Source: Allacma fusca | Taxonomy: Eukaryota > Arthropoda > Collembola > Symphypleona > Sminthuridae | Length of the DNA: 64,000 bases | Assembly: GCA_947179485.1 (NCBI GenBank) | Contig: OX359245.1 | Coordinates: 28,383,067 to 28,447,066 of the forward strand | Reading direction: 5' to 3' | Shown: positions 1-64,000 of the stretch, piece by piece | How positions within the stretch are numbered: the first letter of the stretch is position 1 | Layout: each line of letters begins with the position of its first letter | Notes under the pieces: model-generated | Told to the model about the DNA's origin: nothing | What the model saw: the letters and a program-made list of their open reading frames with translations, nothing else | Databases searched by the model: none | Program-made: the position numbers and the translations under genes

Positions 1-1477
1 GGTCGTTCCGGCGATTGTTGCCGTTGTTTTGTGGATTGTTGCGGAAGCCATTGTTGTTTCCGCGGAAGTTGTTGTTCCGAAAGTTCGGGCGGGGACCCTG
101 ACCTCGCTGGTTGGGCCCCCTCTGTTGGTTTCCCGAACGGCAATCACGACTGATGTGACCGAATTTATTACAATTATAACATTGCATGCCCTTATGGGGG
201 TTCTGAGCCTGTCCCCTTTTGTTATTGTTATTATTGTTATTACCTCGGGGCTGATGGGGAACTGGCTGGTGAATGTTGCCTTGGTTACCGCGGTTATTAT
301 TATTATTATTATGATGGGAGTTGCCGCGGCCATTGCCACGACCTCGTCCACGGCTGGGAACAAAAGCAAAGTTAGCTTGTGCATAAGGCGCATCAGATAA
401 GGTAAGTTTTTGGATGGTTTCTTCCAAAGACTTAACTTTTGCAGCCATATCTGAAGGGCCGGTAGTTGTATCTGCAAATTCTCGTTGTTCGCAAAAACCA
501 ACGAGAGCAGCAATGCTTGTAAAAGGGAAACCTGCCGCTGCAGTTTTGTACTTGGGAAGGAGGCCTTCCAATCCCCAAGCAACACGGTCGGGTTGACTCA
601 TGGTAGGTTCATAACGTGTGCAAATATTATCCACATCATATAAAAATTTTGCACTTGTTTCATTGTCTTTTTGCTTACGGGAAATCAATTGATTAAGATA
701 AACCTGTCGAGGTTTAGCGTAGCGGTCACGTAAGGCGGCGTAAAAAGTGTCAATACTATTAATAGTCGGGGCTGCTAGAGCGAGTTGAGGTTGGAGCCAT
801 TGAAAGGGATCACGTGCTAATAAATTGGGAGCGTGCCCTTGGAGGATGGGCCAATCCCATTGGTATTGGGCCACGACACGTTGGACGTCAATAATAAAAT
901 CATGAACATCATGAGTAGCGGGATTGAATTGTTTGATCTTTTGGAAGTCAACTATAGAATGAATGGGAGCAGTGTTAACTGTAACATTAACAGGGTTAGC
1001 GCCCGCCATGTTAAATATTTTAACTTTGCGTGTTCGCTTATGTGGGTTTTGTCTCAAATAGTTTTGTTGTTTACGAGCTTTGTTTATTTGACGTTTTAAA
1101 GAAGGAACAATACGAGTAGCGGGAGTGACTAATGAAAGAGCAGGTAATGGAGGTGGTGGTGGTGGGGGGGACGAAATTGGTGGTGGGGTGCAAGGTGGTG
1201 TAGAATATTGTGGGCTTGGAGTTCGTGGAGGTGAACCCTGCGCTGGAGGAACTACTGGAGGAACGGGCGGTGTATGCGATGTTGGAGGCGGTAGCGGCGG
1301 GGGTTTGGGCGTTTTACTACTGCTAGTGGTAGCTCGGGCTTTTGCTTTTGCTTGTTGTAAGACTTTAGCTAATTCAGAAGCGTCTTTTAAATCAGGGTCA
1401 GAATTTTTACGAGTGACTCTACTTGTAGAAGGTTTAGGGTCGGGTTGTGACGTTGAGGGCTTCTTTTTATCGGACAT
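1..1477 (-). CDS. Gag-like protein of an LTR retroelement (3' end beyond window)
   Basis: The minus strand is open for 492 codons from ATG at 1477-1475 to the window edge, with no stop. The N-terminal third is Ser/Thr/Pro-rich, with a polyproline stretch around residues 70-115. A basic segment (near residue 140) leads into a capsid-like region with Trp/Gln-rich helices. The tail is Asn/Arg/Gly-rich and holds one CCHC zinc knuckle, C-X2-C-X4-H-X4-C, at 140-181 (about residues 433-446), which is the nucleic-acid-binding signature of Gag nucleocapsid. The start is the first ATG after a leader of several hundred bases. Protease, reverse transcriptase and integrase would lie left of position 1. 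Superfamily (Gypsy, Copia or other) cannot be told from gag alone. The frame is intact, so the copy may be young. Confidence 0.85.
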   Translation of the reverse strand, partial: MSDKKKPSTSQPDPKPSTSRVTRKNSDPDLKDASELAKVLQQAKAKARATTSSSKTPKPPPLPPPTSHTPPVPPVVPPAQGSPPRTPSPQYSTPPCTPPPISSPPPPPPPLPALSLVTPATRIVPSLKRQINKARKQQNYLRQNPHKRTRKVKIFNMAGANPVNVTVNTAPIHSIVDFQKIKQFNPATHDVHDFIIDVQRVVAQYQWDWPILQGHAPNLLARDPFQWLQPQLALAAPTINSIDTFYAALRDRYAKPRQVYLNQLISRKQKDNETSAKFLYDVDNICTRYEPTMSQPDRVAWGLEGLLPKYKTAAAGFPFTSIAALVGFCEQREFADTTTGPSDMAAKVKSLEETIQKLTLSDAPYAQANFAFVPSRGRGRGNGRGNSHHNNNNNNRGNQGNIHQPVPHQPRGNNNNNNNKRGQAQNPHKGMQCYNCNKFGHISRDCRSGNQQRGPNQRGQGPRPNFRNNNFRGNNNGFRNNPQNNGNNRRND

Positions 1478-2029
1478 AAATTATAATGTAAGGATGTACG
1501 TACCGTGACGGTGGTTCATGGAAATGAAACTTAACACTCTGTATTTACTATTTGAAATTCCTCCTGGATGAGGTGGGAACGGCACTGAGCTCCGCGGCTG
1601 TCCGTTGAGTATACCCAAATCCTCAGGGCATCGGTCGGTGAAGTGCAGGTAATTCCTTCTGCCTTCCGTGGACAAGAAATAATAACCCCGTTTATCAATT
1701 AAAACTTACGAGGGGTTCTTCGACCGGTCACAGGCAATAACGGTTGACTCCTCTGGAGGTAGTCCCGATGGTGCTGTGCAAGTTGCAACGTCAAAAATGC
1801 AGGACTGTAACCTCTGCGTGGCTAAAAACTGTAATTCTCAAATAATCTCACGAAATACGACACATTATTCAAACTTGCCTTGTAATGAAATCAATTCTTA
1901 AAGGTAAATCGATTGTTTCCCAAGGGGAGTGATAATTGAGAGTAATTCGGGAGCATCGCCGGGGTAATTGGAAATTCGGCAATGTTTTACAAAGGCCACC
2001 ATGAAAGAGTAGGTTATGGGTATACCATG

Positions 2030-2520
2030 AAATCCTAACTCCTGGATTATTTACTTATGTAATTGTCAAGAAATTGTAAATAATTAGAAATCGTGCTGAT
2101 GGAAGGAATGATTATGAATAAACGATTGATTGTGATTTTCTATTAATCCGAAGACTGATTGCTTTTATTTATTAAATGAAATCAAAAGGAAAAGGAAATG
2201 AAGATTAACAACTTAAAATAGGTGTTACTGGAATGACTCTCAGTTATTCACTGGAGAGTCTGTAAGAATCTTAAACTTAACAAGTGGCTACTTGAGCCTA
2301 TTTTTACAATCTTAAGTCTAGACGTTACATCATAATGGATGTAACCGGACGTTGACACTCGTCGGCTTTTAGCCGATGGGAAGTGCTTAGTTCGCACCTT
2401 TACAATAAGTGTTGGAGTTACTTGGAACTGACTTAACCTATGGTTGTGTCTTTCACAACTTAATTATTTATTCATGTGAGACTTAACTAATTTATGTAAT
2501 TTCTATATACATACCTAACA
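2030..2520 (-). repeat. Probable 5' LTR
   Basis: The outer end (2520, TG on the minus strand) is well placed by the junction with the interrupted MITE. Inside are an AATAAATAAA polyadenylation-like signal (minus strand, about 2165-2174) and two short hairpins, one around the palindromic GGATGTAAC near 2335 and one with stem TCGGC near 2365. The inner border is a guess. Confidence 0.35.
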
Positions 2521-2812
2521 CTATCCAAATAAATCCACTGTCCAATAAAAACCGGTTTCTACCATTTCTTGCCACTGGCTTGGCTAATATTATGCATGCA
2601 TTAACAAAGGGTTGCCAAGTGGCAAGAAATGGCGTGGTCATTATTGGTTAAAATCCGGTTCTAACTGGCCTGGAGCTGTTGTATAGATTGGTATAAAATG
2701 GCCATAATTAATATTATCCAAATAAATCCACTGTCCAATAAAAGCCGGTTGTTACCATTTCTTGCCACTGGCTTGGCCTTTATTGATAAAATCCGGTTTT
2801 TTTCCAACCCTG
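2521..2812. mobile_element. hAT-type MITE, left part lost
   Basis: This is a diverged copy of the element at 12716-13114. It ends in CCAACCCTG (2804-2812), the complement of the CAGGGTTGG terminus. It contains two blocks with the words TCCAAATAA, CCACTGTCCAATAAAA and ACCGGTT. The left terminus is missing because the LTR retroelement inserted at a TAATA/CTATCC site within it. The flank ATCCCAGG (2813-2820) would be one copy of the 8-bp target duplication. Confidence 0.75.
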
Positions 2813-4465
2813 ATCCCAGGGTATAACTTCCCCTGCAAATTGTGCAAACGATTCCAGAGAAGCTTCCCCGGCAAACTATGCAAACGACTCCAGACATATA
2901 GGTCCCTAATTCAGTCGGATCCTTGCATCGGTCTCACTCACATAGGAATTGTCCCATCTTCAAGATATTTTGTTGACGAATATGAGTGGGCTGGTCTACA
3001 TCTTTCAGCCAGTAGCAAGTGGTTAAATATTCACCCTTCTTCACTGCACGGGTTGTTTGAATTCGCATTTTAAATCCCTGCATTGACATTAGTTCCCAGT
3101 GACAGTTCGGGGTACAGGAATGATTTATCCGGCTCAATTGCAAAGCTAAACCACAGATGCAGCGCGGTCCAGAATTAAAACCACTATAATTTAAAGAAAT
3201 TACTAATAAATAATTTTTTCATACAAGCATGAACTCAGAACCTATCACAGAAGTTTCTTTAAATAATACTATTAATATTCACTACGAATATTGCATTTCT
3301 CTTACAATATCGCTGGTTTCTCCAGTAACGGGACCACAAAGCAATTGATCCGAAAGATTTTCAATAATTTGGTAATTTCCTCGGAATGAAGTTCCAATCC
3401 CTCGACACCCGCTAGCAGCACCTTCAAGGTATTTACGGATGACCCTATGTCGTTCTCAACATCCAAACTAAATTCCGAGCAGAGCTCCAATATTTGTTCA
3501 TACAAACCAGGGTTGTTCTTTTTCATCCGACCAACCCGAATCCCCATCACGAGGTCAGATAGTCCTGTAGATTCAGGCTCGTACTCAAACTTGTGCGATG
3601 CAAATATCTTGCGTTCGTTTTCCGCGTGCATCGGAAGCTGAAATGTCCAAAGTATGCAACTGCATTCCACATCAAACAAATTCAACAGAGTTCATCAGCA
3701 AACGTAACCGAGTAATGTTTCAGCAACTTACTTCCTCGCATTTCGTGCTACAAATCGGCCATTTACACCTTGTGCATCGATGACCTGTCATAGAAGGCTG
3801 CCACTCGTCATCAGTCAACCCACAAGTCAAGCAACATATTAGACCTCGCCTTGACTCCAGGTAAGATATCTCCAACACAGGACTAACAGCCACTGGCTCT
3901 TCTTCAAAAATAACAGTCCCTGCCTTGATGTCCCGGGTGGCAATGAATCCTTTCCCCAGGTTCGAGTCCTCGACTATTTTGAAATAACGACAATGTTTCC
4001 GATGCCCATTCCAGTCTTCCTTCTGATGCTCCGCTGAGCAGTACGAAACTGACTGACATGAAGCGCATCGATGCGCAGCTTTTCCTCCACACACGGCACA
4101 ATCCTGTTCCTAAACAAACAAATGGGATGAAATAATACCCGCCTCAGGAGTTCAAATCTGATGTCATTACAATTCGCATTACAACACTCTTAAAACTCCG
4201 TAAAATTTCCCTCGTAATGCAAATTTGCTCGCAAAATTTAATATGGTAGTAAATTGGAAGTTTGTGTACGCCATAATCTTACTCCGGGAAATTACAGCCT
4301 TTTTTAAAGTCGGCATAATTTTATCCTGTCAATAATGGTACGATCCATTGATGAATAAATGAGTGATACAAAGTAGCATTTTCACAAATTTTGGGGTCGA
4401 TGGATAAAACGCTCTCCGATACGTGAGCCCCCAATAACACAAACGCTGTACTTTCAGCTTACCAT
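2813..4465 (-). pseudogene. SMYD (SET and MYND domain) pseudogene
   Basis: This is a paralogue of the intact gene at 13946-15962 with the same exon plan: ATG-only exon (4463-4465), MYND exon (3732-4103), linker exon (3306-3637, exactly 332 nt as in the paralogue) and SET exon (from 3183 down). The MYND zinc finger (CAVC, then CASC, YC, HQ and H-X3-C) and the SET core NHSC-X-PNC are present. The frame stops at TGA (2934-2936) where the post-SET motif should continue C-E-C-X-R-C, so a cysteine codon seems to have become a stop. Beyond it a Cys-rich segment is locally duplicated, and the gene is cut by the hAT MITE at 2812. The whole C-terminal helical region is absent. It could still make a truncated protein, but loss of function is more likely. 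Confidence 0.8.
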
Positions 4466-5608
4466 TGCGTCCAACGTCCCGAATACCAAATAACAAACGA
4501 TGCTATTCCATAATCCCAAGGTTCTTAAATTTTTTAAAAAATCCTTAATTATATATTTAAATTCTTGAATTCAAGAACAAAAGACAATTATAAAAATAAT
4601 CAATACTTGGGATGCTAACTCACCACTGCACGCATACGCTCCAAACTCCAAACGCTACTAATTGTAAATTTCTTCTAAAAACGTTCTTAAAACTTGACCG
4701 AGCTTTACCATAACATATGAACAAATCATAGTAGTTATTAAACTGCTAACAAACATATTGAAGCGCAAGCTGATTGGGTATTCCTTCATTGAAGGGACAG
4801 AAGAAGTATGGGAGGTTCGCTATTCTTAATAAGCTCCTTAACGGACTACTACACCCTGGAAACGTTTTTGGTTTCACCAACGAATGAAAACAGTCACAAG
4901 ATGCTTTCAGGGGGTAGTTTTACAATGTACGTGTTTAGTACAGTATACATAGTTTTTCAGTATGAGGGTCCATATCACGACGGAAACGTTTTGATGTCGA
5001 TTGCCATTATGAAACTACAGGTGAACGGATTTCGTGGGTTTTCGGATATAAATAGGTCGCTTAAGTTTCAGAACTCACAACAGTGGCATAGGTCAAAGAA
5101 CATTCCGCTGTCAACAACCATCTCATTCATGATCATCTCGTGACGATCGGGCCTTGTGGGCTAACAATAAGTCACAAAGTGGCGAAGCGCCACTATAATA
5201 TAGAATCGCATAGGCTGGTAACAATACGTTCTCTGTAAGTAGCCAAAAATGTTCATAAATATACGAGTGAGCGTTGATGGTCAGACAGTAACAACAAATT
5301 AAAAGCTAAACGGCTTACGACTCAAGCCCTGTCGTAGTGACTTGTTGTATGCCTAAATCGTGCGTGGTTGGGGTTATTATTTATTATTGAGTAGCGCTTT
5401 AAATAAACGGCCAGGTAGTGCTCAGTAATATTAAGGAGTGCTTGGAACACCACCTTTTGTTCGTTGTGTGAGACCATTGAACTATGAACGTGCGGAACTT
5501 TAAATAAACGGACAGAAAGTGCGCTTTAATAATATAAATAACGTACGAGCACTGCACAGCCAGCATTTGCTGGCTCAGAAAGGCAAATGTAAATAGCGAA
5601 GGCAGTAA
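4466..5608. other. Intergenic, no gene seen
   Basis: This AT-rich stretch lies upstream of the dead SMYD copy. A 111-codon plus-strand reading frame at 4808-5143 has no recognisable domain. Parts of 4960-5190 (the word TTTTGATGTCGATTGCC and the palindrome GGCGAAGCGCC) resemble 6550-7000, so this may be old dispersed repeat. Confidence 0.5.
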
Positions 5609-6030
5609 GGGGGCATGCATAAATTATATAACGCTAATTTGCCACATTTTTGACCACCTCCGACCCCGAGTAACGCATACGTAACGCTGTCATCTAACCC
5701 CCACTATCATACATAACGCAATGATAATTAATTTATGCATAACTTAAATAATTAGTGCTAAAATTATATCGGAATACTCCCATTAACCTTATTGTGTTAA
5801 TCCAACTTTTATTGCAATATAGCTACATCGCATTCTGTGAAAGGGCACATTATACACAAATATTTTCACTAAAAATGACAACAATGCCTACGCGTTAAAA
5901 TCGGCTCTAATCAAATATTACCGTTACGTAAAAGAGTACACAGGTACTACCTACTGTGCGTAACGTTAGTGTAACGTTAAGAAAAACCACCACCGACCGT
6001 CTAAGCGTTATATAATTTATGCATGCACCC
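5609..6030. mobile_element. PIF/Harbinger (ISL2EU-like) MITE
   Basis: The element is 422 bp with terminal inverted repeats of about 28 bp containing GCATGCATAAATTATA followed by TAACGC; the arms differ at one or two bases. A TAA direct repeat flanks it (5606-5608 and 6031-6033), matching the 3-bp TWA target duplication of PIF/Harbinger elements. Several TAACGC words occur subterminally. The GGG-CATAAATTA-AACGC terminus resembles the ISL2EU group as I remember it. No transposase frame is inside, so it is non-autonomous. Confidence 0.8.
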
Positions 6031-9000
6031 TAAGTAGTTGTATGCAACAGCTAGCTGCACAGCTCTATGGTCGTCGATACTCGATACATCTAGCGAGCGC
6101 GAAAATTTGATTCTTACGGTCACGATCACTATCCACTCTTTCAACTTAGAAGAGAGGATAGTTATGTCATAATAGTTAACACTCCTTTTGAGTGTGAAAA
6201 AATTTAAAACATGAAAATAACCCACAGATGCAAAATTATTTTCATGATCTGTCCAAATCAAACCCTCTCTTATTAAAAAGTTACATTTTCTTTCTGCAGT
6301 TATAGCATAGTTTACGCGTAGTTTACGCTTGGCGTTTATGGCGTGACGTCAGGACCTTCGAGGCATCGTGTGGTCTAAAATGGGAACGACACAGAGATAC
6401 ACGACAGCACGGCGGACTTCATCTAAATTCCATTTTTTCTATAAGAGGGAAATTATTTAGATGCACCATTATCATTATACCTGTGGACGTGGACATAACC
6501 ATTCCTGTAACATATTCCTGTATAAAACCGTCTGTGATCAGCACTACGTGCTAAGTCACTAGGGGGCGAAGCGCCGGTGAAATGTTGCAACAATGGTTAT
6601 TAACAGTAATGTGGTGTGTACAAGGAAACGTGTATTTAATTTCCCCCTGTACAGCTCACATTTTTATGTTCTGGGCAAAGATGTTAACTGACGCAAAAGA
6701 AAAAAAATGGTTTATACATGTGCTTCCTTGTATGTAGTATTATACTCAGTAAGCATATAGTAAATTGTGCAAAATGTTTCATATTCGATTTTAAAACACC
6801 TTGTACAAGTACTCCCGACCTCTACCGGTGGTGAGAACACACAATTTAATTTAAACAACAAATCCTACAATAGATGGCGCAAGCTGTACTCCCCAATGTG
6901 AACACATATGTATTACTATGAGTTTATACGTGACCTCATTTATGAGTTTATATGGTCCGTTACAAACGTCTTGATGTCGTTTGCCTTTAGGAAACAGCCG
7001 GTAAACAGCCTTTAACGTAATGCATAATTTTAGTTTCAAAAGCAACGACCAGATGTCCAGGATGTCGTCATTTTATGACTGTATGGCAATGCGTGGTTTC
7101 ATTTCAATGACTTGGGCTTATAATTTCTTGGAGTTTCACTTTCACTCTCTCTTTCCATTCCCAATAAATGCTTTAGTTTGAAAAATGCAGCCACAGATTG
7201 TGACCACAAATTGTAATAAATACTGGAAAAATTGGCAATTGGAAGACAGTAGTAGGGCTCCCGGATGTTCAGATTCCCAAATTAGGACTCCAAACTGGTG
7301 AAGAGGTCAAAAAGAATATTCTGGCCGATAATTTTCTATTTCCTGTATTTATCTATTATGCGAATTTATTACAATACGCAATACGCATGCATACGGATGG
7401 TGAAGGATTATACCTTACTTTAAACTATTTGTCTCCTGTAGGATTACAGATACTTTTATTTAATTTAGCAGATGCTATAAATGATTTCATTCTCTCAATA
7501 AAACATTTATACACTTGGTAGCAACTTTGGGCTTTATGGTTTACAAAACTCAGTATCTCAGTTTTTTTATTATTAGTGAATTTCTTTGCTATTGCTTCGA
7601 AGCAATTATCTCGCATATTGTCCTCATATTATTCAAGTTGCTATTTTGGAATCTGTCAAGTTTTGTGCCGCACCGCACTGAACCAGGTTTGCAATGCGGA
7701 AATAATCAACAATAAATCAACGACTTCTTTGCTGTTTTTCATCTTTTAGATTTTTGAACAATTATTACAAAACAAATTCTTTAAATAATACAGAGCTTTT
7801 CAATAATTGTTTTTCTAATGTGCTCTCTTAAATCAGTTAAATCATTAGCTCATTTAATTCAAACATAAATATAATTCACCAAAACTACTTGTCTAGATTT
7901 GCAAAAATTACACCATTTTCCCACTGCATATTGTAAAAGCAACTATCTCTAGAAATGACTATTACTTAATGATTATTCAGCTCAAAATAATCGCCAAAAA
8001 TATTAGTGAAACTCTGGGATACCACAAGGTAAAATTAGAAGAGCATTCAGAGCACAGTAATGATAACGTTTTGCTAAAGCAACACGATACTGCCTTAGGG
8101 TCAGGATTTATCATGTACATTGCTATAATTATTTCTGGGGTGATATCTGGCACCCAATATTACGTTTCAACCCCAGGCTACCCCAGTTGACGCTTCAAGC
8201 TTCTGGCAACGTATTGTATTTATGATGTTATCAAGAGTAATTATTATTAATTAGTAGTAACAGTAATTACATATGTGAGATCATATAATTGATTCTTCGA
8301 GGAACGAGTAAGATTTTTGTAAATATCCCTGGAAGTCAATTTTTGATTTTCCCTGCTGAATCTTCCGTTCCTGCAAGAAAGACATCAATATATTCTTAAT
8401 TCCCTCCTGACAAAAAATACTAATAAAATTAGAAATCCCTGTTGAAAAGAATTGCTTCTGAAAGAAGGCAATAATAATGTAAAAATCACTGTTGAAGTAA
8501 ACAAACTTGCAATTACCTGCTGGATATTATTTTTAGGTGGGAAGAGACTTCCTGACTTCCTTACAAATTCCGAACATTACTTCAAGGGTGAGGCATTTGT
8601 AAATGCTTTTCGTATTTTATTACATAATTCTTTATTTTATTTGTACCGTTGGTAAAAATTCGACCGAAAGTTTATAGTGTCAAATTCCATTTTAAATCGC
8701 GGCGGTGTTTTAAAATAATAGGTCAAAACTTACTGCTTTTTTCAAACTTTACTGGTCAAAATTTTGAAAACTCGCAAATTGAAGAACCACGACGGTTCGA
8801 ACGATGTATTGCAATTGACTATTATCTCCTTAGTACTTCTGGAATTATATTAAATTTTGCATATATATTTGGAGACAAATAATTAAGCGTCGTTCAAAAA
8901 ACTTACTTTGAGAGTTCCAGAATTGGCTAAAATTGACAGAGTATACGAAATGCTCCAAACAGTTTGGTATGTACAACATTAGGTTACTTTTACTGGATAT

Positions 9001-9867
9001 GTACACATTTTCCTATAAACATAAATAATTTTTATGAAAGAATCCAAATCTCGTTTATGTTCGTAGCTCAATGCTAACTATAATAGCCTAATTGTTTTTT
9101 GTTACGACAGTTAGGTTTGGTAAACCTTTTAGTAGATATGTATATTTGAGACTTAAAATAAGTAAAATATCTGGAAGAAATAAAATATCTTAGGGACATC
9201 TGATTTCCAAGGAAAAGCACTACAATTTATTTTAAGCCATAAATTTTAAGTTCTAGTATGAATTAACATGTGAGGCTCTCCCATTGATTTAAGACTTGCG
9301 GGATGTCAAAATGCACGATATAGATGAGGATGTCAGACTTTCTAAAGTTTTACTGGGAATTAGATTTTTTTTATTTAGATTTACTTGTCAAGTCATACAT
9401 GGAATTAAATCAATAATAATATAAGTACAGGCAATATTTAAAACCAACAATAAAATTGAAGGAGACACGTGTACACAATCAGCCAGTAAAATTTACAAGA
9501 GTCAGTTCCATTTGTCATTCAATTTCCAGTCGCTATGAAATAAAAACGCTGTCTTGATAAAAATAACTTTGAATAATGCTATATTCCGTATTTTGCAAAA
9601 TAAACCTCGGTTAGAAAATCTAATCAAAGTATGAATATAATTTACCACAACTAAGGTTCCACCGTAGGTTACAGAAAAGTAAATTATTGTTGTAAAACTG
9701 AGATTCAAATTTATTATAGTTCTGTTACGGAACAAAGTTTAAATAGTCGAAATTGAACGGCAATGACGAAGTCCTTCAAGATCTTCGTCATTTTCGTGGT
9801 CAACTCAAGTTTGTGGTCGGATCTTCATAAACATTTAACCCGAGCGCAGTACTAGTACACTGTCTCG
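6031..9867. other. Intergenic, no gene seen
   Basis: About 3.8 kb of AT-rich sequence with only short frames lacking domains, good splice context or paralogues in the window. A fragment at 8295-8385 (words TTTTTGTAAAT, CCCTGGAAG, CCCTGCTGAAT) also occurs near 52990-53060, which marks an old dispersed repeat. The end (9770-9858) is the right terminus of a TCAAGT-type hAT-like element. Confidence 0.5.
9770..9858. mobile_element. Right-end fragment of TCAAGT-word hAT-like element
   Basis: The text GTGGTC-X-AGTTTGTGGTCGGATCTT followed by ACCCGAGCGCAGTACTA closely matches the right end of the full element at 16160-17159. No left terminus or target duplication was found, so this is probably a truncated copy. 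Confidence 0.6.
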
Positions 9868-11360
9868 AATATATCGGTTTGACAGCATGATTGAAATGTA
9901 AGCTAATGTAATCTATGGCTTTAAAACTTTATTTAATCAAGGTTGTCCGGAAAGTCAGTTTTACAACATGATGATCTCATAATCAGTTATTTATTTGAAA
10001 ATGATAATAGCTTTGATTTCCATCAAAGCATTGTTTACGCAAAAATTAAAACTTTTCAGTTTAATTCAAGTTGATTTTTAAATCAACCAATCATATATTT
10101 GGCTCGTAATTACAATATTTTTTTATCGATACCAATACTAAACCTTAATTACACGTGCATTTAAATATCCTGAGTACCTATGTTCGACTTAATTTTGCTA
10201 ATTGTGACAAACAAATAAATTATTTACAAAATCTTTTAATCCCAAATGATGTAAACTAATTCCATGGTTTAAAGTTAAAAATCTTAAAATGTAGACTTGG
10301 ATTCATTATTTCATTAGCACTTGATCTGAACATAGTCACAAGTTTCGTAAGTTAATTTAAAGCGGAATAATAATTCAGCATGAAGTTGATTGTCCCGTTT
10401 TACCGGACCCAAATGCTCCTCGTTGTAGCTTCAGCAGACTGCAAATATCAAATAGCATTTTCAAATGTCCATTCCTTGGTACAGTTCAACTTTACCTTAT
10501 GTCATTTATTACTACTACACCGTACCCAATTCCATTGGGGTGTCACGGTTAGAATCTGACATACATTTCCATAATGTATTTTACATTTAATAAATGGTCC
10601 TGAAGGATTAGGTTCAAGGTTTATGATTAGAGGTTATGATATTTCCATAATTAATAAGGATATTTCGGATCTTTGTTAATTAGAATAAGGATCTGGTTGG
10701 ATTTGAGAAATGGCATCAGGTAAGGAAAAGCCAATAGTAAGATGCCGTGTTGGAACTCCGATAAGGAGGAAAAGGTAACACTGAGGCTCGACTGTAAAGG
10801 AGAGCCAAGTGGGATTTTAGACTCAGAGCGATTAACACAGTTATAAAGCTCTTGAGAATTTGTATAGAAAAGTTAGAAAGTAATTGAAACATTAAATATA
10901 AACTACTGAAAATATAATATTCTCCTTCCAAGATGCTTTCTTATTTTTATTGGAATCTGGATAATTGTGCTTTGTTACTCATTTCGTGAAGTTACCCGTG
11001 TCGCAATAAGACAGTACCAATCATATGTGCTTTACATCTGGAGTTGTGTGACGACTCCCTTGGTTACACAATCTGACTTTACATCTTCATTAATCATAAG
11101 GATCATTCCTGCTTCATAAAAATAACTTTAATTCAAAAGTAACCAAAAACCCAAATGTCTCAGGGGCACCAGAATAGCCCTATAACACGGTTTTAACAGC
11201 TTCAACGTTGCAGTTGGGAACTTTTCAAACACTAACAATGAAGTTGCTTCCATAGGTTTACAAGAGACTGAGAGATTAAAGCTCTGGACAATTACAACCA
11301 ACTGGACACCAACATTTCCAACCACAACACAGCGTCTACATACATACGCTGGTTAATTAA
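9868..11360 (+). repeat. Tandem duplication unit, copy A
   Basis: Collinear with 11826-13190. Shared blocks include GGTTTGACA-CATGATTGAAATG at the start, a region around 10300-10410 ending in ATGAAGTTGATTG, and a terminal block with TTCCAACC-CA-CACA then CCTGACGG. In this copy the ATG at 10381 opens only a 59-codon frame and the two exon-like blocks are about 0.8 kb apart, so the gene structure is unclear or decayed. Confidence 0.7.
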
Positions 11361-12509
11361 AGACCCTGACGGAGAAAGGAAATCATTTGAAAAACAAAAT
11401 TAGATTAGCCCTTGCTAGTGAGGCTTGCAAAATTGCCTCTCTATAATTGTACTTCTTTCAAGTACTTAATTATATACAATCATGTCTCATTGTAACGATA
11501 AATAAATACGTTATTATTGGGATAATTGTTGATAAAGTTACAACAATAAAAATGCAATTAAATATCATTTTCAGTATTTTTTAAAAATAATTTTAAATGC
11601 GGTTAGTAATATTAATGCTTTATGCAAATTAATTAAAACTTTACAATTCAATTGTTTATAAATAGTAACTTATTTCTTAAAGGGTTAACGTTTTGAATCG
11701 GTTAACTAAAAGCAATTCCTTCAATCATATACATATGTATGTACAAATGCTAAGCACTGTCAAGTTATTGTCAATTCTTGCATTCTTCTTGCAATTCTAG
11801 CATATCGATTCATCTGGTACTGTAAACTGCCTAGAATAAACAGGTTTGACATCATGATTGAAATGTAAGCTAATGTAATCTATTATCAATTAATATTGTT
11901 TCAAACTGTATTTAATTAAGGATTTCAGGAGATCAAGTATCAAATTTTGCAACATGCTAATTTTACAATCAGTACTTTGAAAATTAGAATAGCCTTGATT
12001 TACAATGAAAGCATTACACATAAATTTTTTAAATGTGACATTAAACAAAAGCTGAAATATATGGAAGGTTTTCCCAGACAAGTATTTCTAACGAAATCCT
12101 GATAGCAAGGGAAAAATGGATTAATTGAATCAGTAGAGATGACACCGCTGGGTAAGCAAAGGAATGTCCTAGGTAGGGACAGTTGATTGTTAAATCATCC
12201 AGACTTGTGATTAGTTCTATTTATCAATTTATTTCTCAAGTAAAGCAAAACGTTAATTACTCGTGCTTACATATAAATGCACTGAGAATCTATGTACATA
12301 TGTACGTCCTACCTTATTTGAATAACTGGGATAAATGTTTCAATAAATTATTTATAAAATCTTTCAATCCCTTTTGACGTATTCTAATTCCATATTTCAT
12401 TATTAAAAGGCTTCAGGTGTAGACTTGCGATTCATACATTCATTAGCGCTTGATCCGAACATTGTCGTAAGTTTCACGGGGTTAATTTAAAGGGGATTAA
12501 AAATTCAGC

Positions 12510-13165
12510 ATGAAGTTGATTGCTCATTTTTACCAGTCCCAAATATTCATTGCAGTGTTTTCGTTCGTCTCAATTGTTAGTCAAGAAATTAAACACCACT
12601 GCGTTCATGGCCAAAACGAATTTTACAGTAACTGTTGGGAGGTGTACGATGGGGACTTGAAATGGGCTGCTAGTGCTGATGATCTGCCTGAGCTATTTAG
12701 AGACAGTCTTCGGGGCAGGGTTGGCAATTGGCAAGAAATGAACTGGCCGTTATTGGTTAAAATCCGGTTCTTACCGGTTGGGCCAATTGCTTGGGTTTGT
12801 ATAAAATGGTCGTAATTAATATTATCCAAATAAATCCACTGTCCAATAAAAACCGGTTTTAACCAAAACGTACCACCGGCTTGGCTAATATTACGCATGC
12901 ATGAACACAGGGTATCCAAGTGGTCAGAAATGGTCTGGTTATTATTGGTTAAAATCCGGTTCTAACCGGCACCGGACCTGTTGTATAGGTTGGTATAAAA
13001 TGGCCATAGTTAATACTATCCAAATAAGTCCACTGTCCAATAAAAACCGGTTGTTACCATTTCTTGCCAGTGGCTTGGCCTTTATTGATAAAATCCGGTT
13101 TTTTGCCAACCCTGCTTCGGGGTCTTCGTTTCCAACCGCAGCACAACCTCAACATACTTTGGTAA
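12510..13165 (+). pseudogene. Small secreted-type protein ORF, split by a hAT MITE
   Basis: ATG at 12510 begins a hydrophobic N-terminus (MKLIAHFYQSQIF, then FSFVSIVS) that looks like a signal peptide. A short acidic Cys-containing region follows (about residues 28-65). The frame runs into the MITE at 12716 and would stop inside it. The coding bases before the element (12510-12715) plus those after the second target-site copy (13123-13165) total 249 nt, divisible by three, ending in TAA; so the insertion splits what was a continuous 82-codon frame. The paralogous unit A also begins MKLI and ends with an FQPQH segment in the same relative frame. Family and function are not recognised. It may be pseudogenic, or the exon may never have been translated. 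Confidence 0.45.
12716..13114. mobile_element. hAT-type MITE with 8-bp target duplication
   Basis: The element is 399 bp with perfect 12-bp inverted termini CAGGGTTGGCAA / TTGCCAACCCTG and the 8-bp duplication CTTCGGGG at 12708-12715 and 13115-13122. The interior is dimeric: two related blocks of about 200 bp, each with AAAATCCGGTT, TATAAAATGG, TCCAAATAA and CCACTGTCCAATAAAAACCGG. No coding capacity. Confidence 0.93.
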
Positions 13166-13190
13166 ATTAAATAGCCTGACGGGGAAAATA

Positions 13191-13945
13191 AATCATTTAA
13201 TAAGAGATAATATTGCAAAATAAAAATGAGTAATTTTTTAAAAAGTGACATTACTCCCCAGACTTTTACCATTTTTACTACTTAAGCTTGAGGCAAATGG
13301 GAAAAATTATATGAAAATATCAGAACTTAAGCTACCCCGAGTACGGTTCCAAACACGATGTTAATTTTGCGCAAGCATAATGCTAAAACACGACACATGG
13401 ATAAAAATGTAAAAAATTGCTTCTCCGTAAACGCAAACAAACTACAATAACAGTATTTCGAGTAATACCTTTTACCTGGGAACTCCCACAGTTCTAATAT
13501 AATCAATTCAGTACAGGCTAATTCTAAGTAAAGATTTATTGCTGATCTCATTCACAAACTTTCATACATTAATTTCCTGTAAGCTTGAAATATAATTTCA
13601 TAGATACGATTTTAGGGTTAAACTAATCACGTACAAACAAGTAATGTAGAAAATCCTAAAATGGTAAGTATTTAAGTTGTTGCTAGTTCTGTAGACATAT
13701 GCTGATAAATGTGTACCAACAACAACGAAAAATAAAAAAATGAATGTCTTACCTAAAATGTAAGGAAGAAAGTAGGAGAGAAAAATGGGTAATGAATTAC
13801 GAAGATATTACTGTTTGGATCCAGACAACATAACTTGTGACTGATACTTGAATCGCTTAGCCAAAATATGAGAAATTTTCTTTTTGATAGTGGAAGCGAC
13901 TGATTGTGAGTATGCCATACCTTCAGTCAGAGGAAACTGATTCTC
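13191..13945. other. Intergenic, no gene seen
   Basis: AT-rich sequence between duplication unit B and the 3' end of the intact SMYD gene. It presumably contains that gene's 3' UTR. No repeat or domain was recognised. Confidence 0.5.
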
Positions 13946-15962
13946 CTAAAATTTGAGAGCTTCTCGTAAAAACATTTCACACTCTTCGGATTTGCGAAGA
14001 TCAAATTGTTGACATTGTTGAGACAGCTGCTGATAATATAATGCCGAGGACAACTGGTATTGTACACCAGCTGTAAATTATAAAATGATACAAATGCATA
14101 TTTTATGACCATAATTATCCGTAAATATTTTGGGATCAAAATTACCTCGACTGCAAGTGATTCCTGGAGTCAATAAATCCAGGATTGACAACAAATGCTT
14201 CCCACATTTGACAAAGTACTCACTCAACTCCAAACTCATGGTAGTTTCTCGATGGCATATCAAGTATGCGACCACATGCTCCATGACACATTTAATTATC
14301 CAATGGTTTGGATGCAAAGTGACCCCACTAATTTCATTGACCAAACTTTTGCAAAAGTCGATGAACCTCTCGTCAAAAGGTTTCCTTCTGTACCAGCTTG
14401 CTTGTTTATGGATCCTTTGCTGAAGTTCCTTAATAACTGGTAATATTTCTTTTGCCAATTTGATTTTTTGACAGCAGGTACATTTCCAACGCGCATCAGC
14501 TTCAACATTCAAGGGATCCTCGGGTAAAAAGTAGCCCTCGGTCTCGTTTCTCCGGCATGCTTTGCAAACTACCCCTGACATGTACGTCCCTAACTCAGTT
14601 GGATCCTGACATCGAGCACATTCGCATCGGAAATATCCCTTCTGTTGAATTAATTCTCGACGTGCCAGAGTAGCTTGGTCAATAATAGGCAGCCAGTAGG
14701 AATGGGTCAAAGGCTCGCCCTTCTTGACCGCACGTGTTGTTCGTATTCGAATTTGGTATTCTGAAATTGGAGTTATGGTCCAGTGGCAGTTCGGAATGCA
14801 AGAATGGTTTATCCGGCTGGCTTGTAAATATAGGCCTTTGACGCAGCGAGTTGAACAAAAATCATTACTGTCAAGGCAAGTGATGATCTTATTAAAATAA
14901 ATTTTTATAACAATATGACCCGTGAACTGACTAATAAATTATAATAATTTTATTTTTCAGTGAAATCATATTCCTACCTGGTTATATTTTCCGGTCGCGG
15001 GCCAGAAAAGCAATTGATGCAAAAAATTCTGTGCAATTTGGCGATCTCCTCCGTATCAAGTTCTAAACCCTCAACATAATCTAGCAACCACTTGAAGGCA
15101 CTCTCCAAACCCTGTGGCCAATCATCTGGTGGCAAGTTGAATTCGGAGGAGAGCTCCAAAACTTGTTGGTACTTGTCAGGATTCCATTTTTTGAACATGC
15201 AAATTCGAATAAACATCACGACGTCTTCTCCGAGAAATCCTAGACTGGATAGCTGGCTGAACATCTCATTTGCAAATATCTGACATTCATTTTCCGCGTG
15301 TACTGCAAGCTGCAATATCATGAGAATGATTATTCAACTTCCCTCATGGTGAAATCCTCCGCAATATCATGCTTATGACTCAACAACTTACTGTTTCGCA
15401 CCGCAAGCTACAAATCGGCCATTTGCATCGCGTGCATCGTCGACCTCTCATGGAGATCTGCCACTCTTCCTCAACCAATCCGCAAGTCAGACAATATACC
15501 GGATCCTCGAACGTAAAAGGACAAACCACCACTGGATTTTCGTCAAGAATAACAGTCCCCGGCTTGATGTTCCTCGTGGCAACGAATCCCTGTCCGAGAA
15601 CAGAATCCTCCACTATTTTAAAATATGGACAATTTTTCTGATGCACCTTCCAATCCTCCCTCTGATGCTCTACTGAGCAGTACGATACGGACTGACAGGA
15701 ACCACAGCGATGGGGCGCTTTTGCTCCACAAACGGCGCAAACCTATTCCTAAAAATCGAACCAGAATTAAAATACCTCAGCAATTTGTACTCCGTCTTCA
15801 ACATACTTCCATACATACAAGCGCCCAAGATCAGAATATGTCTCATCTAATACAGATATGCTTTGATAATGAAAATATCCATTAGAAAGGGATGTTTTGA
15901 AATATTTTATAACTCCAAACGGGAAACCAATATCTACGAAAATACAACTTTTACCTTACCAT
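13946..15962 (-). CDS. SMYD-family SET and MYND domain protein, 510 aa
   Basis: Five coding exons fit with matching phases: 15960-15962 (ATG alone), 15392-15742, 14978-15309, 14146-14867 and 13946-14070 (stop TAG); 1533 nt in total. Residues 3-40 form a MYND zinc finger (C-X2-C, C-X2-C, YC, H and H-X3-C). The SET core NHSC-X-PNC lies near residue 250, followed by a GEPLTHSY motif. Post-SET cysteines (FRCECARC) are near residue 310, and an alpha-helical C-terminal region follows. SMYD proteins are lysine methyltransferases of histones and other proteins, in cytoplasm and nucleus. The catalytic motifs seen here are complete, but the substrate is unknown and arthropod SMYD paralogues are numerous. 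Splice sites are GT-AG throughout. The start codon ends precisely at a GTAAGG donor, as in the dead paralogue at 2813-4465, which supports this start. The two copies are about 11 kb apart on one strand. Confidence 0.87.
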
Positions 15963-16159
15963 TTCTACAAACTTCCTATAGCTGCAAATGATTAAATCAA
16001 TAAAATTTATGGAAATTCCGAAAACTCGAGTAAACCCTGACAATTTGAAGAACTTCACGCTAGCCTTAACGTTAATGCAATGCTCACAAGTGACTTTATA
16101 GTTGCGTCAAATTCCAATTATGCACAGACATTGAGCTCAATGTCGTCTATGCCAAGGAC

Positions 16160-17159
16160 CAGAGCTGCGCACAAGTACAAGTAGTACACGAGTATTTCAA
16201 GTCAAGTTCGCGTTCGGGTCGTGGTCAAGTAAATAAATTTAAAACCATGAACGGTTCGGGTCGTGTTCAGGTATTTCATCGACTTGACCATGATTTCTTA
16301 CCTCAAGTCAAGTTCGTGGTCAAGTATAATTATTTTACTTGAACCATAGTACCTGGTCATGTTCAAGTAAATATTAAAAAGTACTTGACCACGAACTTGA
16401 GTTTTTCGTGTACAAGTTCAAGTAATTTTGTTTGTGCAATTCTTCATGGCTGAGGGAGTTTTCAATTCACTTACGATTCACTGTACTAAATGAAACTTAA
16501 AACGGCATTTAATACATCACTTTAAGCGGCATTTGTTAATTTGTTCGTGTACACAAATACAAAAGAAAGCTCAACATTCATATGGCTCCGTGGAAATTGA
16601 TTTAAAAATGTTAGCACCCATGTTTATAATAGTATGTGACAACAAAACCTAAAAGGAGTTCTGTGTCCCCGAAAATGTCAACTGAGTCACCAGACCCACC
16701 CGGTACACGAAATCAGAGTAGATCTGCAGTGTACAATCGTTCTACATTCATTGAAAGGAACCAAAAATACAACTATTATTTTTAGAGGCGGTTGCTAGCA
16801 AAATGCTGGGTGAAACCTAGTGTGTTAGAAACCCAGGTTCGCTTTCATTAGAAATATAAATTCAATAAAACTTAAGTATTTTGATGTCCAATGGATTACT
16901 TGAAAGTACTTGAAAGTTCAAGTTCATGGTCAAGTTCGGGTCATGGTCAAGTCAAGTTGAAGTTGGACCCGAAACGCGCGTATAAAATCATGGTCAAGTA
17001 ATATGAGAATTACTTGAAAACCCGAACTTGTTTCATTCAAGTATTACTTGAACTGAAAATGTCAAGTTCGGGTAATCTTGAAATACGTACTTGAGAAGTC
17101 GGGGTCAAGTCAAGTTCGTGGTCGGATCTTTATAAATACTTGACCCGAGCGCAGCACTA
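16160..17159. mobile_element. Non-autonomous hAT-like element, TCAAGT-word array
   Basis: The element is 1000 bp with termini CAGAGCTGCGC and GCGCAGCACTA (imperfect 11-bp inverted repeats) and a perfect 8-bp duplication CCAAGGAC at 16152-16159 and 17160-17167. The outer thirds are dense degenerate arrays of TCAAGT / ACTTGA with GGTCAAGT, TTCGGGTC and TTCGTGG. The centre (about 16440-16890) is unique AT-rich DNA. No transposase frame. Confidence 0.88.
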
Positions 17160-17498
17160 CCAAGGACCAACTGCGTAACGTTTTGGCTTGGCCCTTAAAA
17201 CCCTGGAACTCACGAACTTCGTATTGGTGTACTTATAGATGTGAGATCGGATATTATTATTATTTATTTTTTTATTTTTGTGTCGGATATTTAACACGCA
17301 ACGAGTCAGTACGCCTGTTTAGTTGATTCAAACGTTTTGACGACGATTTTTGTCGGGTAAACGTTAGTGTTTGTACCATTTAGTGTAATTAAGCGTTTAG
17401 CTTCTGGTTGGAGTACGAGGTGAATGCTAAAACCGAAATAAAGAACGACAAGTATTGGGCCGTAAGTGGGAATAGGTCAGTAGTGTGGCAAAATATTT

Positions 17499-20383
17499 TT
17501 AATTATTTTCTCGCATTTTTACAATTATGACACTCACAGCTTCCGCAATGCGAGCATTTGATCGCTGACGAATTTTAAAAGATTTTGCACGCTCTATTAA
17601 AACAAGAACGACGGAGAGAATAAAGCCCGTGATAAGGATGAGGAAGGCAGTGAACATGTCCGTCAAAGCCAGGCGTTGTTGCAAAGCCCCGCCCTCTTTC
17701 AGGCAATTTATCGTGGTTGAGGCCATGTACATACTACGCATGTGTCTCAGTATACCCCGTTCGTTCATCAGGGCAATCCTGTGAAAATTGAAGGAAAATC
17801 AATTACTAAACCGGAAATAGATGCAAACTACGACATCGAATTATCTTAATCTCTTATTTTGCGTATACTTGCAGTTAAAATATTCACGGAGTGGAGACCC
17901 TCTTTTAACGAACATTGATGCCACAGCCGGTGTTTGCCGATACAAAACTTTATAAATTTTCTTGCAAAAATATAACGGCTGATAATTCCTTTTAATTGCA
18001 ACCTGATCAAAAGAATCCGTGAAGCTAACAATGGCTGTTTTAGATGTTATCAACTTCGGGATTGCTTTGGCCAGATCCACACTACGTCCATTATGACCAC
18101 GGAGCTTCGAAATTGTACCCTCAGTTTCAAGACTCTGTGGGAAACAATTCATTTTGAATTAAAAAATGTTCCAGAAAAAAAATGAAATTTCTGGTTTCTA
18201 TTCATGTTAAATCCAAACAAATCCTGGTTTACCTTTACAACAGCCATTGCTGTAGGAATATGATTGTCACCAAAAATTTGGAAATTATTTTTCAGGAGAT
18301 CATAAAATTGCTTCACGGGGACAACCTCTACAGAGAGTATTGAAACCAGGGCAGCTGAGTACGCTGTGTACAATATAAGTCCTGATATAATTCCAATGAG
18401 GAAAATCATTTTTATCGAGACTGACGATGGGGAGGCATAAAAACCTGGAAACGATTTAAAAAGAACATCCTAAACATTTCCGAAAATCCCGCCAATCCGA
18501 AATATAGGCTCATGACTGAAAATAAAATCAAGCTAAGATGTGAAATACAACCAAAATTATTTACCTTTCTGGCAGATTGCGGCTGCAGCCCAAATCCAAA
18601 CACCATCGTAAAATAATAAGTCTGCAGGGTGAACCCTTTGATTGAACCTCACTTTCACCCGGATGAACGTCAAAAGGCAGGAAATGATTATAAACCAGGT
18701 GCCGAATAGGGCCATCCAAATTTCCTTCGTAAATGTGTTCAGGAAAATATCCCGAATAGAACTTGCCCCAGGTTGCGTAAAAAATACCTGAATACTGATT
18801 CAACAATTTATATAGACAGACTAATATAATTTAATTAAAATTTATTAAAACGATTCAAGCCATACATTTGAATTGTCCCAACTGAAAATATTACCTGTTA
18901 TAAAATGTGGGGTGCAAATACGTGATGCCATTAGGAGCTGCCATTCGGTATTCAAGAAACTCGGTGTAGCCGATGCAAATGTCAACCATTCCGAAATTAA
19001 TCGGGACTGCCAGACCCGTCAGGCTTCCATTTGGAGCTTGCCTTAAATAAGTCGGCCAGCGAGCAGCTCCCTCTCTACAAGGTACGTAAAATACAATAAA
19101 ATTTTGTTGGGGCAAGAAACAAAGTTCTTGCTAAAATTCCCTTGTTTTTTTCTTATTTAAATCTACAAATACTTGACGCATCTTAACATGAGCGAATGCC
19201 TAATCAAAATATAATTACACGTACAAATATTAATTTAGGTCAAAAAATAACAATCAAGAACATACGTGAAATTTAAAGCGTCTCGGAGATACCGAAATTC
19301 CAGGACTACAAATCCATCTTCAAATTCTACTTTCTCAGAACCATTGACATGCTTAAATTTTATAGTTGCTTCATAGTCCGGATTTTCCTACCAAATAATA
19401 GACAGGCACAAGCTGCTCCATCAAAATTCAAAAAATATAGCGGAATTGCAAGGAAATTTTTAGGAATTTCTAAAATCTCCTCACCACATTGACACCAACG
19501 ATTAAAGCCTTTTGAAAATCCGATCTTCGTAGTGTCCTGGCCTCAATGAATTTGGGAAGGAAATCGGAACTTATCATTTCTGTAACTTGTCTATTGTTTT
19601 GAACTTGAACTCGTCGAACGACGCTCACATCTGTGATGGAATATACCTCAATAATAGACACGATGTTTAAGGATCCATTCGGACTCTCCTCCCAAAAAAG
19701 AAGGTAAACTTGGGAATCCGGACGGAATTTCCGTCCCCATTGCTCAAGAACTTGCTCGCTAATTGCAAGATCAAATCGTACTAGAATCACAACTGCGGGT
19801 TGCCAAAGCTGTTTGGAATCAATTACCAGCTTGAGCACGCTCTGAACCTGGAATAAAATTTGTATAGACAATATCAGGGAGAAAACAATATTTGACCGAG
19901 AAATCTCTCTCTTTACACAACCCTTGTAACGTTGTAAGCATTTAGTTGAAAGTTCATCGTTTTATAAGTAAACCTTATCCATCAGATCGTCTGCCTCCCG
20001 TAAGTTGTCACAATCGATAAAGACAACAGTCGGACCCATTAAACTTTCGCTGAGCTTATCTGTCCAATCAGATGACGCAAGTAAAGGCTGGACTGAAACC
20101 ATGTGGAACTGAGGTTGAATATGATTTTGAGTTGCTTTAATAAAAAATGAATTGATTGGGAATATCCACAATTTTTTTTTGAAATATGAAATAAATGCCA
20201 AAATTATAGGAAAAAATCCTTACCAGGCACACAAGACGTATTTTGAGTAGACAGCAGAATAAAATTAAAGTCCGAAGGGAAACTAGGATTCCGGAGTAGA
20301 AAATTCCCAAGGAAAGAAGAGCACGGGATTTGTGTGAGTGTAAAAGGGAAAAATATAATTAGGTAAAAAATCGGAGCTAACAT
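17499..20383 (-). CDS. Ionotropic receptor (divergent iGluR-like), nine exons, 643 aa
   Basis: The exons are 20224-20383, 19974-20092, 19485-19847, 19266-19387, 18895-19074, 18565-18794, 18233-18444, 17869-18134 and 17499-17778 (stop TAA); all junctions are GT-AG with compatible phases, total 1932 nt. The start MLAPIFYLIIFFPF looks like a signal peptide; a longer in-frame N-terminus would need a non-ATG start. Exons 4-5 hold the first ligand-binding lobe (NFT, then APNGSLTG and VDICIGYTEF). Exon 6 has membrane segment M1 and ends in a pore-like DGVWIWAAAAICQK. Exon 7 has M3 with YTAYSAALVS, matching the iGluR SYTANLAAF motif. Exon 9 carries the last membrane helix (LILITGFILSVVLVLI) and a basic tail. 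Ionotropic receptors are ligand-gated cation channels of sensory dendrites; this one is too divergent to assign a ligand or subfamily. No disabling change seen. Confidence 0.88.
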
Positions 20384-20983
20384 TAGTGTCACATTATCTG
20401 GAATTTTTTGTGAAATGCTGAATACAAACTCTAGCCAATGATCCACAGGAATCAGACCCTCTTGACATTTCGAAATAGCAGTGGGAAGTAACAGGGATCC
20501 CAGAAAAAGATCCCGAACTTGCAGATAATTCTGTGAGATTTACTTAGCGGAGCTTTTGAAGACAAGCCTGTGTTCTTTCAAGGTCTCTTTGTGAAACACT
20601 GAATAATAAAAATTTTGTGTGGGTCCAGGAATACACACACGTATAGTCTGAGCTCCTCGCACCTGCTCCCGTAAAATCCTCCTTTTGACTTTTTGGGCAG
20701 CTCAACTATGATCCGTACAATCGCCTGTAAATACATAAAACAATTTGAATGCTTCCATTAATTTTGTACACATGATGGATCGGGAGTGCTTTTGTTAGCC
20801 CTTACGGTATATTTTGTATCTAATTGTAAATAAAGCGTCAATGAGACCTGTCCTTCCCAGAATCTTCACACAAAACTCATCCTCAGACAGTCTAAATATT
20901 AACAGGTTTTCTTTGGCTATGGGGACATGGGACTCACAATGTGCCTAGGATTTATTTAGTAATTTATCATTTCCTTTTTACAG

Positions 20984-21326
20984 GAACAAACTTCTGTTTC
21001 AATAATAGGCAACCATTTGCAGGAGTCAGTTTCCCTCCCGCTGACCGGTGACAAAAGTCCGTTGGAATCTAAAATATGGGAAATCGATATTTATACACAG
21101 CTCGTATCGGATCCAGCTCTCAATGACATGTGACATTTAATGTAAGGAGGGACAGAGACAGATAGACCTAATCAGGGCCAAACAGTATACGGAACTTTGC
21201 TTCACTGCGCCCCAAAGGTACAAAACGGATCTTAAGAATTTGTGCGTTAATTCGAAGAAAATTTCTGACGCACAAATAGCCACATTGTCGCAGGAATTGC
21301 GTAGTTTTAAATTGAAAGAAGTGTAG
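20984..21326 (+). other. Possible coding remnant of unknown gene
   Basis: After a TTTTTACAG acceptor-like site, one frame is open from 20984 to TGA at 21131-21133 with a soluble-protein composition (for example ESVSLPLTGDKSPLE, then IWEIDIYTQLVSDP). A second frame, shifted relative to the first, runs from about 21144 to TAG at 21324-21326 (IDLIRAKQYTELCF, then LKNLCVNSKKISDAQ). Both look like real protein by composition, but no start or linking splice site was found and I do not recognise the family. It may be a decayed gene with a frameshift, or chance. Confidence 0.3.
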
Positions 21327-21654
21327 CGCAAATCATGCTATAAACGTACTGTCTCTGTGTGTAAAAGCACCATGAAAAGTAGAGTATCCTTTTATTGACG
21401 CTCTTGGAACGAAATGAAAAGGAGTTAATTGTTAATTAGTGGACAGGGTAACGGTTGGTTGATTGCCAGTTTGACCTAAAAATTACTACCGTTGTTCGGG
21501 TAATGGGCAGCGGCTGTATCTACAAAGTATCCCATTGTGCAGAGTATTTTCTAATGAAGTGTCTAGCTGTTATGGCAACTTGAACCTAAGCGTTTGTAAG
21601 AAGTACAATTGCATGAGTTAGGTATGTATATAAAAGGGTTTCGTAGTTACTATA

Positions 21655-21830
21655 CAGAGTGACCATAGGCATTTGTCCACCCTGGCCCACATAATGGAGT
21701 GACTTATGAAATAATCGATTCCCCAGATTTAACAAATTTAGCACAATATTTTCTAAAATTTACCTCACTCCAAGATTAATTGATAAACGAAAAATATAGA
21801 CAACTCTTTAAAACAATTCACGGACATTGC
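21655..21830. repeat. Dispersed repeat starting CAGAGTGACCATA
   Basis: It resembles the sequence from 46256 (CAGGGTGACCATA; shared words TGTCC, CCC-CATA, GTGACT or ATGACT, TTTTCTAAAATTTAC). The CAG start suggests a hAT-type terminus, but no right end or target duplication was found in either copy. Confidence 0.4.
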
Positions 21831-23747
21831 CGAGAATGAAAAAATGAAAAAATTGACATTCTAAAAAAACCGCCTTTGTTTGCCGTTTCTTAACCCTGTG
21901 AGATCAAATATTGACGTAATTGAATGGGATAATTTTTTAAAAATCTGTAACTATATTTTCTACAAACTGGCAGAATCAAACATTTTATGTGACTCCCTTC
22001 TGTGGGCTAGAGGTTGACAAATGATTGTTGAAGTTACCCTATATGGCACATTTACAAAAATCATTAAAAGTAATAATGTCTCAGAAACGTGAGATAATTG
22101 ACAATGAGCTAACGTGTCCTATGTCCAATGTCAGGGGTGAGTGGATGTGTACATATTGAACACATTAGTACGAAAATTGCTGTAGCGCCAAAAGTGACTT
22201 CAGTAAATTAGGTTACCGTCCGTTATACATACGGCATATGTATGTAAATGTGCGGGTATATTCTGTACGTTGTGTCCAGTCATCGACGTTATATACTCCA
22301 TAATTAACACCTATAATCCTACACGCTGAACTAAATGAGAAGTTTGTAGAATAGTTTTTAAAAGAAAGGACCGATATATTGAGACTCGCATTGTACATTA
22401 ACCTTTAAAGTTGCTTTTTGAAGGAAATAGTTTTAGAGTAAATAGTTTCTTACGATTCGACGGATCTACTCAATAAATAGAATCCTGAACTTCTATGGTG
22501 AATGACTAATGAAAAATGTAGGTGAGCGAGAAATCCTGACTCGGGATTTTACCACGCTCCAGATAAATTCGAAACCCATCATTGGGACGTCATTGTATGC
22601 AAATTACGCATCAAGTAATTCTGGTTTCTTTTTAAAAAGATTACATCATGTTTGATTTGAGATTCTTGTAGTTTTGAGTTTGGAAATATGGACTTTCTAT
22701 GTTTTGCATTTATGCGTCTCCTATGGAGTTTATTTGTAATAATAGAAAAATAAATAAAATAAATGCAAATTTCAGGATTAAGAACTGTCGGCGCTTTATT
22801 TTTCATGAACTTTTTGATTCTTGTAAATGTATCATGAAACATACTGCAAGTCCCTGTGAGAAGGTATGGAATAACACAATTTAATTATTTTTATGTTACG
22901 TAAATGTGCTGTTTACATCATATGGTTTAGCTACGTGACCAAAGGATGACTGAAAAATAATAAATCACTCCAAATTGAATGATCTAACCATCTACTAAAA
23001 GTAAACAAACTAGTGTGCAATTAGCTCGGTTTAAATATTTGTTTCATTAACACATTGTTTCTAACAACCTCGATTTATGTTTGGACTCACAAATATTTAC
23101 AAATGTTTACATCTAGTTAATTCCAGATAGGTCGTAAATGTCACTATAATTTTCTGACAAAACTCTTTCGATTGGGAATTTAGAGCATCAGCTTTAAAAT
23201 CCACGTGGTGAGCCAGTGAACTAGCATTCTGCTTGAGCAGACTTTAGTTGCCTTGATTTTAATCGGCTTGAGGCGGAATTTTTGGTTTGAGTTTTGGTAT
23301 AACTGAATTAGATTGAGAGCCGATTACATAGTTGTTTTTGAAGTTGTTCTTTTAATTATTGAAGATTTGATTTTAATTTAAAAAAAAAACTTTTAACGCG
23401 AGTAATATGGGAAAATTTGCTCTGATTCCAGCCAGCCACATTTCTAATAACTCCCATCGGTGAGTCCGACGTATACTCCGGTACATATTGAAAATATAAA
23501 ACCATATTTGATAACTTTGAACAACATATTCAATGCTTTTCGAGATACTTCTAACAAATTTCTATGAGCAGCTCTTATGTGGGATTCATATGCAATTTTG
23601 CTAACAAAATAGTGTATATATGATAGTTTTGGCTTTCAAGGTTGTCTTGAATGCTCGAGCAGCAGTAGACATAGGGGATAGTTTTCAAACATTTAACATG
23701 AGAAACGGTCAAAGTAGGTACAATGGCTACAAATACGAACTCCAGAA

Positions 23748-24221
23748 TAGTGTTCGGATCGATTCAATTTGATTCGAATTTTTCAATTTGATTCAATTTG
23801 AACCTTGAATTGAATCGTAAAACCGATTTTCGATTCAATTTGCCCCAAAGCAATTCAATTCGATTCAATTCACTCAGTGAATCGAATTGAATCGTAAATC
23901 GAACGATTCAAGTGGAAAAATACAAAATTTTCCTTATGTTACTGGAGTGTCGTATACATATTATAAAGGGTATAGTAAAAGCTACGCTAAAATAACAAAC
24001 GTTGTGGTAAAGGTACTATTTGGACTTTTAATATGCGGAAAAAAGTACCCGTGCGCAGCCGAAGCGGTTTTGATGAATTGTTTGAATTGCAATTCACATG
24101 ATATGATTCGATTCAGTTCAGTACCCAAATTGAATCATTCGATTTGATTTTGCTGCAAATCGAATGGAAATACTACTGAATCGAAAATTTCCAATTCTGA
24201 ATTGAATTGGTCCGACCACTA
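23748..24221. mobile_element. Non-autonomous hAT-like element, GATTCAATT-word array
   Basis: The element is 474 bp with inverted termini TAGTGTTCGGATC and GGTCCGACCACTA (two mismatches) and a perfect 8-bp duplication CTCCAGAA at 23740-23747 and 24222-24229. Both ends are degenerate arrays of GATTCAATT / AATTGAATC; a short unique core lies at about 23930-24060. Same family as 27284-28077. Confidence 0.9.
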
Positions 24222-24229
24222 CTCCAGAA

Positions 24230-26039
24230 ATATACCGCTTAAAGAGCACCGAAGCCGGGAGACTTTAATATTAAAATTTTTTCCAAGTTGCGTAGCCAGC
24301 GACGACAGCAACTTATTGGATGACAACAAATTATTTGCAAAACATACTGACATTTTGTACTTTAGACTTGCGGATTTCCAGAATCACAAGAATGTTATGA
24401 TTGTGGTGCTTACAGGACGAATTCTAAAAATCCGTGCTAAGCACCGATTAGAGCAGACTTCTTTTGCAGGTGCAGGAAAATGAAATATGCGCACTTTTAA
24501 CAATTATAAGTTAATAGATAACGTGGGGAAAATAATTTGGGAGGTATTTACTGTGAGCGATTAAATAAAAAACTCGCAAAGCTACAAGAAAAACTTCACG
24601 ATGTAAAACTCGTCACGTCATTTCTACATGACGCATTGGTGGAGCTTGGAAGTTTTTTATGAACAACCTTATTGTGCTACCTGCTTTGGCTAATAAATCA
24701 AGTTGCCTTGTGCCAAACTATTACGTAATTGATAATTCGTCCGCTATGTGGCGACTACATGCGTCCTTCCAGTAACGATGTTATAAATTTTAAGTAATTG
24801 TAATTAACCTAGCCGCAGGTTGTGATCGAAATTATGAATAGGCAAATTAACAGCGAATAACCTATTTTTTTGGTACTTGTATCATTTTGTTTATGGAGAT
24901 ATCGGGATTACAAACCTTGGGTAGGAGGATTGCACGAATGTATAAGAAAGTTTCACTTTCTAACAATAAGAACTGCATGACACAAGCTGGCTTATTTTAT
25001 TTCAACACTTCCTGTAATGTTACCAGCCTGGTCACAGTTGACAATGTCAGCGTTTGTAGTATTGTTAGGACCAATAGCGACAGTTACTGGGATCGTGAGA
25101 ACAAATTAACATACTGATTGTGAGATTGGCGGACGTGATTTTTTAGGCTTTCCTGCGTACGCCAGGAGTTTTCGGACTGCTCATGGTTGTCACCGTTTTG
25201 AACTAGTGTATGCCTTACGTATGTATATTTATAAAATATATTAGTGGTCTTTCTGCAATAAAAGTTTGTTACTAAAAACACTGAGTCTGACAATTATTAT
25301 TCCTGTTTATTCCTTACATTTTCGTGAGAATATGCAAAACATCATCAGCAAGGTTATCCCCACCTCCCCCGTTGGTTAACCCAAAATCATCAGCTTCAAG
25401 AACCCCTTCCTCCCCCAAAATTGAAACGTAATATGACCACACTCCCGAAGTTGTAAGTTTACCTAGTTGTGTTGGTTTGTAATAAACCACAAACATTCAT
25501 ATAAAGAAAAGGCGCCAATCGTTATCACTGCGTGGACAATTAAAATATAGACCTACTCTCACTTTACCTCCAAAATGTTGTAATTAATTGAAGAATAATT
25601 AAAAAATTCTTGTTTAAATAAAATTTGTAATTAATTCTTACATAAGAATTTATTCAAGCGAATTATCCCCAATAGGCACTTAAAATTACTCATTGGGTGG
25701 CCATGATTGGCAGTAATTTGTTTGTAAGGGTTTAATTGCTATATTAGCTTAAATGGCTATCTATGGCTCAGATTCAGAATTCGAACATCGTTACGTATAT
25801 CTCCGTACTTTCGTCTATTATTTTATTTCCTTTCTTCATCAATTATAACTATATATATAAACATTGCAGAATTGCAAGGACTGCTTCTATTTTGTCACTG
25901 CAGTGGGATTCAAGTGCACATGGTATTGGACCTATAGCGAATTTGACAATATCACTTTCTGTATTTATTGCAAATATTGTCAAGTCCTAAATACAGTAGA
26001 AAATCCGTATTTGTCATTTGTGTCTATTTCACAAGCAAA
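24230..26039. other. Intergenic, no gene seen
   Basis: A plus-strand frame that begins inside the hAT-like element runs to 24483. Its part outside the element has a mixed soluble composition but no domain, so it was not called. The remainder is AT-rich sequence upstream of the first gustatory receptor. Confidence 0.45.
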
Positions 26040-27283
26040 ATGATTTTGAAAAAGGATTTGTTCTTGAGTTACAAATCAATTGAGCTTCTGTCGAAATGGA
26101 ATTTGCTACCCATAACGTTTAACACTCAAACCGGGGAAATGAGGGTTCAAGGGAATGCTCGAAAAGTGGTGCTTGCCAAATTCCAATCTGCATTATTCAC
26201 AATTGGCATCATTTTAAAAAATGTACTCCTCATCCACGATGTTATTTGTGGAGATTCATTCCAAATCATGGAATTCTGTTTTAATTGCATGTACAGCCTG
26301 AGCGTTACTTATGGTTGGGGTTTGCTCCTTTTCAATTTTTATTATAAAGGTAGGGAGAATGCTTTCCTCGTCACGCTCCTTCATAAGGACTGGGAAAGGA
26401 ATTGGGCTCGAGGAATACAAAATTCAGAGGGTGGGGGGATTTTAGATACAAACTTTCAAAAGGATTTAAAAATTATTGTTAAAAATTTTAAATGGAGGTA
26501 ATTACATAAATTAAAGTTTCTAGGGAATACCTTGACCACCCAAGTTGGTCTGCTGAAATGGTTCCGCACACATTCATTCCTGGATCAGATTGTAATAACA
26601 TTGCCTGTTTCAATAGTGGAAACTGCGGTAATGTTATTGGCCGTGCTTCTAACCAATCCCAAATATGGATTTGGAATCTACTCCGTATTCCCTGAGACTT
26701 CTCAAAATGGCGTGACATTCCTGATAGCAGCTCTTCTGGAGACATGGATTGTGGTGCAATCATTTTCAGCAGGCTTGGTTTGCATTCACTACCGTTTGAA
26801 CACAATGCCAAGATTTCTGACAATTTTTACAGTGATCGGTTCAAAAATACAGTAAATGACTGAATATTTTTAATATATCAAGTTTTGAGACAGAAAAAGG
26901 TGGTCAAAATCTAAAACATCATTCGGAGAATTGATAGTGTGACAATAATTACTGTGAATGGCATTTGTTTTGAAATGCAAGAATGGTTCTTAGGAATTTG
27001 TTATGATATTTGAAACTAAACAGTTTTACCAAATTGAAACCTTTAAAAATTTTCACCAGTTTTGTATTCAAGTTGTTTATAACTTTCGTTACGATTTTTA
27101 ATTCCTGCAGTTGCATTTCTGGAATTTTTTCAAGAATGCTGTAATTTATAAAAAGTATTCCATCGGGTCTCACATATGTCCTTATTTTTGTATTTTGCAA
27201 ATTTGGCTTCCGAATTTGTGCAGTAAAATACCGAGTTGACGTTAAAATCCGGACGTTGCTTCACATTTTGAACCAATGCGGTT

Positions 27284-28077
27284 TAGTGGTCGGACCAATT
27301 CAGTTTAAATTGCAATTTCACAATTCAATTCAATTCAGTTCAGTCCAATTCAGGGTTTTTTCAATTCAATTTGATCGTTTACTGAACCGAATAATTCAAT
27401 TCACCTGCTGATTCGAATTGAATTGTTTTCTTTGAATTCCAATTCAAAACAATTTCAGGCTGAATCTAAACCGATATTGTAAGGATAAGTTAAACACCTT
27501 CTTTGCGTTAACGTAACCATCTTTCAAACGTATGTGTTAATATTTTTAGGGTGGCGTCAGCCCCCTTATAAGATAGTGTTGTCCATTGATGCTTGGAGCT
27601 GTTTGTACCGACGTTTTCCTCCGAATCAATTTTGTTCAAACCTTTTGTGAACACTCTTTAGGCCACTCTCTTGGAGGAGTTCGTTATTGGTTGAAATTGT
27701 AATGCGTAAACTGTTCCACCGATTTCAATGGAATTTTTTACATTTAAAAGTCAGTACTACGTAAAGTAGCTTAATTTTACAAAATTTTATTTTTTCAAAA
27801 TGTTGCATTTTTATTTTTTAATTGAGCTCAACATAATACTATAAAACGGGTAAGGAGAGATGACCTTAGCTGACGTGCCACCCCAGCCACATTTTCAGTA
27901 TTTAAATATGTCCGGCAAACCAAATGGTTTACAATTCAGTTCAGTTAATAGATTGAACTGAATTGAATTGAATTGTTTTTTACTGAACCGAATTGAAACC
28001 CCAATTTTAATCCAGTTCAGTATTCGAACTGGATTGAATTGTAAATTTTGAATTGAATTGAATTGTTCCGACCACTA
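27284..28077. mobile_element. Non-autonomous hAT-like element, AATTCAATT-word array
   Basis: The element is 794 bp with termini TAGTGGTCGGACCAATTC and its complement (one mismatch) and a perfect 8-bp duplication ATGCGGTT at 27276-27283 and 28078-28085. Outer arrays consist of AATTCAATTCAGTT words. A different inverted-repeat element (27549-27884) is nested in the centre. It sits in the second intron of the split receptor gene. Confidence 0.92.
27549..27884. mobile_element. Nested MITE-like element, GGGTGGCGTCAG ends
   Basis: Termini GGGTGGCGTCAGC and GCTGACGTGCCACCC are near inverted repeats, preceded on the left by TTA. The right two thirds matches 33490-33886 (shared TTTTGTGAACA, GGCCACT, TTGGTTGAAAT, TGTTCCAC-GATTTCAATG and GAGCTCAACATAA). 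GGG termini beside TTA/TAA suggest PIF/Harbinger. Confidence 0.6.
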
Positions 28078-28299
28078 ATGCGGTTGAAAATATTATACCA
28101 AGTCCGTGGTCAATTAAACGAATTTCAGAAAATCCTATTGTTTTTACTCTAATACACATTTAACTTTTAAACAGGGACATCAAAATTCAAAAGACTGGTA
28201 ACAAATTTATGGAAAGAGCCTTACAGGACGTGTGCGTGGAACTGAAAAAGTCTCAAATCGAAATAGAGTTCCTCAATGAAGTCTACTCTGTCTACAATT

Positions 28300-30459
28300 C
28301 ATAGCTGTTCACGAGCTCCCCAAGTCCAGTCTAGTCTATTCTTAATAAAACAAGGAAAACTCTATTCAAGTCCTATTCTATTCCAGATCACTTTTAGCGG
28401 TTCAAGTCAAGTCTATTCATAGTCCAAAAATTTACGTGACTTACTATTCAAGTCTAGTCTAGTCTCAAGTCTAGTCCGCAATATATGTGCTATTAGAGGT
28501 GCTACTTAAAATTCACATACTGATCTTGAATTTATTACTGATATTTCTAGATCGGTATAACTAAGTGAAACACTTGGAAATGCATGTCAAATGCGTAATA
28601 AACAAAAGTAGTTACAAGGGAGGCTTCACACACTAATGTATTTTTTCCTATCAATTCTATCATAGATTCCAAATGTCCGCAGTGATTTTCAGGGTTCCTT
28701 GACAAATTTTTGCTAAATACCGAAATTTAAGACCGAGTTAGACCAAATTGGGCAAATAAAATTTACTTTTTAAAGTAATTATCTTAAAATGTCGAACCAG
28801 GTTAGAAGAACCTCCTGCATTGCTGCTACTATAAACGTACTGCTTGTTACACAATAAGCACAGTGCAAGAACTCCATTTTGATTTTTGTATCATCGAATT
28901 TATGTCCAACATATGTAAAAGCAGAGCTTCTGTTGGGGACAAAATTCTTGTCCCGTCCCCGTCCCGATATTTTTTAAAAACCTTTGTCCCCAGTCCCGTC
29001 CCGACAATCGGGATACGGTGACGAAAACCGTGTCCCCGTCCCGTCCCCAAAAATTAATAAAAACGTTGTCCCCGGTCCCGTTCCAACAGTCGGGACACGG
29101 GGACAAAAACCTTGTCCCCGTCCCCAAAATGTTTAAAAAACATTGTCCCCTGTCCCGAAAATTGGGGCATGTGAATAAAATTCCTGTACCGTCCCGATAA
29201 TTACTAAAAACATTTTTTTTGTCCCCGTCCCGTCCTGAATATAATGGGGTCAATTTTTTTGTCCCCACCCCGTCCCGAATACGACATGGGACAATTATTT
29301 TGTCCCCGGGGACGCCCCGTCCCGGTCCGTCCAGTGTCCCGACGGGACGTCCCTGTCCCCGGCAGAAGCTCTGATTCAATGCAAGTTTTAGTTCTTGATA
29401 ATTCGTACTTAATGTTACCATTGCTGTATTGGGCAATTCGTAAGTATTTCCTGATGAAGATTCGCTTATGTTTGATGGAACAGCTAATTTAGTCGATTCA
29501 AAGAGGATCGTTTGATGTACTGGCAATAACACGTTTGTTTTTTGTTACCATTTTTGAAATATTTGTCGGTGTCATCTGCTTCTGGTTTCTGAGAGGTTTT
29601 CGTGACCTGCTCTTGGTTATCATTGCTGGTTTATCACTTGTGGGCACAGTTTCAACATTTTTCTCGATAGGTAATTTTACTATAAGTGAAATATAATTCA
29701 GATTCAGATTTATTAGGATTCTTTTCGGGTGGCTATATCATCCATGCAAAGCTAATAATATAAATTATATAGAGAGTTGCCAGGAAAGTATTACTGGAAA
29801 TACAATTATGAATAAATTTAAACTTAACTAACTTTAAAAATTTTTAGCTACAACAACGCACCTACAACCTACCCAAACCTCATCTGCTCCTGTGACCACA
29901 ATGTTACCACCAATTGTTCTTTCTGCAATATAAGTGAAATAAGTATGCGCAGATTTTTGTCCTGGTTTTTGGGTTTCAACCAAAGCTGGATTTGGTTTCA
30001 ATGGTTTAAGATGAGCCAATCAATTCAAATTAGATTGTTGCATTACAATGAGGTACGAAACGGTCGCACATTAGAAATGATAAGAATGCTGAAAATTGCA
30101 TCTCAAAGGGCCCCAAACGATCATTGTACATTAAATTACTCCAAAGGTATGTTTTCCTGGTGTGCGATTGATCTGAGCGAGAAACATGAACGCTGTGCTG
30201 TCGTCGCAGGGTTTAGTATTCGGAACATGGTTTTACTCAAGGTTTTGAAAAGAGGACTTGAATAGACTTAATTTTTTTACAGTCAAGTCTAAGTCTATTC
30301 CTAAGAATTTTTAGCAGTTCAAGTCTAGTCTACTTCTAGTCTAAATTCTCAGGTGTCTTTGGAGTCCAGTCTAGTCTAATCATTTTCGAAAAATAATGTC
30401 AAAAGTCTAGTCAAATCTAGTCATTTCTAGTCTAGTCCGACTAGACTAGAACAGCTATG
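28300..30459. mobile_element. hAT-type element inserted in receptor exon, CTAGTC-word ends
   Basis: The element is 2160 bp with perfect 11-bp inverted termini CATAGCTGTTC / GAACAGCTATG and a perfect 8-bp duplication CTACAATT at 28292-28299 and 30460-30467. Both ends (28330-28490 and 30260-30450) are degenerate arrays of AGTCTAGTC. The interior is about 1.7 kb of unique sequence with a nested GTCCCC-word element (28922-29373). A hydrophobic stretch near 29530-29670 could be a captured host fragment. No transposase recognised. Confidence 0.9.
28922..29373. mobile_element. Non-autonomous element, GTCCCC-word array
   Basis: The element is 452 bp with perfect 11-bp inverted termini CAGAGCTTCTG / CAGAAGCTCTG. 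The interior is almost wholly degenerate repeats of GTCCCCGTCCC and GGGACA words, making a GC-rich island in AT-rich DNA. The 8-bp flanks (TGTAAAAG and ATTCAATG) do not match, so no target duplication is visible. It is nested in the 28300-30459 element. Confidence 0.8.
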
Positions 30460-30844
30460 CTACAATTACATGCTCAAAGTTGAGTGCTTGATCCTCTCTG
30501 TGGCGGGAATTTTCACAGGGCTGAGATTTTTTTTCAATGATTTAATGTTTTCACTGACTGTATTGGGATTCGCCATTTACGTTATAGTGATATACATATC
30601 ATTGTTTGGGGATCTGTACAAAGTTCCGGAGGAGATGGCGCGGCTCAAAATGCAAGTCGAGTACGTGACTCAAACTCCCGGGATTTCAAAATCCTCCCAA
30701 ATGTGTATTAGCAAGTACCTGAAGGGGATTCCGGTTTGTGGGATCAAAGCGGGTAGTTTCTATATTCTCGATAGGTTGTCAGGCCCTACCTTTGTGGACT
30801 TTGTGTGTCGACAAGTTATCTCTTTGCTGATAGCATTTAAATAG

Positions 30845-31728
30845 GGAACATATCATATTTAAGCGGATGGAAATACAAACACAAGTGTAAGTACACAAAG
30901 TGGGGGGATGTGCATTATTGGAGTAACAACCCTGCATGATTTAATATTTTCACCATAATTAAATTAGAAAACAGACATACAGTAGGCTTCATTCCTTACC
31001 CTGAAATAATTTCCTGTAATGCAATTTAGTAGATATTGTGATTATTCAAATTTTTATATTTGCTAGTCGTCATTTGAAAATGCTCAATTATTTCCGGGTT
31101 TACTCCGAATGCCTTATTTTGTTTATCCTTTATAGCCCAAATTCAAAAAGTATAGAAATTACTGAAAAGGTTGTTCCTGTACATCACCTCTTGGTTTAAC
31201 AGTCAAATTATTGTTATTCTGTAATAATTTCGACGATTATAGTCAACATTTATGTATGTATGTATGCCCTACAAAACAAATGTTTTGCTTGAAATAAAAT
31301 TTAATTACCGTAATAGGAAATTGTTGTAAGTATATTCCTTGTGATATGGAGACTCCGAGTTTATAAAAAATTTCACATATTCCTAAAAAAGCACGGAAAA
31401 CAACAGAGCAGTAAGTACGTGCTTTATAAAATTAAACTTGGGAACGACTTTGCTGTCGTTTGAAATGAATTAAACAAATGTTATTTCGATGCTGCGGAAT
31501 TACTACACTGCTTTTTCCAATTGTTTTAACATCCTTTGCGTGTCCACCAACATTTAAAAAAATATTTTGGCGCACTTAAACAAATGGAGTCGTTGTCTTA
31601 CACTTACATAGGTTTGCATTACTGTTTATGATCTTATATAAACTCTTAAAATTGGATTAGGAGTTTGTTGTCTGAATTCCCTTCACATGTGATTCCCATG
31701 CACTGCCTTCAAGAAAGAAAATTTTAGG
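30845..31728. other. Intergenic spacer between two receptor genes
   Basis: AT-rich, with no repeat or reading frame supported other than the putative TATA box of the next gene. Confidence 0.5.
31635..31642 (+). promoter_or_regulatory. Putative TATA box of receptor gene at 31729
   Basis: TATATAAA lies 87 bp upstream of the start codon. The position is plausible for a short 5' UTR; there is no direct evidence of use. Confidence 0.4.
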
Positions 31729-33289
31729 ATGTTGGGCTCCCTGGGTCAGAAATATTTTTACGCGGGTTTTTGGTCGAGCAAATATTTTTTTCATTTGCCG
31801 TACAAATTGATCTCCCCTCATAACCAAGTTGAAATAAAGTACGGTTTTAAAAACCTCATGGGCTGGTATATAAATTTAATAACGAATACTCTCTACATTG
31901 TGTGGTGCACTGTTCGACTATACCAAGCAGCTCACACTTTAGATGGATCACCCAAGAGCATCAATCATTGTTTAGTGATTTTCATCATTATCATTGCACA
32001 TTTGCTCCAGATGTTCTTGCAGCTGAATCAGTGCCGAGTCGTGAGCGAGATTCCGACGTATTTTAGACAATACTGGGAATTCTGCCACCAATTCAAGGGT
32101 AAATAATCAACCATGGTTTTTATTTTTCATATGCTAATAGTATGGATGAGTAACAACAAAATCATAGTCACAGGTTCATAATCGTTTTTGAAAGTTAGTC
32201 CTAAAATATGTAAAGCTTTAAATAATATTTTATCTGCCATTTTAGTTAAATACAGCAAGATCAGTGCTCAAGATCAAGGGGGTCATTCATTAAATAAACT
32301 CAGCAAAAAAACAATACTGAATGACCTGGCTGGGATCTACATTTTCTGCTTATGGTGGGGCTGGATGGCTGGTTCATCTCTGGTGATTGCCCTCACTGTA
32401 TTCAAACCACGTGTGGGCATGTTTTTCACGTCCCTTGTGAATATTTCTTCCCCTTATCCCAGGATAGGCGTTACCGTATTTCAAATGTGTTTCACGTGTT
32501 ACATATTTGTCACCATGGTCTCAAATTGTTTCATTTATGCTGCTACTGGAATAGAAGGGATTTTCACCTACTGCTACGTTGCTCGGGAACTTAGGTTGGT
32601 TATAAATTCCTCGTCATTTAAATAACGTAAAAATTCTGATGTCTGTGTCAAATCAGTACGGTAAAACGTTACCATTGGTTACTAGACAAGTTCTTAGAGG
32701 AATTACATTCTGGAGTCGAATGTTCACAGAAAATGTTAATACTTTCTAGGATCCAGCTCCCAGATTTTTAAAAATGTTACTGATAATTTCATGACTCTCT
32801 TGCAGACTCGGTCATCGGAGTTACAATACGAAGCCTGAGCTAAGGACGACCTTACATTTCATGAAAGTTTATACGGAAATTATGATACTTCACTCACTCG
32901 CGAGAGAAATTTTTTGTCCTATAGTAATACCCTCCCACCAATGGATTTTTATTGTGCTTGCATCCTTCAGCATTTTTGGCAGTATAAGGTTCAAGGACAA
33001 ATTTGCCGTTTTACTGATGCTCATTGGGGCCTTGGTCACGGGATATTTAGTATTTGCATTCACCATGTTTGCATACGTCCGGAAGTCCTCCCTCGAGACA
33101 TTGCGGAGTTGGAAACGGAGTCGGTACACTCCGGCTTTTCGAAAATTCCTTAAAGGCTGCAAGCCTTTTCAAGTATATGTTGGCTCTTATTATTTCATTG
33201 ATATGGGAATGGTCCTATCGATGCTCCAAGGTATCTCAGAGATGACCGTTAATTTTCTGGTACTTCACCGGGAGTATGTCAAGGAATAA
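31729..33289 (+). CDS. Gustatory-receptor-like protein, three exons, 400 aa
   Basis: The exons are 31729-32098, 32246-32594 and 32806-33289 (stop TAA), all GT-AG with phases 1 and 2, total 1203 nt. The size and several hydrophobic helices (for example CLVIFIIIIAHLLQMFL in exon 1, AGIYIFCLWWGWMAGSSLVIAL in two parts in exon 2, and WIFIVLASFSIFG and MLIGALVTGYLVFAF in exon 3) fit a seven-helix insect-type gustatory receptor. Intron phases equal those of the genes at 26040 and 49231, so the three are related. The C-terminus (GSYYFIDMGMV, then MTVNFLVL) corresponds to the other receptors' GSFYIL-VDFV region; the classic TYhhhhhQF signature is not obvious. Such proteins form ligand-gated channels in sensory neurons, with ligands unknown. 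No lesion seen. Confidence 0.83.
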
Positions 33290-35031
33290 GGATGGAAGAC
33301 CCCAGGTGCTGATCATCAATCATAGGGGATGTTCAGTAAACAGTTTAAAAATAGTAAACGATTTTGAAAATAGTTACCGTAAATGTTTTCAAGAGAAATC
33401 ATGTGTTGAATGACCCCAATATATTAAAACAGATTTCGTTACCGGCTCCATAGGAGAAACAGCACGTATGTGTAAAGATGTTTTGGAGATTTGGTGACAG
33501 GCGCCACAACTTTAGCTGTACTCCAATAGAACCATAATGTCATTGGCACTGCAATTTGGATTTTATGTAATTTTCGGACATTTGCCTTCATGACCGATTT
33601 TCTTGAAAAATTTTGTGAACATTTTTTTGGCCACTTCTAGGATGAGCTCGCCATTGGTTGAAATCGGTTCGCGTGTTTTGTGCGTACAAAAATAAAAACG
33701 AATACTTCTCGAACTGTTCCACTGATTTCAATGAATTCTTGTTCCGCACACTGCAGTCAGTACTACTAACACTATTTATTTTTTAAAAATCGTAATTTTT
33801 AAAAACTCTACCGGAAATTTTTGAAATGAGCTCAACATAAGAGAGTAAAGGGAGTAATGAGAGATGGCCGTTAACTGACGCCGCCCTAAGCGACAGAATA
33901 TGATTTTTTGAGAAGTCGTGAGCCGAGTATCTACCTATTATTTTCATTTTAGCAGCTGTGAACGAGTGGAATGTTCCCTTAAATTGTATAATATTACCAA
34001 TAAAAAATGTTCTAGAATATTGGCAGGTTGCTTCCCAAGAGTCTTTGATAGTCTATAATGATTTGGGACCACTAATTGAACATTTTCACGAGGTACGATC
34101 TCCAGTATCATATTACGACAGCAGATGGACAATGAAAGAGTTGCGCAGTGCGACTGTGAATCAGCATCTCCTGTAATAAAAACTGACCCAACTCAACCGT
34201 CTTCTTTGAGCAGATCGCAGTCGATCTGAAGGAGTGTTGTCTTTACAAAGCGATAATCTGGTTGCCATGTCCTGTTACGGACTCCAAACCTCACTTATAG
34301 GTTACAAGGTTTAGACAAACTCTATTTCATACTTATAGTAGTCTCATTGGGATTTTCCTTGGCACAGTATTACTAGAATATCTGGTGTCAAGTATTTGCT
34401 TCCTATAAACTGATTCACTTCACGGTCAAACGAGTTTATAGTAGTGTGTCAAATATGAAACAACTACATTTCTACTATCCAGCTGTAAATGCACACAACA
34501 AGTTTTTAAACGAATGCTGTAAAACTAATTTTGAAAATAAACAAAAACCTCTTTGTATCCCAAAGCTTCATACAAGAAAATAAAGAACGCATTGCTTTGC
34601 TCTTTTGAGTAATTACAATGCCGTGCTATATAATGTTACTTAAATTCTCATTGTCATCATATTTAATTACATATATGTATATCCATTCTTCCCTATATAT
34701 GCATAACCAGTAAGCTTCGCCCCCTGCCGGAGTGTCCCAGCAAAAGGAAAGGGCCTAAACATAACTTAACCTGATAACAGTACATATTCGAGTGGGCACG
34801 ACAGAATTAGTGTATAGTCAGTTTATACTAGAATAATATTTTTATTAACTGATTGTATGCAGATATGTAATTACACATATAGGTACATGACTGATCGAAA
34901 ATATTTAAATTATGCACATAAAATATTGTGGATACATCATTGATTTTCCACTTGCTAATAAATCTTAGGTTAAAAAAGAAAGTATAATTTCTGAAAGCCC
35001 GGTGTTCTACAAATACACAAATTGTAGTCGA
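33290..35031. other. Intergenic with one old repeat
   Basis: Contains the MITE-like copy at about 33490-33886. The remaining 1.1 kb is AT-rich; 34705-34745 has a short GC-rich patch (GCTTCGCCCCCTGCC) similar to the GGGGGCGAAGC patch at 6563. No gene was found. Confidence 0.5.
33490..33886. repeat. MITE-like repeat, copy of 27549-27884 element
   Basis: The right end CTGACGCCGCCC is followed by TAA and is the counterpart of the GGGTGGCGTCAG terminus. Internal blocks are collinear with the nested copy. The left end is degraded, so that border is approximate. Confidence 0.5.
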
Positions 35032-37920
35032 TCATTCACCCGTTAGTCTCAAAACTCGGTTTAAATTATTTGTGATCTTGAGGACGTCGGATTGAGTAGG
35101 TTCGAAAACCTTCTCCACACTTTGAAGAGTTTGTCGACATAAAGTAACAGCCTCGGAGAAGCTTCCCTGATGAATTAAAGCTTCTACCAAACTATTCTTG
35201 TAGCCCAATACTTTGGCGTGAGTTGGCCCGAGTTTATTTTCGCTGGCTTTCACAACTTCCTCATGGAGTCTAACGGCATCGTCAAAATGTTCCTCATCCC
35301 TCAACACTGTGGCTAAATTGTTTTTCGTATCTATGGTATCTAAATGGTCAGGCCCTAATATTTTGTCCCGGAATTTCAAAACTTCTTTGTACAACTCAAT
35401 GGCTCTTTTGTATTCCTTCTTATTGTGGTAACCATCGGCTAAGCAATGTTTAGTGTCCATTGTGGACGGATGATCGGGTCCTAAGACAGCCTCACGTGTT
35501 TCTAGTATTTCCGTAAAAATTGTAATGGCCTCGTCATACCTGCCTTGGTTGTTGAAGGTCTTCGCTAAATTAAATCTATACAGGAGGGTCTCGGGGTGCT
35601 TCGGTCCCAGGACATTCGTACTATTCTCAATGATTTCATTGTAGATTTGAACGGCCTCATCGTACTTGGATTGGTTACGGTAGACGCTGGCTAAATTGTT
35701 TCTTGTCTTGTTCGTGTCGGGATGAGTCCTTCCTAAAATGGCTATTTTATTTTCAATGACTTCACTGAACAGCTCAGCCCCTTTGTCGAGATTATGGTGA
35801 CGACAGAAAACAATGGCTAGATTGCTGATGGCGTTCATGGTTTCAGGGTGTGTCCGGCCCAAAGTATTTCTCCGATTTTCGATCACATCGTTGTAGAGCA
35901 CCACGGCGGGCTCGTATTTTCCTTGGAAGTCCAACACTGTGGCTAAACTATTTTTTGTACTAATTGTAGCGAAATGGGAGGAGCCTAAAACATTTTCGCG
36001 GTATTGGAGGACTTCTTCGAAGAGCTGAGCAGCTTCGGGGTATTTCCCTTGATCCCGTAAAACATTTGCTAAGCTGTTCTTCGTGCTCACGGTGTCCACA
36101 TGTCGTTCGCCTAACACATTCCCCCTATTTTTTAAAACCCCTTCGTACAACACAACTGCCTCGTTATACTTCCCTTGGTTTCTTAAAACATCGGCCAAAT
36201 TGTGCTTGATTGTCATGGCTGTGGGATGATGTTGCCCCAGGATTTGTTCCCAGTGATTCAGAAGCTTCGTGTAAATTTCAGCCGCATCGGAATGCTTTCC
36301 TTGATTTGTAAGGGCGAGAGCTAAATTCATTTGAATGTTTTTGCTCTCATTATTTTGACGATCACTGAAACCAGGAGTCCTTAAAATCTCCCTGTACACT
36401 CCTTCCGCATCGGAGTCTTTCCGATGGAAGGCCAATTTTTGGGATAGTAATTCCAGGAACTCTAAGTACTCACTTGTTTTGCTACTACCATTCTGTCTGT
36501 TATAAATGTGCTTTGCAAGGCGGACTCCATTTTGTAGAATTGTGTAAGCATTCGACTCCGTGGGTTCCATTTGACTCAAGAATTGATGCATCTGCGGGAT
36601 GATTTCTGCAAGGATTTGATCCGTGGATGATCCATCGTTCGAAGTTTTCAGTCTTTTCGCTGCTGATTCGTTTTCTGAGCCCGAATTTGAATGATTGATG
36701 TCATCATTGGCGCTCACAATGACCAGTTGGAGAACACGATGGATTTTGTAGAAGTTTTGACACTTGGTGACTAAGTTGTACTTATTTAGCAAGATGAGGG
36801 CTTGAGGCACATCCCGAGGTTTGTCAGTTTTCAGGAGAAAACGAAGAAGCGTCGTTGGGATATTGTCAGGGTTGAGTAATGCCATGATCCCCAGAAGTCT
36901 CATTGCCAAGAGGCCGTGTTCTCGTCCTACTAATTTGTTGAAAGTGATTCTGAAGATCTGACTGGCGCTGTCACCTACGCAGGGATCCGCGGGTCTTTTC
37001 TCCAAGTAGTCCTGGCGGCCTTCCCGAATATCCGATAAAAAGTCCGCCATCGTGTAGGGCTGCTCATCCATTGCATCGCGTACTTCAGTTTCTTCTTTTA
37101 TAACAGCTATCACTTGCTGGACCATCAGAGGAAGTCCTTCACATAAATCGGAAATTTCCTTTGCCAGTCCCCGATTTTCAGGAGAGTCTTCGAATTCCAA
37201 TTGAGACCGGAGCAATTCAAAGCACTCAGTATCAGTTAAGCCGGGAAGCTCAATGGGTTGGATATGACCCCAATCCCGGTTCCTGGAAGTTACAATTATT
37301 GCTGGATTAGTCCAACCAGTTTTTATGGTTCCTGGGAGGAAGGGTCGGATAGTTCCGTCTTCATTTAATTTATCCAGGGACTGGGCATTATCAAAAATAA
37401 TTAAGGCCGGCTTCCGACAAATAAAGTCGTAGATTTCTTCCACCACGAACTTGTCTTGTTTGGGGTTTCCTTCGAAATCCGTCGGTGAGATCGATATGAG
37501 GGCTGCAAGACGGTAGAAGCAACTCTTCGCTTCGGAGTAAGTTTCAGCATTGATCCATAGCGTGTGGGTATATTCAGCCTTGTACTCGTTGAGGTACTTA
37601 CGCACGGTCTCTGTTTTCCCAACCCCTCCCATCCCAGTTATGACACTGGTTTGGGAGAGGACTGTGAGCTGACCCGTTGTTTTGTTTTGTTCAATGACAT
37701 CGTGCAATTCTGCCAGTATTGTTTTCCGGCCAGTGAAAGATGGAATATGGTCTTGAGTATTGAATTCTATGCTTTCCGGAGGTACTTTGCCTGGTTGGAT
37801 GGTTTCATGGGTGTGCACATTTACTTGGACCCTTTCAGCTGTAATTGATCCCGCTACTCCTGTAGTAATTGAGGTGACATTGCTTGGGTCCATGAACCGC
37901 TCCTTTAAGTTGTAGCTCAT
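35032..37920 (-). CDS. NB-ARC and TPR repeat protein, 962 aa, intronless
   Basis: One uninterrupted frame runs from ATG (37918-37920) to the stop at 35032. The N-terminal 60 residues show no known effector domain; PSFTGRKTILAELHDVI then introduces the NTPase. The P-loop GMGGVGKT is at 96-103, Walker B-like LIIFDN at 173-178, sensor-like IIVTSR near 208-213, and the GLPL motif at 262-265; winged-helix-like sequence follows to about 400. Residues about 490-955 contain around ten kinesin-light-chain-type 42-residue TPRs (repeated L-G-X-X-HP-X-T, NLA and QGKY-EA). This is the layout of STAND ATPases: ATP-driven oligomerising switches with TPRs as sensor. In animals the role is unknown; defence or stress sensing is conjecture. 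Lack of introns beside many-exon neighbours fits retroposition or horizontal origin. The frame is intact, so it is probably functional. Confidence 0.93.
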   Translation of the reverse strand: MSYNLKERFMDPSNVTSITTGVAGSITAERVQVNVHTHETIQPGKVPPESIEFNTQDHIPSFTGRKTILAELHDVIEQNKTTGQLTVLSQTSVITGMGGVGKTETVRKYLNEYKAEYTHTLWINAETYSEAKSCFYRLAALISISPTDFEGNPKQDKFVVEEIYDFICRKPALIIFDNAQSLDKLNEDGTIRPFLPGTIKTGWTNPAIIVTSRNRDWGHIQPIELPGLTDTECFELLRSQLEFEDSPENRGLAKEISDLCEGLPLMVQQVIAVIKEETEVRDAMDEQPYTMADFLSDIREGRQDYLEKRPADPCVGDSASQIFRITFNKLVGREHGLLAMRLLGIMALLNPDNIPTTLLRFLLKTDKPRDVPQALILLNKYNLVTKCQNFYKIHRVLQLVIVSANDDINHSNSGSENESAAKRLKTSNDGSSTDQILAEIIPQMHQFLSQMEPTESNAYTILQNGVRLAKHIYNRQNGSSKTSEYLEFLELLSQKLAFHRKDSDAEGVYREILRTPGFSDRQNNESKNIQMNLALALTNQGKHSDAAEIYTKLLNHWEQILGQHHPTAMTIKHNLADVLRNQGKYNEAVVLYEGVLKNRGNVLGERHVDTVSTKNSLANVLRDQGKYPEAAQLFEEVLQYRENVLGSSHFATISTKNSLATVLDFQGKYEPAVVLYNDVIENRRNTLGRTHPETMNAISNLAIVFCRHHNLDKGAELFSEVIENKIAILGRTHPDTNKTRNNLASVYRNQSKYDEAVQIYNEIIENSTNVLGPKHPETLLYRFNLAKTFNNQGRYDEAITIFTEILETREAVLGPDHPSTMDTKHCLADGYHNKKEYKRAIELYKEVLKFRDKILGPDHLDTIDTKNNLATVLRDEEHFDDAVRLHEEVVKASENKLGPTHAKVLGYKNSLVEALIHQGSFSEAVTLCRQTLQSVEKVFEPTQSDVLKITNNLNRVLRLTGE

Positions 37921-40900
37921 TTTCTTTACAATTTATTCCAATATTTTGATCATAACAGTTGACATTGCAGGGGACGTATCCAAGGAGTCCCTAAAAATCA
38001 AATCAATGAAACATTCCACAATAATTAAGGGTATAAACTTTTGTTCCAAATTTCAATTAAAAAAACAAACGTTGATGCTTGTTGGTGGTAAAATTAAAAT
38101 GCTTTTACAAGAAGCACCGCCAGAGGTCACTCCCATAAATTAAATATGTACAGCAAGACTGAGTCTAAAGCGAAGCTTGCAAACCTTTTGACAGCATCAA
38201 AAAATCCGAAATTAAAAACCAAAAATAAATCACAATTCTCCTGGTTTTTGGGCGCATTGACAATGTATGTACATACACTGTTTCACCAAATGCTTGCTTT
38301 ACACCTTTGTTTTTAGTGCCTCAACAGTTCTGTGATTCATTTTTTGTTTTGTTTTACTTCAAACAATTTTATTTTACAATTTCAAATTTTGCATAAAAAT
38401 TTAACTCAAAATTTGCTCTTTTCAGAAAAAACCTCCTGACTGTATCTCACTTCCGTTACTCCTGTGACTATTTCTCGGTATTTTTGAGCTGGTGAACCTA
38501 CCTGAAAAAAATTCTAAAAACTTACAAATTAGGGTATATTTTGCACTTTTTCCAGTGCCCCAATAAAGGGCTAAGGGAAACAAATTTTAAGACACAGCCG
38601 GTACACAGAGTTATACTTCGCTCTGTACTAACTATGCTAAAAGGAGAAAAAGCTGACTCTCGTAGTAATTGCACATATTACGGTACGAACGAGTAAAATT
38701 AGGGATGATATTGTTTATGAAACTTTGATCCATTACACAGACATTACTCTTGTAAGGTGGTCCTTCTCGCAAGCTAGGGTTTCGTATGTACACTTACCCG
38801 CTCGCTCTGACGCTATATCTTTCCTAGATTTTGAAGAGGTTAATATTCCCCCGAAGTCAAAATAAAGAACTTATTGAGCACCAACATGTCCAATGCAAAA
38901 TAATAATTATTATTATTATAGTCAACTTGCTTTGTGATGAAATTAACGTCCTAGCTCGTTAACTTGTTTGGTCCTTAGGGAAGACGATTGTAAAAGTCAA
39001 GTGCGTTAATCGTGCTGATGCAGCGAACCTAACACTGATACAGACACATACGGGACTCCAATCCCAAGAACTTTGTATTCGTAGAATACTATAGAGGAGA
39101 ATTCTAATGAACCTTTTTCTCTGCCTGCATTATTTATTACTGCAAACGCAAACTGCCTGAAAGCCCCTATACGCACATACTATATGTGTACATAAATGAG
39201 GCCGAAAAAATTGCTCTGATATGAAAGCCTACTATGTATCTGCCTAATGCAAAAACGCACTCACCACTAAGTGTATATAAGCTCTTTCATAAGCCTTTTT
39301 TTCTCACATTTATCCTAGTACGTAGTACGTACATCTGTGAGTGAGTACATACGCACTTGATAATAAAATTCTACTGACTCTGCTACATACATGAGCGTTT
39401 CAACTTTTGTCACTCAATACTAATCACTTGAGTGTGTATAGAGCGTGGACGAGTTTCTAACTTTCCCAAGTCCCTATCAGTTAATGCCACAATTTATTCC
39501 TCTCTGAATCCAAACCAGCATATGTGCATAGATATGATTTTGCATATAAGACCAACTATAGAATTAAAGTATACTGTATGTAAGGACTTACGTATATCTT
39601 GTGGATAATCACAGTACAGTGCCCTCCAGCATTAGAGGCTATTGCGTGAGCATTTTATCTTTAGCAGCAAAATTATGTGGACAAATTCCTATTTACCACA
39701 ATGTTAATTTTTTATAGAAGTTAAATTGTACTCTCACAAGGACTCTCATATGGCTTGAACATTTCAGACCTGTGGGGTGTATAGTTGCAGCAAAAAGTTA
39801 CTTTACATATAATTACTAACACTGGAGTGTACTCAGCTATTGAAAGAACGCTGCGGCTATAGCTGCTGGGAAGTATTTACTCGATTAATATTTTGTATAA
39901 TATAAAGTGGGAAATAAATTGTGCCTTCAGTGGTAGGGTAAAGCTGGGCGAAACAAAATGTGAGAATTGCTATATTGTATATTGCGATGAGTCTCATTGT
40001 CAGCTTTTTGCTTTGCCTTAAATCCATTTATTCTACTCAGTATTTATTATATAAATTCACAGTTTTATTTCACGATTAGAAGTTGCTTACCATGTGGTGA
40101 AACATCCGAATTCCTTACTTTGCTTGCATTTGGACACTGGAATTTGTCTCCTATATTGTTAGATTTTCTCTAACTGCTATTGCTGACTTAAGATGATTTT
40201 AGACGTAAAGGAATCCCCATAAAATTTGCTACAACCGTTTTGTTTTGAAATATTTTTATGAACGAAATGTCATTCATTAAAAAATTACGATGTGGTCTCC
40301 TTTCCCGTATCTTCTCTTCTCGAAATGAAATTTCTTGCTTGTTTTTACGTGTCATATCCGCAATTATCAAACGATAGGCCCATGGAAAGCCCTTGAAATT
40401 TCTTAACATTGAACGTCAAAATAAATGTTAGAAAATATTTTGTCTGAACAACAATTTTTTATGCTGACAATCCTAAATGGAATCTCAACTTTAATTCACG
40501 TTCTTGAGAATTGTGACCTCAATTTTTGACCTACGTCAATGAAACAAATTTTAAAACATTTGGAAGACTTTCCTTAAAAATGATGGGAATTATATTTTTT
40601 GTGACGCTGTCCCTTCCCTTATATAGGCAAATTTATATTCTGATATAGAACACCTGTATGTTGTACGTAGTACCCCTCATGGGTAAATAAATCCTGTACC
40701 TGGACCTGTTTCTGGACCCATATTTTATGGAACGGATATTTTAAAATATCCGTGAAATGTACCTGTACCCAAAAGAACCCAAATACTGGACCCATCTCCT
40801 TCCTTTAAGATTCTCGAATTGGCTATAACCTATAACTCATAATCCACACTAAGAAAATTAATTGTTGCAATCAAATTTCATAATAATCACGGATGCAGTA

Positions 40901-41495
40901 AAATCGAAACCCCATATTCAATTATGCTGCAAGACTAGTTGATACCATGTTTAATTAACGGGTGTTTTAATTTATCTACTGTTTAACAATAATAATGAAC
41001 AACTGTTCAAAAACAATACGAAAAGGATCACGAGTCTGAAAAAATGTTTAAGAAAGAAACGTAGTTTTTGTAATACGGGATGCCAAAAGTCACCATTTAA
41101 TGAATTGCACAGATATTGTCACCGTTTTTACTCACAATCTGCCCCACTATATGCTCTTTTATGTTCAGAATTCATGTGCTGTAGTAATTACTGTTCAAGT
41201 ATGCCTAAAGAATTCTTATAATCAAATCATTAAGCTAATTACCCCTACAACCTATATTTGTTAATGATATATTTTACATATTTTACTATATCGCACGCAT
41301 GTAAGCTTATTCAATTTTGATTAGGTTTTATTTGTCAGGGATCGAAATCCTAAATTAAATATCATTTTGGGGCCATGTAGAGCATCAGCGCTTGCTGCCT
41401 CATTAGCCAGTAAAAATGAGTTACTCAACAAAATATTTGATACCTTAATTTTGTAGCAAACTTTTTACTACAAAAATTACAAAATAATAATAATC

Positions 41496-41965
41496 TTTAT
41501 TCGGGTCGGTTATTTTGGCCGAGGCTCTTACAACCTCATTAGCAATTCCTTAGTATTATATTAAATAATTGTTAAAAAGCCATTCTTAAATATTCTTAAA
41601 ATAAACCGTTATTTTTTCACTCGCAGTCAGTCATAAAATCCAGGTACAATTTTCTTCATCCCCTTTACATCAAATTTCATTAAAATTGTGGAATAACTTG
41701 TCTAGAAAACTTGTTTAAGTTCTTGTAAAACAAAAGCATAAACATAACTAATGCTCCTCACGGGATTCATAATTTTTATTACCCGATCCTAGAAATTCGG
41801 ATGGCTTAATAAATCCGATCCGTTAGGTGACGGATTATCTGATTTTCGAATCCGATCCAAGCGGATTTCAATGAACACAAGTCCGAACCCAACCGACACC
41901 TTCCGACGGTCATCCGTCATAAATTTGGTTGTAAGGGCCTGCGCCATAGAATCAACCTGAATAAA
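41496..41965. mobile_element. Inverted-repeat element with ATCCGATCC-word interior
   Basis: Arms of about 40 bp (41496-41535 and 41927-41965) are imperfect inverted repeats, running TTTATTC-GGT to TTACAACC. AAT-rich tracts flank both ends (AATAATAATAAT and ATTATTATTTATT). The interior right half has GGATTTAATAAG-like and AATCCGATCC words. Superfamily not recognised. Confidence 0.55.
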
Positions 41966-43338
41966 CCATTATTATTTATTATTATCCGCCATAAATGCAG
42001 ATATACTTTTGACCTTACTCAGTACGTTTCTATATGATTCATTTTATTAGGAAGCTGCTAAATGATTAACAAAAGATAATGTAGAATTTAAAATACAAAA
42101 TAGATTTCAAAGTTACAACCATAGTTTTCAGTTCTAGACGAGGCCCTCCACCAGCTCTTTATGGTCATACAAGCAGTAATTAGTTGGAGGTGGCAAGCTA
42201 CCACTGGTTGTAGTTAGTAGATCTACTGTCACAATCGTATCCGAATATCACCAGTCGTAGTGTATATAAATACACGGATTCATTACGAATGATTATCAGC
42301 GTACGGCACGCACTACTCCTACTACTACTCTTCCAAGTCTGCGTAACATGCCTCCAAACGTCATTTGCATACCGATAGTGTATAGGGAAAGATAGAAAGA
42401 GCCTGAAATTATTTGGGAGTGAGCTAGAGTCTAAAGCCGGCTCTTCTGCAACCTTACAGATTCGCTAAACCACCCGACCACAGACTCGGTCGGGTTGTTG
42501 AACCTAAAGTCAAACTGTCTTCTCATGCATTTTCGGGTTTCTCTTTATATTCTGCTAATGTTTTTCTTTATTACCTCTGTATGGTCATTCAATGAGAATT
42601 CCATCTATATCCATCTCGAGTCATCAGAAATTGATCATTTAATGATATGGTTTGCGACATGTTTATTACCTACGCACATTCAATCTAATGGCATTTTAGT
42701 GGAGTGGGGAGCATCTAAACATACATAAAAACATTAGGTCAGGAGTTGTGCCACAATCATCGGAATACCAGTGCAGAAAAGCCGTTCAAGATTGTAGGGT
42801 AATAATCGCGCGGGTATGATTTTTACTCGTTTACTCTCCAGTTTTAAATATGCTTTGCTTAATAATATAAATACTGTGTATGTCGGATTATCAACTGTTA
42901 TCTGCTTATCTATGAATATATTTGTGTATGCTTTGTGCGAGTATTTCAGCTCTGAAACTGTGATAAGTTTATAGGATACGTTTATAGGACGTCCAGTCTA
43001 TCTTCCCATCAGTGTCACGCAAGCATATATTATTTTTAACTCCGTGATTCATTGTTTTTGACTGAACTTTACCCATATATCAGCTTCATTAGACCCGCGG
43101 ATTTTTCATTCCCTTGTAAAAATCTGAAATCGGTGTATATACCTTAATTGCAGGGAAACTTAATCGGTTTGTAAGATCATGTTAATTTAATACACGCCCT
43201 TCTTCTCCGAAATTTTTCAAAACTCCTAAACTTCTTGTAAATAATTAAATAAGCACAAGTGCGATTTGTTAGTTTAGTTCCTTGATTGCTCGCTTTAATT
43301 ATACATGAAGTAATTTTTGTGTTGTGAATACATAAATG

Positions 43339-43830
43339 CAGTGCTGCCCTAGTCTAGTCCGACTAGACTAGGAAACTAGGAAATTGAATAGAATAGCCAA
43401 GGTGTAGGAGCAAATTGAATAGACTAGACTTGAATAGCCTTGCTGCAAATTAAAAAAGAATAGAATAGACTAGAATAGTCAGAATGTTAACATAGAGGGA
43501 ATATACTAGAATTGATTAGTGCAATAGCACTATTCCCTCGTCTAAGGAGGATTGTGAGCCTTTCAACTGCACTATGGGCACAATCAAATATATGACTAAA
43601 CTTTGCTTTTATCAAGTAGGAATCCGTTTCCTATTTTGTCAGTTCTGCCTACTTATGTAATGTATGTCAGAAACATATTGCGGTGCTGTACTATTTCTTT
43701 TTATATGAAAATTCTTCTCACACTTGCCATTTCATTAAATACTTAGTTAGCGTTTCTAATGGCACTTTTAACCAAATTATCCTTATTACCAATTTATCCA
43801 AGTTTCATGAGGATCCCCTTACATCCTTTG
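43339..43830. repeat. Dispersed repeat beginning with CAGTGCTGCCCTAGTC
   Basis: About 490 bp collinear with 62356-62810. The first 190 bp is a CTAGACTAG-word array with hAT-like ends: CAGTGCTG-CCCTAGTC on the left and, in inverse, TAGTGCTATTGC at about 43523. The homology continues about 300 bp past that right end (TTCCCTCGTCTAAGG onward), so the repeated unit is larger than the word array. No 8-bp duplication was found. Confidence 0.65.
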
Positions 43831-44185
43831 ATTTAACCAGAACTTTAACAAAAAACTAGATTTTCGTTACACGATCGGAGTTTGGGGATTTCAAAACTTA
43901 TGTGTGGCAGTAACAAAAGACAAGATTTTTAATATTAATATCCTGGAGTCATTCTCATTGTGTATATTTACTCTTAGTTGAGTCAACGTTTGTTATAATA
44001 TTTTCAGATAGCATTTCCGGTAGCTAAAGCTCCATACATTGTAAAAGTATTGAGTTCTGATTATCTCACAATTAGCAATGTGCTGGAATGTGCAGATTCT
44101 ATATTCTGATGATACAAGCTTCTTCCAATGCTCTTTGTGTTAACATATTTTTCTGGAATATTTTAGCGATTTGTTTCATTCGGCT

Positions 44186-46081
44186 ATGATGAGTATTGGT
44201 AGGACGGAAGTGATTGACACTAAGGTAAGCGTTGAACAATTTCATTTGTTAGTACGAATTAGTCTTTGTTAGACATAGAACCAGGAGTGAGTGTATTTAT
44301 TGTGTATATGTGAAGCACCGCTTGTTACTTAAAGTGCCAGAAATTATATTATTTTGTATTTTGCTACTAATATTAGTCATTATTGAATATGACAGCAACT
44401 ACTTACACATGTTTGTGCATTTTCTATATTATTTATCATGTTTGTTAATGTTAAAAGTATGCATGTGCCTTTTTCAGTGGCTCCATTGGCACCAAACAAT
44501 CGGTCCGCTAACACACGGTGTTTCGACCAAAATTTTGCATAACTTCAACTTGAATCATTTAGAAGGCTATAAAGGTCTCCATTTGTGAGTTTACATTATT
44601 GATTTAAAAATTGTTTTGATAATTTTCCCCTACCTATTGTTTTAGTATTTCAGGTAGGATGCATAATATATTATATATAATTATATATGTATATAAGTGA
44701 ATGTTTACAAACAATAATTCCGATACAATTGTCCTCTTATTTACAGCAATCTTACACTAAACCCGCTAGAAACGGGAGATCCATTTGAGAAGTTACTAAT
44801 ACTTTTTGGAAGTAGTCGTCAAAATACTTCCACAAAAAGCAATCACTACCACTTTTTTTCACTTGATCGTTGTGCAGTCAGAATCTTTTTAAAGGGTCAT
44901 GCTAAAGAGCAAATTACAAAATGTATGCATATTTTTAGTCACACAATCTCTTCTGAAATATGAGTAAAGCTTTTTGAAAATTGAAGCCATAGTTTATAAG
45001 TTCGTTTTGATTTATCCCAGGGGTACACGTAGAGTCAGAAAAGCCAGTGATAACCAATGAGATGCCGGAATCAATGATCTTGGCAAGATTTGAAGACCCG
45101 TACTTTATTCCTGCAATCGAATTAAAGCAACTCAAAGTTGGTAATCAAGATGGCGTTTCCCCAACTGTTGACTTTGGTGAAATTGAAATACGTGGTCGTC
45201 TAAAACTCTGCTGCTATAAAAATTTCAGTAGAAATGCATACCAGGAGTGCAAGTTTAATGAAGGGTTCGAGAAATGGCTTCGACAGGATTTATCGCTTAG
45301 CTTACTCCCGAAATTTTCCGGCAACAGTTTCAACAATTTTGTAACAATAGGATCAGAGGGCGCTGATATCAAAATTGCGGTGAAAAATGATGCTGGATCA
45401 ACTTTTTCAGTTCACAGTTTTGTTCTTTCTGGTACCTTCAATCAAAGAAAGCTCACATGTTTTGCATATTATATAAAGCAGTGTTTATTATGTTTCTGTA
45501 ACTTACAAGTTAAAACTCATCCAAGTTTTTTGGTTAATTTACAGCACAGAGTCCCGTTTTTCGTAAAATGCTTTCTATTGACATGGTTGAAAAAAGCAAA
45601 GGTGTCATCACTATTGTGGATGCATCTTACAACACCCTTGAATTATTCGTCCAATTACTCTACGGTAGTAAAACATCAGATGAACTACTAACACTGCCAG
45701 CCGCTGAAGTTTCAGAAATTTTATCGTTAGCACACAGGTACCAAGTGGGGTACTTGGTAAGGGATTGTTGCATGGCCATCATGACCTATGGAGACGAGGA
45801 CTTGAACTTGGAATCGATCAAGCAAATCTGTCAGGCAGGAACCATTTACGTCTTTCCTGATTTTGAATACCGAACTTTTCAGTGGCTGAAATGGTAATTT
45901 AAAATCAAACTTTTCCTGTAAGTACTGGGAAATTTTACAATAAAAAAGTAATCACTTGAATTTGCGTTGATTCTATAGCCAAAGACGCACAGCTAAAGAA
46001 TACGACCAAGTTACAACTCTGCTACGGGAGCTCGATGAAGGATTTGTGAGGAAATGTTGCGATTTCTTGTTAAGGTTTTGA
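44186..46081 (+). CDS. BTB/POZ domain protein, six exons, 394 aa
   Basis: The exons are 44186-44224, 44478-44584, 44747-44922, 45021-45431, 45545-45893 and 45979-46081 (stop TGA); all introns are GT-AG with compatible phases, total 1185 nt. The BTB domain starts in exon 4 (GADIKIAV, then FSVHSFVLS) and continues across the intron into exon 5 (AQSPVFRKML, then LELFVQLLYGS), giving the usual BTB order. A BACK-like helical tail follows. The N-terminal 170 residues are not recognised; MATH is possible but not evident. BTB proteins dimerise and often recruit substrates to Cullin-3 ubiquitin ligases; that role is inferred. The start is the first ATG of an ATG-ATG pair in a short 13-codon exon ending in a GTAAGC donor. 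Further 5' coding exons cannot be excluded. Confidence 0.78.
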
Positions 46082-48118
46082 TCCGAGTATGCAAAGTATT
46101 CTAGAAGAAATAGGTTTATATTTTTAAGTAATGCAGAGAGCACCAATTTTACTTTTGGTCAAATCTGAGGTTTTACGTACTCTTATTGCCATTTTCTTTA
46201 GCACAATCAAACCCTATGCTGGGTTAATTTAACTGTTTTGAAAGTATTTATTGAACAGGGTGACCATAATAAAGTGTCCCCCAGCCCATATTAGGGAATG
46301 ACTCAAAAAATATCTGAGTCATTCAGTTTTTATTAAATTTAGTTTCAGATTTTCTAAAATTTACTTTATTGACCGTGCTCAATATTTCACGTCACAGAGT
46401 CAAAAAGTCAAGCAAAGACGGAATTTTGCTGAATGTTAATGTCGTCAATTTTTGATTCTAGCTGGAAACTGTTCAGAAAATGCTTTGCAGCTGTTTTGCA
46501 TTAAAGTTTATCGAATTTCTGGGGAACCATTCGTTTGGTCTGAGAATTGAGAATATGTGATGAAATATGATCGATTACTATGAAATTAATGTATTCTATC
46601 ATAGTAATACTAAAAGAATCAATATGCGGGGATATAAGTGAACAAAAAGTATCTAGTGAATTATTAGGGTAACATATTATACAAGAGTGTTTAGTGAAGC
46701 TGTTGCTTCACCAAACTACAGAAGTGCCACTGTATGGAATGATAAAAATGTCTTCCCTTTTGTACTTATTTGCGGATTTAGCAATCGGAAGTAAAAGGGC
46801 CCTTCAATTAGTTTGAGATTGTTCGGAAGAGTAATGCTCAGGTCCTATACATTTCCAGGCCCTTAACTTTAGATAACACTACCAGCTATACATTGGCCAT
46901 TGTTAGTTCAAATACAATACAATGAATAATATAATTTGATAATTGTCATCACAGAACATGACTGAAGGAAACCCTAAGCAAGGTTAGAGAATGTAAGCTT
47001 CAAGAACGAAAACAGGTGGAAACAAAGAAATTTCTCTGCTTGGCATTTTTTCATTAGCGGTCCAGGGTTTATAAAAACAATTCAGACAATTACGATTGTA
47101 GCAAATTATTTGGGGATTTAAATGAGTCTAATATCACCTTCCTAGGATAATAATTACGAACTCATCTACCAGAATATCGAGACAGCGTTTATGAATTGCT
47201 CTATAGAGTTACCATAAAAATTTATTTACTTTAATCTTGCCCCAAATTTGCAAGTTGGGGGGGTGGGACAAATGGTTATGTTCGCCCTGCACTTTAATTA
47301 TATTAAAAACGAAATTATGAAATATTTACTGATTTTAAAAGCATAAATTTTTGGATTAAAGCAGCAGTATAATATAAAATAGCAGTTATTGACTACTAAT
47401 TTCAAAGGCGATCTTCAGGACAAACTATTGGGAAAACTGTTCGTTCCTTCAGAATTTGGGCTAAAGGTTAAATGCTGATTTGTCACCATTAAATAACAAG
47501 GAAGGAGAATCCAGAAATCCAGGAAGAGTAATAAAGCCTTGATAATTCCTTAAATAATCATTTTAAATTAAAGAGTATATTTGTTCATCATTTGCGTCAT
47601 ACATATTTCCTTGAAAAGGTAATTTTGAAGTCTATTATAGTTTTGCAGTGTGCTTATGAAAGAATACATACCCTTACAACACAAGCACGAACCACGACAT
47701 TCGACTTCCGCGTCGCCACACTTTGCAAATATTATTATTAGTGCAAAACAAAATTGCTCCTCAAATTTCAAAACTACTGATCAAACTTCCCGCTTAGTTA
47801 AATTTTATACAATTACGTGCTAATGACCACCTTTGGACAGTGTGTGCCAATTATTCCATTTGAATAACAATTTTGAATCGAATAGTGTTGTAGACTGTCT
47901 ATATAATTGGTGCAAGTAAGACGTCAACCCTAAACATACATACCTCCACCTAATTACAATCCCTTTTATTTACTTATATTGAGTTAAATCTATTTCAGTA
48001 TGAAATCCCTGGAAAGAAAATGCGCTGTTGAATCTACAGGAAACAGTTGGTTTTATTCCTGAACACGATCTACATACGTTTCAGGATGAATTAACGTAAT
48101 TTCGAATTGGGTTCCTTG
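46082..48118. other. Intergenic, no gene seen
   Basis: AT-rich. The only recognised item is the CAGGGTGACCATA repeat at 46256. A 67-codon minus frame near 47570-47770 has a Cys-rich patch but no family match. Confidence 0.45.
46256..46400. repeat. Dispersed repeat starting CAGGGTGACCATA
   Basis: Partner of the sequence from 21655. It starts with a hAT-style CAGGG terminus; the right terminus was not found. Confidence 0.4.
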
Positions 48119-49148
48119 TAGGGATGCCAAATATCACCACTTTGCTTATATCGAATTTCTCGGTCTCGCCAAAAACAGTTTGGGCGATATATCCCGTATC
48201 GCCGATATATCGCAAAACCCACGAAGCTTTTCATTCATAAATATAATAACCAGGAAAAATAATAATGAAGTTGAATGGTAAATAGAGCAAGATTAGTTCT
48301 CAAAAATGGCTCCACAACAATGAATAAAATCTAATGATTAAGCTAATACTTTTGTACAGATTGATTGACTAAAATTTAACTAAGCATTTCGGTTTAATAG
48401 TAATTACCTGGGAGATTATCTTATTCAAAAACGTAAGGATATACAGTACTAGCATGCGGACAAAATATTGTTAGCAATAAGGTTTTCAAATTTTTCCAGA
48501 CAGTAGATATATGTAAATCCTTAACTAAAAAGCTCGTGCCGAATTATTTGAACTTGTTCTAACAACAAAACCTGATATTGTACTCAAGTCAAATGGCCGC
48601 AACAAGGTATTTATATAATGTCTTCCGAAATTAGATTTTGACTTGACATATTATAAAGGAAGGTTTGAAGATCCCGATTTATTCTCCAGATATTATTAGC
48701 CACAGTCTGACCTCCCGTCCCTAAATACTCACTGTAATATCATTTTACTTGTAGACTGCGTTAATATAGCTACGGCAAATCTTTTCTAATTTATTCATCT
48801 AAACATTTATCCCGTAACTATGTAGCCTGAATTAGCAGCTTAAATCTAAAGTTCAAATCCATTTTATTGCAGTTTTGAAAACCTTCGAATTGATACAAAG
48901 CTGCAAGGCGGCTCCTTTGTATTTGTACTCATAATTCACTCACGCTTATTTGATTGGAGAAATTACAAGCGTGGGATAAAGGGCCCAGTTGTCATTCCTG
49001 CTTTCCAAATTTCCGCATTAAAAAGTTTTTCTGTTCTTGGTGGATACAACGACAATTTTTGCCATAATTATCACCTAAAATATCTCCGCTCAGTTTGTTG
49101 ATATTTGTGCAATAATACCGTCTCGCAATCTCATCATTGGCATCCCTA
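48119..49148. mobile_element. Non-autonomous hAT-like element, ATATCG-word ends
   Basis: The element is 1030 bp with perfect 12-bp inverted termini TAGGGATGCCAA / TTGGCATCCCTA. Flanks GTTCCTTG (48111-48118) and GTTCCTGG (49149-49156) match at 7 of 8 bases, fitting an 8-bp duplication. The left end carries repeated GATATATC / ATATCG words (48150-48235). The rest is unique AT-rich sequence. It ends 16 bp before the TATA box of the next receptor gene. Confidence 0.85.
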
Positions 49149-49164
49149 GTTCCTGGTCAGAAAG

Positions 49165-49172
49165 TATAAAAA
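49165..49172 (+). promoter_or_regulatory. Putative TATA box of receptor gene at 49231
   Basis: TATAAAAA lies 66 bp before the start codon. Initiator-like TCATT (about 49198) lies at a usual distance. Everything further upstream than 49148 is transposon sequence. Confidence 0.5.
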
Positions 49173-49230
49173 CGGATCCGACACAGCGTGGGCCGATTCA
49201 TTTCCACGTTGTCAGTCCTCTTGTGAAACA

Positions 49231-50616
49231 ATGCTTTCGAGACAGGAGCTACGTTGGACTTTCCTTCACTTCAAAGCATTTTCTGCAATGGGAGCATTTC
49301 CCTTCAGAATACTCGAGCCGGATGGAAGGCTCGCTGTGGAGACAAATTGGAAGAAAAAAAGTTTCTTCTACGGGTATTTCAGCTTGACCGTCCTGTACTG
49401 TGTCCTTCATTTTATAACTTTGGTTTATTGTCTCGTTTTTAAAAAAGGATATTTTCTCAGTCCGAATTTCACTGTTCATGCTTTGTTGAGCATTGGATGG
49501 TCATATGCAGCATTTGGGGCCTTGAGCTTGTACATTCTATGGCCCGACACCACAGTTCAAATATTCAACACCTTATTTTCTGAGCAATATCGAAGTAAGT
49601 AATGCCTCTAGTTTTTGAATGTATTTGATGCCCAAATATAATTTTCTTGTTTATGATTATTATTACAGTGGCTTCAATTTTTTTAAATTTTATTTTTTAA
49701 AAATTTCAGGCCCTCAAACTTCCAAATCCTGGAAGGAATACTCACTACAGGAGATCATTGGCATCACAGCACCAATCCCTTTTTTCTATATGAGCATTTC
49801 ATTGGTTTCTCTCACACATTTTCTGAATTCTGACCGCCTTTATTCCGTCCTGGCCATCTTTCCTGTAGACATAGCTGAGAGCCCAGTAATGTATGTCTTT
49901 GTTTCAGTAATAGATATAATTCTATTTGTGTTCCCTGAAAGCGCGTGCTATTTTACAATCGTGTTCCAATTGCTGATTTTCATGCTGATTGATGGGCTTC
50001 TGGGGAAGCATAATCATTTGCTCAGGTTTGAAAATACAATGATTACGGGAAGATAACAATGTCATTTTCCTTGCTGATATCCATTTTCTTGCTAAAAATA
50101 TAGTGTGTGTCTGTAAACTGTAGAGCTCACAAATCCCTTGATGAAGCACGTGCTGAGCATGTCATTGAAGAACACATTCAATCGTGCCAGAGAGTAGAAC
50201 TTCTCATACAATTATTTAATCACAACTTCATGTTTGTAATTTTCTCTTTGAAAAGCTTCATTATAACATTCTCTATTTTGCTCTGGTACTCTGCAATCCT
50301 CTTCCATGAAACCGAACCGTTTGTTAGTGCCGTGTACGCTCTCATGGGCATAGATTTGAATCTTATGTTCGTGGTTTTATATGACCATGCTTTTGGGGTG
50401 ACTGTCAAAATGTTTGAACTCAAGCAGCGAATGACGGAGAAATGCAGCGGGATAAAATGTCAGAGGAAACGGAAGCTGGCATTATTGAAAATAAAATCGA
50501 TTCCAAACTTTGGAATCAAAATTGGCAACTTCCAAGTATTCCAGCAAACATCTACTACCATCCTAGTTGATTTTGTTCTGAAGAATCTGGCTGGTCTGGT
50601 TGTAGCCACAATGTAG
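49231..50616 (+). CDS. Gustatory-receptor-like protein, three exons, 390 aa
   Basis: The exons are 49231-49594, 49710-50025 and 50124-50616 (stop TAG), with GT-AG introns of phases 1 and 2, total 1173 nt. The N-terminus (FRILEPDGRL, then FYGYFSLTVLYCVLHFITLVY in two parts) starts with a short cytosolic segment and a first helix. Further hydrophobic helices are LLSIGWSYAAFGALSLYIL, IIGITAPIPFFYMSISLV, DIILFVFPESACYFTIVF and SFIITFSILLWYSAIL. The C-terminus IGNFQVFQQ-X-VDFVLKNLAGLV matches the GSFYIL-VDFV end of the receptor at 26040. For exon 3 the acceptor at 50122-50123 was chosen over the one at 50102-50103 because only it keeps the phase. Likely a chemosensory channel; ligand unknown. A degenerate copy of exon 1 lies at 53735. 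Confidence 0.83.
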
Positions 50617-50950
50617 TATTATCGTTGTCATGTGATAATAATCATGTTAATGTGTAGCATGGACAGTATTCCAAAAAATCTGAAAAGTATTTCAAGCATT
50701 CTGAAAAAATATTTTTTAGTTCTGAAACATTTTAAATATTCTGCTTCACATAACTAATCTTAGTATAACTATTATGAAAAAAATGGAAACATTCGTGATT
50801 TGCAGATATGGGGAAAATTGGGTTGACTCAAAGCTTTAACAAAAAGTCAGAGTAAACCTAAAAACTATCTGTTATAAATTTTGAATTTGCTCTCCGTATT
50901 TGGAACGAGCATTGAGTGCTAAAACGATCGTTTCAACCATTAATATAAAC

Positions 50951-52911
50951 CAGAATGGCTTGATTTAAATCACGTTGATTTAAATCTGGATTTAAATCAA
51001 GATTTAAATTACTTGATTTTTATCAAATAAATCATTGATTTAAATCAAAATTGACTCTTCAACTTTTGCGGTTAGGTAAAATTTAATTTTACGTCTCGAA
51101 ACGTTGTAAAACTCAGGTTCTTGTGTTTTTATGTATTTTGGTCGTGATACTATTTTTTATTTTGATAATTTTCAGGATAATTTGTGTACGTTGCCCATTG
51201 ATTATCTGTCAAGCTTGCACAGTGCCATAAAATTTGCATATGAGCTTCTGCTGGGGCAATTGTTATGTCCCACAAAATATTTCGTCTCTTTTCGAAATCC
51301 AGGGACAAAAATAAATACCCCGATCCGGTCCTGAAATAACACGGGACCATATTTATGTCCCAAGTTGTTTCGTCCCTAACAGAAACTCACAATCAGTATT
51401 TACAAAAACATCCCAACATCAAATCTTTCTAAAAGAGTACCATTTAAAGTGGCAAGACTTGACAGTGAATTTTGCATTTTTTGAATTTTATACTCTATGC
51501 TTCATAAATGTTATATCTACATTTATTTAAATGTTGCACGGAGATAATCACACTTATTTAAACGGATTATTCCACATCTGCCCCGACATAATCTACCATC
51601 CCGTCCCGAAACACTATATATGTACACACTAAGCACATTTTATAAAATGTGTATTGTGTGTACATACATATGTATATAAATAAAAATCCAAATGAGACTG
51701 TTGGTATTTGTCCTACACAGCGTTTGACTTTAAAAACAAAACTCAAATCGACATTGTTACAATTTAAAAAAATACCATTGATATTTTGAATTGGCATGTA
51801 ACCAGCTTTTTATTTCATTAGGCCAGTGCCTGTCATGGGAACAGAAAAGTCGTCCCCGTTCCCATTCCCGTTCCCACAGTTCGGGTTTGGGTACAAGGCA
51901 GAACCCAATTCCCAAATTGCACCCGAAATCTTGTGAACAAATGTACCGCACCCAGACTCGAAATTTTTAAAATTGTAGCACCCAAACCCGTTCCTGTTCC
52001 CAAAAATTAATTTTGGGTGCACCCAAACCCGTACCCAAAACCCTGGAACCCGTTCCCGTACCCGAAACGAAAGTTCATATATTCAAGGATAAAAGTTATA
52101 CATTATACATGTATACTTATTGTTTCAATTTTTGCTAACAATGGATACACACAATTCCACTCATTCTATTTGTTATATTTGATTCTACTTAATTAATTTT
52201 GTAATTTTTAAGTCACCTTACTACTGCTAAGCACAACATACGCATATAATTAATTTTTGTCACATTTCATCATTCGACGTGGGATGATCTGTTCAAACAA
52301 AGAGCGTTTGCCTCTAAACTACAACAACGACACAAAAATAGTCGGTCACACCACACCAAAACAAATCAATCATGTAATTATCGTTACGCTCGCAAGATTG
52401 CTCTGTACACGGGTACGCATGAACAGAAACGGGTTTTTGAGCATACCGTTCCCGTTCCTGTTGGGTACAGATCGCATTCAGCCTGTATTGCACCCGTTCC
52501 CATATGGGTTCCTGTTCCCACATACTATAATGGGAAAGGTTGGTTCCCAAACCTGTACCCACACTTTTGGGTGAAAACATTTTGCACCCATATGATACCC
52601 GTTCCTTCACCCAAACACCCGGGTGTGACCCGTTCCCATGACAGGCACTGCATTAGGCAGCTGACTTGCCTTTATAATTTTCTCTCAATATATTTGACTA
52701 ATAATTGTTTAAGTTTCTTTGGTGCCAACAGTGTACAATATTATTAGTAAAATTAAAATCCAAAAATTTGTAAGGTAGTTCTGTCGTACGGTACAATGAA
52801 TTTAAATCAGAAAATATTGGTTTAAATAAAAAAAAATCCGATTTAAATCAAATAAATCCGATTATTTTGATTTTTTTTTTTGAAAAAAAATCAAAATAAT
52901 CAGCAACCCTG
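50951..52911. mobile_element. Candidate hAT-like element, GATTTAAATC-word ends
   Basis: The left end CAGAATGGCTTGATTTAAATC and the right end (complement) CAGGGTTGCTGATTATTTTG are related inverted termini, and both ends (50951-51055, 52795-52911) are arrays of GATTTAAATC words. The flanks ATATAAAC and ATATACTT match at only 5 of 8, so the target duplication is doubtful. A younger element (51824-52650) is nested inside, and a GTCCC-word patch lies at 51250-51380. Confidence 0.6.
51824..52650. mobile_element. Non-autonomous hAT-like element, CCGTTCCC-word array
   Basis: The element is 827 bp with perfect 19-bp inverted termini CAGTGCCTGTCATGGGAAC and a perfect 8-bp duplication CATTAGGC at 51816-51823 and 52651-52658. 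Both ends are degenerate arrays of CCCGTTCCC and ACCCAAACCCG words; the centre (about 52075-52420) is unique AT-rich DNA. No coding capacity. Confidence 0.94.
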
Positions 52912-53734
52912 ATATACTTAAACAACTGATTATATATTGCTCATAAGACTTCAGCTCGCATTTTGAGAGGCATTTACTTTACCCAGGACTGGAGTCGGAT
53001 TTTTGTAAATCTCCCTGGAAGATCTTTTCTGAATTTCCCTGCTGAATTTTATGTCCCTGCGGGGAGGTCCTCAACGATTTTCAAAATCTCTGCAAAAATT
53101 TTTGACCGTAGTAATTTTTATTTTGGTGGAATCGGTTTGGCTGCTTTATTATGTTAGTGTAAAAAAGATGACCTAAACAAGTATGGGGCACCACTACATT
53201 ACTACGACTCCCCCGGAATCAAGACCTTTTTTCCTTCGTGTCTGAGGACATTCATACGTAACTACAAGCATGATGCTATCGCGTGATTGTTACAGCCTAA
53301 TCGTACAAACAATATGTTTTCAATGTTGGAACTTAAATAATGATGATAACTCTGAGTTATAACTTGCTCTATACCATACACGGTTACATAATGATTCATA
53401 TGTAATTTACTGTAATGAAAGAATCATTAAACCTTGTTAAACGCCATGAGCAAATATGATGTCCTAGAAAAATCCACACACGGCTAAAGTGAATACATTT
53501 TACCAGGATTTGTAATTTGTTAACATTAAATAAAAAGGAAATGAAACTAGGATAAGTAATGATTTGTTATTTTTTTTCAAAAAAGAAGTATTTGTTCATC
53601 ACTGTCATTAAACTGTGGGTAATTCCTTAAACAAATGTTTTTTAAGGAAAGTTTAGTTTGTTTTAGTTTTGTATTTTATATAGGTTTCGAGTCTATTATA
53701 TTTTTTATGTATGTATATCTGAGCTCATGGAACC

Positions 53735-54010
53735 GCCTTCTTGTCTCTGGAGACAAAATTGGAAGACAAAAAGTTTCTTGTATGGATATTTTTGTTTGAC
53801 TATCCTGAACTGTGTCCTTCATTTCTTAACTTTTGTTTATAGTCTGGTTCTTGAAAGGTATTAATTTCTTACTCCAGAGTTCACTATTCATGCCTTGACC
53901 AGCATTCCAGGGACATATGTTTCATTCTGGCCTTTTTTGCATAGGCCTCGAGTTTGTACATTCTGTGGTCAGACAATACAGTTCCGATATTCAAGACCTT
54001 ACAGTATATG
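53735..54010 (+). pseudogene. Receptor exon 1 fragment
   Basis: Closely similar over about 270 bp to exon 1 of the receptor at 49231: shared GGAGACAAAATTGGAAGA, AAAAGTTTCTT, TGTGTCCTTCATTT and TTGTACATTCT. Small indels break the frame and no exons 2-3 follow, so it is a decayed duplicate. Confidence 0.8.
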
Positions 54011-55031
54011 TAATTTTCCCAACTTTATGGAAGTACGCAATTCGTTTTGTTCTTTTGACTAGGCCCGTGTTTGAATTTTAAACGTGTAATTTTGCAACTA
54101 GACTTGTTCTTATTTGTTAAATTGGTTTTTTATCAAAACAATCAAGCCACGTTGGGATAAAGGCTACCGTGTAAACACATGATTTACGTATCCAACAGCT
54201 ATATATTTTCTTTTCCATGCAGAATCCTTTCCCGTAAATTTAAAATGTACTACATTTGACTTGGAAACTCAGAAATTGTTGGCACAAGGTAAATCCGAAT
54301 GCAAAATCTGCATAATTGTTCACTGACAGTACTTGTGAATTCCCAGGTGCGCAATTGAGAACAAGCTCTTAAAATATTACTAAGCACATTTGTCTGGACA
54401 CAACTCTCATAATTACACAGATATGTATCTTTACTGCTAAATAATGAATGTCAATATTGATGCAATTCTAATTATTTAGTACTTCTACAGCTTTTCTCAT
54501 GCAGTGCCCTAGGCCTAAATAAAAAAGAATTTTGTCCTGCTAAGCAATCCTGTAGCTAAAACAATTAGCTGTCCCTTTTGAGGATACCTGGTTGTTATCC
54601 AGAATTCAGCAGGTTTAATCCCTTTTTATGCGCACAACAACGGAATCAAAGAAATTACATCCATTCGCTTCTGAAATACATTCAGAGATCTCTAAAATAC
54701 AAAAAGATATTTTTGAAGTACCTATTCAAGTAGATATAATTATTTAATTTGTGTTTCGATTCCTAGCAGTTAGAAGTATACTGTGGTTTGCATTTTTAAT
54801 TTCTAGCAGGTGGAAAAGAAAATATATATTTTGCATTTAGGGATAATGTTCCGCCGGAATATACATACCTACTTTGTATTTTAGCTGCAGGCAGTACATA
54901 TTTGGTAATTTGTCGATTGTAAAGTGTTTTACATTCGGGTAGTATTTTGCTATTTCCAACAAATCTATTGTTTTATCATTACATATATACTATGTGTAGT
55001 TTGATTTAAATGCGTATGTATCTTGAAGTTA

Positions 55032-55470
55032 TTGTTAAGGCTAAACTTACGACCCGACAAATAATCATATGAGAGCATCCAAGTACAGGTGTACTGAGAG
55101 TGGGCCTGACTTCCGCATCAAGGAACTCCTATGAGAACTCTTCCTCAGAGACGCTCATCTCAGCCCATCACTAATAGCGCTTCAGGGATCTCCCAAGTTC
55201 CCCATAAACCTGAAACCTGTACTAAAGGTAGACAAATTAAGAAGGTGAGATCTCCAAGAGAAGGAGAACTTGAAGCCCTATATAAACATCCTTAAACACA
55301 GAGAGCAGGATCGCTCGAGATCGCCTGACGGAGCTCCCAACTCACCTTCTACAAGAGCTCCATGCTACCGTCTTCAATTTTAGCCCTCTCTGCGAGTGTT
55401 ATTTTCTACGAAGTTCCAATCTCATAATTTCAAGATAAGTGCAAAATAAAGACTCTGAATATTTTACACT
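55032..55470 (+). repeat. Possible solo LTR
   Basis: This block is less AT-rich than its surroundings. It starts TGTTAAGG, has TATATAAA at 55279-55286 and AATAAA at 55445-55450, about 160 bp apart, and a candidate end in TTTTACA near 55468. That is the usual R-region arrangement of an LTR. No target duplication or internal retroelement sequence was seen, so it may instead be an unknown transcription unit; the GC-richer sequence continues to about 55740. Confidence 0.35.
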
Positions 55471-57034
55471 TTGAGACTCGAGTTGCCCCATCATGAACTG
55501 AGAGTCCACATAGACTCATATACAAGAAAGACACTTTTACTTTCAACATGAAAAGGAAGAAGAAACCCAAGCCCGAGCACCACATGTGTTCCCCTTTATA
55601 AGTTTCACTCTCTTCCAAAATAAGACTCTTTTCCACTACGCTCAAGTGTGCGGCCTATCATTTACATGAAGATACATTCGTCACCCCTGCACATCGCTGT
55701 CTCTTCAGTTCCCCTCTTCCAAACTCACGAGACTTGGCTGTGTGACTGTACGGTATGTTTATGTAAGGATATTATGTTGTGCTTGTAAATTAGTGTACAT
55801 TCTTTTACTTTTGTTTTCACTGTAGTTAAACCCCATAGGTTTGAGGTTTTCCTCCTCACAATTCAATTATATTTATGTTAGGTGATTTGGGGAAGGTCTC
55901 CACTATGGATGACCATTGCATGTATCTAAACCACGAATAGCAGTAAGAGTCAGTTAAGTATAAGGTGTTGTTTAACATTTTAATATATGGAATATTTGCA
56001 GTACGCTATTCTTGAACATCCAGAATATTATTGTCTGCGGACATAAATAACAGTTTTCATACCTACAATTTACACTATATTTTCTGTAGTTACTCAGAGT
56101 ACATTTGTCTAGATTTACCAAGGGAATCCTACCTCCCTCTCAAGGGTAGAGACAGTTTAACACTCAGATTGGAACCTAGAATAATTATGAATGTTTTAAT
56201 AGTGGAATTCAATAAAGTAATGCCGTGTGAAAAATATATGAATAGAATCATACACAATAATTCATTTCATTATTTTTATTAAATCATTCTTATAATATTT
56301 CTCATTTACAAGTCACTCGTTTGTGTTCCTGGTTACGGATTCGACGGATGCCTCAACCTTGCCGACGCTCATGTTTCCAAAATCCACTACACACTTTCTT
56401 TTATTTTCCCATTTTTATAAACTTGTGCCCATTTTAGATCCGTCTGATTGATTATTTCTTGAGGCAGAGTAGTCAAGTCAACATTATAATTTGCTGTGCA
56501 AATAATTAATTTTCAACTAATGTTGCTTCTATAAATTATTACTTACTAAAAATATTGTTACTGGAGATATTTTAATTTGTCATTCTCATTTAGCATTTTC
56601 AGAAGTATTACTCAATTAAAGATTTTATTTTCAAGGAATAAATCTGATAGTAGTTCTAATAATTCCTTGCATCTCGTTTTGTGAACCTTGTTTTGTGCGC
56701 AAACGTTGGGCACAAACATTAGTACACAATGTTTTCTTCAACACATTTTGTACGCAGAAGTGGTCCGGTTATGAGCAGGATATTTTGTTCACAGTTGTGA
56801 ATAACCATTTCCGTGTTGAATATTAGAGAACGGCCACAAAGTTCAACATCAAAAAAGTCAGTGGGTCCCTGCGCTATTTGATTGCGTTGAGTGTCTTAGT
56901 CGATGGGTCTTTATCCTGTTTGATGTTGCAATCATTTCGTGATCAGATCTCAAGGCGTAACCAGGAATCCTCCTTAGCGGCGAATATTAAAAAAAGCATT
57001 GAATTTTTAACATTTCAAAATTTCAGTTTCGCAC

Positions 57035-57180
57035 TGGTGCCCTTGTCTAGTCCGATTTGACTAAGAAAATAATGAATAGACTAGACTTATGGTTAAGGAG
57101 GAGGAAAATGAATAGACTAGAATAGACTAGTTGTATCTGTATGCGTGGTTTAGAAAGACTCGATTAGACCAGACTAGCCA
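57035..57180. repeat. CTAGACTAG-word repeat fragment
   Basis: Related to the arrays at 28330, 30260, 43339 and 62356: TGCCCTTGTCTAGTCCG then several GAATAGACTAGA words. The termini are not clear and no target duplication was found. Confidence 0.55.
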
Positions 57181-57905
57181 GATAATGAAAAGAGACAGGC
57201 TGCGTAGTACAACCACTCGTTTTCATAAAAATACTCTTCATATTCTTTTGCCATAAATACTGTTTGTACACAACATTCAATTCACCATGAAAATGAAAGG
57301 GCATCCTTGCTTCTTGCACGCCTGCAACAGCTATGAAGTAGAAGTTCGTCTTTAAGGAGGTTAAGATGGATATATTTTCGATTAAAGGCAAAATGAAGTA
57401 CATGTAATACAAATATATTTGCATGTAGATCATTTTGCTGCCGGTGAAAACGGTTAAAGATAATTTTGCTTTAGTCGATTTTCGGTTTCTGACAATCATT
57501 ATATCAGTTTTTTAATCTACAGTACTACTGAAATATTGCATGAGTGTAAACCGATGTTTCATTTGTGTCGGTTAGCCGTTGTTAATTTTTATGCTAAAAA
57601 TAATAGTGCGAACTTTCTTTGGAAGGAATGCAATGCAAGCACTCTCACTCGGTTCTTTAGTTCATGTACGTGCACAAATATTTTTGAACTGCATTGGTAA
57701 GGGTACAAATCTTACAAGTTTTTGTTGTTAGTTTGATTCAATAAATATCGGGATATTTGTTTTTACCCCTCCCGCATTATAACGCCTCATCCATCTGCAT
57801 CACTGTAGGGGAAAAAGCAAAAATCAAATTAGCAGGCGTATAGCAAGCAAATCCGCCATACTTCCAAAGCTAAAGTTACACGTGGATAAAAAGGATACAT
57901 TCAGT

Positions 57906-59972
57906 TCATCTAAGAAAGATGTCGGTTTGTTGTACGCGAAGCACAGCGTCAAATTTCTGACGGATTATTGGAGGATTCAAAGAGTAATAAGTTCTCTTCC
58001 AGAGATTTCTCAAGTAAGCGGACGTCAAAACTTCGGAAATAAATCCAAGTATTGCCACAATTGTCCCACTAATTAGACTGAAAAATGCGAGACCCAGATG
58101 AGCTAACCCAAAAGGCTTGGTTTTACAGCTCATGGACTCTTCTGTTAACTTAACGACCTGGAAGGCCAATTCCTGATTGAGACCCGAATTCCGAACTGTC
58201 TTCAACCACGCAAGACCATCCTTCCTCACCAAGTCCAAGGCCTGCTGAAACCATTTATCAAAATGCCCAGTATTCTGGAGTATCCCCGTGTTTGAAGACA
58301 CAACCTCCGTCAACTTGGAATATTTCCTTAAACCAATGTTCACCAAGCACTCAAAAATTGGGGCTCTAGCGGCTGTCAGTGGGACAAAATCTGGATGTAT
58401 AGTAGCGTTTTGGACAATGTCAAGCAATGCCAAGCCATGGTAATTGATAAGAGCCGTTTTTCTTCCAACTACAGTTTCCAACATGGCTTTTATCATGTAT
58501 TTAGTACTGAAATACTCCATCCTTCTCTTAATCTTCAAATATGTAGGAGCGGTAGTTTGTGAGAAAAATAAATCGTCAGCTGCACCAGGGTAATTGATGT
58601 ATTTTATTTTATAGTCCAAACTTCTTGCAAGTTCTTCAGGGGTCCCAGGGGGTTGTTCCACTTCAGGATAAGTGAGGAAAGAAATTAAGTTACTGTTGAA
58701 GAATGCCCCGGTCACAATTGAGTGAAACAGAAATATTCCAGTTAAATAGCGGAGACTGGTGGGGATAGTCCGTGACTGCTGCAGCAACGCACAGAAAGGC
58801 AGGATGATAATTGGGAACACTGATTGGTCCAAATTTGTTGAGCTCCCTCTAAAATTCTCCAATTGAAATTTGCTATAAAATACTGGAATGGCTAATATTA
58901 CTGAAGTCACAACACAAAGCCAGACGTCGGAGGAAAACACGTAGAGAATCCCATACCATTTGATATTTACTTGGGGCAAGGACGTGAAAAAAACTAGAGG
59001 TAGATTGAAAACAAAAGGAGTGAAATCCAAGTAGGGATTACGCTCGTAAGTATTGCTGAACCAGACAGCCATGTCTGCTCTGGAGTCTGCCAAAGCCCCT
59101 ATGAACCCATTCCAGCTCCCATTTGGCATTTGCTTATTGTTGTTGTAACTGTCAAAACGGTAATCAAAAGTAAAGTTGTATTTTTTAGCTAAAGCTAGTG
59201 CAAAATTGTAGCCTAATCCCCCCACGGCAGAACCAGACTTTAATCTTATAATTTCGATTTTAAATGGGAATGAGTGAATCACAATGTGACCATTTCGGAG
59301 CAAGCATTTTGAATTCATCCGCTGATTGTGAATGTACTCTGAAGCTGGGACCGATCGTAATGCAGGTTCGAATGGATGTTCATAAAAAATACGGGGTTCA
59401 CTTGAAGAAACGGAAATGTCAACTCCAATCTTATACTGCAAAATTTTTATATCCTCTTGAGCAAAAATATCCCGGATTTGTTCTCCGTCCCCAATAAAAA
59501 CATGAAGAGCTTGTTGAGGATGGGTGTTAAAGGGAAATTGAAGTAAACTCCGGAGCTGGTATGATCTGGATCCTGGGTAAAGTCTAGGAACATTTGATGT
59601 ATCCTTTAAGAAAATAAGGATCTTCTCACAGTCCAGCGAATGTCTCAAGATGTTAAAACTTGGGATTCGTACATCCCCATTTTCACTGACAACGTTTTCG
59701 TTCAAAACATTAGGAGGAACTAGTGAAACTGCACTTGTAATTATTTTGGGATTTTTTATGGTCTCGAAAACATCTGTAGGAATCCCATACGATGTGATGC
59801 CAATCAGTTTAAAAGTGCAGATTCCAGATTCCTGAAACTGGGACCCAGCCCAGGTTTCGGCGGCAAGTGCTGTAGAAACAGTTGACCATAATAATTTTGA
59901 ATTTGTTGGTTGTGACTGAACAGAAAAATCTGTAACGGCTAAAATTAGTATTAGAACGGTTTTGATGCTCAT
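57906..59972 (-). CDS. Divergent ionotropic receptor, intronless, 688 aa
   Basis: A single frame to the stop at 57906. The start at 59970-59972 was chosen because MSIKTVLILILAV then FSVQS is a good signal peptide; a 53-codon longer frame upstream lacks such a feature. The ligand-binding lobe includes GLGYNFALALAKKYNFTF, then NGSWNGFIGAL and ADMAVWFSNTYERN. M1 is near VWLCVVTSVILAIPVFY; the pore region (VFPIIILPFCALLQQ) is followed by M3 with FLFHSIVTGAFFNSNLISFLT split over the position where iGluRs have SYTANLAAFLT. A second lobe follows, then a last helix (LGLAFFSLISGTIVAIL). This is the plan of divergent, often gustatory, ionotropic receptors, which are typically intronless in arthropods. 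Membrane cation channel, ligand unknown. It differs strongly from the nine-exon receptor at 17499, so the two are not recent duplicates. Confidence 0.88.
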   Translation of the reverse strand: MSIKTVLILILAVTDFSVQSQPTNSKLLWSTVSTALAAETWAGSQFQESGICTFKLIGITSYGIPTDVFETIKNPKIITSAVSLVPPNVLNENVVSENGDVRIPSFNILRHSLDCEKILIFLKDTSNVPRLYPGSRSYQLRSLLQFPFNTHPQQALHVFIGDGEQIRDIFAQEDIKILQYKIGVDISVSSSEPRIFYEHPFEPALRSVPASEYIHNQRMNSKCLLRNGHIVIHSFPFKIEIIRLKSGSAVGGLGYNFALALAKKYNFTFDYRFDSYNNNKQMPNGSWNGFIGALADSRADMAVWFSNTYERNPYLDFTPFVFNLPLVFFTSLPQVNIKWYGILYVFSSDVWLCVVTSVILAIPVFYSKFQLENFRGSSTNLDQSVFPIIILPFCALLQQSRTIPTSLRYLTGIFLFHSIVTGAFFNSNLISFLTYPEVEQPPGTPEELARSLDYKIKYINYPGAADDLFFSQTTAPTYLKIKRRMEYFSTKYMIKAMLETVVGRKTALINYHGLALLDIVQNATIHPDFVPLTAARAPIFECLVNIGLRKYSKLTEVVSSNTGILQNTGHFDKWFQQALDLVRKDGLAWLKTVRNSGLNQELAFQVVKLTEESMSCKTKPFGLAHLGLAFFSLISGTIVAILGFISEVLTSAYLRNLWKRTYYSLNPPIIRQKFDAVLRVQQTDIFLR

Positions 59973-60714
59973 GTTAGTTTCAATAAAATGATTTGTCCGA
60001 ACCAAGTAGGTAAAATCTAGGCTTTTACAGTGAGTCTCCAGAATCAAGAGAATTTGTTTTGTTTCGTGTCTCGGTACACATGCATACATTGATACATGAA
60101 GATAGCACATGATTTTTAGTCCACCAGTCATAACCTTAGAGCCTACAAAATTCGTGTAAAAAATTTGTTTGCAGTGCTGGAAATTAAATAATAATGTTAG
60201 CTATGACATAACTCCCTATCACAGTTGAATAATCATCTATTCAAATATAATTTAATGGAAATTAACCTTGTCCAACCCCATGAGCAAATATATTGTCCTG
60301 GAAAACATCGTAAGAAACAGCAACCGCTTACGTATAGACAAACGTCTATAGTGTGCCTATTCGAAAAGGCTTTACTACAGTATTACCCAACTGAGGTAAA
60401 AGAGAATGAAATGCACGTGACATTGGGTAAGTATGTCATATTTATTAACGTGGCAGTTTAAGTTGCAATTTAACATAATTGGAAATTCAGCGTAATTTTT
60501 GTGAGTGTACATAATATTTACAGGTACATATGTATTGATACCCTAATTGTATAAAGGATGTTCACCTACAAGGAGACAAGCAGGCATAATAAATATTATC
60601 ACCTGGCTCCTACAAAAATCTATTTTCACCCGGAAATAAAAACAAACTTTTAAATCCATCTGTTTAAGTGCAAGATCACTCAACATACAGTGAATGCTTG
60701 GCAGAGGTTTTTCC
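59973..60714. other. Intergenic, no gene seen
   Basis: Upstream region of the intronless ionotropic receptor. No promoter element or repeat could be supported. Confidence 0.45.
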
Positions 60715-61110
60715 CTATTTGAATGCAATGAGTAAAGTGATAACTGATCGACACACAAAGTCCACGATTGTAGGGCCGGAAGATCTACCGAGAATATAGA
60801 AACTGCCTGCTTTGATTAAACACGCTGGAATTGTTCTCAAGTACTTTTTAATACACATTTGGAAGGATTTTGAAAACCCGAGTATTCGGGTAGTCTTGTA
60901 CTCGACCTGCACTTTGAGCAGCGCCATCTCCTCCGACACTCTGTACATTGTACATGCCCCCAAACAAGAACAAATTTATCATAGCGTGAATGGCGATTCT
61001 CAGCACTGCCACGGAAAACACTGTCTATTTGAAAAAGAATTTGAGCCCTGTGAAAATCCTCGATCGATTTGAGACTTCCTCAGCTCCAGGCATACGTTCT
61101 TTAAGGCTCT
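60715..61110 (-). pseudogene. Gustatory-receptor exon 3 fragment
   Basis: Homologous to the last exon of the split receptor at 26040 (shared SEEMALLKVQVEY-type segment, then KAGSFYIL, GPT and VDFVCR, and the same LLIAFK ending). The frame has an in-frame TAG in the region matching the helix before the loop, a small insertion that shifts the frame just before the conserved E-E-M-A, and a deletion of about 75 bp upstream of the GATTTTCACAGGGCT match. Exons 1-2 are absent. The stop TAG after AFK is retained. Confidence 0.85.
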
Positions 61111-61869
61111 CCTTAGATTTACGAGATTTTGATTCTTGATGACCTTTCTTTAAACAATATGCCTACAATTAGGTATAATTAGAACAGTAATATTTCTTCA
61201 ATATTAATAATCTTTCTTTCTTAATATATTTGTCATTTTTTGAACAAAATCAATGTCCAGTTTACCTAAGCTTACAAGACGTAGAACAATAAATACACAC
61301 GCAACAACGCGAATTTGCAATGTTTCAGAGATTACAAATTTAAATTAAACATTTCACAATTGTAAACTAATCATTCTAAAAATGTCCCTAAATCGTGGCA
61401 ATGTATTCAAACTGTAGTAAATGTACAGTTGCAGCTTAAGTTGCAGTTTAACAAATTAACAAATGTCCCAAATGTATTTTCAGATATTTTTAAACCTGAA
61501 AAGTTGTTTTGACTTTCCATTGCTATCCCCTGGCGACTGTCGGTTTCAGTTAAGTTCAAAATGTCACAGGTACAAAGGGAGTTAGCGACGAAATTGTCGA
61601 AAATTGATTATACGCAACAGTTTACTTTATTGGGCCACTTTTAGCATCGGTGCTTTCACATTGAATCCTGATGACAGACTCCCAATGAATATTTACATTA
61701 ATGCAAACTTAAAACAATGAAATAATATCCTTCATATTATATTTCAATATCATCAATATCCCCTTTAAACATATTTGGAGACTTTGGAGAGGAATTATTT
61801 TGAAGACACCAAATCAGCTGAGCATGTAGCCACAATTTTCAAAAGTCTGATGTTGATGTGCGTCAGTGC
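61111..61869. other. Intergenic, no gene seen
   Basis: AT-rich sequence with no supported feature. It ends in the target-site copy GTCAGTGC of the next element. Confidence 0.45.
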
Positions 61870-62353
61870 TAGTGTTTCTGTTCGGTATCGGGAATTCCCG
61901 AGGTTCCGGTTCGGTTTCGGTTCCGGGTCAACGATTTAAAGAACCGTTAAATTTCGGTCCGGTTTCGGGTCAACAATTTAAAGAACCGTTACATTCGGTC
62001 CGGTTTCGGGTACAAAAATCAAAACCGAAAGTTTTCGGGAAGGGTTTGTTAAAGCTGCCATTTTGGATGAAAACGCAAAACATGTATTTGTCAAGCATTT
62101 GTCAACTATCATTTGAAAACGCGACACAACTTTGACTTCCATGAAAATGAATCCTATGCATTTTCTTCTGGTTCAGGAAGGAACCGGAACCGGTTCGGGA
62201 ACCGATTTTATTTTCCGGATCGGTTCCGGGAAGGCAAAAATGACCCGGACTCGAACATATCGGTTCCGGTTTTGGGAACTGAAATGGGATTTTTTTCGGT
62301 TCGGGTAAACCAGTCGGGTCGAGTCCATGTTTTGGTACCGTTCAGAAACACTA
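61870..62353. mobile_element. Non-autonomous hAT-like element, TTCCGG-word array
   Basis: The element is 484 bp with perfect 11-bp inverted termini TAGTGTTTCTG / CAGAAACACTA and a perfect 8-bp duplication GTCAGTGC at 61862-61869 and 62354-62361. Both ends are arrays of GGTTCCGG, GGTTTCGG and TTCGGG words around a unique core (about 62040-62170). It inserted at the very left end of the repeat at 62356, whose first bases are part of the duplicated site. Confidence 0.92.
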
Positions 62354-62355
62354 GT

Positions 62356-62810
62356 CAGTGCTGCCCTAGTCTAGTCCGACTAGACTAGGAAACTAGGGAA
62401 TTGAATAGAATAGCTCGGGTTTAGGAGCAAATTGAATAGACTAGACTTGAATAGCCTTGCTGCAAATTAAAAAGGAATAGAATAGACTAGAATACTCTGA
62501 ATGTTAACATAGAGGGAATAGACTAGAATTGACTAGGGCAACAGCACTATTCCCTTGTCTAAGGAGGATTGTGAGACTTTCAAATGCACTATGGGCACAA
62601 TCAAAAATACGACTAAAATTTGCGGTTATCAAGTAGGAGTCCGTTTACCATTTTCTGTTCTGCCTACTTATGTAATGCATGTCAGAGACATATTGCAGTG
62701 CTGTGCTATTTCTTTTTATATGAAATTTCTTGTCACACTTGCCATTTCATTAAATATTTTGTTTTTTATGGCACTTTTAACCAAATTACCCATTAAGTTT
62801 CATCAGTATC
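62356..62810. repeat. Dispersed repeat beginning with CAGTGCTGCCCTAGTC
   Basis: The second copy of the unit at 43339-43830; it starts with the same base and shows high similarity through the CTAGACTAG array and a further 260 bp of unique sequence, with small indels. Both copies begin exactly at the hAT-like terminus. Confidence 0.65.
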
Positions 62811-63283
62811 AGATCTGTCGCCAATCGCCATTAAAACCACATCAGCTTCTTGCACACCAACAGTAATTTTCAAAAAAAGATTTGAACTTAACAATCCGCC
62901 ATCGAATTTTTCAAAACCAAAGATGAAAAAATTGAGTAACTAAGATCTCAAGCCACAGCAGGATGAACCAAACCCGGTCACGGGGCAAGATACTATTAGC
63001 AGTACTTCAACGATCTCAAGTTAATCGCAAAACTTTAGTTAAATATTCTAAGTTTGCTCCTTTCAAAAATCATATTTCGATTCAGAACCAGCAGCTTCGT
63101 GCTGTTTCTATTCAGCTACCTGGGTAATAGTGATGCTTAATTAAATTAATGATGAACCTACCTTTAACTAACACATGTGATGTAAGTTCCTTTCGATTTT
63201 TCCATGAAAGCACAAAGAATGTAGTTTTCTTTTCTTACAAGTAACCCTCGCCCCATGCCCACTCGGGATCGGAATGAAATTTT

Positions 63284-64000
63284 GTGGTAGCTTAGGTACC
63301 TGGCCCAATGTCCCAGCAAAACCAAAAGTTTGGGCAATCTCACCCTGGTTTACGCGGGAAACTGCACATGAGTTTTAAATTCTAATTCGCGAGCAAAGGG
63401 TTCCATGTCTAACTTAAATTTTCCAATGTTAAATCCCATAAGGAAACTTCATTTTCAAATTTCACGAAAAAATAAAAATGCTTAAAAGCTCATTAATATC
63501 CCTTATAACACAACATTTGCATGTTGTGGTTCTTGGTTCGGCCCATCTCGCCCTCGTTTCCGGTGGAAACAGGATTTACTTTAGTAATTTTTGAAAAAAT
63601 AATGGTCCAATAAAGTAACATCCCATAAAAAACCCCTCTTTTTCAAATTTCGAGAAATCATTAAAAATTGATAAAAGCTCATTAATACTCCATACAACAT
63701 TATATTAGCACATGTTAGCCAACAACTCCAATAGGACAATATTAGTGGAAATGTCTTTATTGATTTTAATTTTATACGTCGTGTTTTATAACATTGTTTC
63801 CACCCAAGCCCGTATAGGAGACGATGAAGTTTCCTTAAGGGATTTAATATTGGAAAATTTAAGTTGGACAGGGGGGGGGGGAACAATTTGCTCACGAATT
63901 AGAATTTAAAACTTCTGTGCGATTTCCCGCGCAAACCAGGGCGAGATGGCCCAAACTTTTAGTTTCGCTGGGACATTGGGCCAGGTACCTAAGCTCCCAC
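63284..64000. mobile_element. Long inverted-repeat element crossing the right edge
   Basis: The arms 63284-63397 and 63887-64000 are each 114 bp and near-complementary along their whole length, for example AGCTTAGGTACCTGGCCCAA near the outer end and GAGCAAA at the inner end. The right arm still matches at the last base of the window, so the true termini lie outside. A direct repeat (AAAAGCTCATTAATA) occurs at about 63483 and 63674. No coding sequence. Probably a fold-back element or long-TIR MITE. Confidence 0.8.

Follow-up and report, generated by a model that had tools for sequence, protein, structure and literature searches.

Insertion of the maize transposons Ac/Ds duplicates 8 bp of target DNA, and P elements likewise produce 8-bp duplications. 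Ac/Ds have 11-bp terminal inverted repeats (TIRs), and the AAACGG hexamers in their ends of about 200 bp bind the transposase cooperatively (PMC3260210). The BED fingers of the Hermes transposase bind the 4-bp site AAG(T/C), of which the two ends hold 17 and 14 copies, and a quasi-palindrome (STR1/STR2) occupies bp 11–27 of the left end; AAG(T/C) also occurs in the ends of Tol2 (PMC10368747). In Herves, both ends carry repeats of C(G/A)ATTCAT, the motif bound by the transposase (PMC3143072), and Kat1, a domesticated yeast hAT, has a subterminal repeat, AATTCA, in six exact copies (PMC4763223). More generally, hAT-derived binding domains are reported to have diverse DNA specificities: domestication has occurred repeatedly and with distinct specificities, and for all four hAT-encoded proteins that yielded a motif (some being variants of one element), this motif matches subterminal regions of the element in question (PMC8097297).

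The window analysed here, i.e., the whole 64-kb stretch of Allacma fusca DNA, contains about ten small, mostly decayed hAT-type transposons, in which the word that fills the ends differs from family to family. These words are most likely the landing sites of each family's own transposase. Taken together, the elements are probably non-autonomous or decayed hAT elements of some 7–9 lineages, partly nested in one another, with the words as predicted transposase sites. The features are as follows (strand given where assigned):

2516–2812: E1b, second copy of E1 (89.6% over 298 columns)
9794–9854: E2b, truncated right end of E2 (86.9% over 61 bp)
12716–13114: E1, TIR CAGGGTTGGCAA, target-site duplication (TSD) CTTCGGGG, word AACCGG
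16160–17159: E2, TSD CCAAGGAC, imperfect TIR (9/12)
23748–24221: E3, TSD CTCCAGAA, TIR TAGTG(G/T)TCGGA, words CGATTCA and CAATTCA
27284–28077: E4, TSD ATGCGGTT, TIR TAGTGGTCGGA, word CAATTCA
28300–30459: E5, TSD CTACAATT, TIR CATAGCTGTTC, words CTAGTC/CTATTC/TCAAGT
28741–28890, minus strand: broken, partial BED zinc finger inside E5 (Pfam zf-BED)
28922–29373: E5n, GTCCCC element nested in E5, TIR CAGAGCTTCTG, 82-bp tandem unit, TSD not seen
30425–30451: quasi-palindrome directly interior to the right TIR of E5
43339–43782: E10b, second copy of E10 (90.3% over 444 columns)
48119–49148: E6, TIR TAGGGATGCCAA, TSD matching at 7/8 positions, ATATCG enrichment not significant
50951–52911: E7, old element, ends CAGAATGGCTTGATT / CAGGGTTGCTGATT, GATTTAAATC arrays, no clear TSD
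51824–52650: E8, TSD CATTAGGC, TIR CAGTGCCTGTCATGGGAAC (19 bp exact), words CCGTTCC/TGGGAA
57031–57130: third left end of the E10 family, diverged (75% over 103 columns)
61870–62353: E9, TSD GTCAGTGC, TIR TAGTGTTTCTG, words CGGTTC/TTCCGG
62356–62791: E10, CTAGTC/CTATTC family, left terminus CAGTGCTG

The assignment to hAT is backed by the 8-bp TSDs, the short TIRs of CAG/TAG type and the partial BED finger inside E5. All seven perfect duplications claimed in the preliminary description are present (E1–E5, E8 and E9), as is the 7/8 duplication of E6. The termini had been said to start with CAG or TAG, which holds for the other TSD-bearing elements (their TIRs being short and imperfect) but not for E5, which opens with CATAG. 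A mechanical scan for elements of 100–6000 bp with a perfect 8-bp duplication and a TIR matching at ≥10 of 12 positions yielded nine places, six of them claimed elements, against a mean of 1.0 and a maximum of 2 in 15 Markov-type shuffles. As for the other matches, 10451 is AT-rich, 23775 falls within E3 and 63302 belongs to a large palindrome at the end of the window. The TIR of E2 matches at only 9/12 positions, a level at which each shuffle yields about 8 hits by chance, and E2 rests on its word array and the second copy of its right end (E2b), which terminates at E2's own right terminus. Inspection of the ends of E5n and E7 revealed no clear TSD, and the right terminus of E10 was not resolved, both of which count against the joint reading; hAT membership rests on ends and arrays for E5n and E7, and on ends and array for E10.

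Further copies of E1, E2 and E10 lie within the window. E1 consists of two diverged tandem halves, and E1b keeps the right terminus and is devoid of the left end; no match spanning the E1 insertion was found as an empty site. E7 is the host of E8, while E9 is inserted at the tip of E10, which is uninterrupted in E10b and thus provides the empty site of E9, with only 6 bp comparable on the left side. E5 splits an open frame resembling a chemoreceptor exon. A paralogue at 60711–61154 matches its flanks without the insert, yet about 73 bp surrounding the site are missing from this paralogue, which was rejected as a clean empty site. A candidate second copy of the GTCCCC element (about 51241–51615) scored 52, where the best of 100 shuffles reached 48, and was not accepted either. 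The many parallel families described earlier are in part borne out: there are several lineages, but because E3 and E4 form a single one (their TIRs are near-identical) and the words of E5 recur in E10, the total falls to about 7–9.

On the protein side, the BED piece of E5 reaches 24.5 bits against zf-BED (cut-off 20.6, E 2.7e-5) over profile positions 17–39 of 44. It fails the pattern C..C/H..[HC], its last ligand being missing, and neither PDB sequences nor NCBIfam gave a match. Across 20 stretches compared with Pfam (two of them nearly identical), zf-BED was the sole hAT family. A home-made profile, built from five typed consensus lines, detected no hAT C-terminal dimerisation piece among 1529 stop-to-stop segments of the window (best E 0.64). 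These negatives and the incomplete state of the BED piece also count against the joint reading.

Family-specific word arrays, as claimed, were recovered in 11 of the 12 stretches studied (E10 being included in both copies), where the commonest 6-mer is more frequent than in any of 1500 non-element windows of matching length. Only E6, the ATATCG element, fails to stand out in this way (fraction 0.15). Compared with 300 first-order shuffles of each element, the top 6-mer stays within the shuffle maximum in 9 of 11 cases, those of E2 and E10 exceeding it; this weaker result arises because shuffling preserves the array's own composition. For the eight words tallied by arm, densities reach 31–85 per kb in the arms and 0.2–8.9 per kb outside the elements; in the cores, they are 0 for five words, 1.2 per kb in E5 and 12.7 in E4, E5n having no core in this tally. 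For instance, E2 has 27 exact copies of TCAAGT (12 and 15 in its arms, none in its 400-bp core), and E4 has 17 copies of CAATTCA in its arms and none in its core. For E7, words were counted on 50952–52913. The tested flanks hold 0–2 word copies, so the arrays stop at the termini instead of running on as satellite DNA. Rfam returned no match.

A quasi-palindrome lies directly interior to the right TIR of E5, and a similar one directly interior to the left end of E10, with arms of 13 and 12, respectively, against a background maximum of 11 in 3000 windows of 45 bp. These are the 2 ends beyond background among the 21 examined.

The idea that the arrays are binding sites was compared with published motifs post hoc (seven patterns by 11 elements). 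The Herves-type motif C[GA]ATTCA[TCA] occurs 14 times in E3 and 12 times in E4, and none of 1000 windows of equal length holds more than 3. AAG[TC] is significantly enriched in E2 alone among the 11 elements, with 44 copies (background mean 17.4, maximum 32). E2 also holds 2 sites for AAGTACTT (≤1 in background windows), the raw tally of 4 against 2 reflecting a palindrome scored once per strand. The Tag1 motifs AAACCC and TGACCC are enriched in E8 only and in E9 (weakly in E2), respectively, and GTGGC is weakly enriched in E4. The Ac hexamer AAACGG is enriched in none of the 11 elements. The binding-site idea thus draws support from the words that coincide with hAT-transposase motifs (Herves, Hermes/Tol2 and, as a repeat, Kat1), but not from AAACGG. 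The qualification of the arrays as hypertrophied and unusual is not supported, in view of the 17 and 14 sites of the Hermes ends and the multiple AAACGG of the Ac ends. The titles and abstract openings searched name no genome with many parallel families of dense word arrays. Exact or degenerate end patterns had no match in viral_contigs and genome_contigs, which are little informative, being viral and prokaryotic DNA. As for hAT transposases in viral_contigs, 12 and 88 stretches fit peptide patterns and none was confirmed.

Under the joint reading, the short TIRs would be the cutting sites, and the arms inside them, of about 120–300 bp and full of one family word in most elements, would be bound by the matching hAT transposase through its N-terminal BED zinc fingers, the protein itself coming in trans from autonomous copies at other genomic locations. 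Numerous weak sites could recruit and retain an oligomeric transposase, whose catalytic domains would then reach the tips. We infer that each word is tuned to its own transposase, in agreement with the published diversity of hAT specificities (PMC8097297), in which case words and BED fingers would have diverged together.

The arrays might instead be neutral: slippage and duplication during post-excision gap repair would have multiplied a pre-existing word, of which only the few copies next to the TIRs matter. Runs of period 5 and period 6, and longer tandem units of 42 bp (E9) and 82 bp (E5n), fit such a process, and the words of E5 and E8 mostly keep one orientation across the two arms, which also counts against the joint reading. 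Moreover, when copies are compared, conservation is not significantly higher in words than in spacers (Fisher p 0.054–0.67 in four comparisons, of which two overlap), again a point against the joint reading, and Ac reportedly needs only three hexamers (PMC3260210). Hermes retains about 70% of its activity when inner left-end sites are mutated (PMC10368747), a further point against the joint reading. Yet the words of E2, E3, E4 and E9 are irregularly spaced and in both orientations, each word is common to both arms and absent or nearly so in the core, and certain words coincide with motifs bound by other hAT transposases. Neutral multiplication therefore keeps an appreciable but minor chance of being the explanation.

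A different superfamily that makes 8-bp TSDs, such as P, is very unlikely to be the source of some or all of the elements, which would then be merely hAT-like. The CATAG start of E5 would fit such an origin, but E5 contains a BED finger, the remaining TSD-bearing elements have termini of CAG/TAG type, hAT motifs are present in E2–E4, and the P transposase family has no Pfam match on the same 20 stretches. Very improbable, too, is that the words serve DNA-binding proteins of the host, which might be hAT BED proteins that were domesticated, instead of transposases. The repeated domestication of hAT binding domains makes this conceivable (PMC8097297), but nothing within the window favours it, and the arrays occupy the positions reported for transposase sites in Ac, Hermes and Herves (PMC3260210, PMC10368747, PMC3143072). 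Transposase sites thus remain the preferred reading of the words.

The spacing of the words invites a further, rather doubtful suggestion. In four of the seven lineages tested, the strongest lag (range 20–110) is 41, 42 or 82 (E5/E10 41, E9 42, E8 42, E5n 82), the others being off-pitch (E2 37, E3/E4 72, E1 69); taken jointly, the seven agree best at a lag of 41 (circular-shift P = 0.013, post hoc). hAT lineages with unrelated words might thus have in common a pitch of about 41–42 bp (about four helical turns) or its double, set by the geometry of the transposase oligomer. If so, the word would be family-specific and the spacing imposed by a common geometry, the arrays would preserve the transpososome as an evolutionary footprint, and competition for transposase among non-autonomous elements would account for the high number of copies. 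The titles and abstract openings searched name no such 41-bp pitch.

The cohort assembles parallel designs of hAT ends within a single genome and so forms a natural panel. With the full genome, words could be paired with BED fingers, so that a recognition code of hAT transposases might become readable, and one could ask whether extra binding sites profit non-autonomous copies. For annotation, it calls for caution, as several arrays resemble degenerate satellites yet end at transposon termini.

Compared with Ac/Ds, the elements are alike in their short TIRs, their multiple short subterminal words and, as in Ds, their short non-autonomous forms, but an autonomous partner is known for Ac, the hexamer of which is not among the enriched words (PMC3260210). 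Kat1 AATTCA is the core of the E4 word, matched as a repeat and not as a bound motif, and Kat1 differs in being domesticated (PMC4763223). For CGGBP / hAT-19, protein-specific DNA preferences that match subterminal sequence of the respective hAT provide evidence from the protein side (PMC8097297), which is here limited to the BED remnant. The bound motif of Herves, the mosquito hAT, resembles the C(G/A)ATTCA(T/C/A) of E3 and E4 (compared by motif alone, with the last base relaxed; PMC3143072), and the AAGT of Hermes, the house fly hAT, is contained in the E2 word. Hermes likewise has a quasi-palindrome directly interior to the TIR and asymmetric ends, while the palindrome of E5 and E10 differs in consisting of CTAGTC words (PMC10368747). 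The cohort is thus a set of new examples within the already known hAT superfamily.

The cohort is real and well delimited, and consists mostly of non-autonomous hAT elements that are new members of a known superfamily. The 8-bp target duplications claimed in the preliminary description were all found in the sequence, i.e., the seven perfect ones (elements E1, 12716-13114; E2, 16160-17159; E3, 23748-24221; E4, 27284-28077; E5, 28300-30459; E8, 51824-52650; E9, 61870-62353) and the single 7/8 match (E6, 48119-49148). A scan of the whole window returned nine places combining a perfect 8-bp duplication with a TIR match of at least 10/12, six of them claimed elements; 15 shuffles averaged 1.0 such places and never gave more than 2. 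Taken alone, the E2 TIR (9/12) is unremarkable; a 61-bp copy of the E2 right end breaks off at the terminus of E2. The region 63284-64000 is a large, foldback-like inverted repeat (arms of 121 and 50 nt, 89–92% complementary) reaching the window's end; an apparent 8-bp duplication there, AGGTACCT, is itself palindromic and part of the arms. Further copies, and a transposase-related domain, are as follows:

2516-2812, second copy of E1 (89.6%)
9794-9854, copy of the E2 right end (86.9%)
43339-43782, second copy (90.3%) of E10, the CTAGTC/CTATTC element at 62356-62791
57031, diverged left end of the E10 family
28741-28890 (-), in E5, partial BED zinc finger (zf-BED, 24.5 bits, cut-off 20.6, E 2.7e-5)

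Most elements were said to have ends filled with a word particular to their family. When the commonest 6-mer per stretch was compared with 1500 length-matched windows outside elements, 11 of 12 stretches beat every background window, but E6 (ATATCG) did not (fraction 0.15). First-order shuffles of the elements are a harder test, since array composition is kept: the top count stayed at or below the maximum of 300 self-shuffles in 9/11 cases, only E2 and E10 exceeding it. With eight words tallied (one mismatch permitted for four of them), the arms held 31–85 copies per kb, compared with 0–12.7 for the cores and 0.2–8.9 outside, and each word occurred 0–2 times in the flanks tested. Because the words are dense in arms and near background elsewhere, and the arrays stop at the termini, they belong to the elements and not to satellite DNA. 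The two E5 arms also share a 99-bp repeat (28366-28464 and 30283-30381; 74% identity), direct rather than inverted.

Several parallel families are indeed present, but independent ones are fewer than the elements. The TIRs of E3 and E4 are nearly the same and their words are related; E5 and E10 have CTAGTC and CTATTC in common. Among 21 ends examined, a quasi-palindrome just within one end of E5 and of E10 beats all 3000 background windows, and the left end of E7 (an old element, 50951-52911) equals their maximum. Nesting is frequent, with a GTCCCC element (E5n, 28922-29373) within E5, E8 within E7, and E9 inserted at the E10 tip. In the second E10 copy this tip is intact and provides the empty site for E9, although just six of its bases lie left of the insertion. 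The E5 insertion broke an open frame: once the flanks are joined, minus one duplication copy, a 169-codon frame spans the site; an E5-free paralogue exists (60711-61154, -), from which ~73 bp around the site are missing. The split frame is a probable chemoreceptor exon (halves 28166-28299 and 30468-30844). Parts of the E4 core (27629-27875) match 33597-33880, where no arrays or ends are visible by eye; the core is possibly captured sequence or part of an older repeat.

The window DNA is eukaryotic and probably comes from an arthropod. Pfam matches comprise a SET domain, an NB-ARC/TPR protein, ligand-gated ion-channel domains and a zinc knuckle. The NB-ARC domain and many TPR repeats lie in a stop-free 966-codon frame (35032-37932, -), and the zinc knuckle in a long open frame (2-1480, -) that seems to resemble a retrotransposon gag region. 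Several frames look like seven-transmembrane chemoreceptors by eye; Pfam assigned a family to none of the three submitted. Within E7, a marginal MATH-domain match (51153-51386, -; 21.4 bits, cut-off 21.2) is possibly a captured gene fragment.

An N-terminal BED domain is predicted for hAT transposases (PMC10368747). The E5 finger is broken, failing the usual C..C/H..[HC] pattern, and has no matches among PDB sequences or NCBIfam; a small home-made profile detected no C-terminal hAT piece. E5 thus probably descends, in decayed form, from an element that carried a transposase. By analogy with Ac, whose transposase binds the ends cooperatively (PMC3260210), and Hermes, where BED-DNA contacts are demonstrated (PMC10368747), the arrays would be clusters of weak candidate BED sites loading an oligomeric transposase. 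This binding-site mechanism, proposed in the preliminary description, is the likeliest reading; that the arrays are hypertrophied, each tuned to its own transposase, and that such a cohort is unusual, are suppositions of that description. The main rival is that neutral slippage made the excess word copies. Findings in other elements speak against a requirement for numerous sites: Ac reportedly requires three hexamers (PMC3260210), and Hermes keeps ~70% activity with its inner left-end sites mutated (PMC10368747). Between family copies, words were not significantly more conserved than spacers (p 0.054–0.67).

Autocorrelation of the arms shows peaks at lag 1 and at the period of the word, 5 or 6, followed by one near 41 bp. 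With elements grouped in seven lineages (E6 and E7 left out; lags 20 to 110), the best common lag was 41 (P = 0.013, 5000 circular shifts; noticed after the fact). The strongest lags were 41 in E5/E10, 42 in E9, 42 in E8 (z just 3.0), 82 in E5n, 37 in E2, 72 in E3/E4 and 69 in E1; in E9 and E5n the pitch is plain tandem duplication.

Seven hAT motif patterns were compared post hoc with 11 elements. The Ac motif AAACGG is enriched in none of the 11, and Tag1 AAACCC in E8 only; for TGACCC, also from Tag1, E9 is enriched and E2 weakly so, and the motif GTGGC is weakly enriched in E4. The AAG(T/C) bound by the Hermes BED domain (PMC10368747) occurs 44 times in E2 (background mean 17.4, maximum 32). 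The Tol2-type AAGTACTT, which in Tol2 immediately follows the TIR (PMC10368747), has two sites in E2 and at most one in background, or 4 against 2 when this palindrome is tallied on each strand. AATTCA is the Kat1 subterminal repeat (PMC4763223), and C(G/A)ATTCAT the binding motif of the Herves transposase (PMC3143072). With the last base relaxed to T/C/A, Herves-type motifs number 14 in E3 and 12 in E4, against at most three in length-matched windows; E4 arms carry the CA form alone (17, CG 0), and E3 arms mix 9 CG with 7 CA.
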